Assembly (NCBI GenBank): GCA_021234155.1
Contig: JAJEKV010000778.1
Location: 1 to 64,000, forward strand
Length of the DNA: 64,000 bases
Origin: Isoetes taiwanensis
Taxonomy: Eukaryota; Streptophyta; Lycopodiopsida; Isoetales; Isoetaceae
Direction of reading: 5' to 3'
In this document: positions 1 to 64,000 of the stretch, piece after piece
Position numbering within the stretch: position 1 is the first letter of the stretch
Layout of the letters: every line of letters starts with the position of its first letter
The notes under the pieces: generated by a model
Told to the model about the DNA's origin: nothing
Seen by the model: the letters and a program-made list of their open reading frames with translations, nothing else
Databases searched by the model: none
Translations under genes and position numbers: made by a program

Positions 1-540
1 AATGGGACCTTGTAGTCGTTGAACCATCCTCAATGTTCATGCGGATGTGGAAGAGACCCATAAGTCTACGAACCACTATGTCTCAACCTTGGCAAATGTA
101 CTTGCGGAAGCACTTAGAAGGAAGCGACGATGCGATTCTTTGCACCTAAAGGGAGCGAGGAGGATTACGTATTTTGGATGTTGCTATGCACCAAGCCAAA
201 ATTTGAAGTTAAAATGACTTCAAGCGAGCGGAAACTTGTTTATGAGAGGTGAAACCGTTGTGGAGGCATTTACTATAGAAAGGCGCCTCGGTCAAAGGTG
301 ATGTATGAGTTGTTGACAAGCGAGCCAAAGTCACTTGTATTCTCTACTCAAATTTGTGCTATTAGAGGTTCCCATGCGGCAGATCAAGAAAGGTGCTTTC
401 GAGCTGTTTTACAGGCTAGACCAGGCGGATGAGGAAAGATTCTAGAAAACTTGCAGGGGTTTTATCGATGAAGATAGCATGTCGATGAAGAAATAGTGAA
501 CACATTCTTCTGAAGTTAGGAAATGATTGAGAAATTTTGA
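1..540 (+). pseudogene. Decayed protein-coding fragment, open at left edge
   Basis: I do not recognise the family. From base 3 the third frame is open for about 48 codons and runs off the left edge. It reads WDLVVVEPSSMF near the start and QPWQMYLRKHLEGSDDAI before its stop. Directly after, other plus frames stay open and protein-like: EEDYVFWMLLCTKPKFEVK near 155-220, then RCGGIYYRKAPRSKVMYELL and a Cys-containing stretch to about 430. The pieces abut in order on one strand, as expected for one coding region broken by one or two frameshifts and a stop. No motif gives a function. It could be the 3' part of a mobile-element ORF or a host gene fragment. Confidence 0.3.
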
Positions 541-689
541 ATATGTTGTTGTGTCTTGCCTTGTTTGGGAATAATATAAAAACTCAATTCCATGCTCAAT
601 TGTATTTTGATGTCCCTTGTTTCAATGTAATATGTTTATACGATGTAATATGTAATTGTATTTTGATGTCCACATTGTAACATGCCTTT

Positions 690-770
690 GAGTTCACCAC
701 ATGTTTCACCACATGTGTTTCACCATGTGGTGACACATATGTTCACTACATGTTTCACCCGTGTTTCACT
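690..770. repeat. Short CACCACATGT minisatellite
   Basis: About 80 bases contain several imperfect copies of TTCACCACATG, including the palindromic core CACATGTG. The same words recur in the larger minisatellites near 5.6-6.3 kb and 10.1-10.7 kb. No gene is seen in the surrounding 540-985. Confidence 0.5.
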
Positions 771-987
771 TTACTGTCTCTTCTTCCGACACAAATAGAT
801 CATACGAGCAGCTTTTATTCAAAATGCTTTCCTTTTCCTTAAATTCTGTCGGTCCCATCAATTCCTCTCATCATCCTTTGGTGGCGGCCGTGAAAAAATC
901 ATTATGGGATGGCAAAAATTAATGACCTCGGGCAACCCAAAAGGCCGAGATGCCATTCTTCTTGCTCCCCGAGTTTGATTTATTTAC

Positions 988-1731
988 GGTTCGAGCGAGA
1001 GTTCTGGTTCTGGCGAGGTCCTTGGAAGCGGTTCTGATTCTGATTGGGTGGGAAGCGGTTCTGGTTCTGACTTCACGGCGGCTACTTCAGCGGGCATAGC
1101 CAACTTCACCTCTTGGATCTTTTGCAAAGCGATGGAGTGCTTAGGAATGGGACAATGTGACGAGAGAAGAAGAGCCCATAATACCTAGGTATTGCTGTCG
1201 ATTTTCAGCCATGCGAGAATGGATGGACATGCTCGAGGCAACAGAAATTACTCTATTCACGGATGAGAATATGACCCGCGAAATGCTGAAAACTCTCACC
1301 GGGGAGGTTGAATTGTACACCACCGGCTCGGACCTCTCAACCTGCGCCTCCCTTTGAAATTTTTACACACGGCATCTTTGGCCCGTTCCTCATACTATTG
1401 CCGGGATACGCAAAGGTTGAGACCTTTTACGCTTAATGGCTACCAAGCCTTTCACGGCTAAAAGCGGTTCCTCTTTTGTTATGATAGGTTGTTTCTGAGA
1501 GGACCAATTCCTTCACTTGGGGATATGTTCTATCATCACAAGGCCTTGCGGGATGGACATGGAGAAGCTGCTATTACGTTTGGTAACACTCCACCATTAT
1601 GGTTTTGCTTTCCCTCGAATGGGAGCAAATAATTTGGGAAAGCTGACCCGGTGGCCAGCGATACGGTGATCATAGAAGATGGCGAGGAGGAGCTGGACCC
1701 CGGATCTCTTTTGATAGACCCACGGGAATGA
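988..1731 (+). pseudogene. Frameshifted ORF with Ser/Gly-rich N-terminus and acidic C-terminus
   Basis: Three adjoining plus-strand frames read as one protein. At 988-1155 a Ser/Gly-rich stretch (GSGSDSDWVGSGSGSDF) leads into TSWIFCKAMECLGMGQ. At 1157-1357 the next frame gives RYCCRFSAMREWMDMLEATE and so on. From about 1340 to 1731 a third frame carries SSYYCRDTQRLRPFTLNGYQ, then LFLRGPIPSLGDMFYHHKAL, then an acidic end with DTVIIEDGEEELDPGS, and closes at a TGA. Two frameshifts and two in-frame TAA codons break it. The composition is plainly protein-like, but I recognise no domain. It lies just upstream of a second broken ORF on the same strand, which suggests a small two-ORF mobile element or a multi-exon gene. 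The function is unknown. Confidence 0.4.
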
Positions 1732-1846
1732 AAACAAGTGTAATCATTTTATATGTTTAATATAAATCTTCACTCTTCAATCTTTCTTTGTTTAATTGAC
1801 CACGGTGAAAGTGACACACGGAAAAAAATTACATTAGGATGAGCGG

Positions 1847-2605
1847 AATGGGACGAGAGAAACACATGATGAAACCCACCTTTGGAAATCTGTCACATCA
1901 AATGCAAGGTCAATCATTCAAAAGGCGGGCATGCGGGAAGCATTGGGGAAAACCATAAATCTAGTTTTGCATGCGGACATTGGCTTATCACAATCCAGCT
2001 ATGGCGGAAGAAAAAGCGAGAAGGAGAACACGAGCACAAACAATTTTGCGGTTCAAATCACGGTGCGCATCACGGTAGGACCTATCTTGGAGCAAATAAA
2101 CCGAGGAGCAGGCGGGATATTAGAGGGCGGAGGACCCATGAATTCGAGGTATTCTAGGCTTAAAACATAGGTTAATTCGATGGGCTTAAAAGAATTAGAA
2201 GCCAAAGGCGGTGATAGGCGGTTGCCTTTCTTTGTAGTAAATGTTGTTTTACCGCGGATGATGTTGTTTACAGATCACGGTCGGGGAGACTTAGGCTGGT
2301 GCGGTAGCCGGGGGTTACGGGGGTGGTGTATGATTCGAGGATGAGTTCTCGGCTCTCCCATGCTTGAGGAAGAGGATATGTTCATCCAACTAAAAGCAGG
2401 AAATGATCATGCTTCAGCCATTAAAAAAAGTGCTCCAACATGCGGATGCATGGAGACACAACAACTTTGAGACAATACTTTATGAATACGTATCATAAGT
2501 GGGAGGCGAAGCGAGAAGCTCATGTTTTAGTGTTTCTTTGGATTACACCAACTATTCAGCAGAAACACTTGATGAAATCTTGAGCGTGGAAGAAGAAGAG
2601 TTCTG
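1847..2605 (+). pseudogene. Second decayed ORF downstream of the 988-1731 ORF
   Basis: An ATG at 1847 opens MGREKHMMKPTFGNLSHQ. After a frameshift near 1930 the frame continues through MREALGKTINLVLHADIG, TVGPILEQINRGAGG and, past a TAG, KELEAKGGDRRLPFFVVNVV. A further frame ends with LDYTNYSAETLDEILSVEEE and a TGA at about 2605. Two in-frame stops and two or more frameshifts interrupt it. The acidic C-terminus resembles the end of the preceding ORF in character only. No known domain was identified. The 115-base spacing and shared strand suggest the two ORFs belong to one element or transcript. Some lesions may be sequence errors. Confidence 0.35.
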
Positions 2606-3459
2606 AGATCTCACAATGCGGGGATCCCGATTGAGCCCGATAGCGTATGTCATCTCTAATGCATTTTGATAATACTAGAAGCTTTCGGGGTTATAGTTTT
2701 CCACGATTTTTTTGCATACTTCATTTCATAAAAGTATGAACTATTCTACTGAGGGTATGGTAGATTTCCATATGTATTTTTCTCCCTTTGAAATATAAAA
2801 ACAAGCGTTTGCATCACCACGACTTCACCACGGTTTTCCACGGCTTTCACCCGCAGTTTCACCATAATCGGCGGGGGCATTGACCATTTTGACCGGTCAG
2901 AAAATGGAATGGCTCTCAGATTCGATAGTATCTTGGTGATTTTGGTGACAGCAATATATGGATCCCAAATTAGGTCCCGAATTGATATGAGGCCAAAATT
3001 CATTAAGCTACGCTTTGTGCAAAATTCTTGCAAAGGCCACTAACTTTTGCTTGAGGGGAATTACGTGTTTTTTTTTAGGTTTCTTTTGAACTCTATTTCT
3101 TTTGAACCCGAGCCACCCATCTCATATTTTCCTATTTCTTTGAAATTTGGTTACCATATTTTGTTAGTGTGCGGATCATAGATTACGCACCTTCAAATTC
3201 CTTGTTTGCATTTTATAATTAATGACAAAAAGTTACTAAGCTGAGCAGTTAGCTAAGCTTGAAAGAGCGGTGGAAGCTTTCGAGGAAGCAGTTAAAAGCA
3301 AAACAAGTTCTATTGCAAAACAAGGACTATTGCAAAACAAGTTCTGTCATTAATGAAAAGCCTTTACAAAGAATAGTCACAAGGACTATTGCCAAAAAAA
3401 ATTGAAACCGGGGATTACAATACAAATCTAAACTAATCGGTAGGGGGCCATCTTGAGCT
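2606..3459. other. Stretch without recognised gene
   Basis: No coherent coding frame longer than about 95 codons and no clear repeat array is seen. A short direct repeat built on GCAAAACAAG occurs near 3300-3345, and 3068-3076 is a T run. Confidence 0.4.
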
Positions 3460-3966
3460 CTATATGGAGGTCGTCCTCATGGCATACATCTTCATTTTAG
3501 AGGTGGCTCCTGCGTCATCATAACCTGCATGCACCCACTTTCGAGCACCCGCAGCGAGCGGCGGCTTGATGATCCATGATGAGCTTCTCCACCTCGGTGG
3601 AGTGAACTTACCCCCTGCCTTGTTGGGGCGGCGGCCTCCTACGGTGGAGGAAGACCGCGGATCCTCCGAGGAAGCCGCGGATTCGACCCGTCTTTGGCTG
3701 CGCGCGAAGGAAGCGGGCACAATGGCGGGATAGTGTTGAGGAGGAGTGTAGTCTTGAACTTGGCCATGGCGGAAGTGAAGGAGATGGGCCCGGAATGGGG
3801 AAGAGTGAAGGAGATGGCGGAATAGGCGATGGGGACGGAATGAAGGCTGGAGGGGCAGAATTTTGGGAATAAAGGGATGCAAATCGTAGGCATTCATACG
3901 ATTTTTGGGAATGAAGGCGAAAAGAGGAAAGGGGCGTTTGCATGCATGCCACCTAGGCTCCAACAT
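3460..3966 (-). CDS. Uncertain ORF in a CpG-rich patch
   Basis: A minus-strand frame of 168 codons with a normal ATG spans a locally CpG-rich segment (about 3590-3730). Its middle reads like protein (SQRRVESAASSEDPRSSSTV, then GGRRPNKAGGKFTPPRW), but the first third is His/Pro/Leu-rich low complexity. An overlapping frame at 3608-3952 is also open, so the openness may simply reflect GC content. No domain is recognised. The start lies inside a CATGCCACCTAGGCTCC minisatellite copy at 3940-4000, which makes a true start there doubtful. It could be a decayed first exon plus promoter. Confidence 0.2.
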   Translation of the reverse strand: MLEPRWHACKRPFPLFAFIPKNRMNAYDLHPFIPKILPLQPSFRPHRLFRHLLHSSPFRAHLLHFRHGQVQDYTPPQHYPAIVPASFARSQRRVESAASSEDPRSSSTVGGRRPNKAGGKFTPPRWRSSSWIIKPPLAAGARKWVHAGYDDAGATSKMKMYAMRTTSI

Positions 3967-4179
3967 ACCCGCGATAAAGGGTCAAGCATGCCACATAGGC
4001 CGAAAGTATTAGGAAAATCCACTTCTTGTGGCAATTGTGTAAAAGTGCTTGTATAGATACTTTTATGAATATAAAGAAGTTTACGTTTTTTGCATTCTCA
4101 TTTTATGCTTGATTCTGAGAAATTTGTACTTGAATGTTGAATGAATTCAAGGTATATTTGGCTGGATTAAAGCTGAATT

Positions 4180-4640
4180 AAACTTGCACAAGGCACATTA
4201 GACATATGGGTGAGATCAAAGAAAGGCACTAAGGCTTTGTGGTATCATTTTTTTAGAAAGCAGGGCCTGTGGTAAAAAGCAAGAATTAGAAATTTACACA
4301 AGGCACAAATTTACACAAGACACAAAGCCATTACAAACTATTTTCTGGATTAAACAAAAGGCACAAGGCACGGATTCTGATCGGCACAAGGCCATCATAT
4401 GTTAAAAGCAGAAAATACTAGAATACTCGAGAATTAGAAATTTACACAAGGTTCAAAAAGGCACAAGGCCATCATATATTCAAAAAGGCACTAAGGCCAT
4501 CATATATTACAAAAAGAGGCACTAAGGCACTGTATCACAAGGGGTGAGTTCACAAGGGGGTGAGATCAACAAGGGGGTGAGATCAAATGAAGGCACTAAG
4601 GCCTATATACCATCGTTTTTTCAAAAAAATACAAAGGCAC
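4180..4640. repeat. Degenerate GGCACAAGG / GGCACTAAGG repeat
   Basis: The words AAGGCACAAGGC, AAGGCACTAAGGC, AATTTACACAAGG and GGGGTGAGATCA recur irregularly over about 450 bases. The unit length is not fixed, so this looks like an eroded minisatellite. It is followed by a run of about 25 A ending near 4688. Confidence 0.55.
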
Positions 4641-4850
4641 AAAAGGCACGTAGACTAACTTGATCAAAAAAAAAAAAAAAAAAAAAAAGGTGTACGGCCG
4701 GGACTTCAAGCTACATCATCGTAAGAAAAAGTGAAGAAAATTAGTTTAGAATACATAAAAGAAAGCAAAAATTTAATGCATGCATGCTACTTACTTTGTA
4801 GAAAATTTTGGGTTCAAAAAAAAACTTCATGTTCTTCTTCATCTTCTACC

Positions 4851-4938
4851 TCTTCTTCTTCTTCTTCTTCTTCTTCTTCTTCTTCTTCTTCTTCTTCTTC
4901 TTCTTCTTCTTCTTCTTCTTCTTCTTCTTCTTCTTCTT
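4851..4938. repeat. (CTT)n trinucleotide microsatellite
   Basis: About 29 uninterrupted TTC/CTT units. All three plus frames stay open through it as poly-Ser, poly-Leu or poly-Phe, which is why long spurious reading frames start here. Confidence 0.97.
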
Positions 4939-5028
4939 GGCTTCGATCTTGGCTTCGTTATCGAGAATCTTGGGAATCAAATTGATCATCGGAAGAAGCT
5001 TCATCGAAGGAATCGAAATTAGAGGGAG

Positions 5029-5081
5029 GATTCCACCTCTTAAAGCTCAGAAAGATCTTGAGCTTTGGAAGAGGTGGAATC
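5029..5081. repeat. Near-perfect 53-nt hairpin
   Basis: The left arm 5029-5049 pairs with 5059-5081. A 13-bp outer stem (GATTCCACCTCTT) and an 8-bp inner stem (AAAGCTCA) are separated on the right arm by two extra Gs. The loop is GAAAGATCT. It could be the core of a small foldback element or a structured RNA. Nothing around it identifies a gene. Confidence 0.7.
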
Positions 5082-5582
5082 GGACTTCGAAGCTCTCGGG
5101 CTCGGGGCTCTGGAGTCTTTGGGCTCTCGGGGTTCGGGCTCCGGCAAATGGTAATTTGGCCAAGATCCTATTTCATAAGCTGGCCATCACACTGTGCCAA
5201 AGGAATTGGCGGTTCCGGCGCTTAGGGGAGGGAGGCGAGAGGGAGAGGGGAGGAGGCGGAGTTGGAGGGGAGGCGGTGGCCGACATTGTTGGAAGGAATT
5301 GGGCGATGCTTCTCCTTCACGACCATAGCCTATAAAAGGTGGCGTGAAATTAATTTAAATGAGCTCGATTTTAGGATTTCGTACCATTAGCATCTTTATT
5401 CCTAAAGATTTAGTAGGATACTAATAATAACCTCGAAATGACCATTATTTTATTTTCTAAAAACACAAAAAAAAAATATATATATATATCTATCTGAATT
5501 GGCCATTCATTTTTGGACACCAATCATATTATCTTTGGCTTGGCACTTGTTTAGTAATTTTAGTTATAATTAGCTAGTGTAA

Positions 5583-6300
5583 GCACATGCCGCGTAAGCT
5601 CCAACATGCCACCTATGATGCACCACATGATTCACCACATGATTCACCAAATGCACCACATGATTCACCACATGCACCATTTGCATCACCAAACATGTTG
5701 GTCAATGAAAGTCAAACATGTAACAAAGGTCATGTAAAGGCTCAAGCATGCCAAGGTGGCTCAAATATGCCACCTAGGCTCCAACATGCCAAGGTGGCTC
5801 AAACATGCCACGTAAGCTCCAACATGCCACCTATGATGCACCACATGATTCACCACATGATTCACCAAATGCACCTCATGATTCACCACATTTGCATCAC
5901 CATTTGCATCACATGTAACAAACATGTTGGTCAATGAAAGTCAAACATGTAACAAAGCACCACATGATTCATGTAAAAGGCTCAAGCATGCCAAGGTGGC
6001 TCAAATATGCCACCTAGGCTCAACATGCCAAGGTGGCTCAAACATGCCACGTAAGCTCCAACATGCCACCTGATGCACCACATGATTCACCACATGATTC
6101 ACCAAATGCACCTCATGATTCACCACATGCACCATTTGCATCACCAAACATGTTGGTCAATGTCAAAAGTCAAACATGCCAACGTAAGCTCCAACATGCC
6201 ACCTATGATTCACCACATGATTCACCACATGGTTCACCAAATGCACCACATGATTCACCACATGCACCATTTGCATCACCACATCTATCACGACATGTAA
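5583..6300. repeat. CATGATTCACCA / CATGCCACGTAAGCTCCAA higher-order minisatellite
   Basis: A short unit, CACATGATTCAC, is repeated inside a longer block that also contains AACATGCCACCTAGGCTCC and AAACATGTTGGTCAATG. The long block recurs about four times (near 5590, 5810, 6040 and 6185) with small deletions. Its CATGCCACCTAGGCTC word recurs at 3940-4000 and 20,700-21,110. Open frames rich in His, Met and Pro across it are by-products of the repeat. Confidence 0.85.
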
Positions 6301-7546
6301 CACCACATTGTCATGAATCTTTGAATACATCAATTTCTTACGGAGATTTGAACTCCACGAGTGTTGCTCTGGTCAGTCGAAAAAAGTCTATTGTATACAA
6401 TAGTATACAACAATGTACATTAGAGTGTCAATGAAAGAATAGGTTACAAAGAATAACCTCTTTGGTTACAATAATACAAACATGTGATTACAAGTAAAGA
6501 TCTATTGATCTGTCAACCTCAGCTTCATTACTACAGCAACTGTGCTTCACAACATCAATCATCATTCTGCGCGTGTCCAACAGCTCGCAACTAGAAATTG
6601 GTACACCCTGCAACAAACATATCAGGCCTCACATTGGATGAGTAATACCTTCAAATTCACGAACTCACCTTGCATTGGGATAGTATGTCCAAGTCTCGCA
6701 TTCTTTGCAGCCACAACTTTCTTTACAAAGACACATATAAGCGGGACCACCCGACCCGGCAATCAGGGTGGTGGGGAACTTGTAATTTTCTTGTTAAGCT
6801 GACTTTATGGTGCTTAGAATTTTGTGTTTGCATCCTCAACAAAACTCATGGCGGGCTTTCGGAGCCCTTGTACATTTCTAAATTTGTCAAAATGGTACAC
6901 ACAGGTGACATTTAAGCGGGTGACCTCCAAGACCTACAATGACATACATTGTCAGTCTTGCTGATAACATCTTTGGAGAATGGTACATTCAGAAATTGCA
7001 AGTTGAGGGTTCAGCGGTTTGTCCTTTGAAGCAAGCTCGTTCGGCGATAATGTGTAAATGGCGGATCCATGAAATGGAACCTACATTCCATGTCATGCTT
7101 GATCTTGGTGGTGCATACACTGCCAAAGTCAAAGATGCGGTAAAACAAGATGATTTAAGAAACAACGAGAAGACTTCAAATCGAGTTGTTTTATATTAAA
7201 TTACTAACCTCATGAAGAAATGGACTATCATGTCAACTGAACCAATCCCTACTTTTCTCCAATATTTACGTTGCCTCTTGATCAAGCACAAGAGGCTCCT
7301 AACATCCTTTAAACACTTCAAGTGGCAAGTGTTACGGTGGGATGTGCGCTCTTAACTGCGGGTCCTCGTCTTTGGTGGTGTAAGTTTACATTCAGCAAAT
7401 GGAAGATCATTGAAAACCTTGAGGAACATTGAAATAGCCAAGAAATGAACAATTGAAGTAAAACTTTGTTTATATTAAAAAGTCAAGAGAGGTTACATCA
7501 TATACACAATAATACTATTTCTAGGCTTTAGTTCTATGTTTTCATC
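6301..7546. other. Stretch with only short open frames
   Basis: Short plus frames (for example 6939-7199, with DNIFGEWYIQKLQVEGSAV) look mildly protein-like, but I cannot link them to a family or to splice sites. No repeat array is seen. Confidence 0.3.
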
Positions 7547-8348
7547 ATATTAATACAAATTTGACTCTCGATTGTCAAACATATTGACATTTTGTTGCTT
7601 TTCGACATAACTTTGCACATTCCACGCGCCCGGCAACCCACGAAGCCAAACCTTTAGATCATTCATGGGGAAATTGCCATCTACTGTCGGGGCTCCGGTT
7701 TGTTTGGGACAGATCATGGTGTTTAGGCGCATTGAGGTACCCTTTGTATCTGTTTGTCATCAATGAGAACCACGTTCTCTTTTGTGAAACACGGAAATTC
7801 GTAAGTAGACCTTTTGGGGTGCTTCAAAAAAATTGGCTTTTCTTTTGTTAAATAAATTTGTGTTGGTACTTGATCGACTCCATATGAACTTGAATTTGTC
7901 CTTGTGTTTCATCAATGCTCCCTTAACTATGACTCTCAAGTTTTGAGCTGCAGGCTGGACCAAAGTGCTATATGAAAATTACATTTGCACCAATCTATGA
8001 ACTTCGGCCCAGCCTGGTCTAGTTACTACCCACTTGGTTACATTAAGTGTGATCAACTTAACATCATCTTCTTTGGCGGTGGGTATGGACTCACTCTTGT
8101 CATAGCTTCTACCCGAACTCCATTGTAGTAAAAACAAGCGAGGATTAGGCTTAACCTTGTAGTCTTGCATGGGCGAGTTGGTGCAGGGCTGGAAACTTAC
8201 GCCCGGCATTTCTTGAGTGCGGGGCTGGGAACTTACCTTGACATCTCTTCATCATGAGGGGCTGGAAACTTACGCCCGGAATGTCTTGGAGGTGTCTTTT
8301 GCTTGGAATTCTTCTCTTGCTTTTTCTACGAGACACTTCCGGCTGCAA
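7547..8348 (-). pseudogene. C-terminal part of an unidentified minus-strand gene
   Basis: Read on the minus strand from 8345, a TTTTGCAG acceptor-like site precedes a basic segment (EVSRRKSKRRIPSKRHLQD). The frame from 8209 to 7763 is continuous except for one TAA. It holds TKWVVTRPGWAEVHRLVQM before the stop, and LRVIVKGALMKHKDKFKFIW and KANFFEAPQKVYLRISVFHK after it. Frame changes then lead into MICPKQTGAPTVDGNFPMND and VWLRGLPGAWNVQSYVEKQQ, ending in TAA at 7547. GTAAGT donor-like sites lie near 8238. The pieces are ordered and co-linear, as in a multi-exon gene whose upstream parts lie at 8.4-11.5 kb. The function is unknown, and the frame breaks are either decay or sequence error. Confidence 0.4.
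8185..8285 (-). repeat. Tandem triplication carrying GTAAGT sites
   Basis: Three copies of a roughly 36-base unit, each with GGGGCTGGRAACTTACG on the plus strand, occur near 8186, 8221 and 8258. On the minus strand, the strand of the surrounding coding pieces, each copy presents GTAAGTTYCCAG, a donor-like GTAAGT followed closely by an acceptor-like CCAG. Confidence 0.6.
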
Positions 8349-8445
8349 AATTACTTGATTCGGTAACTATATGGGTCAAATTAAAAGAAGGCAGGCACAA
8401 AAGGTTGGAAGTTACCTTGTGACTTACATTCACCAAGCGATTTGT

Positions 8446-8688
8446 TCAAATCATAACTGATGCATCTGCTGATTTGGCGATTGGTGTGGAGCATGATTGC
8501 ATCTGTTGATCTGGCGATTGTTGTCGGTTGGAGCACCCCTTGGGGCTTGACTTGATGCACCCTCTTGATTTGTTGACATCTCTTGATTTGTCCGGCTTCT
8601 GTAACTGATGCATCTTGATTTGCAGGGAGTTTCTATATGTGTCTAATGCTTTTGAAGGGGTGTGAGTGTCTTGTCCCCTAATGACCAC
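8446..8688 (-). pseudogene. Ser/Lys/Gln-rich middle segment of the minus-strand gene
   Basis: An 80-codon minus frame contains QKPDKSRDVNKSRG, KSSPKGCSNRQQSPDQQMQ and IAKSADASV. It is low-complexity and hydrophilic, as in linkers of nuclear proteins. It lies between the zinc-binding-like piece at 9.6-10.0 kb and the C-terminal piece at 7.5-8.3 kb, all on the same strand. A donor-like GGTAAAT lies at about 8769 on the minus strand. It is assigned to this gene only by position and strand. Confidence 0.25.
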
Positions 8689-8973
8689 ATTGTACCTCTA
8701 TATCTACAAAGTAGGGATGAAGAAGTAAGCTACATATCCCAATTGCATCAAACAAGACTTGGATTTACCTTTGAGGGTGAAAATAATTCCCTTTTTGGTG
8801 TGCTAGATGGACTCACATAGTCATTGCCACCGGTATGAGCGATTAGACTGAATTAGTAAGCGGCACCATGCTCGCAAACACGGAATTGAATCACAATTGA
8901 TTATAACTATGCTTTGGTTTTTTTTAACTAAGCTCGGACTTTTTACTCTCTTTCGATGTTCTGTTTTTTATAT

Positions 8974-9270
8974 ATCTAAAGTGTCCCCTAAAATGGCGGC
9001 GATCTCATCGGGGGCACTTTAGATCCCTAAAAAACAAGGAGAAACAAAAAAGACTAAGCCCACCCAGGATCTTGTTTTATGTCGGGCTTACTCCTTTTGA
9101 GTTTCTGCTTGATGTATCTAATTAGCCACACAGTGGCGATGTCATCTAGGGGCAAATTAGATACAATCGAAGGAGACTAAGCAGGGCTTACTCTCTTTTG
9201 AGTTTCTGAGTGTATCTAATTAAGCCACCTAAAATGAGTGGCGACCTCATCCTAGGGGCAAATTAGATAC
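8974..9270. repeat. Cluster of three related hairpins
   Basis: Hairpin 1 pairs 8974-8988 with 9010-9024 (ATCTAAAGTG, then CCCC). Hairpin 2 pairs 9114-9123 with 9155-9164, and hairpin 3 pairs 9212-9221 with 9261-9270; both use GTATCTAATT against AATTAGATAC. The loops share GGCGAYSTCATC and a GGGGCA before the right arm. Direct repeats GACTAAGC and GGCTTACTC...TTTTGAGTTTCTG separate the hairpins. The pattern is a tandemly amplified structured unit of about 100-140 bases. Confidence 0.75.
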
Positions 9271-9559
9271 GTCAAACAGGGACAAGCGAAAGAGACTAAG
9301 CCGGTGAAAGATTAGGAAGTCCACTAATCCTAATTGGCATCTGTCCCTTACATCGGGCCCTTAGCATGTAAACTAAGCTACCTATAAGTGCTCGTAAGTG
9401 CCTCGGTGGCTTGAAGTTGCTTTTGATCCTCCCTACTCACACCTAAGGCTTGTACCCATCTTTGTAGAAAATTCATGACAGCAATTCTCAATGCAGCGGT
9501 GATTACAAATCACGCAAAGTGAGCATAAATTTGTCAATGAGAATACAATTATACTAAGC

Positions 9560-10020
9560 GCCGGGGAATTTTGTTATGAAGTACCTCAAAATTTGGCGGA
9601 CATGGAAGATGGTATTGGTATTTGCATTGACAATCAAAGTTGGTAGTGGTTTCCCCATCCCTTTGGAGGATCTTGCCCACAGAATGGACAACCACTACCA
9701 TAATCTTCAACCTTATCAAGGTGCGGAAGTAGTGGATCAAGACAAATAAAGAAGGCGGTCCTTGCAAGGCGAAACCTCTCTAACCTTGGTTCGGCACTTT
9801 CAATCTTTGTTTGTAATGCGCTTCCACTGGTGCGATGATTAAGCTCCTCGATTTTTTTGCGCTCAAGTTACGGTAATAGTTCCTTATTTCGGCCTCGTAT
9901 CTTGGCATATAGCAGAATACCGTCACCGCGACTTGGTTTATCCTCAATCATTCCTTCCCATTTTTTAAATCTTTATTCATCTTCACCGGTGCGGAACTCA
10001 AGTTCTTTGAACCTTCATTA
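9560..10020 (-). pseudogene. Exon-like piece with a Cys/His zinc-binding-like motif
   Basis: On the minus strand from about 10,015, one frame runs with two TAA stops through RFKKWEGMIEDKPSRGDGI, ERKKIEELNHRTSGSALQTK, RLERFRLARTAFFICLDPLL and DKVEDYGSGCPFCGQDPPKG to WGNHYQL. A one-base shift continues as DCQCKYQYHLPC. The CPFCG...CQC...HLPC spacing is like a treble-clef or RING/PHD-type zinc site, but it matches no family I can name. The frame around IEELNHR looks coiled-coil. GAGGTAC near the end could be a splice donor. It belongs by strand and order with the pieces at 10.9-11.5 kb and 7.5-8.7 kb. Confidence 0.45.
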
Positions 10021-10138
10021 AATACACACTGGGGGCTTTGATCACAAGTTTGCAACCTTGCCTTCTTTTGAATCACGATCTTGTAGAGTTGATCCATTCT
10101 CGGTGTCTGTTGAATTCAAGCTGGAAAGTAAGCCAAGG

Positions 10139-10740
10139 TTAGTACCACATGACACAACGGGGCACCACTTTACACACCACAAATTCCATCATGACAAACT
10201 TTGCACCACAAATGGCGTCATATTCACCACATGTGGTGTGGCATGTGGCACCAAACTGGTGCCACATGCCACCCATATCTTTTCTAATGCACCCAAGGCA
10301 CCACATATGGCAATCCATTGCCAGCACCACAAATGGCGTCAAAGACACCACATGTGGTGCAAAATGTGGATCCATAGTGGTGCCACATTAGGCTTACCAC
10401 ATGTGGCACCACAATGCACAGAAGGCACCACATCCGGCAGGCATCCACCACCCCATATGTGGCAGATAGCGTGGTGCAATATTTAGCGCAGCAGTTGGCA
10501 CCACATATGGCAGACAATCCACCATTCACAAGTATCACCATATCTAACATCACATATGACACTAAGTATAGAAACATATGGAAGCCAATTCACTATTGAG
10601 GAAAAGGTACCACGTTTGGTACTATATGTGACACTACATATGCTACAAACTACATTATTAACATATAATTGGCACCATATGACTGTCCTGTAACACATTT
10701 GGAGCTACATACTACTGTGAACTGAAATTATCCACCACAA
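10139..10740. repeat. CACCACATATGGCA minisatellite
   Basis: A degenerate array of GGCACCACATRTGGCA words, with CACATGTG palindromes, lies between two coding pieces of the minus-strand gene, possibly within an intron. Because the core is palindromic, both strands show long Cys/His/Met-rich open frames, which I regard as artefacts. Confidence 0.8.
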
Positions 10741-10906
10741 CTCGAAACTAGCAGCACAAATTTCCTACACATAACTTACAACACACCCAAATGAAGAAGT
10801 AAGTGGTGTACTGATTATTCAAGCTTGCTAGACCTTCTTTGGAAAATAACGGTTCAATATTAAATTGCATCATATGGTGGTTCGGAAGAAGAGGGTTGAA
10901 AAGTAC

Positions 10907-11460
10907 CTATTTTTTCAGTGATTTTCCCGAGATTCTTCTTACAGCTTGAGGAGGCTTGAATTGTGGCCTAGTCATTTCAAGAGAGGAAGCATCATCTGTG
11001 GCATGTTGCTCTGCTTCCTCACTATTTGAAATGCTTGAATTCTTCCTCTTCGTTGGGACGGAGGCTTGGGACTCTTTTCTCTTAAGCTGTTGCGGAAACT
11101 CAACTAGTTTATTTCTTTTCCTTTTGTGTGAAGGTGTCACATGACCATAGTCGTGAGGCCATGCCTCCCCAGGGCACACTTCACACTTTGTGATTTTTTT
11201 GTAAAAGGCACATATATTCATTATACCTCTCCTTGCTTTCGGATTCTTCAACTTTTGCATGATGAAACAAAACAATATTCTAAACACAGAGAATCATGGG
11301 CATCCCAGAATCTAGAATGCAACCCACGTAAGTGGATTTTTCCTAATACTTTCGGTCCCCAAAGCGGACTCGATTTCTTCTTGTGTGGCGTAATGCTTTT
11401 CTTGCTGTACATTTCCTTGTAGGTGTATCCGTGGCATTCAAGTCGGTATGATCGAGCCAT
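10907..11460 (-). pseudogene. N-terminal piece of the unidentified minus-strand gene
   Basis: An ATG at 11,458-11,460 starts MARSYRLECHGYTYKEMYSK and continues through WGPKVLGKIHLRGLHSRFWD to 11,248. After a frameshift near 11,250 the next frame carries ARRGIMNICAFYKKITKCEV, then CPGEAWPHDYGHV, then a Lys/Ser-rich tail (LKRKESQASVPTKRKNS) to a TAG at 10,907, closely followed by GGTAC. Cys and His residues (LECHGY, KCEVCPGEAWPHDYGH) suggest another metal-binding segment, and the basic tail could be a nuclear signal. The family is unknown. The zinc-binding-like piece at 9.6-10.0 kb follows on the same strand after a minisatellite. Confidence 0.4.
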
Positions 11461-11464
11461 TTCA

Positions 11465-11640
11465 TTGATCGATCTTCTTGCGGAAATCAGAAATGGTCTT
11501 GCGGATTAAAAGCGTGATCGAGTTTTTGAGGAAAAATGAAAATTCAGAATCGAGAGAAATGGTCTTCTTGCGGATTAAGGGGGCGTGATCAAAGTTTTTG
11601 AGGGAAAATGATGGTGTCACGTTCTTTGAATAAGCTGAAT
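11465..11640. repeat. Imperfect direct duplication
   Basis: Two copies of an approximately 80-base unit (AGAAATGGTCTT...GCGGATTAA...GCGTGATC...TTTTTGAGG.AAAATGA) lie just upstream of the ATG of the minus-strand gene. They could form part of its 5' region. Confidence 0.6.
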
Positions 11641-11732
11641 AAGACTGAAAGGACAAAATTTTGAATAAGTAATCATGTGTATTTTTGAAAAAATAAGCGC
11701 CTCTCCACTACAAATTCGGTAGTTCCCACCAC

Positions 11733-11757
11733 TTAGCACCCAAAAATGTGGTGCTAA
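11733..11757. repeat. Small perfect hairpin
   Basis: TTAGCACC at 11,733-11,740 pairs with GGTGCTAA at 11,750-11,757 around a 9-base loop. It sits between two CCACTACAA words at 11,705 and 11,774. The remaining sequence to 12,110 shows nothing else. Confidence 0.5.
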
Positions 11758-12109
11758 AAATGCGATTTTGTTCCACTACAACATGCTTTCACCCTTATGG
11801 TTGTATGGCTCTAAGGTATATTAATAAATAATAAGAGGTGGCGTGGCATAAGGGGTGATGTGGCAATGAACTAATAGAAGGAAGTTAAATTAAAAAATTT
11901 TGAGAAGCGTGAGAAAGAGGAGGAAGGCGGAGATCTCGGGTGATAAGAAGAGAGAGAAATAGTGATTTGAAGAAGCGATTTTAGAGGTAAGATTAAACCC
12001 GATGTTTGTTTTAATAAAAGGGAATTCATCTTAAAAGCACAATTTCATTATAATGGGAAAATTTTTAGTAAAAGCTGGAATTTTTTTATTTTGGGGGTTA
12101 TATAGACCT

Positions 12110-12350
12110 TATCACGGGGGTTGAGTACCACTGTATCATAGACCTTATCTGGGGGTTGTATACACCACCATGAAATATTTAGAAAACATATTTACTCGGT
12201 ATCATACACCTTACGCATGTGTTAGGTACCGGTATGACACCCATGTATCATACATATATTTTTAAGATACATGAATAGATTTATAGACCTTAGGGTGTAT
12301 GATACACGTGAGTAGTACACATGTATCATACATATGTTTATAGCATACAA
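12110..12350. repeat. GTATCATACACCTTA degenerate repeat
   Basis: Words such as TGTATCATACAT, GTATCATACACCTTA and TAGACCTTA recur about ten times in both orientations over 240 bases. The unit is too eroded to define. Confidence 0.55.
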
Positions 12351-12547
12351 GCCTCAACAGGTCTTACATCCTTCTTTGGCCCGAATAAATGCACCCTCTT
12401 TGCTTCACCAATGTTTATGCACTTTTGACATATGATTGGAAGTTCAATAGGCACCACAGATTTCGTGATTTACATTTGCTAAATTCAATGGATCAACATC
12501 CTTGCCATGAAGGGTGGCTCTCTTTACAAATGGCATGTATAATTGCC

Positions 12548-13130
12548 CTGGTTGGCGCTCCCCAAATGGCTCCATGGGGGTGCCCGGGGTATACCTGGCC
12601 CCCTCCCCTCCTCCCCAAACCCCCCATTTGGGGTATATATCTCCCCTAGCAACTAGCAGAAATGGGGGTATACCCCCTCCCCCACCACCCCCCAAATGGC
12701 CATTTTGGGGGTATCTCTAAAAAAAATTTAAAAAAATAAAAAATTAAAAAAATTAAAAAAATTAAAAAAAAATAAAAAAATTAAAAAAAAAAAAAAAATT
12801 GGCGGGATGCAAATGGCCATGGGCCATTTATGGCGCCATTTGCATCCTCAAGGTGCCATGTGGGGGTATACACGCCCATGGCACCAAATGGCACCATTTG
12901 AGGGGTATACACCCCCCTCTGGCACCCCCAAATGGCGCCATGGAACCATTGAGGGCTCCAAATGGCACCCCAAATGGCTCCATAAGCCATTTGGGGTATA
13001 CCTACCCCCTCGGCACCCTCCAAATGAAGCCATTTGGGTGGTATACACACGCCCCTGGCACCCCAAAATGGCGCCATGAAGCCATTTGAGGGCTCAAATG
13101 GGGCCCAAATGGCTCCATTTGGATGTATAC
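12548..13130. repeat. CCAAATGGCNCCATTTGGGGTATAC palindromic minisatellite
   Basis: Repeats alternate an ATGGC-N-CCAT palindrome with GGGGTATACNCCCCC, so both arms and spacers are near-palindromic. An A-rich tract (12,720-12,797) interrupts the array. Many overlapping Pro/Gly/Trp-rich frames open on both strands because of the repeat and are not taken as genes. Confidence 0.85.
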
Positions 13131-13539
13131 ATGTGATGAATGGCTCTAACAAAAGGCGATGCATATAGAAAGACTTACGGATATGATGGTCACCATTTTT
13201 GGTGAAAAAACTATCGGCGATTGGAGTATATGGATCTTGTAAGAATATTGCGGATCCTCAAAAAAGCGCCCAAAAACCACGTGCAAAAAACTAATGTTAC
13301 CTGAAAATAAATGACTGCAAGAAACCAGCCTAGAAGTCTTGCCGTCGGTATGGAACCATCGAAGACCACTGCATCGCCTATAGAAGGATCTATACAAGCG
13401 CCCTAAAGAAATGATATGTCGGGCGGCAACAACAAATTTGGGATTTCAAATTTTGAATTTCAAAATTTAGTGCGGAGGGCTTTCAAATTTAGGCGGAGGG
13501 GTTTCAAATTTGGGCGGGCATTTTTAAATTCTGGCTTTC

Positions 13540-13945
13540 GCCTTCCGCGAGCCCGCCCATACCCACCGCCCGGCGCCATTAAAAGCTGCTTCCGCGCTGC
13601 GACTACGGCGCCCGCCGCCGGTGGCCTTTGCTACTAAGATGGCCTATTGGACCCTGGCCGCCCGGATCTGCTTCGATGGCCTAGCGCGCGCCTACATCCA
13701 CTTTGCCGCGCCACCATCTCTCCACGCTTCGCGCTGCTGCGGCCGCCCGCGCCAACCCCATTTACCGGTGGCGCCAACGCTAGATGGCCCATTGGACCTA
13801 AGCGCCAGCGCCAGCGCCCTGCCGGTAAGATGGCCCTGGCGCCTAGTGCATCCCAGCGCCAGCAGCTTAAGCCTTTGTTTTCATCCTTTCTAGACACTAA
13901 AGATATCAAGAATCATGAAGGCAAGTCTCCAAGGCAAAAGGTAGG
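13540..13945 (+). CDS. Candidate first exon at a CpG-rich patch
   Basis: The segment 13,540-13,860 is the most CpG- and GC-rich part of the window. From an ATG at about 13,833 the frame MALAPSASQRQQLKPLF, then FLDTKDIKNHEGKSPRQK, runs to GCAAAAG followed by GTAGGT at about 13,941, a good plant donor. Direct repeats of TAAGATGGCC and ATGGCCCATTGGACC lie upstream. This looks like a promoter plus a short coding first exon. No second exon can be fixed, because 14.0-14.5 kb is minisatellite; a protein-like piece at about 14,560-14,650 (VKRHLVGRGFDILMNVGKG) ending in a GGTATT donor might be downstream. The family is unknown. Confidence 0.3.
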
Positions 13946-14029
13946 TCTTCTTTTACTTGATTTTTAGTTTTCCTAGTCAAATAGCACCCGATTTCTTGAA
14001 ATATATGTTTGCTTGATGCATATTGAGGG

Positions 14030-14470
14030 AGGCAAATGGCATGCATCCTTAAGCATGATTTGCTTTATTAAATGCATGTTGAGGAATGCAAAGGCGCCAT
14101 GGCGCCATTTTGCATTCACCACCATGCATTTGATCCGGATGTTATATCAAATGCATGTTGTGGATGCCTCATCATGTTTGGAAATGGCACCTTGAGGATG
14201 CAGCCATTTGCACACCACTTAACCATTCAAAAAATTTCAAAAAAATTTTTTTTTTTTTTTTTTTTGCGGGTGCAAATGGCGCCATGGCCCCAACTACCTT
14301 CCTTTTGGGGGAAATTTTTTGGGTCTTTGGGGGTGTAAATGGCACCATGTTGCATCCTCAGGTGCCATTTCCAAGCATCTTTGAGGATGCAAATAAGCCA
14401 TTTGCATTCACTAACATCAAAAAAAAAAAAATATGTTGAGGATGCATTCACCGGCATGCATTTGGTCTGC
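14030..14470. repeat. ATGGCGCCAT / GAGGATGCAAATG minisatellite
   Basis: This is a degenerate array of GAGGATGCAAATGGC and GCCATTTTGCATTCA words with palindromic ATGGCGCCAT cores. It is related to the array at 12.5-13.1 kb. T- and A-runs at 14,247-14,265 and 14,420-14,431 interrupt it. Confidence 0.75.
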
Positions 14471-15440
14471 TATAGCAAATGCACGTTCGGGTATGCCGGG
14501 AGATTTGTGGAGTCACCGCCGTCGACTTGGTACCTTTGAAGATTTTAGTCGATGAAGATTCAAAATCGACACAACTTTTGTGAAGAGGCATTTAGTGGGG
14601 CGAGGATTTGACATTCTTATGAATGTTGGCAAAGGCAATTCAGCAACAAATTTAGGTATTTTAGCTTCATAAACAAATTTTCTTGATGTGTAAATTTGTC
14701 AATTTTAGAAGTTAATGATGCCCTTCTTCTGTAAAATAGGTAAAACTTGCTAACTTAAGTTTTGATATTTTTTTTGTTGTTTCCCCCCTCGATATTAATA
14801 AGCCAATAAATGGCACTTTAGATGCATTTTTTTGCTAAATTGCGCCATAATTGCTCAAAAAAATGGTCATAAAATGGATTAAAAGGATTTTCATCCCTAA
14901 TTGGAATCACGAAATTTCTCATTTTAATGAAATTGTGCTTTTAAGAGCAGAAGTCTTTGGAGTATCAGGAGAAAAACAAGTGTTGTGCAGTAAATTCGAG
15001 GAGTCTTCATTACGCTGAAAAGCCTTGAATAGCTGGGTCTTGGCGAGCCTAAGGGCGAAATGCCTACTTACTCCATTTTGAATCGATAGAACTACCACGG
15101 GCTGTTTTTTGCGATGCAAGGGAAGCCATCCATTTTACTGCTTGTTGAACAAAGCCCAAACAAGTGGAAATAGAAAAGATCTGATATTAATCAAGTAATA
15201 GGTTATATCTAAAGAAAATAGCTTCTAGATCGGCGGAGCGTGCGCCTTTGCAAGAACCCTAAATGACATGTTGACAAACCTTAAGAATCATGCTTCTCAT
15301 CTACAAATAATAGCTAAAAACCAGGGATAAAGGGAAATCGGCCAGATTACTGGAAGATCCGGCCTCTTTCAAAGGTCGAAATGATCTCTGGCTAATCGAT
15401 AGGGAGATCTGGCCAAACCATTTCGTCTGATACGAAATTG
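14471..15440. other. Stretch without recognised gene
   Basis: Apart from the possible exon piece near 14,560-14,650, only short frames occur (a minus frame at 14,919-15,119 is unrecognised). No array is seen. Confidence 0.3.
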
Positions 15441-15442
15441 GC

Positions 15443-16483
15443 TGTAACAGGCCACGACCCGTTATCAGCCAAATTAATAACCTTAATATAATGATTCCTT
15501 AGGTTAACTAATTAATTCGTTTATTTAAGCAAGGACCATAGATACCACGTCGAATAAGAAAACAAGACCATTGGGCTTAGAACACACGCACTGGACGACA
15601 TGGAGTGTCTTCATTGCCATGCAAATTAAGTTAGCATTAAGTTAACTCGAACACTATATCACAACATTATGCAACAATATTATACGTGCAAAGTTAAGCC
15701 TAAATACATTGAGCATGAACTGTTCTCAAGCCAACTCTGTTGCCTAGCTTTTCGTTTTGACATATTATAATTATAGGAATGCCGAAGGTTATATGAACTA
15801 AGGTTAGGTATTAATTGTTCGTAAATCAAAAGGAAAAATATATGTCAATCCGTTCAAGGCATGAATATGAACAAAGTTGGATACATAGACATAACTAGTA
15901 TTTCTCGAGCTAGCATACCCATAGGAAAATATTGGAAATAAGCCCATGTTGCTAGCTTTTGGATTGCACCTTGGTCTGCCCACAACTCGGGGAGAATAGC
16001 GGCTTAGAGGCGCTGAGTGTTAAGCACTCGGCACTAGCAGTGGAGCGGCCAGGCTTCGCTAGTCTTGCGGACTCGGCGCTAGTCCGCGTCCGAGTTGCTT
16101 CTAGGTGAAGGTCTTTCCCAGGAGCTAGAGACCGTAGCTTAGGGGAGACCCTAACATATTACCAGGACTTGGGGGACGGCGTGTGGGTTACTTGACCCGT
16201 GAGATCTTAGGCTTGTGTGAAGTATTTTTCCGTAACAGCAGGTGTCGGGCGAAGGACCGTCACAGAACCTAGTTTGCAAGAATGCAGTAGGTACTACTAC
16301 CAACAAGTAGCCCTTGGCCCTCGTTCATTACTAGTTCAACTAGTACCAACATTAGCTAAAATCGTAAATATTAACTAAGGTAAGCAATAACCCATTAAAA
16401 CCTTCCCTTTAAATTTTAATGGTCGATAACGAGGAACAAAATCCCTGATTTCTTTAATGGGCTGATAACGGGTCCTGGTTACC
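15443..16483. mobile_element. Putative ~1-kb non-autonomous element with terminal inverted repeats
   Basis: GACCCGTTATCAGCC at 15,456-15,470 is matched perfectly in inverted orientation at 16,460-16,474. Weaker similarity extends outward (GTAACAGG against GTAACCAGG) and inward (ATTAA). The interior has no transposase frame. It includes a GC-rich block at 15,965-16,260 with the word ACTCGGCRCTAG repeated. A target duplication could not be fixed. The inverted repeats could alternatively be internal to a larger LTR element whose border lies at 16,891. Confidence 0.4.
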
Positions 16484-16878
16484 TTTTAACAAAATCCGCG
16501 AGAATCAAAAATCTCGGAATCCACGAAATTGTGATTTAGGTGCCGGCCGAGATCAATCACTCTGGGCTGCTTTCGATTACTCAGTTACCCACGAAATTTG
16601 GCGGGTAAGCATTTTGGCCTCAAATGCTCTGGTTCGTAAATTTTCAGCTCAAAGCCGAAGCTGTTTTGCAAAAATCCGTTTGTCCGGGCCCCAAACATGA
16701 TTTAGCAAGCCACCTTGCCGAGAGGCTCTGGCCGATTTCATATTGGCTTCTCGGGTCCCCAAGGGCTGAAGAAGCGATTCTAACGCGTAAACCTTTGCGC
16801 CGTGGATGCTCGAAATTGCTCTCAAGTTACGCTCTCTTAAGCTAGCGCAGCGACCCTCGAACCCGACATCAAACTTAG

Positions 16879-16910
16879 GCTCGATACCAATGTTACGATG
16901 CCATGGAAGG
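16879..16910 (-). mobile_element. LTR/primer-binding-site-like junction
   Basis: Read on the minus strand, GCATCGTAACA is followed by TTGGTATCGAGCC. This matches the usual plant arrangement of an LTR ending in CA next to a primer binding site for initiator tRNA-Met (TGGTATCAGAGCC), with two bases missing. If real, an LTR lies to the right (from 16,891) and the internal region to the left, on the minus strand. No gag or pol frame supports it. Confidence 0.35.
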
Positions 16911-17099
16911 GGGCCAAGTTTGGCTACCATGAACCCCACAGGTTCCTCCTCGAGTCCCTTGGACTCCCCATGCCGGACTTGTGTTCATCCCACGGATCAA
17001 TCTTTTGCAACATCAAGCGGTTCTCTAATCGTTCAGGAATGATTCTCCATGCACTACCACCCCAGTGCAGGACCACACCAAAAACAACGATAACAAAAA

Positions 17100-18050
17100 G
17101 ACCACATGTGGTTGTTCCAAAAATCTACATGTGGTTATGTGGAGGTGTGGTTTATTAAGGAGGCGGTGTAGTTTTTTATGGAGCTATAGTTTTTTTTTTT
17201 GAAGGTGTGGTCTTTTTTTTTTTGAGGTGTTGTTTTTTAAAAAAGTGTTGCTTGTTTTTTGGGGGGTGTTTTTTTTAAGAAGGTGTTGTTTTTTTGAGGT
17301 GTAGTTTATAACTAGGTGTAGTTTTTTTAAGTGGTCGTTTTTTTATGGAAGTATAGTTTTTTGAAGTGTGGTTTATAAGGAGGTATAGTTTTTAAGTGGT
17401 TGTTTTTAAGGAAGTATAGTTTTTGAAGTGGTATGATTTTTTAATCGGGGTGTTGTTTTTGAGGTGTCGTTTATAAGTGGGTGTAGTTTTTAAATAAATT
17501 TGTTTTTTAAAAGTATGGTTTTTTTTGAAGTGTGGTTTATAAGCGGGTGTAGTTTTTAAGTGGGTACATTTTTTTTAAGGAAGTATGGTTTTACGAAGTG
17601 GTATGATTTTTTTTTAATCGAGGGTGTTGTTTTTTGAGGTGTCGTTTATAAGTGGGTGTAATTTTTAAATAGCTATTTTTAAAAAAAGTATGGTTTTTGA
17701 AGTGTGGTTTATAAGCGGGTGTAGTTTTTTTAAGTGGTTTTTTTAATGAAGTATGGTTTTAAAAGTGGTGTAGTTTATAACTAGATGTAGTGTTTAAGAA
17801 GCTATTTTTAAGGAAATATGATTTTTTTTTGGTGTGGTTTATTAGGTATAGTTTTTACGTAGCTATTTTTTTAAAGTAAGTATGGTTTTTGAGGTGTGGT
17901 TTTAAGTAGGTGTAGTTTTTAAGTGGCTTTTTTACTGAAGTGTGGTTTTACGAAGTGGCGTAGTTTTTCTGTGAGCTATTTCTTAAGGAAGTATGGTTTT
18001 TTTTGAGGCTATTTCTTAAGCAAAGCACCACCCACGGAATATTGTTTGTT
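17100..18050. repeat. T/G-rich tandem region (GTGTGGTTTATAAG...GTGTAGTTTTTAAG)
   Basis: Words such as GAAGTGTGGTTTATAAGCGG, GTGTAGTTTTTAAGTGG and AAGTATGGTTTTTGAAG alternate for about 900 bases with a loose period near 60-110 bases. The plus strand is strongly T/G-biased. It may fill the LTR suggested by the junction at 16,891. Confidence 0.8.
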
Positions 18051-18118
18051 GCTCAACTTTGGGAATGTATTGTATTGTTTTACATTCGTGAAAAATAACT
18101 TCAATGGTTAGATCCAAC

Positions 18119-18502
18119 CACTACAAGAGAATGAGCATTTTTTATCGGAAAAATCGTCGGTGTCTAAAGAGATTTTTGCGACATCTGGTGACGAGCGTCT
18201 TGACGATTACTATTTTGATGCTTTTCGGCGATACTACATCGGACATATCGTCACATAAATCGTCAGGAAGCCTTCATCGGGTTAAGCGTCGAATTTCGCG
18301 TCAAAATATCGTCAAAAATCGTCGGGTTATCGTCGAGAATTTAGCGTCGGTTCGGCGTCGGAATTTCGCGTCGGAATTTCGCGTCGGAATAATCGTCGAG
18401 AAAATCGTCGGATATAACGTCGGATATATCATCGGATTTTCGCGTCGGACTATTCGTGGAATATTGCATCGGACTAATCGTCAGATGGTGCTTTTCTAGG
18501 TG
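18119..18502 (+). mobile_element. Probable non-autonomous CACTA (En/Spm) mini-element
   Basis: The left end reads CACTACAAGAGAATGAGC, close to the CACTACAAGAAA ends of plant CACTA elements. The interior is filled with ATCGTCGG, GCGTCGGAATTTC and TATCGTC words, typical of subterminal transposase-binding repeats in this superfamily. The right end (GCTTTTCTAGGTG) is a degraded match to an inverted CACTA end. At 384 bases with no coding region it would depend on a transposase supplied elsewhere. The 3-bp target duplication is not clear, so the right border is uncertain. Confidence 0.55.
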
Positions 18503-19034
18503 CTATTACAATTTTAGTTATAACATTTGATTGAATAGTATATTTTAGATGAAATTTGATGTTTCACAAAGCTCCTCGATCTGTCTAATGATGTATTATT
18601 TAATTAAGCTTGATTTAGTTCCGGGAGGGAGGGGGGGAATTAATTTCCATCCCTAGCTAGTATTATCCTTTATTGGCGTCGGATGGGGGCACCTTACGTA
18701 GAATATGTTGGCGGCAAGATTTGAAGAAACGGTATTGAGTCGACATGGGGTCAAATTGACCCCATTAAATAGGACGCATACTGCCACAATACCATGGCTT
18801 CATCAAGTATACAACACGGGGAGCATGTACATCTGATGGCGAAGCGGGCATAACTCAAACACAACGTCCACCAAAGCAGAGGCACGATTGATTTCTTCAG
18901 CGGGCCTCAAATAGAACAAAGTTGACTTGACACAAAATAAGAGTTGGCTTCACGGTTCAAGCGTCAAAGCGCTTTTTGAATACCACAATTTCTCTTTCTA
19001 CGTGGCGGCCGGATGGGGTTCGGCTGGTGTTTAA
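18503..19034. other. Stretch without recognised gene
   Basis: Only short frames occur. GGGTCAAATTGACCCC at about 18,748 is a small palindrome. Confidence 0.3.
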
Positions 19035-19870
19035 ATGGGTTATGGGAAATACTCCAATTGTTATACATACTCTAATATGCTAATGGAAGGAAGCGCTAAA
19101 GCGGGATCAAACTCAAAAGGTCCCTGTTTTGATGAAGGCAAGCTCTCATATAGATTACGTATTTTCCTTGCAAAGTTAGCATCTTCTTTCTTGAAGCCAA
19201 TCCCGAACACAAAAAGCAAAAGCATGCGAGGTTTGCCAAACTTCCTTTGGGAAGAAGCGGTAAAAGCTATTCTTTGTGCTAGTGCAAAATGCTTTGCCAA
19301 CCAAAAGTCTGGAAGGTATGTGCTTGAGAATTCTTATGGTGGGAAGTATGCCTAACTTTGAAAATTATAAAGCATATGGCTACTTTTGGGATATACTCAT
19401 ATTCCCAAAGGAAAATAGATTAAAATTAGATGCCGGATGCATCATAACCTATTTGGTAGGATATGATGAGCATTGAAAAGATTCTGAGAATGTACAATCG
19501 GAAAAGAAGAAACATCATAGTGGCGAGAGATGTGACTTTTGTAGAAGAAGAATTATCTGGTGAAGGTCTATAAGCAAAGTGGAGATTAAGTACAAAATAG
19601 TAGAGCCCCTGCAATACAAATGTAAATGATATGGCGATTTGGATGACAAGGTGGATAAGAATGCACAAAGCTTGGAAACAAATCTTAAAGATGCATGCAA
19701 TGATGAGGAAATTGACAATGTTGAAGACAATAACAATCTGTGGCTGTGGAGGTTGTTCTTGTAAGAAAATACAAATGTATACATGAATGTGAGACTACCC
19801 AGAAGGAAATAGTTTGGGGGACGTTCATCAAACTCTAGTGGCAATGGATCGTCAATACAACGTATAAGTT
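19035..19870 (+). pseudogene. Ty1/Copia polyprotein remnant (integrase end to start of reverse transcriptase)
   Basis: Ordered Copia landmarks are split over three frames. RGLPNFLWEEAVKA lies near 19,225-19,270 and PTKSLEGM near 19,285-19,310. PNFENYKAYGYFWDI, PKENRLKLDA and YLVGYDEH run to 19,476. VARDVTFVEEE lies near 19,530-19,560. These match the conserved stretch after the integrase core (LPxxLWxEAV, GYxxxxKAYR, xxRDVxFxE) in plant Copia polyproteins. After that come an acidic linker (NDEEIDNVEDNNN) and weak remnants to about 19,870. Upstream of RGLPN the sequence is scrambled, and the protease, catalytic core and RNase H are absent. At least three frameshifts and a stop make it dead. 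It is followed 110 bases later by an A-tract. Confidence 0.8.
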
Positions 19871-19977
19871 AGAAGGTTGACTCTGTAGCTACCCCCTCTT
19901 CAAACCTGTACAGGAGGGTGTCAACTTGCTATATAGTCATATAATTTTTACTCAATATAATAGAATTCCTTATCCAT

Positions 19978-19998
19978 AAAAAAAAAAAAAAAAAAAAA
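19978..19998 (+). other. 21-base A-tract downstream of the Copia remnant
   Basis: A pure run of A follows an AT-rich segment with AATATAATAGAATTCC. It lies on the coding strand of the Copia remnant and may be a retroposed poly(A) tail. Confidence 0.5.
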
Positions 19999-20694
19999 CC
20001 AAAAGTTGTATGAGATTTATTGGGTGGGATTTTGCTTTTTCTTATAATATACTTTTTTTTTTTTGCTATCATGCTTCAAATAAAGGTTCAAGGAATTAAA
20101 CTTGCTAGATGCCAGTTTTTATTTATATAGTTACCAACAAATCATTTTCATGACATGCATAGACGTGTTGCAAACTAAAACTACCGAAGATGTTTTGGCA
20201 AAGCAAAAATAAACCCAACATGAACAATCCTTGACATACAAATATTTAGCAAAGCATTGTGCATAAGGAGTTGTTAAAAGTCAAACCCATGACACAACAC
20301 AACCATTGAGTCCTTCTTTGAAAAGGAGAAGCTTATAAGCAAATATTTGGATTCTACCAATGATCTTTACCTTCACAAAATGTAGGCATGCGAGAATCTT
20401 ATATTCTTGTTATGAAATATCCTAACGACTTGTATAGATCAAACTTCTAACCAACCTTTACACCTCTACGTATGCAACTCTACACACGTTTGCTCACGGA
20501 TGCCAACTTGTTCGAGAACGCGTGAACATTTTCCGCTTATAAGGGTTCTTCTTCCCCATTGCATCCTTTGTGTCTTCTCTCCTCTTCAACTTTCTATTCT
20601 TTTCCATTCCTTTCCCTAAAAAATACGGTCGAGACACTTGGATCCTTCTCACGCTTGCTCTCTTCTCTTTGGTTTTTTAAGGTTGAAATGTTGT
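19999..20694. other. Stretch without recognised gene
   Basis: AT-rich sequence with short frames only. No array or motif was identified. Confidence 0.3.
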
Positions 20695-21115
20695 GCCCTA
20701 TGATCTAGCATGCCCCTAGGCTAGCATGCCCCTAGGCTCGAACCACCTTGGCTCAAGCGTGCCACATGACTCAAACATGCCACATAGGCACAAACATGCC
20801 ACCTAGGCCCAATGCCCCTAGGCTCAAACATGCCACTAGGGTCATAAAATGCTCTTTCAGATGATGTATTTTTTTTAATGATGAAATATGATTTTGTACA
20901 TTTTTTTGATGGTTGAAATGTTGTGCCCCTAGGCTCAAACATGCCCCTAGGCTAGCCACTTTGGCTCAAGCAGGACATGCTCAAACATGCCACATAGGCT
21001 CAAATGTGACATGTGGTCAAGCATGCCCTAGACTCAAACATGACATGTGGGACATGTGGAAACATGCCCGTAGACACGTGGCATAAACATGCTGCGTAGA
21101 CCGTGGCATAAAACA
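20695..21115. repeat. CATGCCACCTAGGCTCAAA minisatellite
   Basis: Irregular copies of AACATGCCACATAGGCTCAAA and CATGCCCCTAGGCT occur in two clusters separated by about 90 bases. It belongs to the same word family as the repeats at 3940-4000 and 5583-6300. Confidence 0.8.
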
Positions 21116-22620
21116 CGGGTTAGATTTCTTGATTTACGGGTTGGAATCTTTATTTCTTGTTTCGAGTTTTTGCTTGTTGGCCAAAAACTTTATGAATTTT
21201 GGAGTTTCAGAGACGAAATCGCATAAATACTCATTAGCTTTTATCAAAATCTGGTCGAGTATGACATACAATGGCAAATTATATAGATGGAGTCTTGAGG
21301 ATTTGAAGTGTGACCACTAGAGTCATAAAATGCATGATTTATTTGTTTTAAGGATAAAATATGATCTTGAAATATAACAAGAGTCTTAATGGGTCATTGT
21401 TGATACTCCATGGAAAAAACGAGCATCATGGGATGGGGGCATGGGAGAGTAGAGGCTGTGTCAATGGTGAAATTATTAAAATAGGCATTGATATAATTGA
21501 ATTGCATTCAATGGCCAAGATGATTTGTGAGATTGTGATCCAAGTCCTTGGATTCTATTGGCCCTAATTTAGCGGCTTAGATTAAAAGCTAAAATTTGAT
21601 CCTCGATTGTGCTTTTTTGCGCTTCTATCTCCCTTCTTTCAGCTTTTTCTTTCCGCTTTTGATCTCCACTTTCTCTTCAGCAAATCTCATTCCTTCGCTT
21701 TTGATCTTCAGCTTTCTCTTCGTTTCCACAAATTTCCCTTGTTCTTTGCTTTTGATCTGGTTGCGAAGCCCATGATCCCACAAAGGCTCTGCTTACAAAT
21801 GGAGTTTGTGCTACTATTTTTCTGGAATCCGGCCACTATAGAAATATCCGAACCTCTCTCCTTATTCTTCCTTGTCCTTTGAGGTTTAAAATAGAAGAAT
21901 CTCGATTTTCATCTGACGGCGACTTTTGCGGAATATCTACGCAAGGTTTAAGCGATTGGGATTTGTTTCAAACTTGGTCGGGCTGCAAGATCTGATTTGT
22001 TCACGCCAGGGCTTGGGCGGGCGCAAGACACGGTTTTGTCCACTATACTCTTTCTACCGGGTACCTCGATTGATTGTGCTATCTCTGTTTTGGTTCTCAC
22101 GGCTATGATTGAATCTATGTGAGAGCGTTTGGTGTTTTATCCTTTGTATTTTTGTGAAGGACGGGGAGAATCCATTGTGGATTTTATCACGAGAGGCGAG
22201 GGAGATACTTGAGGGATGGAGGTTGCCCCTTGTTTCTTTTTTTTTTTAATTCTGATTTCAAGTTCTGGACCCAGTAGGCTTCTGGTTTTTACAGAAGGAG
22301 CATAGTGTTAGCAAAGGCAAAGCAAACTTCTTGTTATTTTTGCTTCAAGCCATGATGCCAAGATTCTGCTTTGGCCTGCAAAGGGTTTCTTATCAAACCC
22401 AAAGAGTGCGGAGGTTGCAAATCGGATCAAATGCAAAGAAGAAGTTCCTTGCATCGGGTTTTTAAAACTTGGATGACATCAATCAAATGTGCATCGAGTA
22501 TTTTTAATGGCACACAAAAGAACTACGAAGGTAAATCAACTGCAACCTTCACGAAAATTCATGTATTAGGCCCGATCAATGCTCTTCCACGATAGCATAA
22601 TAACACCTTTATTTATATGG
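21116..22620. other. Pyrimidine-rich stretch with short frames, no recognised gene
   Basis: At 21,610-21,770 the phrase CGCTTTTGATCT...CTTTCTCTTC is repeated about three times and the plus strand is strongly C/T-rich, as in plant promoters or leaders. A 91-codon Phe/Leu-rich plus frame across it is probably a by-product. A 74-codon frame at 22,371-22,595 is unrecognised. Confidence 0.3.
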
Positions 22621-23620
22621 TGCTTAAAATAATAGCAGTTTTTATATTTTTGTAGCAAGTTTGTTCTTAAAATCATAAAATATATTCTCAATTAAAGGCT
22701 ATAAAACAAGAATGTAAGATTCTATTAAATATGGACACTATAAGTTGCATTTCAATCAAATGCTTTAACCAAATTTAAACAACACACTTGCCTAAAAAAC
22801 AAGAATCATATAAGGGCCAAAACAACCTTAATAACTTAAAAACAATGTGCTAAACAATACAATGCTTTTTTTAAATAAAAAGGAAGGCCATATGTGGTTT
22901 TCTCATTTCTTTGCAAAAACAACACTAAAAACAATTGCTACTTTAAAAACATGACGTGTCGATGTTCTATTGACTATATAGTATATTGAGGAAAAAACAA
23001 CACTCCGAAACCACAACTAATTTGTCAAAGACCACATGTAGGCCGTTTAAGTTTTATGAAAAAACCACATGTCTACTTTTGAGGGAAAACAACACTTGAA
23101 AACTAAAGTTAGTTTTTAAAAGCAACATACAAAAACTACACTTTTACTAAAAATTACATATAGTTTCTAGCAAAATCGGACAAAAATCTATACGTGGTTT
23201 TTTAGCGTTGTTTTCTTTGCAAAACAACGATTAAAAACAACATGTGGATCTTAGGGTTTTATTAAGAACCACATGTGGTTTTAGCATTTTTTTTGCAAAA
23301 CAACAGTAAAAAACAACATGTGGACCTTCAAGTTTTATTAAGAACCACATGTCTATTTTTTAGGAAAGCAACACTTGAAAACTACATCCACGTTTAAAAA
23401 ACAACATGTAGAAACACATGTAATTCCTACGTGTAGATAATTTTGGCAAAAAGTCTCGTAGACTTTTTAAAAAAAAAAAAAAAACTACATGTCTAAAAGT
23501 TTGGGTAAAAACTACATGTCATTTCTAGCAAATCCGGGACAAAAACAACACGTAGTTTTTTGTGTTGTTTATTTGCAAAAAAGACACTGAAAAACAGCAT
23601 GTGGACCCAGTTTTGGGGTG
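22621..23620. repeat. A/C-rich tandem region (AAAACAACATGTGGA / AAAACCACATGT)
   Basis: About 1 kb of loosely periodic AAAACAACAYGTGGA, AAAAACTACATGT and GGTTTTTTGTGTTGTTT words. In sense it resembles the reverse complement of the T/G-rich region at 17.1-18.05 kb, sharing ACCACATGTGGTTTT-type words. Confidence 0.7.
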
Positions 23621-24184
23621 GTAGTGATGGCCTCCCTTTCTTGAGATCCATGATCACTTATATAGGGTACTCACTCTTGTGGCATGCCGCCACGTGTATG
23701 CATGCATGCATATGGACTCTTGGAGTCTCCTTATGCCACTTGTCCCTTAAACCTCTAATCCTTAGGTTTAATGGTCCTATGACCTAGGGACCAACATATG
23801 TATGTAACATATGACTAGGGCCTAACCTATTTTCGTAACATTCTATTAGATTCCCTTAGATTTTATAAGGTTCCTTGCATTCTATGAAGATTCCGTCTAG
23901 ATTCCATTAGATTTCCCTAGATTCTATGAAGATCCCCTTAGATTCCCTTAGATCCTATTAGATTTTATGAGATTGCCCTAGGTTCCCTTACATTATATGA
24001 GATTCAAAGAGATTCTATAAAGATTTCTCTAGATACTCTAAGATTTCATCAAGATTTTCTTAAATTCCCTTAGATTTCCCTAGATTTTAAGAGATTCCCT
24101 TAGACTTGTAAATCTTTTCCTAGTTTCTCTCATATTTTATGAGATTTCTTTAGATTCCTTTAAATTCTCCTGGATTCCTTTACA

Positions 24185-24227
24185 TTCTAGAACTTTCTAG
24201 AACATTCTAGGACTTTCTAGAACATTC
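24185..24227. promoter_or_regulatory. Phased TTC/GAA array (heat shock element geometry)
   Basis: Alternating TTC and GAA triplets start every 5 bases from 24,185 to 24,227; nine modules, one mismatched. Confidence 0.5.
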
Positions 24228-24392
24228 TGAAACTATCAAAACATCCTAGAACATTCTGGAAGTATTTCCCTATTCCCTTACATTCCCGAAGATTCCCCTA
24301 CATTCTAGAACTTATTAGAACAATTTGGAACTTTCTGGAATGATTCTCTTAGATTCCCCGTAGATTCTCTTATATTCTAAAACTTTTTAGAA

Positions 24393-24440
24393 TTCTTGAA
24401 CTTTCTAGAACATTCTAGAAGATTTTAGAACTTTCTAGAG
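24393..24440. promoter_or_regulatory. Phased TTC/GAA array upstream of head 1
   Basis: Ten modules at exact 5-base steps, with mismatches only at 24,423 (TTT) and 24,438 (GAG). It ends 90 bases before the A box at 24,530. Confidence 0.5.
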
Positions 24441-24529
24441 CCTCCAGAACATTTTAGAACTACTTTATCTTAATTAGGATATTACCCTTAAATATATTTG
24501 AAACATATATCATTCAATGAATTAATGCT

Positions 24530-24581
24530 TAGTGTAGTGGTTAGAACAAGGAGCTAGGGGGTTAATGACTAGGTTCAAATC
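24530..24581 (+). promoter_or_regulatory. tRNA-like head 1 (A and B boxes)
   Basis: TAGTGTAGTGG (24,530-24,540) fits the A-box consensus TRGYNNARNNG, and GTTCAAATC (24,573-24,581) fits the B-box consensus GWTCRANNC. The spacing of 32 bases is normal for a tRNA-type internal pol III promoter. Confidence 0.7.
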
Positions 24582-25141
24582 TCCCACACAACAAAAAAAT
24601 TTTAAAAGTCTCTTCTTAAGGGACGAGCATTCAACGTGGCCCGTGGAATCTTAGATTCGATCAAGGATAGAGATCTCACCATGTGAAAATAATGAAAGCA
24701 ACATGAGCCGTAGGATCTATAACATATAATTCCCAGAGCCATGTGGACCGTATGATATGTGCCAAGCCATGTGAGCCATAGGATCCTGGATCAACGATCA
24801 AAATCAAGAACAATCTGGACCATAGGATCTATTACATGTAATTCCCAAAGCCATGTGCACCGTAGGATATGTCCCATAGCAACATGAGCCGTAGGATCTC
24901 GGACCGACGATCAGGATCAAAACAGGATCGTCTATATAGAATCTATATAGAAACTCCCAAGCCATCTGGGCCGTAGAACACGTCCCAAAGCCACGTGGAC
25001 CGTAGAATCTCGGATCAACGGTCGGATAAGCACGACAAACATAAGAACATAAATAAACAAGAAATTTAATGCGTCCTACGGTGCATGTCCGAGTTTTAGC
25101 ATGTTTCTATGCTGCAAGTTCTTGTCGTGCCCTACATTCTA

Positions 25142-25176
25142 AAATATACTTAAGGATATTACCCTTAAGTATATTT
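25142..25176. repeat. 14-bp perfect hairpin at a shortened unit junction
   Basis: AAATATACTTAAGG pairs with CCTTAAGTATATTT around a 7-base loop. In full units several hundred bases separate the flanking parts, so this marks a deletion or recombination junction. Confidence 0.7.
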
Positions 25177-25206
25177 GAAACATATATCATTCAATGAATT
25201 AATGCT

Positions 25207-25259
25207 TAGTGTAGTGGTTAGAACAGGGAGCTAGGGGGTTAATGACCAGGGTTCAAATC
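25207..25259 (+). promoter_or_regulatory. tRNA-like head 2
   Basis: The A box TAGTGTAGTGG starts at 25,207 and the B box GTTCAAATC covers 25,251-25,259. Both match consensus. It lies only 677 bases after head 1. Confidence 0.7.
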
Positions 25260-26714
25260 TCCCACACAACAAAAAAATTTTAAAAGCCTCTTCTTAAGGG
25301 ACGAGCATTCAACGTGGGCCGTGGAATCTTAGATTCGATCAAGTATCGAGATCTCACCATGTGAAAATAATGAAAGCAACATGAGCTGTAGGATCTATTA
25401 CATATGAGCCATGTGGGATGGTATGATATGTGCCAAGCCATGTGAGCTATAGGATCCCGGATCAACGATCAAAATCAAAAAATGCGGACCATAGGATCTA
25501 TTACATGTAATTCCCAAAGCCACGCGAGCAAGTAGGATATGTCCCATAGCAACATGGGCAGTGGGATCTCGGGGCCAAACGATCGGGATCAAAACAATGG
25601 GACCGTAGGAGATCAAGTATCGAGATCTCACCATGTGAAAATAATGAAAGCAACATGAGCTGTAGGATCTATTACATATAATTCCCAGAGCCATGTGGAC
25701 CGTATGATATGTGCCAAGCCATGTGAGCCATAGGATCCTGGATCAACGATCAAAATCAAGAACAATCTGGACCATAGGATCTATTACATGTAATTCCCAA
25801 AGCCACGTGCATCGTAGGATATGTCCCATAGCAACATGAGCCGTAGGATCTTGGACCGACGATCAGGATCAAAACAACCTGGACCGTAGGATCGTCTATA
25901 TAGAATCTATATAGAAGCTCCCAAGCCATCTGGGCCGTAAGACACGTCCCAAAGCCACGTGGACCGTAGGATCTCGGATCAACGGTCGGATAAGCACGAC
26001 AAATATAAGAACATATATAAAACAAGAAATTTAATGCGTCCTACGGTGCATGTCCGAGTTTTAGCATGTTCCTATGCTGCAAGTTCTTGTCGTGCCCTAC
26101 ATTCTAAAAGAATCTTTTAAGAACACTCTAAATTCATAGATTCTCTAAGATTCTACCAAGGTTCTCTTGGAAGTTTCGTGGAGATTCCTCTAAATTTTAT
26201 AACATTCCCTCTAGATTTCATTAGATTTTCGTAGATTCTCTAAGATTCTATGAAGATCCCCCTAGATCCCCTTAGATTCCCTTAGATCCCTTTAGACTTT
26301 ATGAGATTGTCCTAGGTTCCCTTACATTATATGAGATTCAAAGAGATTCTATAAAGATTCCCCTAGATACTCTAAGATTTCATCAATATTTTTTTTAGAT
26401 TCCCTTAAATTTTATGAAGATTCCCTTAGATCCCCCAGATTTTAAGAGATTCCCTTAGGCTTGTAAATATTTTCCTAGAATATTCGAAGACTTTCTTTAC
26501 TTTCTTTCGAATATTTTAGAACTCTTTAGAACATTCTAAGACTTTCTGGAACATTCTAAGACTTTCAATATATTCTAGAACTTTCTGGAAGTATTTCCCT
26601 AGATTTCCTTACATTCTCGTAGATGCCCCTATATTCTAGAACATTCTAAAACTTATTAGAACAATTTGGAACTTTCTAGAATAATTTTCTTAGATCCCCC
26701 CAGATTCTCTTATG

Positions 26715-26752
26715 TTCTAGAACTTTCTAGAAGATTCTAGAACTTTCTAGAG
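26715..26752. promoter_or_regulatory. Phased TTC/GAA array upstream of head 3
   Basis: Seven perfect consecutive modules in 5-base steps (TTC at 26,715 through TTC at 26,745), then GAG. Confidence 0.5.
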
Positions 26753-26830
26753 CCTTCCACTTTCTTGAACTAGCTAGAAATATTACCCTTAAGTATATTT
26801 GAAACATAAATTGTTCATAAAATTAATGTT

Positions 26831-26883
26831 TGGTCTAGTGGTTAGAATGGGGGGCTGGGGGGTCAATGGCTAAGGTTCGAATC
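26831..26883 (+). promoter_or_regulatory. tRNA-like head 3
   Basis: The A box TGGTCTAGTGG (26,831-26,841) and the B box GTTCGAATC (26,875-26,883) both match consensus. Confidence 0.75.
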
Positions 26884-28094
26884 CCTCACACAACATAAAA
26901 ATTTTAAAAGCCTTTTTCTAAGGAATGAGCATTCAACTTGGGCCGTAGGATCTTGGACCCGATCAATGGTCGAGATCTCACCACGTGACAATAATTAAAG
27001 CAACATGAGCCATAGGATCTATTGCATATAATTCCCAAAGTCATGTGCACCGTAAGATATGTGCCAAGCCACGTGAGCCGGAAGATCTCGGATCGACGAT
27101 CATCATCGGATCAACCTAGACCGTAGGATCGATTACATATAATTTCCAAAGCCATGTGCACCGTAGGATGTGTCCCAAAGCAACATGAGTCGTAGGATCT
27201 GGCAACCGATCGGGGATCAGATCAATCTGGACCGTAGGATCGCTTATATATAATCGGACACAAACTCCCAAGCCATCTGGGCCGTAGGATATGTCCCAAA
27301 GCCACGTGAGTCGTAGGATCTCGGATCAACGGCCGGATTCAGGAGGACAAATATAAGAACATATATATGTTATTATAACAAGAAATTTAACACGTCCTAC
27401 GGTGCATGTTCCAATAGTGCAAGTTCCAATTTTAGCATTCCTTTATATTCTTCAACATTCTATGTACTATATTTAGCATTCATGAAGATTCTCTTAGAAT
27501 TTTCTATTTTGATTGAGGTGCTTACCCATGAGCATTTAAAACCTTCCAAAATAATCTATCTTGGATCTGTGCAACATTTCTAAAATACTTTCTATTTTTA
27601 GACTGAGGCGCTTACCCTGAGCATCTAGAACATTTTTTTTTCAAGATTTATATTGTATACCTTTATTATGAAACATTTTAGAACATTCTATTGTGGATCT
27701 TTGCAAAATTTTAAAAAAACTCTAAGATTTCATCGATTTTTTTTAGATTCACTTAGATATTATGAAGATTCCCTTAGATTCAACTAGATTTTAAGAGATT
27801 CCTTTAGACTTGTAAATATCTTTCTAGATTCTCTTATAATTTATGAGATTTCCTTAAATTCCCTTCAATTCTCCTGGATTCCCTTACATTCTACAAATTT
27901 CTAAAAGATTCTAGAACTTTCTGGAACATTCTGAAACTTTCAAAACGTCCTAGAACTTTCTGGAAGTATTTCCCTATTTCCTTAATCCCTTACATTCTAG
28001 AACTTAGTAGAACAATTTGGGACTTTCTGGAAGGATTCTCTTAGATTCCCCCTAGATTCTCTTATATTCCAACACATTTTAGAATTCTACAACT

Positions 28095-28127
28095 TTCTAG
28101 AACATTCTAGAAGATTTTAGAACTTTC
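28095..28127. promoter_or_regulatory. Phased TTC/GAA array upstream of head 4
   Basis: Modules at 28,095, 28,100, 28,105, 28,110, (TTT at 28,115), 28,120 and 28,125. Confidence 0.5.
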
Positions 28128-28229
28128 TAAAGCCTCCAGAACTTTCTAGAACTAGATTTCTATTTTATCTTAATTAGAACATTACCTTTAAGTATATTTG
28201 AAACATAAATTATTCAGAGAATTAATGTC

Positions 28230-28293
28230 TGGTCTAGTGGTTAGAATGTGGTTAGAATGGGGGGCTGGGGGATTAATGACCAGGGTTCGAATC
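28230..28293 (+). promoter_or_regulatory. tRNA-like head 4
   Basis: The A box TGGTCTAGTGG starts at 28,230 and the B box GTTCGAATC covers 28,285-28,293. A duplicated GGTTAGAATG widens the spacing by about 10 bases. Confidence 0.7.
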
Positions 28294-28609
28294 CCTTTAA
28301 TAACATAAAAAATTTTAAAAGCCTTTTCTTAAGATTTGTTGAAAATATCAAGGGCGTAGGATCTTGGACCAAGGATTATGATCAATCTAGACCGTGAGGA
28401 TCATGTAGGATATATCTAACGAACGTGAGCCGTAGGATCTCGGACCAACGGTCGGGATGGATCAACCTAGACCGTAGGATCGCTTACATATAATCGGTCA
28501 CAAACTTCCAAGCCACCTGGGCCGTAGAATACGTCCCAAAGCCACGTGAGCCGTCGGATCTCGGGATCAATGGCGGATTAGGGAGGACAAACATTCTTAT
28601 ATCTGAATA

Positions 28610-29580
28610 TATATATATAATTATTAGGAGTGGCTTCTAGAACCTTCTGTTATATCTATACCGCCGGATCCCGCCGCGTTGTTTACTCCCTCACAATCTC
28701 GCCGCCGGATCCGGTGGCTTCGGAAGTTTCTTGGCGGAGATGTGGCGGCTTCGAGAATGTCTTGGAAATTCTAGAAGATGGCAAGAAATTCTAGAACATT
28801 CTTCAATGTTCTGAATGCTCCTATATATGCGATTGTTGGATGTCGAAATTGTTTTTGGTAGGTATGGCGCGGGCGCTGGTCCTCTTTTGTGGTATGCATA
28901 TTTTTCAGCTTTGGAGCTACGGTTATGGATCTTGGAGCCATGGTTATGGAGGTTTAGCCAATATTTGTTGGGCGGTTAGTGTTATGATATACCGGGCTTG
29001 GCCCCTTTTTATGGGTCGAGATATTTTTCCGGCTTTGGAGCCTACGGTCATGGGCTTTAGCCAATATTTTGTTAGCTGTCGCCATCGCCTTCAAGGAAAG
29101 CCTTTTCCGGATTCCTTCTTCAAACAGAGAGCATGAGATGTATGGTTTGCGGTACCGCATAAAGGATCTTAAACAATATTTGCTTTTCTAGAAGAGCCGA
29201 GGGTAAGGCTGAAAGTGTAGAAGAGGCATTTTCGGCTATGGCAGTGCACTGCGGGTCCTCATGTTATTACGGCTTGGAGCTTTGGAATCGGGCTTTTCTT
29301 TGGCATTTATTTGCAATGCAACTATACTTTGGAGACGCTGATAGGGTTTTGTGGATTCAAAGCTCTCAACCGCAAAACCTTTTCGATGCACTTTCGATTT
29401 TTTGCTCTTTAGATCTGATTTTTTTTATGCAAATAGCTATGATTCCTACATTTTTTTTGCTTGGCGAGGAGTTCATAGGAGGGATTTCAAGCGAAGAAGG
29501 GTGCTTAAATCCAAAGATATTCGTTAATATCGGGAACTATTGAACTGGGTCCACGGTGATTGCCATAGTTTTGGGGATCC
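28610..29580 (+). repeat. Dispersed repeat X, copy 1 (inverted relative to copy 2)
   Basis: This segment starts beside TATATATATAATTATTAGGAG at the end of block 1. With gaps, it is the reverse complement of 44,880-45,615. Shared landmarks include TAGGAGTGGCTTCTAGAA, the TTC/GAA-TATA region, ATTTTTTGCTCTTTAGAT and GGAGTTCATAGGAGGGATTT. Translations of the two copies share FMQIAMIP and EFIGGIS, so an ORF may once have existed, but neither copy is open across it. This copy is longer by internal insertion or duplication around AGCCAATATTTTGTT. The family is unknown; an LTR-like or other retroelement piece is possible. Confidence 0.75.
28789..28830 (+). promoter_or_regulatory. Heat-shock-element-like modules next to a TATA-like box
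   Basis: TTC-TA-GAA-CA-TTC (28,789-28,801), followed by a phased TTC at 28,809, lies about 10 bases before CTATATATGC (28,821-28,830). This is the layout of plant small heat shock promoters. A 98-codon frame begins at 28,840, at the position expected for a transcript start, but its product is unknown. The inverted copy at 45.4 kb preserves the arrangement. Confidence 0.45.
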
Positions 29581-32142
29581 CTTTGTTTACGATCCTATAA
29601 TTCAGACTTTGGAGCCTATAATCTGAAAGTTTCTTTGGTATGAGGCCTCCATATTTCATTTCTTTGTTCGATCTAGTTTGTTTCCTTTTCTTTTTTTGGC
29701 CGGATGATTTTGATTAGGCTGTCCGGGGAGGCACTCTTGCCTATTTGCCATGCTACTACAACTTGCATGGTGTGCCCTGATCTAGAAATTATCGAGGTTG
29801 GGTCACTTAATCACAAATCGGGCCTCAAAACCATGAAATCGACCCCTGTGAAAAACTACTCGTTTCTATTTATGGGTCTTTAGATTCAAGTGGCAATCCC
29901 CAAATCCTACTGGTAATCGCCAAATCAGGTGGCCCTTAGCATGGATCTTTAGATTCAAGTGGCAATCCCCAAATCCGGCCCGGTAATCACCATTTTTTTT
30001 GCATCCAAACACCTACTGAGATAATTTCGATTCTCACGAACTTTTTCTATGTGATGGGTCTCTAAATTCGCTTGATAATAGCCAAATCGGATTGGCTTTA
30101 GCTTGCTTTCGAAAACATCCAATCACATGCAAAGCAACTTTACGTCTCCAAACAGGTTACCGACCCAATTTCCGGGCGGAATTCGTAGCGGAGGAGTTAC
30201 TTTTGGATAAACAACAATGACGATTTTAGGCATTTCTGGTAAGCTTTCTGGTTGAGCAAAGTGAAATGCTTTTGAGGCATAAAATTATTAGGGTCGTTTA
30301 TTCTTTGGAGTTGTCGAACCAGTATCTCTCGGAATGTTATTATTTCTTAAAGCTTAGGAGAACTGCAAGTTTGACATTACAAATCTAGACAAATGTCTTC
30401 TAGTGCAATGCAAGATGGTATGGCATATTGTAGCCATTCTGTCTATAGCTCGAGTGGCTAGATTAGCTTCAGAAATCTGTTTGGAATGGCCACGTTAACA
30501 ATTTTAGAGAAAATGGTATAGATTTATACGTGTAGGAAAGGGCATCACTAGTTTACATTAAAATCTTATCCCAAATGTAATAGTCACTTGTTGGAGGTGC
30601 GTTCTTACTAGACTCCAGATATGGGGATGTAAGATATAATTCGTGCTTATGGGGATGTTTGGAGTATTCAAAGGCTTACATTCTAAAATGTTAGGAATAT
30701 ATGTAGTAATCAACGGTTTACATTCTAAGTCTTTGTTTGAGGACACATTATAACCAGGTGCTTAGTTATGCAATCAAGCCCCCACAAAGAAGATGGCATT
30801 TTCTATAGAAAGCTTTTATTTTCTTTTGAGTCAAATTTTCACAAGCAAGATACATTATTCCATAGGAAGCTTTTACTTCATTTTGATTCTTCAAGCATAA
30901 GATGTCAAAATCATTGCAGTTGATGTATACAACAAAACATTTTTCTCAACCATCACTCTTATATCACAATGCAAGGCTATGTTAACACACACCCCTACAA
31001 CATTGGACACCTATCTTTCCAATGGCCTTCAACCAAGAGTGAGAACAAACCAGCTCCAATTGAATCCTATATAAGAAAGGCCTATAAAACGCACATTTTA
31101 TTTAGGTGTGGCAAAGCCAAGCACACGTTTGGCCAGCATTGGGCGCCCACATGAACAAATGGCCAGCATTTACCGAGCACGGCATTGAGCGCCATATAAG
31201 CATACTCCCCAACTTATATGTGACAATGCCGAGCACACGTGGAATTGATAAGTTATCTAGACTCAAGTTGTACATGTATGTCTTAGAAACTTTTGAACAC
31301 ATTGTCTTAATGATAAATAGAAAAGATAAATCAAGCACAACATAATTGCTAAGTTTGAATTAAAACTTATGCTTAGGACATAGGGCACCTATTTGTTTTA
31401 TGTCACATCTAAACTTTGGGGAAGGGACCATGAAATGCCATCAACATTAATTAGTGTAATATTGCAAGTACTTCAAATAAATGAGTGAACTTCCCAATTT
31501 CAATGATTCAAGTTTTTTTTTGAATATGAATGTTGATATTAGTCCACGTTCTCCCAATGTTTATGGCACTCGAACGGTTTATGGGGCACCTAATAACTAT
31601 AAGTCGCCTAGTAGTGAATTGTAGGCCCCCAAATAATTTTGGAGCTCCCAATATACACCACGAGCCTAATGTGTATTTTGAGACACTTCATGGTAACAAT
31701 GGCAACATGACTTTTCTTTGAGCAATGACAATAATGTCGTGCATCTCTAGCTTCAAACAAGGGGAATTTGAATGGTTCAAGTTTTTTGCAAGTCGACACC
31801 CATTAATTTTCGGGCATGAGATAGTTGTTCGGTCACAAATGATGGGCCTAAATGATTATGGGTCAATCAATAATTATAGACCGCCATATAACAATAATAA
31901 TAAAGTCGCGGGCTTTATACTCCAATTTGTCTAATATTGCACGTACTTCCAACAAAGGCCTAGGGCATGTGCATATATGCATGCTACTAATATTAAACAA
32001 TAAATAAAAGTACACAAAGAACCCACTTCAACAATTTACATCCATAACCCAACGTGTATGAAACAAAATTGGTCGCTCCAATACAACCAATAATTGTGAG
32101 TCCCCCAATAATTTTAAAGCTCCTACAAACCCTGGCGGTGTA
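29581..32142. other. Stretch without recognised gene, local duplications
   Basis: Near 29,880-29,990 the phrase ATCTTTAGATTCAAGTGGCAATCCCCAAATC is duplicated. Near 31,600-32,130 words such as AATAATTTTGGAGCTCC and GCCTAAT recur at about 250-500-base spacing. Only short, unrecognised frames occur. Confidence 0.35.
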
Positions 32143-33000
32143 TGTTTAGCTTTGGGAGTTGGTTCTTGGGGTTATCGACCATGATCCCGGCGTGGTAGAA
32201 CTTGTGTCTATACATGTCCTCCACTTTAATACGCCATAAGGCGTGAGGATAAACTCCACAATAATTGTGTGAGTATGCACCAAGATAAAATTGGCTTCCA
32301 TGTACACCGGGCCGGGTTAGCTGTTGTTGCCTAAAAATTCCCCGACTTCTCGAGGGATTCTATCCCCGCTTACAAAGTGTGCATGTATGACTAAAGTTTT
32401 GCCCAACGGATGTGTGGTGAGTTGGTATAGGCCTAGTAATGCCAAAATAAATGTGCACTTGGTGGGGGTTCAAACCCGCCGGTGTATGTTTAGCTTTGAG
32501 AGTTGGATTCTTTGGGGTTATCGCGGCCATGATCCAGAGCGTGGTAGAACTTGTGTCTATACATGTCCTCCACTTTAATGCCGCCATAAAGGCTGACGGG
32601 GATAAGCTCCACAATAATTGTGTGAGTATGCACCAAGAAAAATTGGCTTCCATGTACAGAATTTGGTTAACGTTGTTGCCTAAAATTCCCCGACTTCACG
32701 GAGGGATTCTATCTGCCTACAAAGTGTGCATGTATGACTAAAAGTTTTGCCCAGCGGATGTGTGGTGAGTTAGTATAGGCCTAGTAATGCCAAAATAAAT
32801 GTGCATTTGGTCGGGGGTTCAAACCACGGCCGGTGTATGTTTAGCTTTGGGAGTTGGTTCTTGGGGTTATCACGGCCATGATCCCTTTGACTTGTGGTAG
32901 AACTTGTGTCTATACATGTCCTCCACTTTGTCTGCCATAAGGCAGCAGGATAAGCTCCACAATAATTGTGTGAGTATGCACCAGTAAAAATTGGCTTCCC
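32143..33000 (+). repeat. ~345-bp tandem repeat, 2.5 copies, with tRNA-like promoter words
   Basis: The unit starting TGTATGTTTAGCTTTGRGAG begins at 32,143, 32,483 and 32,834. Each full copy carries GTGTGGTGAGTTGGTATAGGCC followed about 40 bases later by GGGTTCAAACC, a B-box match with an A-box-like partner that lacks one base. This suggests a tRNA-derived SINE that became tandem. The third copy breaks off at about 33,000. Copies differ by small substitutions and indels, again near CG sites (CCGCCGG against CCACGGCCGG). Confidence 0.75.
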
Positions 33001-33331
33001 AACATGACTTTTGTTTGAACAATAACAAGGAAGGAAGTTTCATAATTTCAATTATTAGGGTGTTTCCTAATCCGAATGTTAATGTTAGTAGGACATACAA
33101 TAATCAACATAAGAAATTTTAGAGATTACTAACATCATGGTTGTACCTTGACCCACAAACATAAGTACTTAGAGAAAGACTTGGATCTGGCCAAAAAAAA
33201 GCCTAGCTTGTCAACATTTTTAAGAATGGCATAAAGAAGTCTAAGAATGGCATAAGAGAATCTAAGTGAGAAATATCTTTGAAATTGGAATGTGCACCAT
33301 AGAAGCGTGCAGAGTAGAGCGTGCTAATTTT

Positions 33332-33830
33332 CTTGTATATATATGTTATGATATATGTTATGATATATATATACAAGAAATTTACTGCATCCTACGATGC
33401 ACATTCGATTTTAGCATGTTCCTACGGTGCAAGTTCTAGGCAGTGCATGTTTTTAAGATTTTCCTAGTTTTTAAAGATTCTTTCAAAATTTTCATAGTTT
33501 TCATAAAATTATTTGGGAAGTTTTCTAGGTTCTAAAAGGTTATGCTAAGATTCTTCCAAATGTTCAAAGATTATCCTAAGGTTCCTTTAGATTCCCTTGA
33601 ATTCCTGGATTTTGCCAAGGGCCGTTAGATTTTATAAAGATTCTCCTATTTTGTCCAAAATTCCATCAAGGATTGCCTAGATTTTGAAAGATTTAATGAA
33701 GAATTTTTGATGAGATTTACTTAGATTCAAAACATTCCCCTAGATTCTCCAAGGATTTATGATGGTTCCCTTAAATTCAACTAGATTCCCTTAGATTCTC
33801 TTAGGTTTCTTTAGATTTAATGGGCGTTTT
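33332..33830 (+). repeat. Diverged single copy of the composite-repeat tail and A/T segment
   Basis: A perfect-ended palindrome (CTTGTATATATAT...ATATATATACAAG, 33,332-33,377) leads into AAGAAATTTACTGCATCCTA and GTTTTAGCATGTTCCTACGG. These match the unit tails of blocks 1 and 2. It is followed by eroded AGATTCCCTTAGATT words. No tRNA-like head or phased TTC/GAA array is present. Confidence 0.65.
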
Positions 33831-33955
33831 ATTAATATTGACATATGAATTAACATAAGTTGAACAATAAAAAATTGGGATGCCCATGATTTAGGTAGCT
33901 AGAACCTACATTTCTTATTGATATTGTTACCATCAAATGTTCCGAAACTAAATGC

Positions 33956-34346
33956 CAATGGTTATTGGTTTGCCCCATTAGGTGCTTTCAATTCACATAG
34001 GTAATGGTGTTTAAGAAACCACATAAACATTAAGAGTCCTAACCATAGACTTTAATCCATAGACTTTAATGGGGTGTTTGAGAAAAACCATTGTCTTCAT
34101 CTTGTTGGGCCCTAGCGGTGCTGCAATTCACATAGGTAATGCTCAGAAAACTAACAGCCTTCATACCTATTGACATCTCCAAAATCATTTGGGGGGCCAA
34201 TGGTTATTGGTTGCCCATTAGGTGCTTCATAAATATTGGAAGTCCCATAAACATTGGGACGCCTAACCATAGACTTTAATGTGGTGTTTGAGAAAAAACA
34301 ATTGTCTCCATCTTGTTCGGCCTAGTGGTGTTGGAATTCACATAAG
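33956..34346. repeat. ~240-bp imperfect direct repeat
   Basis: CCAATGGTTATTGGTT...CATTAGGTGCTT...CCATAGACTTTAATG...GTGTTTGAGAAAAA...CATCTTGTT occurs at 33,956 and again at 34,197. A shorter duplication, AAGCTCACCATTGTGGYACC, follows near 34,440-34,520. Confidence 0.7.
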
Positions 34347-37300
34347 TGTATATTATAAATCTTAAATCATTTAGATGCCTTTGTTGAATGGATTGAGTCA
34401 AAGGTGCATGCCAACAGCATCCTTAAAATAAGTCAAGTAGAAGCTCACCATTGTGGTACCTTTGTTTTAGTGTTAAGCATGCAATATGCAATAAGCTCAC
34501 CATTGTGGCACCTTTGTTTTAGTTTTGAACGACATTGTCAAAAACGTTCTAATACAATCTTTTGATTCTTTAAAGAAATTACATCTGTAACCGTGACGAC
34601 GTCTGTCTGAAGTTCTTGCATTAGAATACTATTATGGGAATTGGCATTTCGTCCCCTTGTGTGAAGTACCTGCAATATTAGAGAAATTATTATGGGAATC
34701 GACATTTTGTGATATTTGCATTGTCATATGCCCATGCAATTGTTGGTTGTCTGATAATCATTGGGCGGGCTATAATTATTGAGTGCTCCATAGACATTGA
34801 GAGTCCCATAAACACCTTACTATTTGGGGGCGTATGTCATAGCTGGGCACCAATGAACCTATAATATTAAGTTATGACATCTGTTTAATTGCCTAAAATA
34901 TAAGGGCACCTGACACACCTTATTATACTAGGCTCTTGGATGGACTATTGATTTTGCACAAGGTTCATACGTGCAAATGATATCAATTTAAGGTATGTGT
35001 CTATTTAAATTGCTTTAGCGTCCTTTTTTTTGCCACATAATTGTTGTGTCCACATGGAATAAAGGGACATCTCCTTGGGTAAGTCGATGGTTTCATTTGG
35101 CTTGTTGAATGTTCCCTATGCAAAATCATTTTTTTAAATAAGTTTCTATCTAGCTTTATCTTTTTAAGGAGGTGCACTTTTTAGCATGCAAGATGCAACG
35201 TGTTAAATTCCTAAGGAAAGGCCTATGGACCACTTCCTTGTTTTACAAAAAGTCATGCCGTGATGTCTACCTGTGGACTTGTTTTTGGTAAGAAAACAAA
35301 GCGTAAGTCTTAATCTTATATTATAATGTTATTGTGTAAGTGTTGGACCCAGCCCTAAATTCTATGGCCAGGATTTTTATCGCATCAAGCGGTGGCGATG
35401 ATGCCATGTAAAAATTCCCTTTTTTCCTTCTAACGGTTCTCTTCTCATTTGCGGATGATGCGCCACAATAGCCTTTTGCCTTTTTACTCAAAGGGATTTA
35501 TGTTTTGGATCAAAATAAGGGTCTTCTTATAAACGGATTGAATTGACGAAGAATGGCACTTTTATCCAGGATTGGATTGAAGCTTTTATCGTGGTATAGC
35601 TCTCTTGCTCAATAAAATCATCGTGGATGTTCTTTTGCCTCGAAGCGGGACACGCATTAGAAAATGAGAACCATGTAGACAAAAGCTTCATGTCAATCAT
35701 CTCTAATTCCCAATCGCGTTTATTGGAGTCGGGCATCGGGCTTAGGTCTTATCAAGTATGATGCTAAGGCCTCATAGAAACTTCTTTCGATTCTTCTTCT
35801 TCGATGGTGGCATCTTGCATGTGGTTACGTGAGTTTTTAAGTTGGAAAAGGCTTCTTATCTTCCAATGTATTTTCTTACTACTCTTGGTGAAATAGGGGG
35901 AAATAATGGCATCTGAGAGGTCCCATATCCTCTATTTTTCCCATTTCTCATCTAGTATTTTCATTTGCAGCATTGTTTTTACGCAGCGAGTATTTTACGT
36001 CTGTCGAGTCCTCGGCAACATTCCTTTAGAATGCGGATACGGCTAGGAAGAAAGGCATTAAGCATTATGTACATTAGAAAGAAATAAGTGGTATAGTTAT
36101 AAGCTAGAGGCATCTTGCCATGGGTTCATCAAGCAAAGAAACTTGCACATGGCTTAGGTTGCTTTTCATTGGCCCCCGCTGATTTGATACCTCTAGAGGT
36201 ATTTACGCTCCGGTATATGCTAAGGAACTTAGAGGAAGAATTTTGTCTTTGGGCCGATTGAAGTCTATCAAATCAAAACTTTTTGCACACTAGGGCATTT
36301 GCAAATCCGCCATAAAAGATATCCCACTCAAATCCGAGCTTTTGGAGATGGCATGAAATAAGAAACAGCACAAGAAATCTTTCCTATAGATTTCTTCTTC
36401 CTTTATGTTAAATTGGATGTTATCTCTTCTTTCGGTTGCCAGCTAAGAAACGGTTTACATGCCCTATAATTCCATGATGTTACGCATGCATATACATCTG
36501 CTGAATTTTTGGCATGGGGCAAATACATCCATGTACGTTCTATAAAGGCATGAATCAGTATGAACTAAGCGCCTTTTGTGATAGGATGGATGCAAGTCAT
36601 CAATCAAGGGCAAAAGCGGTTTGTCCACAATGAAGCGGGGTTAGCAACTTGAACTGGATTTAGTAGCATTACGTACCACGATTGTGAACACTAATGTTAA
36701 TGATGCATCAAATGTTTCCCGACTTCAAGCTCTGTTTGTTTTGGGCTTTTTGCAGGAAATGTTTGACAGGACATATTATAAAGGCATCATATGAAAATGT
36801 GAGCTACATGATACTTCACAATAATTTTGATGCGGGAACATATAAATGATGTTAAAAGCGGTCCTCTATGCAATAAGAGAACTATACAACATACCATTTT
36901 GATTATTTTTAACGGGTTTACTCTAAGCTCTTTCTCTTCTTGCACAACTTCACTTCCAAAACCCATTGTGCTTTAGACTTTTTGTATCTGCTTTGCAAGC
37001 TTAAGAGTTACTCCCACATCCTCCTAAAATCAAAACACACGAATTTGAATGGTCAGATTTGGCCTAGCTCCGGGACAGCCACACTCTATCGTCGACTCCA
37101 GCTCCAGATACGGACATAAAACAACTCTACAAGCCGGTTCCTATGCTTTACCGGTAGTTCCTATTCAAATCGAAGATGAAGTCATAAGAACATCATATCC
37201 TTCTTTAGAAGGTGAGTTACGGCCTCAAGCCTTAGGTATTTTTGTCTTTGCCAACAAAGGAAATTAACGGATGGGTTCTTACATGCGGCAATGCGGCAAT

Positions 37301-39154
37301 ATGAGTAGAGGTTATTATCTTTTATGGCTTATTCATGTGCTATGTTGCAAGAATGGTGGAGCTTGGAGCTCACAAGATGAGTTTCGATCCAATTAATGAT
37401 GTTTTCTAGAAGGACAAAATTATATACCGGTGTCGGTTATATGAGGTCGCAAAGATATATCAGTAGTATCTATCTGACCCTAGAGCAAGCCCGATGCTTG
37501 ATCACGGCTTACTCTGTGTCATTTTTTGCTATCTTGTGGAGATGGAGCTCGAGCTCGGATGGCGAAAGTGTTCAAACCCACCTGTCTTGAGAATCAAATA
37601 GATGTTATTCTACCACGGCCCGGTATGCTACAGCGTTGCGGATTATACGCACGAACTTTATATGGATTTTTAGCGTGTTTCTTTAATGATGGTGCTTGAT
37701 TCGATAGTGGATTCTTGCCTCAAAGCTCAAATCGGTAAGGTCTTTCCAAATTTTGATGATTCCAGTGCCTTTCATGTAGGTTCTAAGACTCCATATTGGG
37801 GGAATTTGTTTTATTCTTATCAGGCCCCAAATATGGCCTACACAAGGACGAAATTATTAGCTGTAATTGAAAATGGCCATTAGGTAAGCAGATTATGTTC
37901 TGGATCCAATAATTCAAACTGCTTGAGGAAGCTTCTTATTTAAGGACGAGTGATATTATCCATTAAGAGTTGACAAGGGCAACTAATTGGGATATTCAAG
38001 ATGTCTACAATAGAAATGATAAGCTTTAAATTTGGTATGTGCCCACTAGATTAAGGCACGTATACCACGTAGATGATGCTGTTGGAGCTTGATGTGCAAG
38101 CTCCATTTCATATAACATTATCGTCTCTTCTGTTCCTAGAATTTTAAGGTGAAAAATTTAAGGTGCACGTAAGAATGGCCCTTAATATGCTAGAGGACAA
38201 TTCACGTAATAATAAGCAAAATTATGCAAGTCATCACTATAAGCAATTATTCTCATCGAAACAACATGGGAGTATTGACGCTCCATTTATTTGTTTGTTA
38301 TCGATCATGCTATAAAGGCCCAAAGCATCATTTCTTAGATCCCACTACATCATTTTTGCAAATGAGTTCATAGTCTTCATTGGCTCAATCCCATTCAGCA
38401 TTAGAAACAATAATCCCTAATAAGCATTATGTACATTTCATTGGCCTCTAAACAACATAGTGAACACTGCCCTCAAAACAAGTTAACTTCCATTCCATTG
38501 TCCCAATTCCCAATTACCAATAATAAGTTCACAACCATCATTTACGGTTATCAATTACCATACATTTCATTGAACTAAACACTCTAAAGCAAACATTTTC
38601 CAACAATCAACACAAATAAAAATCATAGAACTACACAAATATCAATAAAAAATAACGTTACAAAACCATCTTGACAAAGGACTACCAAATAAACCACTAA
38701 TTAGGTCATGACATAATATGATCCAACATTAGACACTAACAATACATTGCTATTGAATACTAATTATTGATGTTAACTTATGTGCCATTCTAAAGCACAC
38801 ATGATACCTAACTACCCTTGACCTGTAACATAGACTATGTTAGGTGTTCTTTTTATAATCGCATGTATTGATAAACTTTGCATCATTTCAAAAAAGAAGA
38901 AAATCCAAAATTGTTTTGGCATCACAATAGATAGTTCATATGCAAATTGTAGGGTATGTGTAACAGGTTCCAACGTTAGCCCAGCAACGCTGGGCACCAT
39001 TACTAGTATTATATTAGTGTCTATTTTTGATGAGGTGTCCACAATAGTACTTGCTGTGGATATTCTTCAGACAAAAAGGAAGACAATACATATCTCATAA
39101 ATTTTAGCAGAGTTGGATGTTGTTTTGTATCAGATCAAGGCGCCACGCTCTCTG
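34347..39154. other. Long stretch with short, unrecognised frames
   Basis: Frames of 60-90 codons occur on both strands. Examples are the minus frame at 35,527-35,736 with LLSTWFSFSNACPASRQKN and the plus frames at 37,049-37,267 and 37,686-37,883. None shows a known motif or convincing splice context. 38,100-38,800 is AT-rich and featureless. Confidence 0.3.
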
Positions 39155-39535
39155 CTAGTCTGCTCTATCTAGTAATTCTTGAAGTCTATGATGATGTTGT
39201 GATCGGTGGCATCCAATCTTAAAGCTCAAGCACTTTGCTTTTCCGGCGACTCTCGTATCCGGTGAGTAATCTTTCAAGCAAATGATGGGGCTTTTAACCG
39301 GAAAATAGATTTCTAGATTGGCGGAATATGCATCTTCTTGTTGAAATGGGTGATTGAAGCAAGAAAGATCTCGAAAAGGAAATTCCTTTAAGATCTTTTG
39401 GTAAACAATAACTCCCCGCCAATGACCCCAATCGATGCGAATGCATAAATTATTCAATGAATTCCTCGCACATACAATCATTCCCATGTATACGTGGTTT
39501 ATGGTGTATGCATAAAAGTCATTCTTCCAAGACAA
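39155..39535 (-). pseudogene. Unidentified 126-codon minus-strand open frame
   Basis: The open frame has no ATG at its upstream end and is preceded by an in-frame TGA. A different frame just upstream (IRPWLFVRFVLEE) suggests a shift. The protein looks real in composition (WKNDFYAYTINHVYMGMIV, IDWGHWRGVIVYQKILKEFP, then SPIICLKDYSPDTRV), and its end has a His run. No domain is recognised. It could be one exon or a fragment of a mobile-element protein. Confidence 0.3.
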
Positions 39536-41512
39536 ACCTCACGAAAAGCCAAGGCCTGATTGAATCTGTGTAGAAGAACTTTCCCTCTGTGATATCGAGT
39601 CATGGCCTGTGATATGGACATTTATATCGAGGCTACCTTCTTGGTCGAATCTCGAAACTTTCTACTAAACTGGATTCCATCATTAAACAAATGAAATGCC
39701 TGAGAAAAAATCCTTCATCAATGTGCAAAGAACACAAGTCAAAAGATCGGATGTCTTGAGCGATGAATCGAGTTTCATCAAGCATGAAGGCTAGCAAGAT
39801 TAATGCCGCTTAAAAATCTCAAAGCGGGATATATTTAGTCGAGTTCTTGTTGCCTTACAATCAAATAAAGTACCTGAAAAGCCTAAAATTCCCATAATCC
39901 GTTACTAATATGCTTCACCAAAAGAAACTATTAGCCCATGAAATAGCATTACACATCAACCGTTTGCAATACTAAACCACTTGAATGGGAAAAGTCCATG
40001 GAGATCTACGAAAGCCAATCAAAGCTTTGAGCACATACTTCAAAAAAAAACTGTTAATTGCTTGGGAGATGATATAGGAGAACCCGATTTTTGAAACAAA
40101 GGTCTCTAATACTAATGGGTCTCCGGAATGTTTGAACTAGCGGTCGGGAAGACAGGTTTACATTTTGGCAAAACAATTTACTCTACTAACTTATATGGTC
40201 TGAAAAATACCGATATGGTCACTAAGGCGTTTTTGACCATGGGCAAGCAAGATTTGGGACTGGATTGATGTGGCGCGGCTTGAAGAACGAGAAAAGCAAG
40301 TAATCTAGTGAAAAAAATAAGAAGAATGCCGATTTGATAGATGTCGAATGTGAATTTCCTGAATTTCCAAAAGCGCCATCCAAACAAAAAGCAGGCCCAA
40401 ATTGGGCAATCTTTGGTTATGCCTTGCCTCTTTGGGGTCTTCATCATATGCCTATCTTTGTTGCTTTTCCTCGTTCGGAAAGACACCATTCAAACTGCAT
40501 TTTAAACATAACTAAAAAGTAAGATCAATCTTTCAATTTCTACCTTGGAGACATATAAGGTGGGGTGGCCGTCAATGGCGACGGTCAAAATCGTGGTGAT
40601 AATTTGACTTTCTTTTAGACGGATGGCATGTTATTATTGGACCATGTTGTCTCCTCAATGGCGCAGTCGTGGTGCTGATGTGGAGATAGTCAAATGACAG
40701 GTAGGTGCATACATCGCGTCTCTTCCGGCGAATGAATTTTCAGTGGCAATCCTGTTCGTTTTCTCGCCCGCAAGACCCTAATCTTGGCTATGGCAGGAAC
40801 AAACCCTTTATTGGTGATATTGTTGAATCCGTTGGCGATCATGGCGCCATTGATGGCGCTTGCCATTTTGCTGCTGCGATACCACAGATTTCCAATGGTT
40901 TGGAGTGTTTTTCCATGGGATTTTTCATCTCAGACCTTTGGTTTTCCTGATCTTCATGCTTTTGGCGCCTCTTTCCACGATTCCCTCCAAGCTTTCATGG
41001 ATTTCCTACTCTTGGCATGTTTCCCTCCAATCTTACATGCCTCTTTGGCAAGATCTGAGCTTCAAATCGAATGGATCAATGACATGGCAATCTTTTGGGC
41101 CTTAGATTCTTTGTTTCCTTTGTTTCCCTCTTTCCATGTTTGAATTGAAGCATTCTGATCCTGTTTTTTCGTGCAAGCAGGTATATAAAAAGGTAGAACA
41201 TGGGCTTGAAAATTCGTGGATCCTCTTCTTCCATCCATGCTTGCATCAACCACCTCTGTTATCACTGAAGCATTTGCATCAACAGCCTCTGTTGTCCTTT
41301 GAAGCTTTTTAAAAGAGGTGAGGGCTTTTGAACTTGGCTTTTTCCAGTTTTGATTCATGCTTGTAATGCTTTTATGGAATAGTTCTAACACATTTCATTT
41401 GTTGCATGCAGGTTTAAGGTGTTATATTGCATGCATTCTCCATTCAGCTTTGTAAGAAGTTTGCATTTTGACATTCCTTGTATTTTCCATTCCTTCCATA
41501 TTGTTTATTGAG
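39536..41512. other. Stretch upstream of the pogo-like transposase
   Basis: Short unrecognised frames occur on both strands (40,178-40,489 minus; 40,784-41,143 plus, hydrophobic). Intron-like borders are visible at 41,325 (AGAGGTGAGG) and 41,411 (TTGCATGCAG), compatible with a 5' untranslated intron of the transposase transcript. No terminal inverted repeat could be fixed. Confidence 0.3.
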
Positions 41513-42295
41513 ATGAATCTCAGAAATAATAGGACCATTGCATTTGCCCCTGATTCTAACTCTGAACTTGAAGCAGCAAATGGCCTTCCTCCTCCTCCTA
41601 GAAAAGTAGGTCTAGACCACTCATCTCCCGCGTAAGTCCATGAATGTTGGTAAGAAAATTGTTAGAGCTCCCCGCTAGAGGTGCATGGACTAAGGAAGCT
41701 TTAGAATCTGCCATTGATGCCATTGACGATGGCATATTTTCCATAAGAAAAGCTGCCCTGCATTTTGGTATCCCCGGACTACGCTTTTTAGAAACCATTT
41801 GTATGGAAAATCCAAGAATAAATTTGGCAGCATTCCAAAGGGATTGAGTATGGAGGAAGAAAAAATACTTCTTGAGTGGGCGTTTGAATTAGCTGATGAA
41901 GGTCGTCTTTGTGAATCTAGACATTATGAAATGTAAAGTTGCTGCCATGACCATTAGCGTAACCAACTTGTTTTAAGGATGGATTACCCGTAAGAAGTGG
42001 TGGAAGTGCTTTAGGGGAAGGCATCCGGATATCTCTGTCAGAATTGCTCAATGCATTGAATTGCAAAGAGGAAAGCAATGTCCCTTCTAACCTTCAAAAT
42101 TTCTACTCCACACTAAGACAAGTCTATGATGAACATGGATTTGATGCATCACGAGTCCGAATTGTGATGAAACAGGTACAAGCAAAGTTGCGAATCGGAA
42201 TGAGGGTGATTGCAAGGAGGGGCCGGAAGAATGTCACTTGAACATGTGCCTAAGAATGAGAATGGATGACAGTCTTGGTTTGCATCAATGCATCA
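41513..42295 (+). pseudogene. pogo/Tigger-like transposase, N-terminal half, frameshifted
   Basis: From ATG 41,513 a leader (MNLRNNRTIAFAPDSNSE) stops at a TAA near 41,633. The next frame (41,644-41,847) carries the psq/CENP-B-type helix-turn-helix: RGAWTKEALESAIDAIDDG, then SIRKAALHFGIP. After further frame changes it continues as FRNHLYGKSKNKFG, LSMEEEKILLEWAFELADEG, KKWWKCFRGRHPD and NFYSTLRQVYDEHGFDASR. The first catalytic Asp lies in a DETG motif near 42,167 that survives only in a shifted frame. IGMRVIARRGRKN and MTVLVCINASGNKIPC follow. About six frameshifts break this half. The family is the DDE_1/CENP-B-like group of Tc1/mariner-related transposases, which bind DNA through the N-terminal helices and cut and paste at TA. 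Confidence 0.85.
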
Positions 42296-42417
42296 GGTAA
42301 CAAAATTCCATGTTTGTATGTTTTTAAAGGAAAAAGAATGAGGGATCAGAATCTCATAGCAGGTTGTGACCTGGAGCAGTCACGTCTTTCCAAAAGAAAG
42401 CATGGATAACTGACGCT

Positions 42418-43033
42418 TTGTTTGAGTCTTGGTTAGATCATTTTAAAAACAATGTTCCAGGAGGTGTTTCTAAAGAAAGGCCACATCTTTTAATCTGTGA
42501 TGGCCATGGTAGCCATGTTACCATGGCAACAATACTTAAAGCAAGGGAAATGGGATTGCATATTGTCCGAATGCCACCCCACACTTCCCATAGGCTGCAA
42601 CCATTAGATGTAAGTTGTTTTAGGCCTTTCAAAGCTGCATTTAGGAAGGCTAGAGCTCATTTCATGCACAGTAAATATGGCGTGGAACCAACCAAAGAAG
42701 ATCTGGCCACAATTGTGTCCAATTCAATGTCTCAGGCTCTTTCTCAAAGTAATATTTGTGCTGGATTTTTAAAAACTGGTATTTGGCCATGGGAACCACC
42801 AAGAGTTCAACCTGAGCCTCTAGCAGATAGAATGGAGCAGGAAAGAATGGCTGCTAGGGCTGCAGCAGGTCTAAGTAATGGAAATGCAAATGAGAATGAA
42901 GATGCAAGTGCAAATGCAAATGCAGCAGAGAATGAACATGCAAATGAGAATGAAGATGATCCAGGAAATGAAGAGGCATCAAATGTAAATGAACAAATGG
43001 AAGGAACTGGATCTGAACCTCAAACTCAGACAG
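42418..43033 (+). pseudogene. pogo/Tigger-like transposase, catalytic C-terminal exon, intact reading frame
   Basis: The frame opens FESWLDHFKNNVPGGVSKER and holds LLICDGHGSHVT with the second catalytic Asp. HTSHRLQPLDVSCF follows with the third Asp, 35 residues apart, consistent with pogo-type DD(~30-36)D. SNICAGFLKTGIWPWE marks the end of the DDE domain. A low-complexity Asn/Glu/Ala stretch (NENEDASANANAAENEH) follows. The frame leaves at GGTATAT (43,034) with CAGACAG as the exon end. Joining to 43,094 across a GT-AG intron continues the protein without a break. This half is open while the N-terminal half is broken, so the element is most likely recently dead unless the frameshifts are sequence errors. 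Confidence 0.85.
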
Positions 43034-43093
43034 GTATATTTGAATTTTAAAAATTATACTAAGTTAGGTTCTAATTGTTTGTTTATTTTGCAG
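43034..43093 (+). other. 60-nt GT-AG intron in the transposase gene
   Basis: ACAG/GTATAT at the donor and TTATTTTGCAG/ATGC at the acceptor flank an AT-rich 60-nt sequence with an in-frame TAA. CTAAT lies near the expected branch position. Removing it gives Gln-Thr-Asp-Ala-Ala-Leu across the junction and keeps the frame. Sixty nt is near the lower limit for plant introns. Confidence 0.75.
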
Positions 43094-43896
43094 ATGCTGC
43101 ACTTGCTGCACTAGCAGATGTTGTATCCCTTCTCCCTCATCCTCCAAGCATGAATGAGTTTAATGCCAATGTCTCTTCAACCAATAACAGCAAGCCTAAA
43201 TCCAAAAGACTTAGAATGCCTGAGCATCTAAAGAATAGACTGTATGTCACATCCGATGAAATGGTGCAAGCCAAATTGGAACATCAAAGGCAATGTGAAG
43301 AGGCAGAAAGAATAAGGAAAGAGCAGATAGAAGAGAAGAAGAGAATTCAAATAGAAAGGAAAGAGGCCAAGGAGAGAGAGAAGAAGAGAAAGGAGGAGAA
43401 TAGGAGGTTGAGGGAGGAGAGGAAGGCAATGCTTGAGAGGGAAGCTTTAGAAAAAGCTGCACGACAGAATCAGGATCAGCAAACAAGTGTGGCAAGACCA
43501 AAAAGGGTAAGGAAGAAGACTTTAAGAATGATTGAGTCACAGATGCCGGAGGACACAGAAGAATGTGGCATCATAATTCCACAAGATCAGGTGCAGGATG
43601 ATGCAATTGTTGATGTTCAACAGCCTGTAGAAATGCATGATGATCCAACTTATCAGATTGCATGTAGTCAGGGATTAGATTTGTTTGTCAACATACCAAT
43701 CCCTGAATTTCAGAATAGCCAGGGCATTGAAGATGATGATGAGACATCTCTTTGTAGCCTGGAAGATCGTAGAAAAAAAAGAAAAGTGCTTGAAAATGAA
43801 TCTGATTCTAGTGATGAAGCTGAAGAGAGGCTAAAAGCTTTGGATGACCTATACAGGGCTGAAGCAGATGAGCATCTAAAAAAGCTAGGACTTTGA
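43094..43896 (+). pseudogene. pogo/Tigger-like transposase, C-terminal coiled-coil exon
   Basis: After the intron the frame reads AALAALADVVSLLPHPPSMN, a basic patch (NSKPKSKRLRMPEHLKNRL), then a long charged helix. EEAERIRKEQIEEKKRIQIE and KEREKKRKEENRRLREERKA are strongly coiled-coil in pattern. It then passes ARPKRVRKKTLRM, a likely nuclear signal, and an acidic end (GIEDDDETSLCSLEDRR), finishing at a TGA after EADEHLKKLGL. Such Glu/Lys/Arg-rich tails are common after DDE_1 domains in plant and oomycete Tigger-like proteins. The exon is fully open. Confidence 0.8.
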
Positions 43897-44879
43897 AGAT
43901 ATTCTTGGCTAAATGTTGTAATCTATCTTGCCATTATGTTGCTAAAGGTGAGAAATTGAAATATTATTGACTCTTCCATGTATTGAAATTTTAAATAATC
44001 TTGTCTTTCTTTATCGTCGCAAAAGCATACAATTGAATTGGAGTTCTATATTCTCATTATCATGGTATTTCATGAGTTTGATGAGGGATTCTAATCTGTG
44101 GTCATGTTCCATGGATAGGATCCCTCTCGCAAGTATGTTCTAGTCTCCATAGTTACCTTTTCTTATTCTTTTATTTGTATTCATTAACTAACCACAGGTC
44201 TTACGTCTTGCCTAGGTAAGTTTAATGGAAATTGGCATAGCCAAGAGGGGTTCAATTCCTCTTAAACTTGTTGTGTATTTTGTTTCGAATTATTGTTACG
44301 CCTATAGTCAAGCAGGATTCACACTCACCATTAAGGTGTTTTGCATTGTTCACATTGAGATTCAGAACTCACCATCTTTGTTGGAGCCACCACACCATTC
44401 GAAAACCTGCCCACACCATAGCTGAAACCTGCCCACACCATAGCGATGAATGCACCTCACTATTGAAGACACCTTCCTCACACTCTTGTAATGCACCATT
44501 GATGCCAAAAGCTCACCATTAAGGGGTCTTAACCCTCGTATTTTGAGCAATAATTTGAGCTAGAGATGTTGAATTTGAGTGTGAAACAAATAAATTCTGA
44601 ATTAGCATGTCCTAGAGCATATGTTCATGTAAAAACTTTTATGATCCGCCTTCCGATATGAATTTGCGGGGCGTTTTTCCCTTAAGTGCACCATTGGTGG
44701 GCACCCCACCTTATGGGTGGCGAAAAATCGCCGGGGGCTAATATTTCCTTCTACGATCCAGATTCTCAAGGCATGCACAGAGATTCAATTTATATTGCAA
44801 ATGCTCACGAGATAAACCTCCAAGCAATTTCGCCGAGTTCTAGCAAAGATCAGACTACTTGGTCGACCCATCCAGTCGG
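43897..44879. other. Downstream flank of the transposase, no recognised gene
   Basis: At 44,402-44,445 a 22-base unit (GAAACCTGCCCACACCATAGC) is tandemly duplicated. No matching terminal inverted repeat for the transposon was found. Only short frames occur. Confidence 0.35.
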
Positions 44880-45607
44880 CCGGATCCATAGATGGTCGAT
44901 TTGCCTAACCACCCGTGACCCAGTTCAATGGATATCTTGCTGGATTTAAGCACCGTTTTCCAGTTGAAATCCCTCCTATGAACTCCGCAAGCAAAAATAA
45001 AGGAATCATAGCTATTTGCATAAAAATCATATCTAAAGAGCAAAAATCGAGTGCCTCACGGAGGTTTTTGCGGTTGAGGGCTTGAATCCACGGCCCTATC
45101 GGGTTGTAGACCGCCATGGCGAAAATGCCTTCTCCACTTTTCGCCCTTACTCTGTACATTCGAGAAAATAGAAATACTATTTAAGAAATCCGTGAAAGGC
45201 TTTCGTTAAGTGATGGCGGCTGCCAACAAAATATTGGCTAAAGCCAAGCGAAAATACTCGAGAACCACCGTGTCAATGGAGTCAAAAGACAAAAAGCTCC
45301 ATGACCATAGCTCCAAGCTGGAAAATATGCAGAGCATAAGGAGAGCCAGCTGGCAAACATGAAAGCACCGTACTGTCAAAACAATTTTGATATCCAATAA
45401 TCGTATATATCGCAGCATTTAGAACATTGAAGAATGTTCTAGAATTTCTTGTCATCTTCTAGAATTTTTAGGACATTCTAAAGCCACCACATCCCCGCCA
45501 AGAACCTTCTAGAAGCCACCGGATCCAGAACGAGATAGGGCGTGGGAGCAAACAGGGACGGTAGGGATCATGTGATATATAATGGAACTTTAGGAAGCCA
45601 CTCCTAA

Positions 45608-45615
<8 letters not shown>
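44880..45615 (-). repeat. Dispersed repeat X, copy 2
   Basis: This is the reverse complement of 28,610-29,580 with gaps. It ends at AGCCACTCCTAATAATTATATA, where the first (TA)n tract begins. On the minus strand a frame at 45,159-44,905 shares FMQIAMIP and EFIGGIS with copy 1. The copies are clearly diverged, older than the near-identical parts of the composite blocks. Confidence 0.75.
45401..45443 (-). promoter_or_regulatory. Inverted copy of the TTC/GAA plus TATA-like region
   Basis: On the minus strand TTCTAGAACATTC (ending near 45,430) precedes GCGATATATACGA (about 45,402-45,413), the same order as at 28,789-28,830. Preservation in both diverged copies hints at function. Confidence 0.4.
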
Positions 45616-45678
<63 letters not shown>

Positions 45679-45695
45679 AATATAAAATATATATA
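45611..45695. repeat. (TA)n microsatellite at outer end of unit A
   Basis: About 30 pure AT units followed by imperfect AT sequence, lying exactly between repeat X copy 2 and unit A. Confidence 0.97.
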
Positions 45696-45704
45696 ACGAG
45701 GGTT

Positions 45705-48200
45705 GGAGGCGGTTTGCAACATAAGAGCTAGTTCTGACACTTGTGAAGCTCTCATATTTGTAGGAGATGTCAATTACTCTCACAACAACTTGGCTCAAAA
45801 TACTAAGAGCAGTAGTCTCCTTTATTGCATACGCTCAAAGTACTAGAGCTATGTTTTATCAGGAGCTTTTTGCATAAGCGTCAGGACTTTATTTAAAGGC
45901 GGACTTTCCTTGGATATTTATGGTCACCTAGACATTGGCCATTACATGCACATCTTGGCTAGGGTCAACAATATTGATGATAGTAATTGCCGGACTTGTG
46001 AGGGCGGAATGCTCCCATGCCTTACATCTTTGCAATGAGTATGGCAAGAAAAATAATTTGGAGACCTTGGCTATATGCTTAGGCTTTGTTAAACAAAATT
46101 GACAAAAACATGAAAAATGGCTTAATGCCATACAAAATTAATAAGTATAATTTTGACCTTTAAATTTTTCATGTCAATCATGTAAATTGGTTTTAGGGCA
46201 TGGGCGTAAGCGACGCCTGGTTGCTACCAACCCGACTGGTTGCTACCAACCAGGAAGATTGGGATATGGCAAACAAAGCTCCAGATCTCGGATTTTATGC
46301 TCATTGCTCATCTTTGATGAAGCTGGAAGATTCTATCACGACCGATACAAAGCCACACAAAGAACACATATCAGGTGTGTCTTACATTCTATTCTACTTC
46401 GTAAATCCTCTAGTTATGGAGTAGGAAATCCCAGAAAGAAACTTTGAAGAATAAAGCTTCATAAGAAAGCTGCAGATCACATTTAGGTCGGATTTCAGAA
46501 ATCGTTTTCTGACATAGCTAATCTCGTCAAAACATGACTGTTTTTTCATGAAAAGATAGAGCGTATTGTGCCGTTTCCGAAACATATAATTAATAAAAAA
46601 ACAGAGCTCTGTGCTAAGAGCTATGCCTGTTTTTGTAGGGGCTGTCATTTTATGGCAGCAAGTACTTATCTTCCATTTTTTACAAGCTTAGACTTAAAAT
46701 TTGATGGAGATGCACCTAAGATGAAATATAGACTTAAGAAAGGGGCTTCTTTTGCTTCTATTCTCAAGAAGTTTGGTTGCTTATATCTCTTACTATCGTC
46801 AGTTAACTAACAAATCATGTAGCTTTACATATGATTTTCAATGCAAACGGTGCTAAGCTATGGGCTTGGAGCAAAAGCCAGCGCCTTTGGCACTCTTTAT
46901 CAAGATTGGAACTATCTTACAGATCTGATTTTAAGATCAATGGTAGTTCTTAAAATAATGATCTAATTTGAGAACTTGGAAACTACCCAAATAAGACGTA
47001 ATGTAAATACATGCTGAAATAATGTTTCTTAGAATGCAAATGCATAACTGAGATAATTCATTGATAGGCTAAATTATTCTTGAACTAGTTATGTTCTACT
47101 TTTGTATATCTCCGGGTTATGGAGTAGAAAATCCTAGAAAAGAAACTTTTGAAACAAAAGTTTCATAATAAAGGCTACTTGATTTCATTAGGTCATTTCA
47201 GAAATCGTTTTCTGACATAGCAAATCTCTTCAAAACTTGACTGTTTTCCTTGAGGGATAGAGCATATCATGCGTTTCGAAACATATAATTAATAAAAAAA
47301 CAGAATCTTGTGCTAAGAGTTATGGCGGTTTAAATGCGGGCTGTTATTTCATGGCAGCAAATACTTATTCTTCATTTTTGACATGCTTAGACTTAAAATT
47401 TCAGAGAGATGCACCTAAGTCAAAATGTAGACTCAAAAGGAGCTTCTTTTGCTTCTATTCTTGACAAGTTTGGTTGCTATATCTCTTGCTATTGTCATTT
47501 TAGATAACAAACTATGTAGCTCTCAGTCTACTTTTTTTGGGAGGCTATCGGTAATTTTGATTATACTATTATATTTTGAACTGCAATTTTTGGAATTTAA
47601 GAAAAATCTCAAGTTTAATTCCATTTCTCTTTCTTGTTAACGTTTTCGGGGGCAAAAGGATACAATTGGTGATGGGTGATAAAGGCTGAGAGACCCAATG
47701 TACCTTTGGAAAACTGCATGTTCTGGGATTACGCTAGCGTTTGCATGATTGGCTTTGCAGTGCGGGTTCTCTCCTCAATTGTCTCTGTTTTTTGCTAAGG
47801 GGTTGCGTTAACTTGGAAGGTTATGGAATTCACGAAAAAATGTAGCGCTGTATGCTATCGTTTTACAAGTTATTGTTTAAACTATACACTTTCAAGAAAA
47901 GTCTACTTTGCAATTTTGCTCTCTACTTTATGCGTGTGCTTTAGAATTTGTCTCAACTACTTTTCATTAAGGATGCATAGTTTGGGGCTTGAGAAATCAG
48001 CCCTCGACTAAATATCCTAAATGTTAAGTGTTGAGATATATAGAAAATCACTTACTTGATTTTCCATTAAGGACACATAGTTTTGGGGGCTTGAGAAATC
48101 AGCCCTCTACTAGGAAACTTTGAATGTAAGTAATGAAACGACTAAAGGACTAATATTGAGCTTATTTAGTATTCCCAAGTTAATCCACATTTGGTTTTAG
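45705..48200 (+). repeat. Unit A: left arm of a giant inverted repeat
   Basis: A 2.5-kb unit repeated inverted as unit B and again as unit C. From outside inward it has a 0.7-kb edge (GCAACATAAGAGCTAGTT...GGTTGCTACCAAC) and then two versions of an internal ~700-bp period. Module 1 (about 46,400-46,835) and module 2 (about 47,107-47,531) share CGTTTTCTGACATAGC, ACATATAATTAATAAAAAAA and GGAGATGCACCTAAG-type words. A TTTGGGGCTTGAGAAATCAG part follows. Each module could encode a peptide with SFASIL.KFG, conserved in all copies, but no copy has a full open frame. It is unrecognised; the foldback layout suggests a mobile or satellite-like element. Confidence 0.8.
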
Positions 48201-48239
48201 CTCCTTAAAAAAAAGTAGCTGGAGAGCGCACTAGTTTGT

Positions 48240-50765
48240 TATCTAAAACCAAATGAGTCCAGATTAAGAATACTAAATAAGCTCAATATTAGTCCAAGTC
48301 GCTCATTACTTTCACATTCAAACATAGTAGAGGGGTGATTTCTCAAGCCCCAAAAACTATGCATGTCAAAAATGGAAAATCATATGTTTATTTGCTGCCA
48401 TATCTCAACACTTAACATTTAGGATATTTAGTCGAGGGCTGATTTCAAGCCCCAAAACTATGCATCCTTAATGAAAAGTAGTTGCTGAGACAAATTCTAA
48501 AGCACACGCATAAAGTAGAGAGCAAATTGCAAAGTAGACTTTCTTGAAAGTGTATAGTTTAAACAATAACTTGTAAGTTTTATATGACGCTACATTTTTT
48601 TTTCAGAATTCCATAACCTTCCAAGTTAACGCTAACCCCGTAGCAAAAAATATAGACAATTGAGGAGAGAACCTGCACTGCAGCCAATCATTTAAACCTA
48701 GCAAAGAATCCTGAAGTTATGTAAGGGCATTCTAAGGTACATTGGGTCAGCATGTATTATACATTACACCAATTGTATCCTTTTGCCCCGAAATTAAACA
48801 TTAACAAGAAAGAGAAATGGAATTAAAACTTGAGATTTTTCTTAAATCCCAAAAAAATTGCAAAAGTTCAAAAAATATAATAGTATAATCAAAATTACTG
48901 ATAGCCTCCAAAAAAAGTAGACGGAGAGCTACATAGTTTGTTATCTAAAATGACAATAGTAAAGAGATATAAGCAACCAAACTTCAAGAATAGAAGCAAA
49001 GAAGCCTTTTCTGAGTCTACATTTTGACTTAGGTGCATCTCCCTGAAATTTTAAGTCTAAGCATGTCAAAAAATGAAGAATAAGTATTTGCTGCCATAAA
49101 ATAACAGCCCCTACAAAACTGCCATAACTCTTAGCACAAGACTGCTTTTTATTAATTATATGTTTCGAAACGGCATGATATGCTCTATCCTTTTCAAGGA
49201 AAAACAGTCAAGTTTTGAAGAGATTTGCTATGTCAGGAAAACGATTTCTGAAATCCGACCTAATGAAATCTGCAGCTTTATTATGAAACTTTTGCTTCAA
49301 AGTTTCTTTCTAGGATTTTTCTACTCCATAACCCGGAGATATACAAAGTAGAACATAACTAGTTCAAGAATAATTTAGCCTATCAATGAATTATCTCAGC
49401 TTATGCATTTGCATTCTAAGAAACATTATTTCAAAATGTATTTACATTACGCCTTATTTGGGTAGTTTCCAAGTTCTCAAATTAGATCATTATTTTAAGA
49501 ACTACCATTGATCTTAAAATCAGATCTGTAAGATAGTTTCAATCTTGATAAAGAGTGCCAAAGGCGCCGCTTTTGCTCCAAGCCCATAGCTTAGCAACCT
49601 TTTGCATTGAAAAATCATATGTAAACCTACATGATTTGTTAGTTAACCGGACGATAGTAAGAGATATAAGCAAACCAAACTTCTTGAGAATAGAAGCAAA
49701 AGAAGCCCCTTTCTTAAGTCTATATTTCATCTTAGGTGCATCTCCATCAAATTTTAAGTCTAAGCTTGTAAAAAAATGGAAGATAAGTACTTGCTGCCAT
49801 AAAATGACAGCCCCTAAAAACAGGCATAGCTCTTAGCACGAGCTCTGCTTTTTTATTAATTATATGTTTCGGAAACGGCACAATATGTTTCTATCTTTTC
49901 ATGAAAAACAGTCAAGTTTTGACGAGATTAGCTATGTCAGAAAAACGATTTCTGAAATCCGACCTAAATGTGATCTCAAAATTTTCTTATGAAGCTTTAT
50001 TCTTCAAAGTTTCTTTTTTTCTCGATTTCCTACTCCATAACTAGAGGATTTTACGAAGTAGAATAGAATGTAAGACACACCTGATATGTGTTCTTTGTGT
50101 GGCTTTGTATCGGTCGTGATAGAATCTTCCAGCTTCATCAAAGATGAGCAATGAGCATAAAAACTGGTGATCCGAGCTTTGTTTGCCATATCCTAATCTT
50201 TCCGGGTTGGTAGCAACCAGCTGGGTTGGTAGCAACCAGGCTGTCGCTTATTTCATGCCCTAAAACCACTTACATGATTGACATGAAAAATTTAAAGGTC
50301 AAAATTATACTTATAAATTTTGTATGGCATTAAGCCATTTTTCATGCTTTTGTCAATTTTGTTTAACAAAGCCTAAGCATATGTACCAAGGTCTCCAAAT
50401 TATTTTTCTTGCCATACTCATTGCAGTATGCAAGGCATGGGAGCATTTCCGCCTCGACAAGTCCGGTCAATTACTATCATCAATTTTGTTGACCCTAGCC
50501 AAGATGTGCATGTAATGGCCAATGTCTAGGTGACCATAAATATCCAAGGAAAGTCTCCGTTTTAAATAAAGTCCGGACGCTTATGCAAAAGCTCCGTGAT
50601 AAAACATAGCTCTAGTACTTTGAGCTGCATGCAATAAAAAGGAGACTACACAGCCTCTTAGTATTTTGAGCCAAGGTGTTGTGAGAGTACTTGACATCTC
50701 CTACAGCGTATGAGCTTCACAAGTGTCAGAACTAGCTCTTATGTTGCAACCTATCTCAACTTTGT
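48240..50765 (-). repeat. Unit B: right arm of the giant inverted repeat
   Basis: Reverse complement of unit A across a centre near 48,222. CTAAAACCAAATG at 48,243 mirrors CATTTGGTTTTAG at 48,188-48,200. The 40-base spacer (GTAGCTGGAGAGC...AGTTTGTTATC) is itself a piece of the internal repeat, matching 48,910-48,955, so the centre looks like a recombination joint between modules. The outer end reaches a (TA)n tract at 50,767. Confidence 0.8.
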
Positions 50766-50766
50766 T

Positions 50767-50799
50767 TATATATATTTATATTTTATATATATATATATA
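50767..50799. repeat. Short (TA)n tract at outer end of unit B
   Basis: An imperfect TA run, shorter than the others, directly followed by CCTACCTCCTACTAGAAG. Confidence 0.9.
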
Positions 50800-50803
50800 G
50801 TAT

Positions 50804-51350
50804 CCTACCTCCTACTAGAAGTAGGGTCCTAAAAGAAAATTCAAGATATTGCTAGGTAGCGCAGGGTACCTAGCATTCTGCTAGGACCCTACGTTACCTG
50901 TAAATCGTTACAATGTTAAAAGATAAAAGATAAATCACATAGCAGAAATTCATACCTTTATGGTCCTACTCAGGTTTCAAGAAGCCCAATTTTTTAATGT
51001 TCATAAACCATAGAAATCCGTCATAATTCTGTGGCTAGTACTTAGTCATTTTTTAAATGTCCCAATGCATCAGTAAATAGCAAACAGTAAGTAAGTAGCA
51101 AACAAGTAATAGCCAATGTAACGATAGAGCAGTGCGAATGGAAAACATAATGTTCAATAAATCACTTAGAGGTGTATGCAGGTTCAATCAATTCAGGTGG
51201 ACTCAAAAGGATAGAGTTTCATATCCTTGAATATGATAACAGATGTTTCAGCATATATACTTTCCTTTGCCTAGGGTCTAATCTAGCCAAGTCCATACTC
51301 CTAACTTGGTCACTTAACCGAAGCTAGAGAAATTACGTCACGGCACTACC
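50804..51350 (-). mobile_element. Insert between units B and C, with an end like that of the reverse-transcriptase element
   Basis: CCTACCTCCTACTAGAAG beside the (TA)n tract matches CCTACCTCCTACCGGAAG beside the (TA)n tract at 63.27 kb, 16 of 18 bases. Just inside, TAGGGTCCTA and TAGGACCCTA form an inverted repeat, as GGGAGGGTCC and GGACCCTCCC do at 63.3 kb. This suggests a 5'-truncated relative of the element at the right edge. No coding frame remains. The inner border is where unit C starts (CTAAACCAAATGAG). Confidence 0.45.
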
Positions 51351-53842
51351 GTGCCCTAAACCAAATGAGTCCAACAAGAATACTAAATAAGCTCAATATT
51401 AGTCTGAAGCTGTTCATTACTTTCACATTCAGGCTACCTAGTAGAGGGCTGATTTCTCAAGCCCCAAAACTATGTGTCCTTAATGGAAAACTGTTACAAG
51501 CGATTCTTAAGCATATCTCAACACTTAACATTTAGGGATATTTAGTCGAGGGCTGATTTCTCAAGCCCCAAAACTATGCATCCTTAATGAAAAGTAGTTG
51601 AGACAAATTCTAAAGCACACGTACAAAGTAGAGAGCAAATTGCAAAGTAGACTTTTCTTGAAAGTGTATAGTTTAAACAATAACTTGTAAAACGTATAGC
51701 ATACAGTTACATTTTTTTCGTAATTCCATAACCTTCCAAGTTAACGCCAACCCTGGTAGCAAAAAAGAGAGACAATTGGAGGAGAGAACCTGCACTGCGC
51801 CAATCATGCAAGCGTTAGCGGTAATCCATTAGCGATGCAAGGGCCAAAAGGTACATTGGGTCTCTCGGTTTATCCGATCACCAATTGTATCCTTTTTGCG
51901 AGTAAACGTTAACAAGAAAGAAAATGGAATTAAAACTTGAGATTTTTCTTAAATCCCAAAATTGCAGTTCAAAATATAATAGTATAATCAAAATTACTTT
52001 GATAGCCTCCAAAAAAAGTAGACGGAGAGCTACATAGTTTGTTATCTAAATGACAATAGCAAGAGATATAAGCAACCAAACTTCTCAAGAATAGAAGCAA
52101 AAGAAGCTCATTTTCTGAGTCTACATTTTGACTTAGGTGCATCTCTCTGAAATTTTAAGTCTAAGCATGTCAAAAATGAAGAATAAGTATTTGCTGCCAT
52201 GAAATAACAGCCCGCACAGAAACTGCCATAACTCTTAGCACAAGACTCTGTTTTTTTATTAATTATATGTTTCGGAAACGGCATGATATGCTCTATCCTC
52301 TCAAGGAAAAACAGTCAAGTTTTGAAGAGATTTGCTATGTCAGAAAACGATTTCTGAAATCCGACCTAATGAAATCTGCAGCTTTATTATGAAACTTTTG
52401 CTTCAAAGTTTCTTTCTAGGATTTTCTACTCCATAACTTGGGAGATATACAAAGTAGAACATAACTAGTTCAAGAATAATTTAGCCTATCAATGAATTAT
52501 CTCAGTTATGCATTTGCATTCTAAGAAACATTATTTCAGCATGTATTTACATTACGTCTTATTTGGGTAGTTTCCAAGTTCTCAAATTAGATCATTATTT
52601 TAAGAACTACCATTGATCTTAAAATCAGATCTGTAAGATAGTTTCAATCTTGATAAAGAGTGCCAAAGGCGCTGGCTTTTGCTCCAAGCCCATAGCTTAG
52701 CACCGTTTGCATTGAAAATCATATGTAAACCTACATGATTTGTTAGTTAACTGACGATAGTAAGAGATATAAGCAACCAAACTTCTTGAGAATAGAAGCA
52801 AAAGAAGCCCCTTTCTTAAGTCTATATTTCATCTTAGGTGCATCTCCATCAAATTTTAAGTCTAAGCTTGTAAAAAATGGAAGATAAGTACTTGCTGCCA
52901 TAAAATGACAGCCCCTACAAAAGCAGGGCATAGCTCTTAGCACGAGCCTCGTTTTTTTATTAATTATATGTTTGGAACGGCTGTCACGCTCTATCTTTTC
53001 ATGAAAAACAGTCAAGTTTTGACGAGATTAGCTATGTCAGAAAACGATTTCTGAAATCCGACCTAAATGTGATCTGTGACTTTCTTATGAAGCTTTATTC
53101 TTCAAAAGTTTTTCTTTACGGTTTCCTACTCCATAACTAGAGGATTTCACAGTAGAATAGAATGTAAGACACACCTGATATGTGTTCTTTGTGTGGCTTT
53201 GTATCGGTCGTGATAGAATCTTCCAGCTTCATCAAAGATGAGCAATGAGCATAAAATCCGAGAGATGGAGCTTTGTTTGCCATATCCGAATCTTCGGGTT
53301 GGTAGCAACCAATTTGGGTTGGTAGCAACCCAGCGGTCGTTACGCCCATGCCTAAACCAATTTACATGATTGACATGAAAAATTTAAAGGTCAAAATTAT
53401 ACTTATTAATTTTGTATGGCATTAAGCCATTTTTCATGTTTTGTCAATTTTGTTTAACAAAGCCTAAGCATATAGCCAAGGTCTCCAAATTATTTTTCTT
53501 GCCATACTCATTGCGGTATGCAAGGCATGGGAGCATTTAAGCCCCCTCGACAAGTTAGTCAATTACTATCATCAATATTGTTGACCCTAGCCAAGATGTG
53601 CATGTAATGGCCAATGTCTAGGTGACCATAAATATCCAAGGAAAGTCGCCTTAAATAAAGTCCGGACGCTATGCAAAAGCTCGGATAAAACATAGCTCTA
53701 GTACTTTGGCGTATGCAATAAAGGAGACTACACAGCTCTTAGTATTTTGAGCCGGTGTTGTGAGAGTACTTGACATCTCTCTGGTGGTATGAGCTTCACA
53801 AGTGTCGTAAACTAGCTCTTATGTTGCAAACCGTCTCAACCT
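51350..53842 (-). repeat. Unit C: direct copy of unit B
   Basis: Same order and orientation as unit B, both internal modules included, starting CTAAACCAAATGAG and ending GTCTCAACCTGTTATATA. Long stretches are near-identical to B. Differences concentrate in short C/G-containing words. The minus-strand frame 53,015-52,743 (TSLDLKFDGDAPKMKYRLKK) matches that of unit A, reflecting DNA-level conservation. Confidence 0.8.
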
Positions 53843-53843
53843 G

Positions 53844-53850
53844 TTATATA

Positions 53851-53916
<66 letters not shown>
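53844..53916. repeat. (TA)n microsatellite between unit C and composite block 2
   Basis: About 36 TA units with one interruption. The sequence to the right (CAATAAATTTAATCGTCC) is the tail of a composite-repeat unit, which itself normally follows TATATA. Confidence 0.97.
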
Positions 53917-53918
<2 letters not shown>

Positions 53919-54273
53919 TGATATATATATACAATAAATTTAATCGTCCTCACGACACATTGTTCAGCTTTTAGCATGTTCTTATGGACCAAGGCCCTGT
54001 CGTGCATCTAGAACATTTTTTTTTCAAGATTTATATTGTACACCTTTATTATGAAACATTTTAGAACATTCTATTGTGGCTCTTTGCAAAATCTTAAAAA
54101 AAACTCTAAGATTTCATCAAGATTTTCTTAGATTCCCTTAGATATTATGAAGATCCCCTTAGATTCAACTAGATTTTAAGCGATTCCGTCAGACGTGTAA
54201 ATATTTTCCTACATTCTCTTACAATTTATGAGATTTCCTTATATTCCCTTTAATTCTTCTCGATTCCCTTACA

Positions 54274-54306
54274 TTCTAGAAATTTCTAGAACATTCTAGA
54301 ACTTTC
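54274..54306. promoter_or_regulatory. Phased TTC/GAA array
   Basis: Seven perfect consecutive modules in 5-base steps. Confidence 0.5.
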
Positions 54307-54463
54307 TGAAACTTTCAAAACATCCTAGAACTTTCTGGAAGTAGTTCCCTATTCCCTTACATTTCCGAAGATTCCCCTACATTCTAGAAATTATTAGAAC
54401 AATTTCGGCTTTTCTGGAAGGATTCTCTCAGATTCCCCCTAGATTCTCTTGTATTCCAAAATA

Positions 54464-54506
54464 TTCTAGAACTTTCTAGAACATTCTAGAAGATTTTAGA
54501 ACTTTC
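54464..54506. promoter_or_regulatory. Phased TTC/GAA array upstream of head 5
   Basis: Nine modules with one mismatch (TTT at 54,494). It ends about 125 bases before the A box. Confidence 0.5.
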
Positions 54507-54629
54507 CAGAGCCTCCAGAACATTCTAGAACTTTCTTGAACTATCTAGAATGTTATATTCTATTTTATCTTAATTAGAGCATTACCCTTAAGTATATTTG
54601 AAACATAAATTATTCATAGAACTAATGCT

Positions 54630-54683
54630 TGGTCTAGTGGTTAGAGTGGGGGGTTTGAGGGGTTGAGGGCCAAGGTTTGAATC
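54630..54683 (+). promoter_or_regulatory. tRNA-like head 5
   Basis: The A box TGGTCTAGTGG is intact. The B box is GTTTGAATC (54,675-54,683), one base off consensus. Confidence 0.6.
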
Positions 54684-55855
54684 CCTCCAATAACATAAAA
54701 AATTTTAAATGCCTTTCCTTAAGGGACGAGCATTCAACATGAGCCTTAGGATCTTAGACTCGATCAACGATTAAGATTTCACCATATAAAAGCAATATGA
54801 GCCGTAGGATCTATTACATATAATCCCCAAAGCCATATGGACCGTAGGATATGTGCCAAGCCACCTGAGCCGTAGGATCTCGGATCGACGATCAAGATCA
54901 AGAGCAACCTGGGCCGTTAGATCGATTACATATAATTCCCAAGCCATGTGCACCGTAGGATGTGTCCTAAACCAACGTGAGCCGTAGGATCTCGGACCGA
55001 CGATCAGGATCGAATCAGCCTGGACCGTAGGATCGCTTACATATAGTCTATACACAAACTCCCAAGCCATCCGGGCCGCACGATACATCCCAAAGCCACG
55101 TGAGCCGTAGGATCTCGGATCAACGGTCGGATTCAAGAGGACAAACATAAGAACATATACATGCGACAAACAAACTCCCAAGCCATCTGGGTCGCACGAT
55201 ACGTCCCAAAGCCACGTGAGCCGTAGGATCTCGGATCAACGGTCGGATTGAGTGTTACAAACATAAGAACATATATATGTTATGATATACAAGAAATTTA
55301 GCACGTCCTACGGTGCATGTTCCTACGGTGCAAGTCCCAGTTTTACCATGTTCTTACGATGCAAGGCCCTGACGTGCTCTAGGTACTGAGATTCTCTTGT
55401 GATTCCTTTATATTCTTCAACATTCTATGTACTATATTTAGCATTCATGAAGATTCTCTTAGAATTTTCTATTTTGATTGAGGTGCTTACCCATGAGCAT
55501 TTAGAACCTTCCAAAATAATCTATTTTGTATCTGTGCAACATTTCTAAAACACTTTCTATTTTTAGACTGAGGCGCTTACTCTGAGCATCTAGAACATTT
55601 TTTTTTTCAAAATTTATATTGTATACCTTTATTATGAAACATTTTAGAACATTCTATTGTGGCTCTTTGCAAAATCTTAAAAAAACTCTAAGATTTCATC
55701 AAGATTTTTTTAGATTCCCTTAGATATTATGAAGATTCCCTTAGATTCAACTAGATTTTAAGAGATTCCTTTAGACTTGTAAATATCTTCCTAGATTCTC
55801 TTATAATTTATGAGATTTCCTTAGATTCCCTTTAATTCTCCTGGATTCCCTTACA

Positions 55856-55898
55856 TTCTAGAAATTTCTAGAACATTCTAGAACTTTCTGGAACATTC
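55856..55898. promoter_or_regulatory. Longest perfect phased TTC/GAA array
   Basis: Nine consecutive perfect modules from TTC at 55,856 to TTC at 55,896, each 5 bases apart. Confidence 0.55.
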
Positions 55899-56063
55899 TG
55901 AAACTTTCAAAACATCCTAGAACTTTCTGGAAGTATTTCCCTATTTCCTTACATTCCCGAAGATTCCCCTACATTCTAGAACTTATTAGAATAATTTGGG
56001 ACTTTCTGGAAGGATTCTCTTAGATTCCCCCTAGATTCTCTTATATTCCAAAACATTTTACAA

Positions 56064-56111
56064 TTCTAGAACTTTCTAGAACATTCTAGAAGATTTTAGA
56101 ACTTTCTAGAG
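56064..56111. promoter_or_regulatory. Phased TTC/GAA array upstream of head 6
   Basis: Ten modules at 5-base steps, with mismatches at 56,094 (TTT) and 56,109 (GAG). Confidence 0.5.
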
Positions 56112-56216
56112 CCTCCAAAACTTTCTAGAACTTTCTTGAACTATCTAGAATATGATATTCTATTTTATCTTAATTAGAACATTATCTTTAAGTATATTTA
56201 AAACATAAATTATTCA

Positions 56217-56269
56217 TGGTCTAGTGGTTAGAATGGGGGGTTGGTGTGTTTTTGAGCAGGGTTCGAATC
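56217..56269 (+). promoter_or_regulatory. tRNA-like head 6
   Basis: The A box TGGTCTAGTGG (56,217-56,227) and the B box GTTCGAATC (56,261-56,269) both match consensus. The usual leader before the A box is shortened. Confidence 0.7.
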
Positions 56270-57203
56270 CCCTTAATAACATAAAAATTTTTAAAAGCCT
56301 TTCCTTAAGATTTTTTGAAAATACCAAGGCCCGAGCATGCAATGTGAGCCGTAGGATCTTGGACCAAGGATTATGATCAATCTGGATCGTAGGATCATGT
56401 AGGATATATCTAAAGCAACGTGAGCCGTATGATCTCATACCGACGGTCAGGATCAGATCAACCTGGACCGTAGGATCGCTTACATATAATCGGATACAAA
56501 CTCCCAAGCCATCTGGGCCGTACGATACGTCCCAAAGCCACGTGAGCCGTAGGATCTCAGATCAACGGCCGGATTCAAGAGGACAAACATAAGAACATAT
56601 ATATGCATAAGAACATATATATGTTATGACAAGAAATTCAATGCGTCCTACGGTGCATGTCCGAGTTTTAGCATGTTCCTATGCTGCAAGTTCTTGTCGT
56701 GCCCTACATTCTAAAAGAATCTCTTGAGAATACTCTAAATTCATAGATTCTCTAAGATTCTACCAAGGTTCTCTTGGAGGTTTCGAGGAGATTCCTCTAA
56801 ATTTTATAACATTCCCTCTAGATTCCATTAGATTTCCATAGATTCTCCAAGATTCTATGAAGATCCCCCTAGATCCCCTTAGATTCCCTTAGATCCCTTT
56901 AGACTTTATGAGATTGCCCTAGGTTCCCTTACATTATATGAGATTCAAAGAGATTCTATAAAGATTCCCCTAGATACTCTAAGATTTCATCAACATTTTT
57001 TTAGATTCCCTTAGATTTTATGAAGATTCCCCTAGATTCTCTTATGTTCTAGAACTTCCTAGAAGATTCTAGAACTTTCTAGAGTCTTCCAAAACATTCT
57101 AGAACTTTCTTGAACTAGCTAGAATGTTATAGTCTATTTTATCTTAATGGGAACATTACCCTTAAGTATATTTGAAATATAAATTATCTATGGAATTAAT
57201 GCT

Positions 57204-57256
57204 TGGTCTACTGGTTAGAATGGGGTGTTGGGGGGTCAATGGCCAGGGTTCGAATC
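57204..57256 (+). promoter_or_regulatory. tRNA-like head 7
   Basis: The A box TGGTCTACTGG has one mismatch. The B box GTTCGAATC (57,248-57,256) is intact. Confidence 0.65.
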
Positions 57257-58472
57257 CCCCACATAACATAAAAATTTTAAAAGCCTTTTCCTAAGGGATG
57301 AGCATTCAACTTGGGCCGTAGGATCTTGGACCCGATCAAGGGTCGAGATCTCACCATAATTAAAGCAACATGAGCCATAAGATCTATTACATATAATTCC
57401 CAAAGCCATGTGCACCGTAGGATGTATCCCAAAGCAACGTGAGCCGTAGGATCTCGGACCCGAAGCGATCGGGGATCAGATCAACTTGGACGTGGGATCG
57501 CTTACATATAATGGGAAACAAACTCCCAAGCCATATGGGCGTAGGATATGTCCCAAGTAGGATATGTCCCATAGGAACATGAGCCGTGGGATCTCGGACC
57601 GGCGATCGGGGATCAAAACCCCTTTGGACGTGGGATCGTCTATATAGAATCTATATAGGCCATCAAATACGTGGGACACGTCCCCAAAGCCACGTGGGCC
57701 GTGGGATCTCGGATCAACGATTCGGATAAGCCGCGAACAAATATAAGAACATATATATATAATATATAAAACAAGAAATTTAATCGGCCCCATGGTGCAT
57801 GTCCGAGTTTTAGCATGTTCTTATGCTGCAAGTTCTTGTCGTGCCCTACATTCTAAAAGAATCTTTTAAGAATACTCTAAATTTATAGATTCTCTAAGAT
57901 TCTACCAAGGTTCTCTTGGAAGTTTCGTGGAGATTCCTCTAAATTTTATAACATTCCCTCTAGATTTCATTAGATTTTCGTAGATTCTCTAAGATTCTAT
58001 GAAGATCCCCCTAGATCCCCTTAGATTCCCTTAGATCCCTTTAGACTTTATGAGATTGCCCTAGGTTCCCTTACATTATATGAGATTCAAAGAGATTCTA
58101 TAAAGATTTCCCTAGATACTCTAAGATTTCATCAATATTTTTTTTAGATTCCCTTAAATTTTATGAAGATTCCCTTAGATCCCCCAGATTTTAAGAGATT
58201 CCCTTAGGCTTGTAAATATTTTCCTAGAACATTCGAAGACTTTCTTTACTTTCTTTACTTTCTTTCGAATATTTTAGAACTTTTTAGAACATTCTAAGAC
58301 TTTCTGGAACATTCTAAGACTTTCAATATATTCTAGAACTTTCTGGAAGTATTTCCCTAGATTTCCTTACATTCTCGTAGATGCCCCTACATTCTAGAAC
58401 ATTCTAAAACTTATTAGAACAATTTGGAACTTTCTAGAATAATTTTCTTAGATCCCCCCAGATTCTCTTATG

Positions 58473-58510
58473 TTCTAGAACTTTCTAGAAGATTCTAGAA
58501 CTTTCTAGAG
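58473..58510. promoter_or_regulatory. Phased TTC/GAA array upstream of head 8
   Basis: Seven perfect modules then GAG. This is the duplicate of 26,715-26,752. Confidence 0.5.
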
Positions 58511-58618
58511 CCTTCCACTTTCTTGAACTAGCTAGAATGTTATAGAGTCTATTTTATCTTAAAAGGAATATTACCCTTAAGTATATTTGAAACATAAATT
58601 GTTCATAAAATTAATGTT

Positions 58619-58671
58619 TGGTCTAGTGGTTAGAATGGGGGGCTGGGGGGTCAATGGCTAAGGTTCGAATC
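58619..58671 (+). promoter_or_regulatory. tRNA-like head 8
   Basis: Both boxes are intact (58,619-58,629 and 58,663-58,671). It is the counterpart of head 3. Confidence 0.75.
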
Positions 58672-59893
58672 CCTCACACAACATAAAAATTTTAAAAGCC
58701 TTTTTCTAAAGGAATGAGCATTCAACTTAGGGTAGGATCTTGGACCCGATCAATGGTGAGATCTCACCACGTGACAATAATTAAAAGCAACATGAGCCAT
58801 AGGATCTATTACATATAATTCCCAAAGTCATGTGCCAATCAGTAAGATATGTGCCAAGCCACGTGGTAGGAAGATCTCGGATCGACGATCATCATCGGAT
58901 CAACCTAGACCGTAGGATCGATTACATATATAATTCCCAAAGCCATGTGCACCGTAGGATGTGTCCCAAAAGCAACATGGCCGTAGGATCTCCGGACCAG
59001 CGATCGGGATCAGATCAATGCGGACCGGTAGGATAAACTTACATATAATGGGACACAAACTCCCAAGCCATCCGGGTAGTAGGATCGTCCCAAAAGCCAC
59101 GTGAAAGTAGGATCTGGATCAACTGGCCCGGATTCGGAGGACAAACATAAGAACATATATATGTTATGACAAGAAATTTAACACGCCCTCCTTGATTGCA
59201 TGTTCCAATAGTGCAAGTTCCAATTTTAGCATTCCTTTATATTCTTCAACATTCTATGTACTATATTTAGCATTCATGAAGATTCTCTTAGAATTTTCTA
59301 TTTTGATTGAGGTGCTTACCCATGAGCATTTAAAACCTTCCAAAATAATCTATCTTGGATCATTGCAACATTTCTAAAACACTTTCTATTTTTAGACCGA
59401 GGCGCTTACCCCGAGCATCTAGAACTTTTTTTTTTTTCAAGATTTATATTGTATACCTTTATTATGAAATATTTTTAGAACATTCTATTGTGGATCTTTT
59501 GCAAAATCTTAAAAAACTCTAAGATTTCATCAATTTTTTTTAGATTCACTTAGATATTATGAAGATTCCCTTAGATTCAACTAGATTTTAAGAGATTCCT
59601 TTAGACTTGTAAATATCTTTCTAGATTCTCTTATAATTTATGAGATTTCCTTAAATTCCCTTCAATTCTCCTGGATTCCCTTACATTCTACAAATTTTTA
59701 AAAGATTCTAGAACTTTCTGGAACATTCTGAAACTTTCAAAACATCCTAGAACTTTCTGGAAGTATTTCCCTATTTCCTTACATTCCCGAAGAATCCCTT
59801 ACATTCTAGAACTTAGTAGAACAATTTGGGACTTTCTGGAAGGATTTTCTTAGATTCCCCCTAGATTCTCTTATATTCCAAAACATTTTAGAA

Positions 59894-59936
59894 TTCTACA
59901 ACTTTCTAGAACATTCTAGAAGATTTTAGAACTTTC
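59894..59936. promoter_or_regulatory. Phased TTC/GAA array upstream of head 9
   Basis: Nine modules with mismatches at 59,899 (CAA) and 59,924 (TTT). Confidence 0.45.
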
Positions 59937-60038
59937 TAAAGCCTCCGGAACTTTCTAGAACTAGATTTCTATTTTATCTTAATTAGAACATTACCTTTAA
60001 GTATATTTGAAACATAAATTATTCAGAGAATTAATGTC

Positions 60039-60094
60039 TGGTCTAGTGGTTAGAATGGTTAAATTTTGGGGATTAATGACCGTGGTTGAATCCT
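60039..60094 (+). promoter_or_regulatory. tRNA-like head 9, B box degraded
   Basis: The A box TGGTCTAGTGG is intact. The B box reads GTGGTTGAATCC, missing the central C. It is the counterpart of head 4. Confidence 0.55.
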
Positions 60095-60418
60095 TCAATA
60101 ACATAAAAAATTTAAAAGCCTTTTCTTAAGATTTGTTGAAAAATATCAAGGCCCGAGCATGCAATGTGAGTAGTAGGATCTTGGACCAAGGATTATGATC
60201 AATCTAGGCCTTAGGATCATGTAGGATATATCTAACACAAGCGTGGGCCGGGAGGATCTCGGACCAAGCGGTGGGGGATCGGATCAACCTAGGCAGGTAG
60301 GATGAAACACATATAATGGGTCCCACAAACTTCCAAGCCACAGGCGCCGAAGAATCGTCCCAAACGTGGCCCAGAGTAGGATCTCGGATCAATGGCCCGG
60401 ATCGGGAGGACAAACATT

Positions 60419-60419
<1 letters not shown>

Positions 60420-60507
<88 letters not shown>
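60420..60507. repeat. (TA)n microsatellite between block 2 and a SINE-like sequence
   Basis: About 44 uninterrupted TA units. Open frames reading Tyr-Ile repeats across it are artefacts. Confidence 0.98.
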
Positions 60508-60509
<2 letters not shown>

Positions 60510-60625
60510 TATCCCTGTCTTGTTCCTGGACCAAGCAAGACATCTAACCGATTTTCATACTGCCAGGACTTGACCCACTAGCCCAAGTCTAGTGGAGCCT
60601 TAGAGACCCTCTATCCTTCAGCCAT
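60508..60625 (-). mobile_element. SINE-like sequence with tRNA-type head and (TA)n tail
   Basis: On the minus strand TATGGCTGAAGGATAGAGG resembles an A box. CCACTAG and CTAGTGG form a 7-bp stem placed like an anticodon arm, and GGGTCAAGTCC is one base off a B box. About 60 bases of body then run to the (TA)n tract as tail. The layout fits a short tRNA-Ser/Leu-like SINE. No target duplication was established. Confidence 0.45.
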
Positions 60626-61899
60626 ATTGGCCCTTACTTCCCCATCCCATTATTTCTTTCATTAGTGCTAATACTATTTTTTATTCCAGACTCCCAAAAT
60701 GTCGATTCTAAGTTAACCGTTCATAATCCATACAAATCCTTTTCCTTCATGCTGCCCTCTCCCTGTATAATGCTCGTCCCTATAGATTTCTTAGTTTATT
60801 GCATGCTATTTCCTTGCTTTGCATATCAATAATCCTACCATACCTAATAGTATTTTTGAAACCTCTACACTTAACAAATCCCAAACAAATATCATTTAAT
60901 GTTCCCAAATATTAAGTTCTAGTTCCACGTTTTTCCATCTTATAAATTTTCATATTATAACTCACACCATGTCTCTTTAGATTTTAGCCATATCCTCATA
61001 TATTATTTTTAACTCCAGCATAATTAATGTTGTCCTGTTGTAAAATCCGCTTTAAATTATATCTACATTCTGTTTTCTTACTACTTATCCAATCATGCCC
61101 TATTTTACCCTTTATATTCTCTATTAATAAGCTATAGTGCAAATATCACTAAAACCATTTTTATATCAAGTTCCTCCTTTAAAACTCCACGGCATTTTAA
61201 GCCCATTTTATCATAAGTCTTTATTTTCTAAAATATTCGAATCCATACTTTAAAAACCCTGTTTTAAGTCTGCCTAACTTCAGCAACCTATTATCTGGGA
61301 GACTTCTTATATGTCCATCTGATTTAATCGGTTTGTTTACGAACCTATATCCCCGCTTTATTTCAGATCCACATGCCTTATTTTACCCTAAAGCCATTAA
61401 AAAGCAATGCGAAGATTTCCATTCATGTGTAGAACAGTACTTACAGTATTTCTGCCATCATTTCATGCTTTTCAAACAGCGAATGTCTTTTTCTTGTGCC
61501 ATATATTTATCCCTTTGAACTTAAGCTTGACATAATACCAAAAATGCTTACCAAAATGCTACTCTTGATAACTTCGAAATTTGAAAACAGAAAGATTCAA
61601 TGTCTTGTAACCATATTGTTCAGAATTTAAAGATCTGCCAGCAGCTTTCCTTCTTGTATCACATCCACATCAATCCAACAAACATGAGTTTATGGAGATA
61701 TAGAACAGGTTACCTGCAGCCAAACAAAACCCAGGTTAGCATGAATATGGTAACTGAGTTAGGGCCGTCAGGTAAGCTATTGTTCTATATGGCTCTTCGC
61801 CCTTCACCATAAATAATGTTTACAATCAAATCCTATATTATTCTTAAGAGAATTCATCAAACCTTACTGATCTACACGAATTTTATGCATGCAAATCCT
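60626..61899. other. Stretch without recognised gene
   Basis: AT-rich, C/T-biased plus strand with short frames only. On the minus strand TTTGGCTGCAG/GTAACC near 61,710 looks like a splice acceptor of the minus-strand coding region described next. Confidence 0.3.
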
Positions 61900-62290
61900 T
61901 TATGAACACATATGGGCTAAGGAAACCTGATTGAGCGTAATTTCCACGCTCTCATGGACCTCCTCATCTACCATTTCATTTTCTTGCTCCATTTCGGGCT
62001 CAGATTCCTCTGCTATATTTGTAATGCTGTTGTTACCATCTGGAACTCCTTGCTTGCTGCTGATATATTTTTGGATCCCTCCATCTCCTGGGCTAGCCTT
62101 CCCCATCAAATTATATTTGCTGGCTATTCCTTCTAAAAATCCTTTAGTTGGCTGTGTTGTAGACTCCCCCCTGCCTTGCATAGTGCCGTCAGGTTGAGGC
62201 CTGCGCTCTTGATCAGCTGGAGCAGCTGAGTTCGAGTTAAGGCCTTGTTGCTACTGCCTTCCAGCCTCGTCATTCTAGGCGCATGTGCAC
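61900..62290 (-). CDS. Acidic C-terminal piece of an unidentified minus-strand gene
   Basis: A minus frame of 93 codons (62,181-61,900) reads KGFLEGIASKYNLMGKASPG, GGIQKYISSKQGVPDGNNS and then a strongly acidic stretch (EESEPEMEQENEMVDEEVHE). One base out of frame upstream, WIGAHAPRMTRLEGSSNKAL and TRTQLLQLIKSAGLNLTALC lead into the same KDF/GFLEG region, so a single frameshift separates two parts of one protein. The family is unknown. It lies downstream of two other minus-strand pieces at 62.38-62.92 kb. Confidence 0.35.
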
Positions 62291-62376
62291 CAATCCAAGA
62301 ACTGAATGCAAATGCCTTGACAACTGATATCTACTATCAAAAACTTCCAGTTCTTTAAGCCAAATTTTTGTCGGTA

Positions 62377-62595
62377 TTATTTTGCCGTCCCCATATCTGC
62401 ATTTTGCCAAATGTAGCAGGCAGAATGTTCTAGATTAACCTGCTGTCCCGGTTCCACTTCGAACTCAAAGATCTTGTCCTGCTTTGTTCGACCAGCTGGT
62501 CTGCCATCATGAAAGATCATGTAGTCCTCCGCTTCAGTTGTGGCATCCATGCATGCGCTCCCTGCACTTCCAGAAATGATACCCAGCGGCACCAT
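62377..62595 (-). CDS. Minus-strand exon-like frame, unknown product
   Basis: An ATG at 62,595 starts MVPLGIISGSAGSACMDATT and continues EDYMIFHDGRPAGRTKQDK, FEFEVEPGQQVNLEHSACY and IWQNADMGTAK to TAA. The composition is convincingly protein-like. No domain is recognised; the FEFEVEPGQQV stretch suggests a beta-rich fold, which is weak inference. It may be one exon of a gene spanning about 61.7-63.2 kb on the minus strand, or an ORF of the element whose reverse transcriptase lies at 63.4-64 kb. Confidence 0.35.
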   Translation of the reverse strand: MVPLGIISGSAGSACMDATTEAEDYMIFHDGRPAGRTKQDKIFEFEVEPGQQVNLEHSACYIWQNADMGTAK

Positions 62596-62649
62596 GGTCG
62601 GAGCCCTGAAGCCTTTGCTTTTTCTTTTTTGTTAAAGTATCCTATTTAG

Positions 62650-63220
62650 TCCCTTATTCCTTACCTATGTAGTTAGTTTTCCACTTGGAAACCTCACTCA
62701 TATGTAATCCACTTTACCGGTTACGTTTAAAATCATTTCCCATAAATGCTTGGGAGTAATATCATACCCCAAATTAGTAGTGTCACTTACTAGATATTGT
62801 AGTTTCCACCACTTGTACTGTTGAGCTCGATTCCTCGTCTCAAACATTCTATGCAACCAAGCCCACACTTTCCCACCGTAGATACCCTTGGGCATGCTCC
62901 CATACCTTTTTCTCATGGGTAAAACAATTTACCATTTGCAAATGTTAAATCCTAATTCCTTTCTCACGTAGTTAAGTTTCTGTATGGAAGCCTCGTTTAC
63001 ATGTAATTTGCCACCACAATTAAATTAAAAAACCTTTTTCCATTTACCATTGGGAGTTAAATCCTATCATCAAACCGTTTGTATTAATTACCTCATACGA
63101 TTTTTCCCATCCTTGTGCTTTTTGCACTCAAAGTCCCTTACCATTATTGTAGTTTTCACCACTTGTACTTTTGAGCTTTGTCCTTCGTCCTGTACTGTGT
63201 CTTCACATGGGCATGCTCCC
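62650..63220 (-). repeat. Tandemly duplicated ~300-350-base exon-like unit
   Basis: The downstream copy on the minus strand (62,916-62,650) encodes GSMPKGIYGGKVWAWLHRMF and RNRAQQYKWWKLQYLVSD, with a GTAAGT donor-like site after KLQYL. The upstream copy (63,220-62,955) is more decayed but keeps GGGAGCATGCCC, a KAQKYKW...KLQ equivalent and a GGTAAGG donor-like site at the same place. This looks like exon duplication followed by decay of one copy. The gene is unknown. Confidence 0.5.
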
Positions 63221-63232
63221 AGCGGATCTTTT

Positions 63233-63234
63233 AA

Positions 63235-63265
<31 letters not shown>

Positions 63266-63270
63266 ATATA
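63233..63270. repeat. (TA)n tract at the 3' end of the reverse-transcriptase element
   Basis: About 18 TA units with one interruption, between the duplicated exon-like unit and the element end. Confidence 0.95.
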
Positions 63271-63389
63271 GCTAAATTTAACCCTACCTCCTACCGGAAG
63301 GCAAAGAAAGGTTCAATATGTAGTGTAAGGGATGGGAGGGTCCCTACTCTACATACGGACCCTCCCTGCCCACTAAAACCTACTAATCC
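63271..63389 (-). promoter_or_regulatory. 3' untranslated end of the reverse-transcriptase element, with hairpin
   Basis: On the minus strand, after the stop codon, GGGAGGGTCC and GGACCCTCCC can form a 10-bp stem. The end then reads CTTCCGGTAGGAGGTAGGGT before the (TA)n tract. A similar end with its own GGGTCC/GGACCC hairpin is at 50.8 kb. A structured 3' end would suit recognition by the reverse transcriptase. No hammerhead core (CTGATGA...GAAA) is seen. Confidence 0.45.
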
Positions 63390-64000
63390 CTATAAGAGAT
63401 TTGCTAAAGAAATACCTTTTGCTTTAAGAGCCCTTATAACAGACGGTATGTCAAACTTCAGCCCGGGGAAGCTTTCCCTGTTTAATGTCCTGTAGACTGT
63501 ATGTTGTACATCTGTGCTCTTGAATCCGTTTGCTTCAAATTTTTGCATGAGCTGGTGTATATCCCTGGCCGCCCTTAGGGGACTGCTGTTGACATATAGA
63601 ATCGGCATTATCTGTGAGATAATCACGTTTTTTGCCCAATTGTAAGGTCTGCATGCCTCGGCCTGTATATATTTTGCAATTGGGAAGGGAAGTAAATCCC
63701 TCTTGTCATAGTGATAGGTTTCATACAGTCCATGAAACGGGTTTAAAATTTCAATAGACAGATTTAGGAAGTTGACCTTTCTTCCTTTGAAACTCTCTTT
63801 CAGCTGTTCCTCCCAATATATCGTCTCATCTTTAATTGTCAAATATTCCAGATTATAAATGTTGTACTCCGCTTTCTGGTGATCAAGAAGTCCAAGGTAT
63901 TTTCTTATGTGAAAATTGTTTAGGCCCAACAAATCATCAATATATCTGTAGGTGCTTGAGAATGATGCAGCCTCTTCTTGTCTACCTTCGTTTACCAACT
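63390..64000 (-). CDS. Reverse transcriptase C-terminal part (YIDD), probably Penelope-like, cut by window edge
   Basis: The minus frame is open from the window edge to 63,390, about 203 codons, so its true start lies outside. Near its upstream end is STYRYIDDLLGLNN, the palm catalytic box with YIDD. Residues 100-145 hold LNLSIEILNPFHGLYETYHY and YDKRDLLPFPIAKY, the conserved stretch after the palm in Penelope-like and related reverse transcriptases. A helical thumb-like part follows (AARDIHQLMQKFEANGFK). No RNase H, integrase or GIY-YIG endonuclease is visible in this part. The frame is intact, unlike every other mobile-element protein in the window, so the element may be young. The assignment to a reverse transcriptase is strong; the subfamily is inferred. 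Confidence 0.8.
   Translation of the reverse strand, partial: LVNEGRQEEAASFSSTYRYIDDLLGLNNFHIRKYLGLLDHQKAEYNIYNLEYLTIKDETIYWEEQLKESFKGRKVNFLNLSIEILNPFHGLYETYHYDKRDLLPFPIAKYIQAEACRPYNWAKNVIISQIMPILYVNSSPLRAARDIHQLMQKFEANGFKSTDVQHTVYRTLNRESFPGLKFDIPSVIRALKAKGISLANLL

Follow-up and report, generated by a model that had tools for sequence, protein, structure and literature searches.

Tandem units in Isoetes taiwanensis couple heat-element-like arrays to tRNA-like heads and probably form a composite satellite

Do repeats that place arrays with heat shock element geometry upstream of tRNA-type promoters form a heat-responsive unit held by selection, or does the geometry come with the monomer from which the arrays are built? 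The question is raised by a 64,000-nt stretch of Isoetes taiwanensis DNA (the window), in which nine homologous units lie in two blocks (23,830–28,598 and 53,932–60,420). Eight of the nine couple 10-bp TTCTAGAACW arrays with a tRNA-like head carrying A and B boxes. A preliminary description had treated positions 23,830–60,415 as one feature, which must be abandoned because the blocks are separated by ~25 kb of other sequence.

The seven full copies are 1.14–1.40 kb long and consist of the TTCTAGAACW 10-bp palindromic minisatellite, the tRNA-like head and ~112-bp sub-repeats. The nine-unit alignment spans arrays, head and body at identities of 65–94% (U2–U7, 94%; U3–U8, 93%; U3–U5, 93%), for a sample of nine linked units of one window with borders drawn by eye. 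Since the units are duplicates (identity up to 94%), array and head were probably joined once; that the two blocks acquired the combination independently is rejected on the inter-unit homology. A (TA)n tract directly follows both U3 and U8. The units are as follows:

23,830–25,055, plus strand: U0, truncated at the 5′ end, with 10-bp arrays, head at 24,530 and sub-repeat body (nine-unit alignment, self-BLAST).
25,056–26,022, plus strand: U1, head at 25,207, TTCTAGAA arrays absent, body partly duplicated (nine-unit alignment, run positions).
26,023–27,382, plus strand: U2, head at 26,831, 94% identity to U7 (nine-unit alignment).
27,383–28,598, plus strand: U3, head at 28,230 with A–B spacing of 54, 93% identity to U8 (alignment, box search).
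53,932–55,290, plus strand: U4, head at 54,630; block 2 begins here, immediately after a (TA)n tract at 53,845–53,931 (nine-unit alignment).
55,291–56,634, plus strand: U5, head at 56,217, holding the nine-half-site run (alignment, run search).
56,635–57,772, plus strand: U6, head at 57,204 (nine-unit alignment).
57,773–59,173, plus strand: U7, head at 58,619 (nine-unit alignment).
59,174–60,420, plus strand: U8, head at 60,039, B box with two mismatches; (TA)n at 60,421–60,507 closes block 2 (alignment, box search, Tandem Repeats Finder).

Tandem Repeats Finder resolved most TTCTAGAA arrays into 10-bp units and some into units of 20, 29, 30 or 39 bp; a related 10-bp unit without GAA, ATTCCCTTAG, also occurs in the blocks. 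A 1,001-base piece of the unit had no match among plasmids.

Perfect alternating TTC/GAA runs of at least three half-sites at exact 5-base steps numbered 43 in the window, 38 of them in the blocks, and all 18 runs of at least four half-sites lay inside the blocks. With three or four adjacent nGAAn boxes at 5-base steps (43 runs of at least three, 18 of at least four), these have the arrangement of 3P/4P heat-responsive clusters, and the heat shock factor geometry described earlier proved to be of this strong type, with 80 overlapping three-box sites in ~11 kb. Shuffled blocks (50 dinucleotide Markov samples per block) yielded ~0.2 runs of three half-sites and no longer ones, which rules out that the runs arose by chance from single bases. 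The claim of nine perfect half-sites in a row at 55,856–55,898 was exact. At least ten tracts of 33–48 bases had also been described, but perfect tracts of at least 33 bases number only four (three with seven half-sites, one with nine), so that the ten must include imperfect tracts, uncounted here. The four perfect ones are:

26,715–26,747, unstranded: seven TTC/GAA half-sites, 84 bases upstream of the A box at 26,831 (run search).
54,274–54,306, unstranded: seven half-sites (run search).
55,856–55,898, unstranded: nine perfect alternating TTC/GAA half-sites (run search).
58,473–58,505, unstranded: seven half-sites, 114 bases upstream of the A box at 58,619 (run search).

Tracts had been placed about 75–150 bases upstream of the heads, in agreement with our search: eight of the nine heads have a run of at least three half-sites within 150 bases upstream, the nearest being 77–114 bases away. 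The ninth head (25,207, in U1) has none within 200 bases. The same order is indeed present in both blocks, but given the near-identity of U2 with U7 and of U3 with U8 it does not amount to independent replication.

All nine heads carry the A and B boxes reported previously, spaced 42–45 bases apart in eight and 54 in one, an arrangement that agrees with the boxes of tRNA-derived SINEs. Both boxes are free of mismatches in four heads, including the one with spacing 54; two of the four are:

26,831–26,884, plus strand: tRNA-like head, A and B boxes without mismatch, spacing 43 (box search).
58,619–58,672, plus strand: tRNA-like head, A and B boxes without mismatch, spacing 43 (box search).

TATATTT lies upstream of every head, and a run of at least four T occurs at the homologous position in eight of nine. 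Variability was lower in the A/B boxes than in the linker (0.066 vs 0.179; p=0.06 by column permutation), a hint of former pol III use. A functional tRNA gene can be dismissed, as ARAGORN found none in the window and Rfam searches of both blocks (E up to 5) returned no tRNA. The 20 Rfam matches to microRNAs, sRNAs and other families (E 0.07–3.9) all fell under the gathering scores, several of them lying on the self-complementary arrays. No solitary head copy was detected within the window by self-BLAST, the three A/B pairs outside the blocks are by eye unlike the head, and no stretch of the viral contigs carried the head pattern.

Conservation of the heat-element phase beyond neutral decay, whose lack the preliminary description had named as grounds for refutation, was seen neither on shifting the phase nor in unit-level letters. 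In a phase-shift test, intact triplets amounted to 106/138 in the heat-element phase vs 104, 107, 106 and 108 of 138 in shifted phases, and letters kept to 367/414 vs 371–373/414. Unit-level letters had changed at 64/538 heat-element vs 30/281 spacer positions (p=0.65). In the set of 144 monomers that allowed two mismatches at most, changes at C3 (25/144) and G6 (35/144) were about as frequent as at the spacer letter C9 (30/144). Pooled monomer counts tilt mildly towards constraint: heat-element letters vs T4+A5+C9 had changed at 31/534 vs 23/267 with at most one mismatch (p=0.14), 95/864 vs 65/432 with at most two (p=0.04) and 305/1578 vs 195/789 with at most three (p=0.003). Compared by matched base, this tilt comes from A (A7/A8 9/288 vs A5 26/144 changed, at most two mismatches); differences for C were non-significant at every mismatch limit, and the one significant difference for T ran in the opposite direction (10/178 vs 0/89, p=0.03, at most one mismatch). 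A simulation at the spacer rate, which ignores the shared ancestry of the units, also tilted towards constraint, with 110.6 ± 5.8 intact half-sites vs 120/156 seen (reached in 7% of runs), 16.8 ± 2.7 row-runs of at least three vs 24 seen, and 6.5 ± 1.7 of at least four vs 9 seen (reached in 12%). The heat-element sites seem to decay much as ordinary repeat DNA does.

With moderate confidence, we favour a composite satellite that spread by duplication, with the array phase inherent in the monomer, neutral or near-neutral decay, and heat shock factor binding as a by-product. A simple 10-bp TTCTAGAACT satellite, which had been offered as the alternative, accounts for the phase, because TTCTAGAA holds TTC and GAA five bases apart with a period of ten. 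The unit would be a fusion of the palindromic minisatellite, a tRNA-derived head of probably SINE-like origin and the ~112-bp sub-repeats. Tandem and segmental duplication would have spread it, with block borders at (TA)n tracts, and slippage and unequal exchange may have driven its growth. The arrays would at present be in neutral or near-neutral decay; that U1 retains its head without arrays counts for this satellite. Apart from the pooled counts and the simulation, further observations count against this reading: the monomer agrees with the plant module CTnGAAnnTTCnAG, a match that would be rare for a random 10-mer, TTCTAGAA is reported as the EMSA-confirmed site of one Phytophthora infestans factor (PMC11267843), and the A and B boxes vary less than the linker. 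Binding of heat shock factor to intact stretches, if accessible, is plausible, since the factor binds comparable sites in ONSEN retrotransposons, in worm Helitrons and in Alu repeats; such binding may be a by-product and probably is not what maintains the repeat.

A possible but unlikely alternative centres on the E3 segment beside block 1, which would serve a mobile element as its heat-inducible pol II promoter, with a TTCTAGAA cluster upstream of TATA; the arrays would derive from E3 or enhance it from upstream. Two copies lie in the window:

28,621–29,520, plus strand: E3a, promoter-like flank with TTCTAGAA at 28,635, 28,769, 28,789 and 29,186, and TATATA 33 bases past the start of the 28,789 word (patchy homology to E3b in three BLAST pieces).
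44,932–45,612, minus strand: E3b, homologous to E3a in inverted orientation, with TTCTAGAA words at 45,507, 45,457 and 45,437, followed on the minus strand by TATATA (patchy homology to E3a); a (TA)n tract spans 45,612–45,695.

Both copies hold a TTCTAGAA pair exactly 20 bases apart, with TATATA 33–35 bases from the start of the second word. The element-to-TATA segment (63 columns) is identical at 58/63 vs 181/287 over the remainder of the 350 aligned columns, a comparison of two copies only, with bounds chosen after the alignment was viewed and gaps scored as mismatches. E3 contains four of the five perfect runs that fall elsewhere than in the blocks, and a short (TA)n tract alone separates block 1 from E3a. 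On the other hand, the remaining TTCTAGAA words differ between the copies, E3b does not adjoin block 2 in the present order, and the two downstream E3a frames had no match in Pfam. Seven ORFs in all, including 28,795–29,133 and 29,163–29,540, were without a match in Pfam (E up to 1), and none of the nine frames run against Pfam, these seven included and drawn from 40 listed stop-to-stop frames of at least 100 residues, gave a helicase. Terminal repeats matching the E3 end TTATTAGGAGTGGC numbered 6 vs 6.2 expected; two of the six were exact, namely E3a and E3b. With its conserved TTCTAGAA pair upstream of TATATA, E3 is a better candidate for a heat-regulated promoter than the block repeat.

That the unit itself is selected, as was first proposed, as a heat-responsive element whose head drives pol III transcription and which binds heat shock factor or acts as its sink, appears improbable. 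The 18 longer runs and 80 overlapping three-box sites, the A/B boxes at tRNA-like spacing, and the TATATTT and T runs around the heads would fit such a unit, as would the tilt of the pooled monomer counts and the simulation; yet heat-element phase and unit-level letters are no better conserved than shifted phases and spacer, the order was preserved through duplication, and one head has no array. No need of heat elements is known for pol III type 2 promoters, which also counts against it. In its favour, heat shock factor is reported to bind sites in Alu repeats, which carry pol III promoters (PMC3334603).

Quite improbable is a combination in which satellite arrays of ideal heat elements serve both the E3 TATA promoter (pol II) and the tRNA-like heads (pol III), one array-bound factor coupling the two polymerases in a heat-triggered non-coding locus whose arrays would have grown from an E3-type element. 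A repeat that joins such arrays to a pol III-type head, with a TATA promoter next to it, would provide a natural test case for a satellite as heat-factor sink or enhancer.

We consider it very improbable that the unit is or was the LTR of a TRIMp3-type (Helenus-like) element, with a tRNA-derived promoter in the LTR and tandem arrangement acquired later: as in Helenus and Cassandra, a pol III-type promoter lies within a long repeated unit, and tandem arrays are reported for Cassandra (PMC7215508) and for a single family in the study of Helenus (PMC10886601), but unlike in these, no initiator-Met primer-binding site, the only primer searched, occurs in the blocks at up to two mismatches, and neither TG...CA ends nor target duplications were noticed by eye. 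Just as improbable is that the palindromic array matters as a hairpin whose transcripts could feed small-RNA silencing; such transcripts would fold into long hairpins because alternating TTC and GAA are reverse complements, and three folded arrays reached z = -4.15, -4.14 and -3.14 against dinucleotide shuffles (two heads, 0.52 and 0.08), but every alternating TTC/GAA array folds likewise.

The composite satellite that we favour has partial parallels elsewhere. Helitrons are characterized by TC ... CTRR ends with a 3′ hairpin, or by Rep/helicase; no CTRR hairpin was apparent on visual inspection of the (TA)n borders. Caenorhabditis Helitrons are likewise repeats with heat shock elements in dense, overlapping tandem order, and their authors used more than 10 sites in 1-kb windows as the cluster signature (PMC6927752, PMC6765114); here, three 1-kb bins hold 10 three-box sites and two hold more than 10 (range 10–13 over the five). 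HSF-1 binding and heat induction were demonstrated for these Helitrons, whereas in the Isoetes repeat both are putative, and tRNA-like heads go unmentioned in the portions of the Helitron account drawn on here (PMC6927752, PMC6765114). ONSEN/COPIA78 and Brassicaceae COPIA elements similarly carry adjacent nGAAn boxes of the 3P and 4P types, the ONSEN element being traced to duplication of a TTCnnGAA proto-element (PMC3907296, PMC5059998); they have few such elements, in a heat-induced LTR, whereas our blocks have tens in minisatellite arrays, in which no LTR structure was noticed. Repeat-borne dense heat elements are reported to rewire heat responses in worms (PMC6927752, PMC6765114) and to drive heat-activated retrotransposons in Brassicaceae (PMC3907296, PMC5059998). 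The ChIP-PCR-confirmed heat-factor sites of human Alu, a pol III-promoter repeat, are of another motif and lie within Alu (PMC3334603), unlike the canonical-element arrays upstream of the head. SINE-derived satellites contain parts of SINEs in tandem arrays (PMC10702118), to which the present unit adds the 10-bp heat-element array and 112-bp sub-repeats, with no solitary head in the window.

In the open-access literature (titles and abstract starts), heat-element arrays joined to a tRNA-like head were not found among the matches listed. The monomer of human satellite III differs from that of the present repeat. Satellite III likewise carries putative heat elements and is described as an HSF1 target transcribed by pol II after heat (PMC9032817).

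Perfect runs of 8–20 half-sites were also present at 17 prokaryote loci and on one viral contig; the prokaryote loci, many of them metagenome-assembled, were retrieved by requiring eight half-sites and show occurrence, not frequency relative to this genome. To our knowledge, prokaryotes should be without heat shock factor. The bacterial and archaeal examples suggest caution, in that a 10-bp palindromic satellite may give perfect factor-binding geometry for free. Most of these runs are visibly 10-bp repeats.

Two blocks of tandem repeats, separated by ~25 kb of other sequence, hold nine homologous units, whose borders we placed by eye at the repeated 'acatatatat ... caagaaattt' site before aligning all nine. 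A full unit opens with a 5′ part, followed by a long series of 10-bp repeats that are first ATTCCCTTAG-like and then TTCTAGAACW-like (the array). Next come ~90 bases that include a conserved TATATTT, then the tRNA-like head and, last, ~112-bp sub-repeats (the body), which finish close to a (TA)n or AT-rich stretch. The features concerned are:

23,830–28,598, block 1, units U0–U3
53,932–60,420, block 2, units U4–U8
24,530, 25,207, 26,831, 28,230, 54,630, 56,217, 57,204, 58,619 and 60,039, the nine tRNA-like heads
28,621–29,520 (+), segment E3a, which follows block 1 directly, with a (TA)n tract in between
45,612–44,932 (minus strand), segment E3b, inverted, patchy homologue of E3a (three BLAST pieces, 76–83% identical)

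Pairwise identity among the units ranges from 65 to 94%. Because U2 and U7 are 94% and U3 and U8 93% identical, the ends of the two blocks are duplicates; by self-BLAST, 25,611–28,619 and 57,334–60,442 are 89% identical. Changes at consensus CpG comprised 34 transversions vs 19 transitions in the bodies of U2, U3, U6, U7 and U8, and 10 vs 17 in the other four units. The pattern in these five bodies is unlike deamination; the excess may stem from errors of assembly or base calling at methylated CpG sites.

Perfect runs of at least three half-sites (TTC or GAA triplets, alternating at exact 5-base steps) occur 43 times in the window, 38 of them inside the blocks, which also hold all 18 runs of at least four and 80 of the 85 three-box sites (each overlapping site counted). 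Shuffled blocks (50 per block) gave ~0.2 runs of at least three half-sites and none longer than three. The longest run in the window, nine half-sites at 55,856–55,898, lies exactly where the preliminary description had placed it. Such a run alone does not imply heat shock factor, since runs of this kind occur in prokaryotes: the eight-half-site pattern is found at 17 loci of a prokaryote genome collection (L002–L018, bacterial and archaeal) and at one in viral contigs. These loci carry 8 to 20 half-sites in a row and for the most part are visibly 10-bp repeats (TTCnnGAAnn in bacteria and archaea, for example TTCAGGAAAA in Methanosarcina). Heat shock factor is not known from these organisms. 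The array spacers also match CTnGAAnnTTCnAG, the module used by the PLACE database according to PMC2746236, and EMSA reportedly confirmed that one heat shock factor of Phytophthora infestans has TTCTAGAA itself as its site (PMC11267843).

Conservation of this phase beyond neutral expectation, the lack of which would count against the earlier proposal of a factor-bound repeat family, was assessed in four ways: the phase-shift and unit-level letter tests speak against it, whereas pooled monomer counts and a simulation lean towards it. Counted over the consensus runs in the unit alignment, 106 of 138 triplets are intact in the heat-element phase, and frames shifted by −2, −1, +1 and +2 bases match the consensus at 104, 107, 106 and 108 of 138. 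This control, which we weigh most heavily of the four tests, draws on identical rows and runs and thus retains the relatedness of the units. Departures from the unit consensus affect 64 of 538 heat-element and 30 of 281 spacer cells (p = 0.65); the most changed heat-element letter is G (19/89), the key letter of GAA. Among TTCTAGAACW-like monomers, heat-element letters vs T4+A5+C9 were changed in 31/534 vs 23/267 at up to one mismatch (p = 0.14), 95/864 vs 65/432 at up to two (p = 0.04) and 305/1578 vs 195/789 at up to three (p = 0.003). By matched base, this difference stems from A, with A7 and A8 changing less than A5; C shows no significant difference between heat-element and spacer (25/144 vs 30/144 at two mismatches), T shows one only at one mismatch and in the reverse direction (10/178 heat-element vs 0/89 spacer), and G6, which has no spacer counterpart, was changed in 35/144. 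Simulation at the spacer rate, which unlike the phase-shift test takes related units as independent, predicted 110.6 ± 5.8 intact half-sites (120 of 156 observed), 16.8 ± 2.7 row-runs of at least three (24 observed) and 6.5 ± 1.7 of at least four (9 observed). As the TTC and GAA of TTCTAGAA lie five bases apart and the arrays repeat every ten bases, the whole alternation amounts to one coincidence, not many.

The heads, from which transcription by pol III had been proposed, carry A and B boxes, neither of which has more than one mismatch in eight of nine cases, the head at 60,039 having two in its B box. Outside the blocks, the same one-mismatch scan gave three more pairs (16,843, 44,218 and 60,624), with ~0.35 expected by chance per strand; neither ARAGORN nor Rfam called a tRNA at the heads. 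Variability is 0.066 in box columns vs 0.179 in the linker (column permutation p = 0.06), and 16 of 252 window pairs tested in the unit are as conserved as the boxes. A T run of at least four, 70–83 bases past the A box start, is listed by a scripted scan for all nine heads; for U8 the scan lists a later run, the homologous one being just TTT. An array lies within 150 bases of every head except that of U1.

Judged by its motif layout, E3 is a more plausible candidate than the units for regulation by heat. It holds four of the five perfect runs found outside the blocks, and each copy has three TTCTAGAA words within its first 250 bases. Two of these are 20 bases apart in both copies, followed by TATATA 33–35 bases past the start of the second, a layout that we take to be that of a heat-inducible pol II promoter; the third sits at differing places. 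From the pair to TATATA, E3a and E3b agree at 58 of 63 positions vs 181 of 287 in the remaining aligned segment (bounds picked after viewing the alignment). Across 45,612–60,507, the placement of E3b and of block 2 with its (TA)n borders looks inverted relative to block 1 and E3a. Reversing 45.6–60.4 kb would join block 2 to E3b as block 1 joins E3a; a true inversion and a misassembly at the (TA)n tracts are equally possible. The interval between E3b and block 2 (45,612–53,931) contains three copies of a repeat of ~2.55 kb, two of which are arranged head to head. Identity is 92% between the first and third copies and 90% between the second and third, and one end of each copy has a tract that is (TA)n or TA-rich.

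Expansion of a short word beside a SINE-like head, followed by tandem copying, is the most likely origin of the units. A short palindromic word, perhaps from an E3-type promoter, would have grown by slippage into 10-bp arrays beside the head, and array and head would then have become a tandem unit copied along with its neighbours. No result here establishes that factor binding maintains the repeats. Intact array stretches could bind heat shock factor, by analogy with repeat-borne sites that are bound elsewhere: adjacent nGAAn motifs reported as bound in ONSEN (PMC3907296, PMC5059998), those of worm Helitrons, where binding and heat induction are reported as demonstrated (PMC6927752, PMC6765114), and sites in Alu repeats, reportedly confirmed by ChIP-PCR (PMC3334603).

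In their dense heat elements on repeats, the units resemble HSE-bearing Helitrons and COPIA elements, and they are alike in kind to SINE-derived satellites (PMC10702118) and the TRIMp3 elements Helenus (PMC10886601) and Cassandra (PMC7215508); this resemblance does not establish that they belong to any of these groups. Helitron ends, LTR ends, an initiator-Met primer site and solitary SINE copies were not found in a sample of nine linked copies, several of these features having been judged by eye. A heat-element minisatellite together with a tRNA-like head was absent from the literature titles and abstract starts among the matches listed.

Elsewhere in the window, 42,370–43,047 (+) encodes a DDE_1 transposase fragment (Pfam PF03184, E 4.5e-19), and the open frame just past it (43,075–43,893) matched nothing in Pfam at E ≤ 0.001. 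An open frame of 202 residues at 63,393–63,998 (−), which likewise had no match in Pfam at E ≤ 1, contains RYIDDLL, in our view reminiscent of the reverse transcriptase catalytic motif. A degenerate tandem repeat of ~31 and 64 bp occupies 17,143–18,006.
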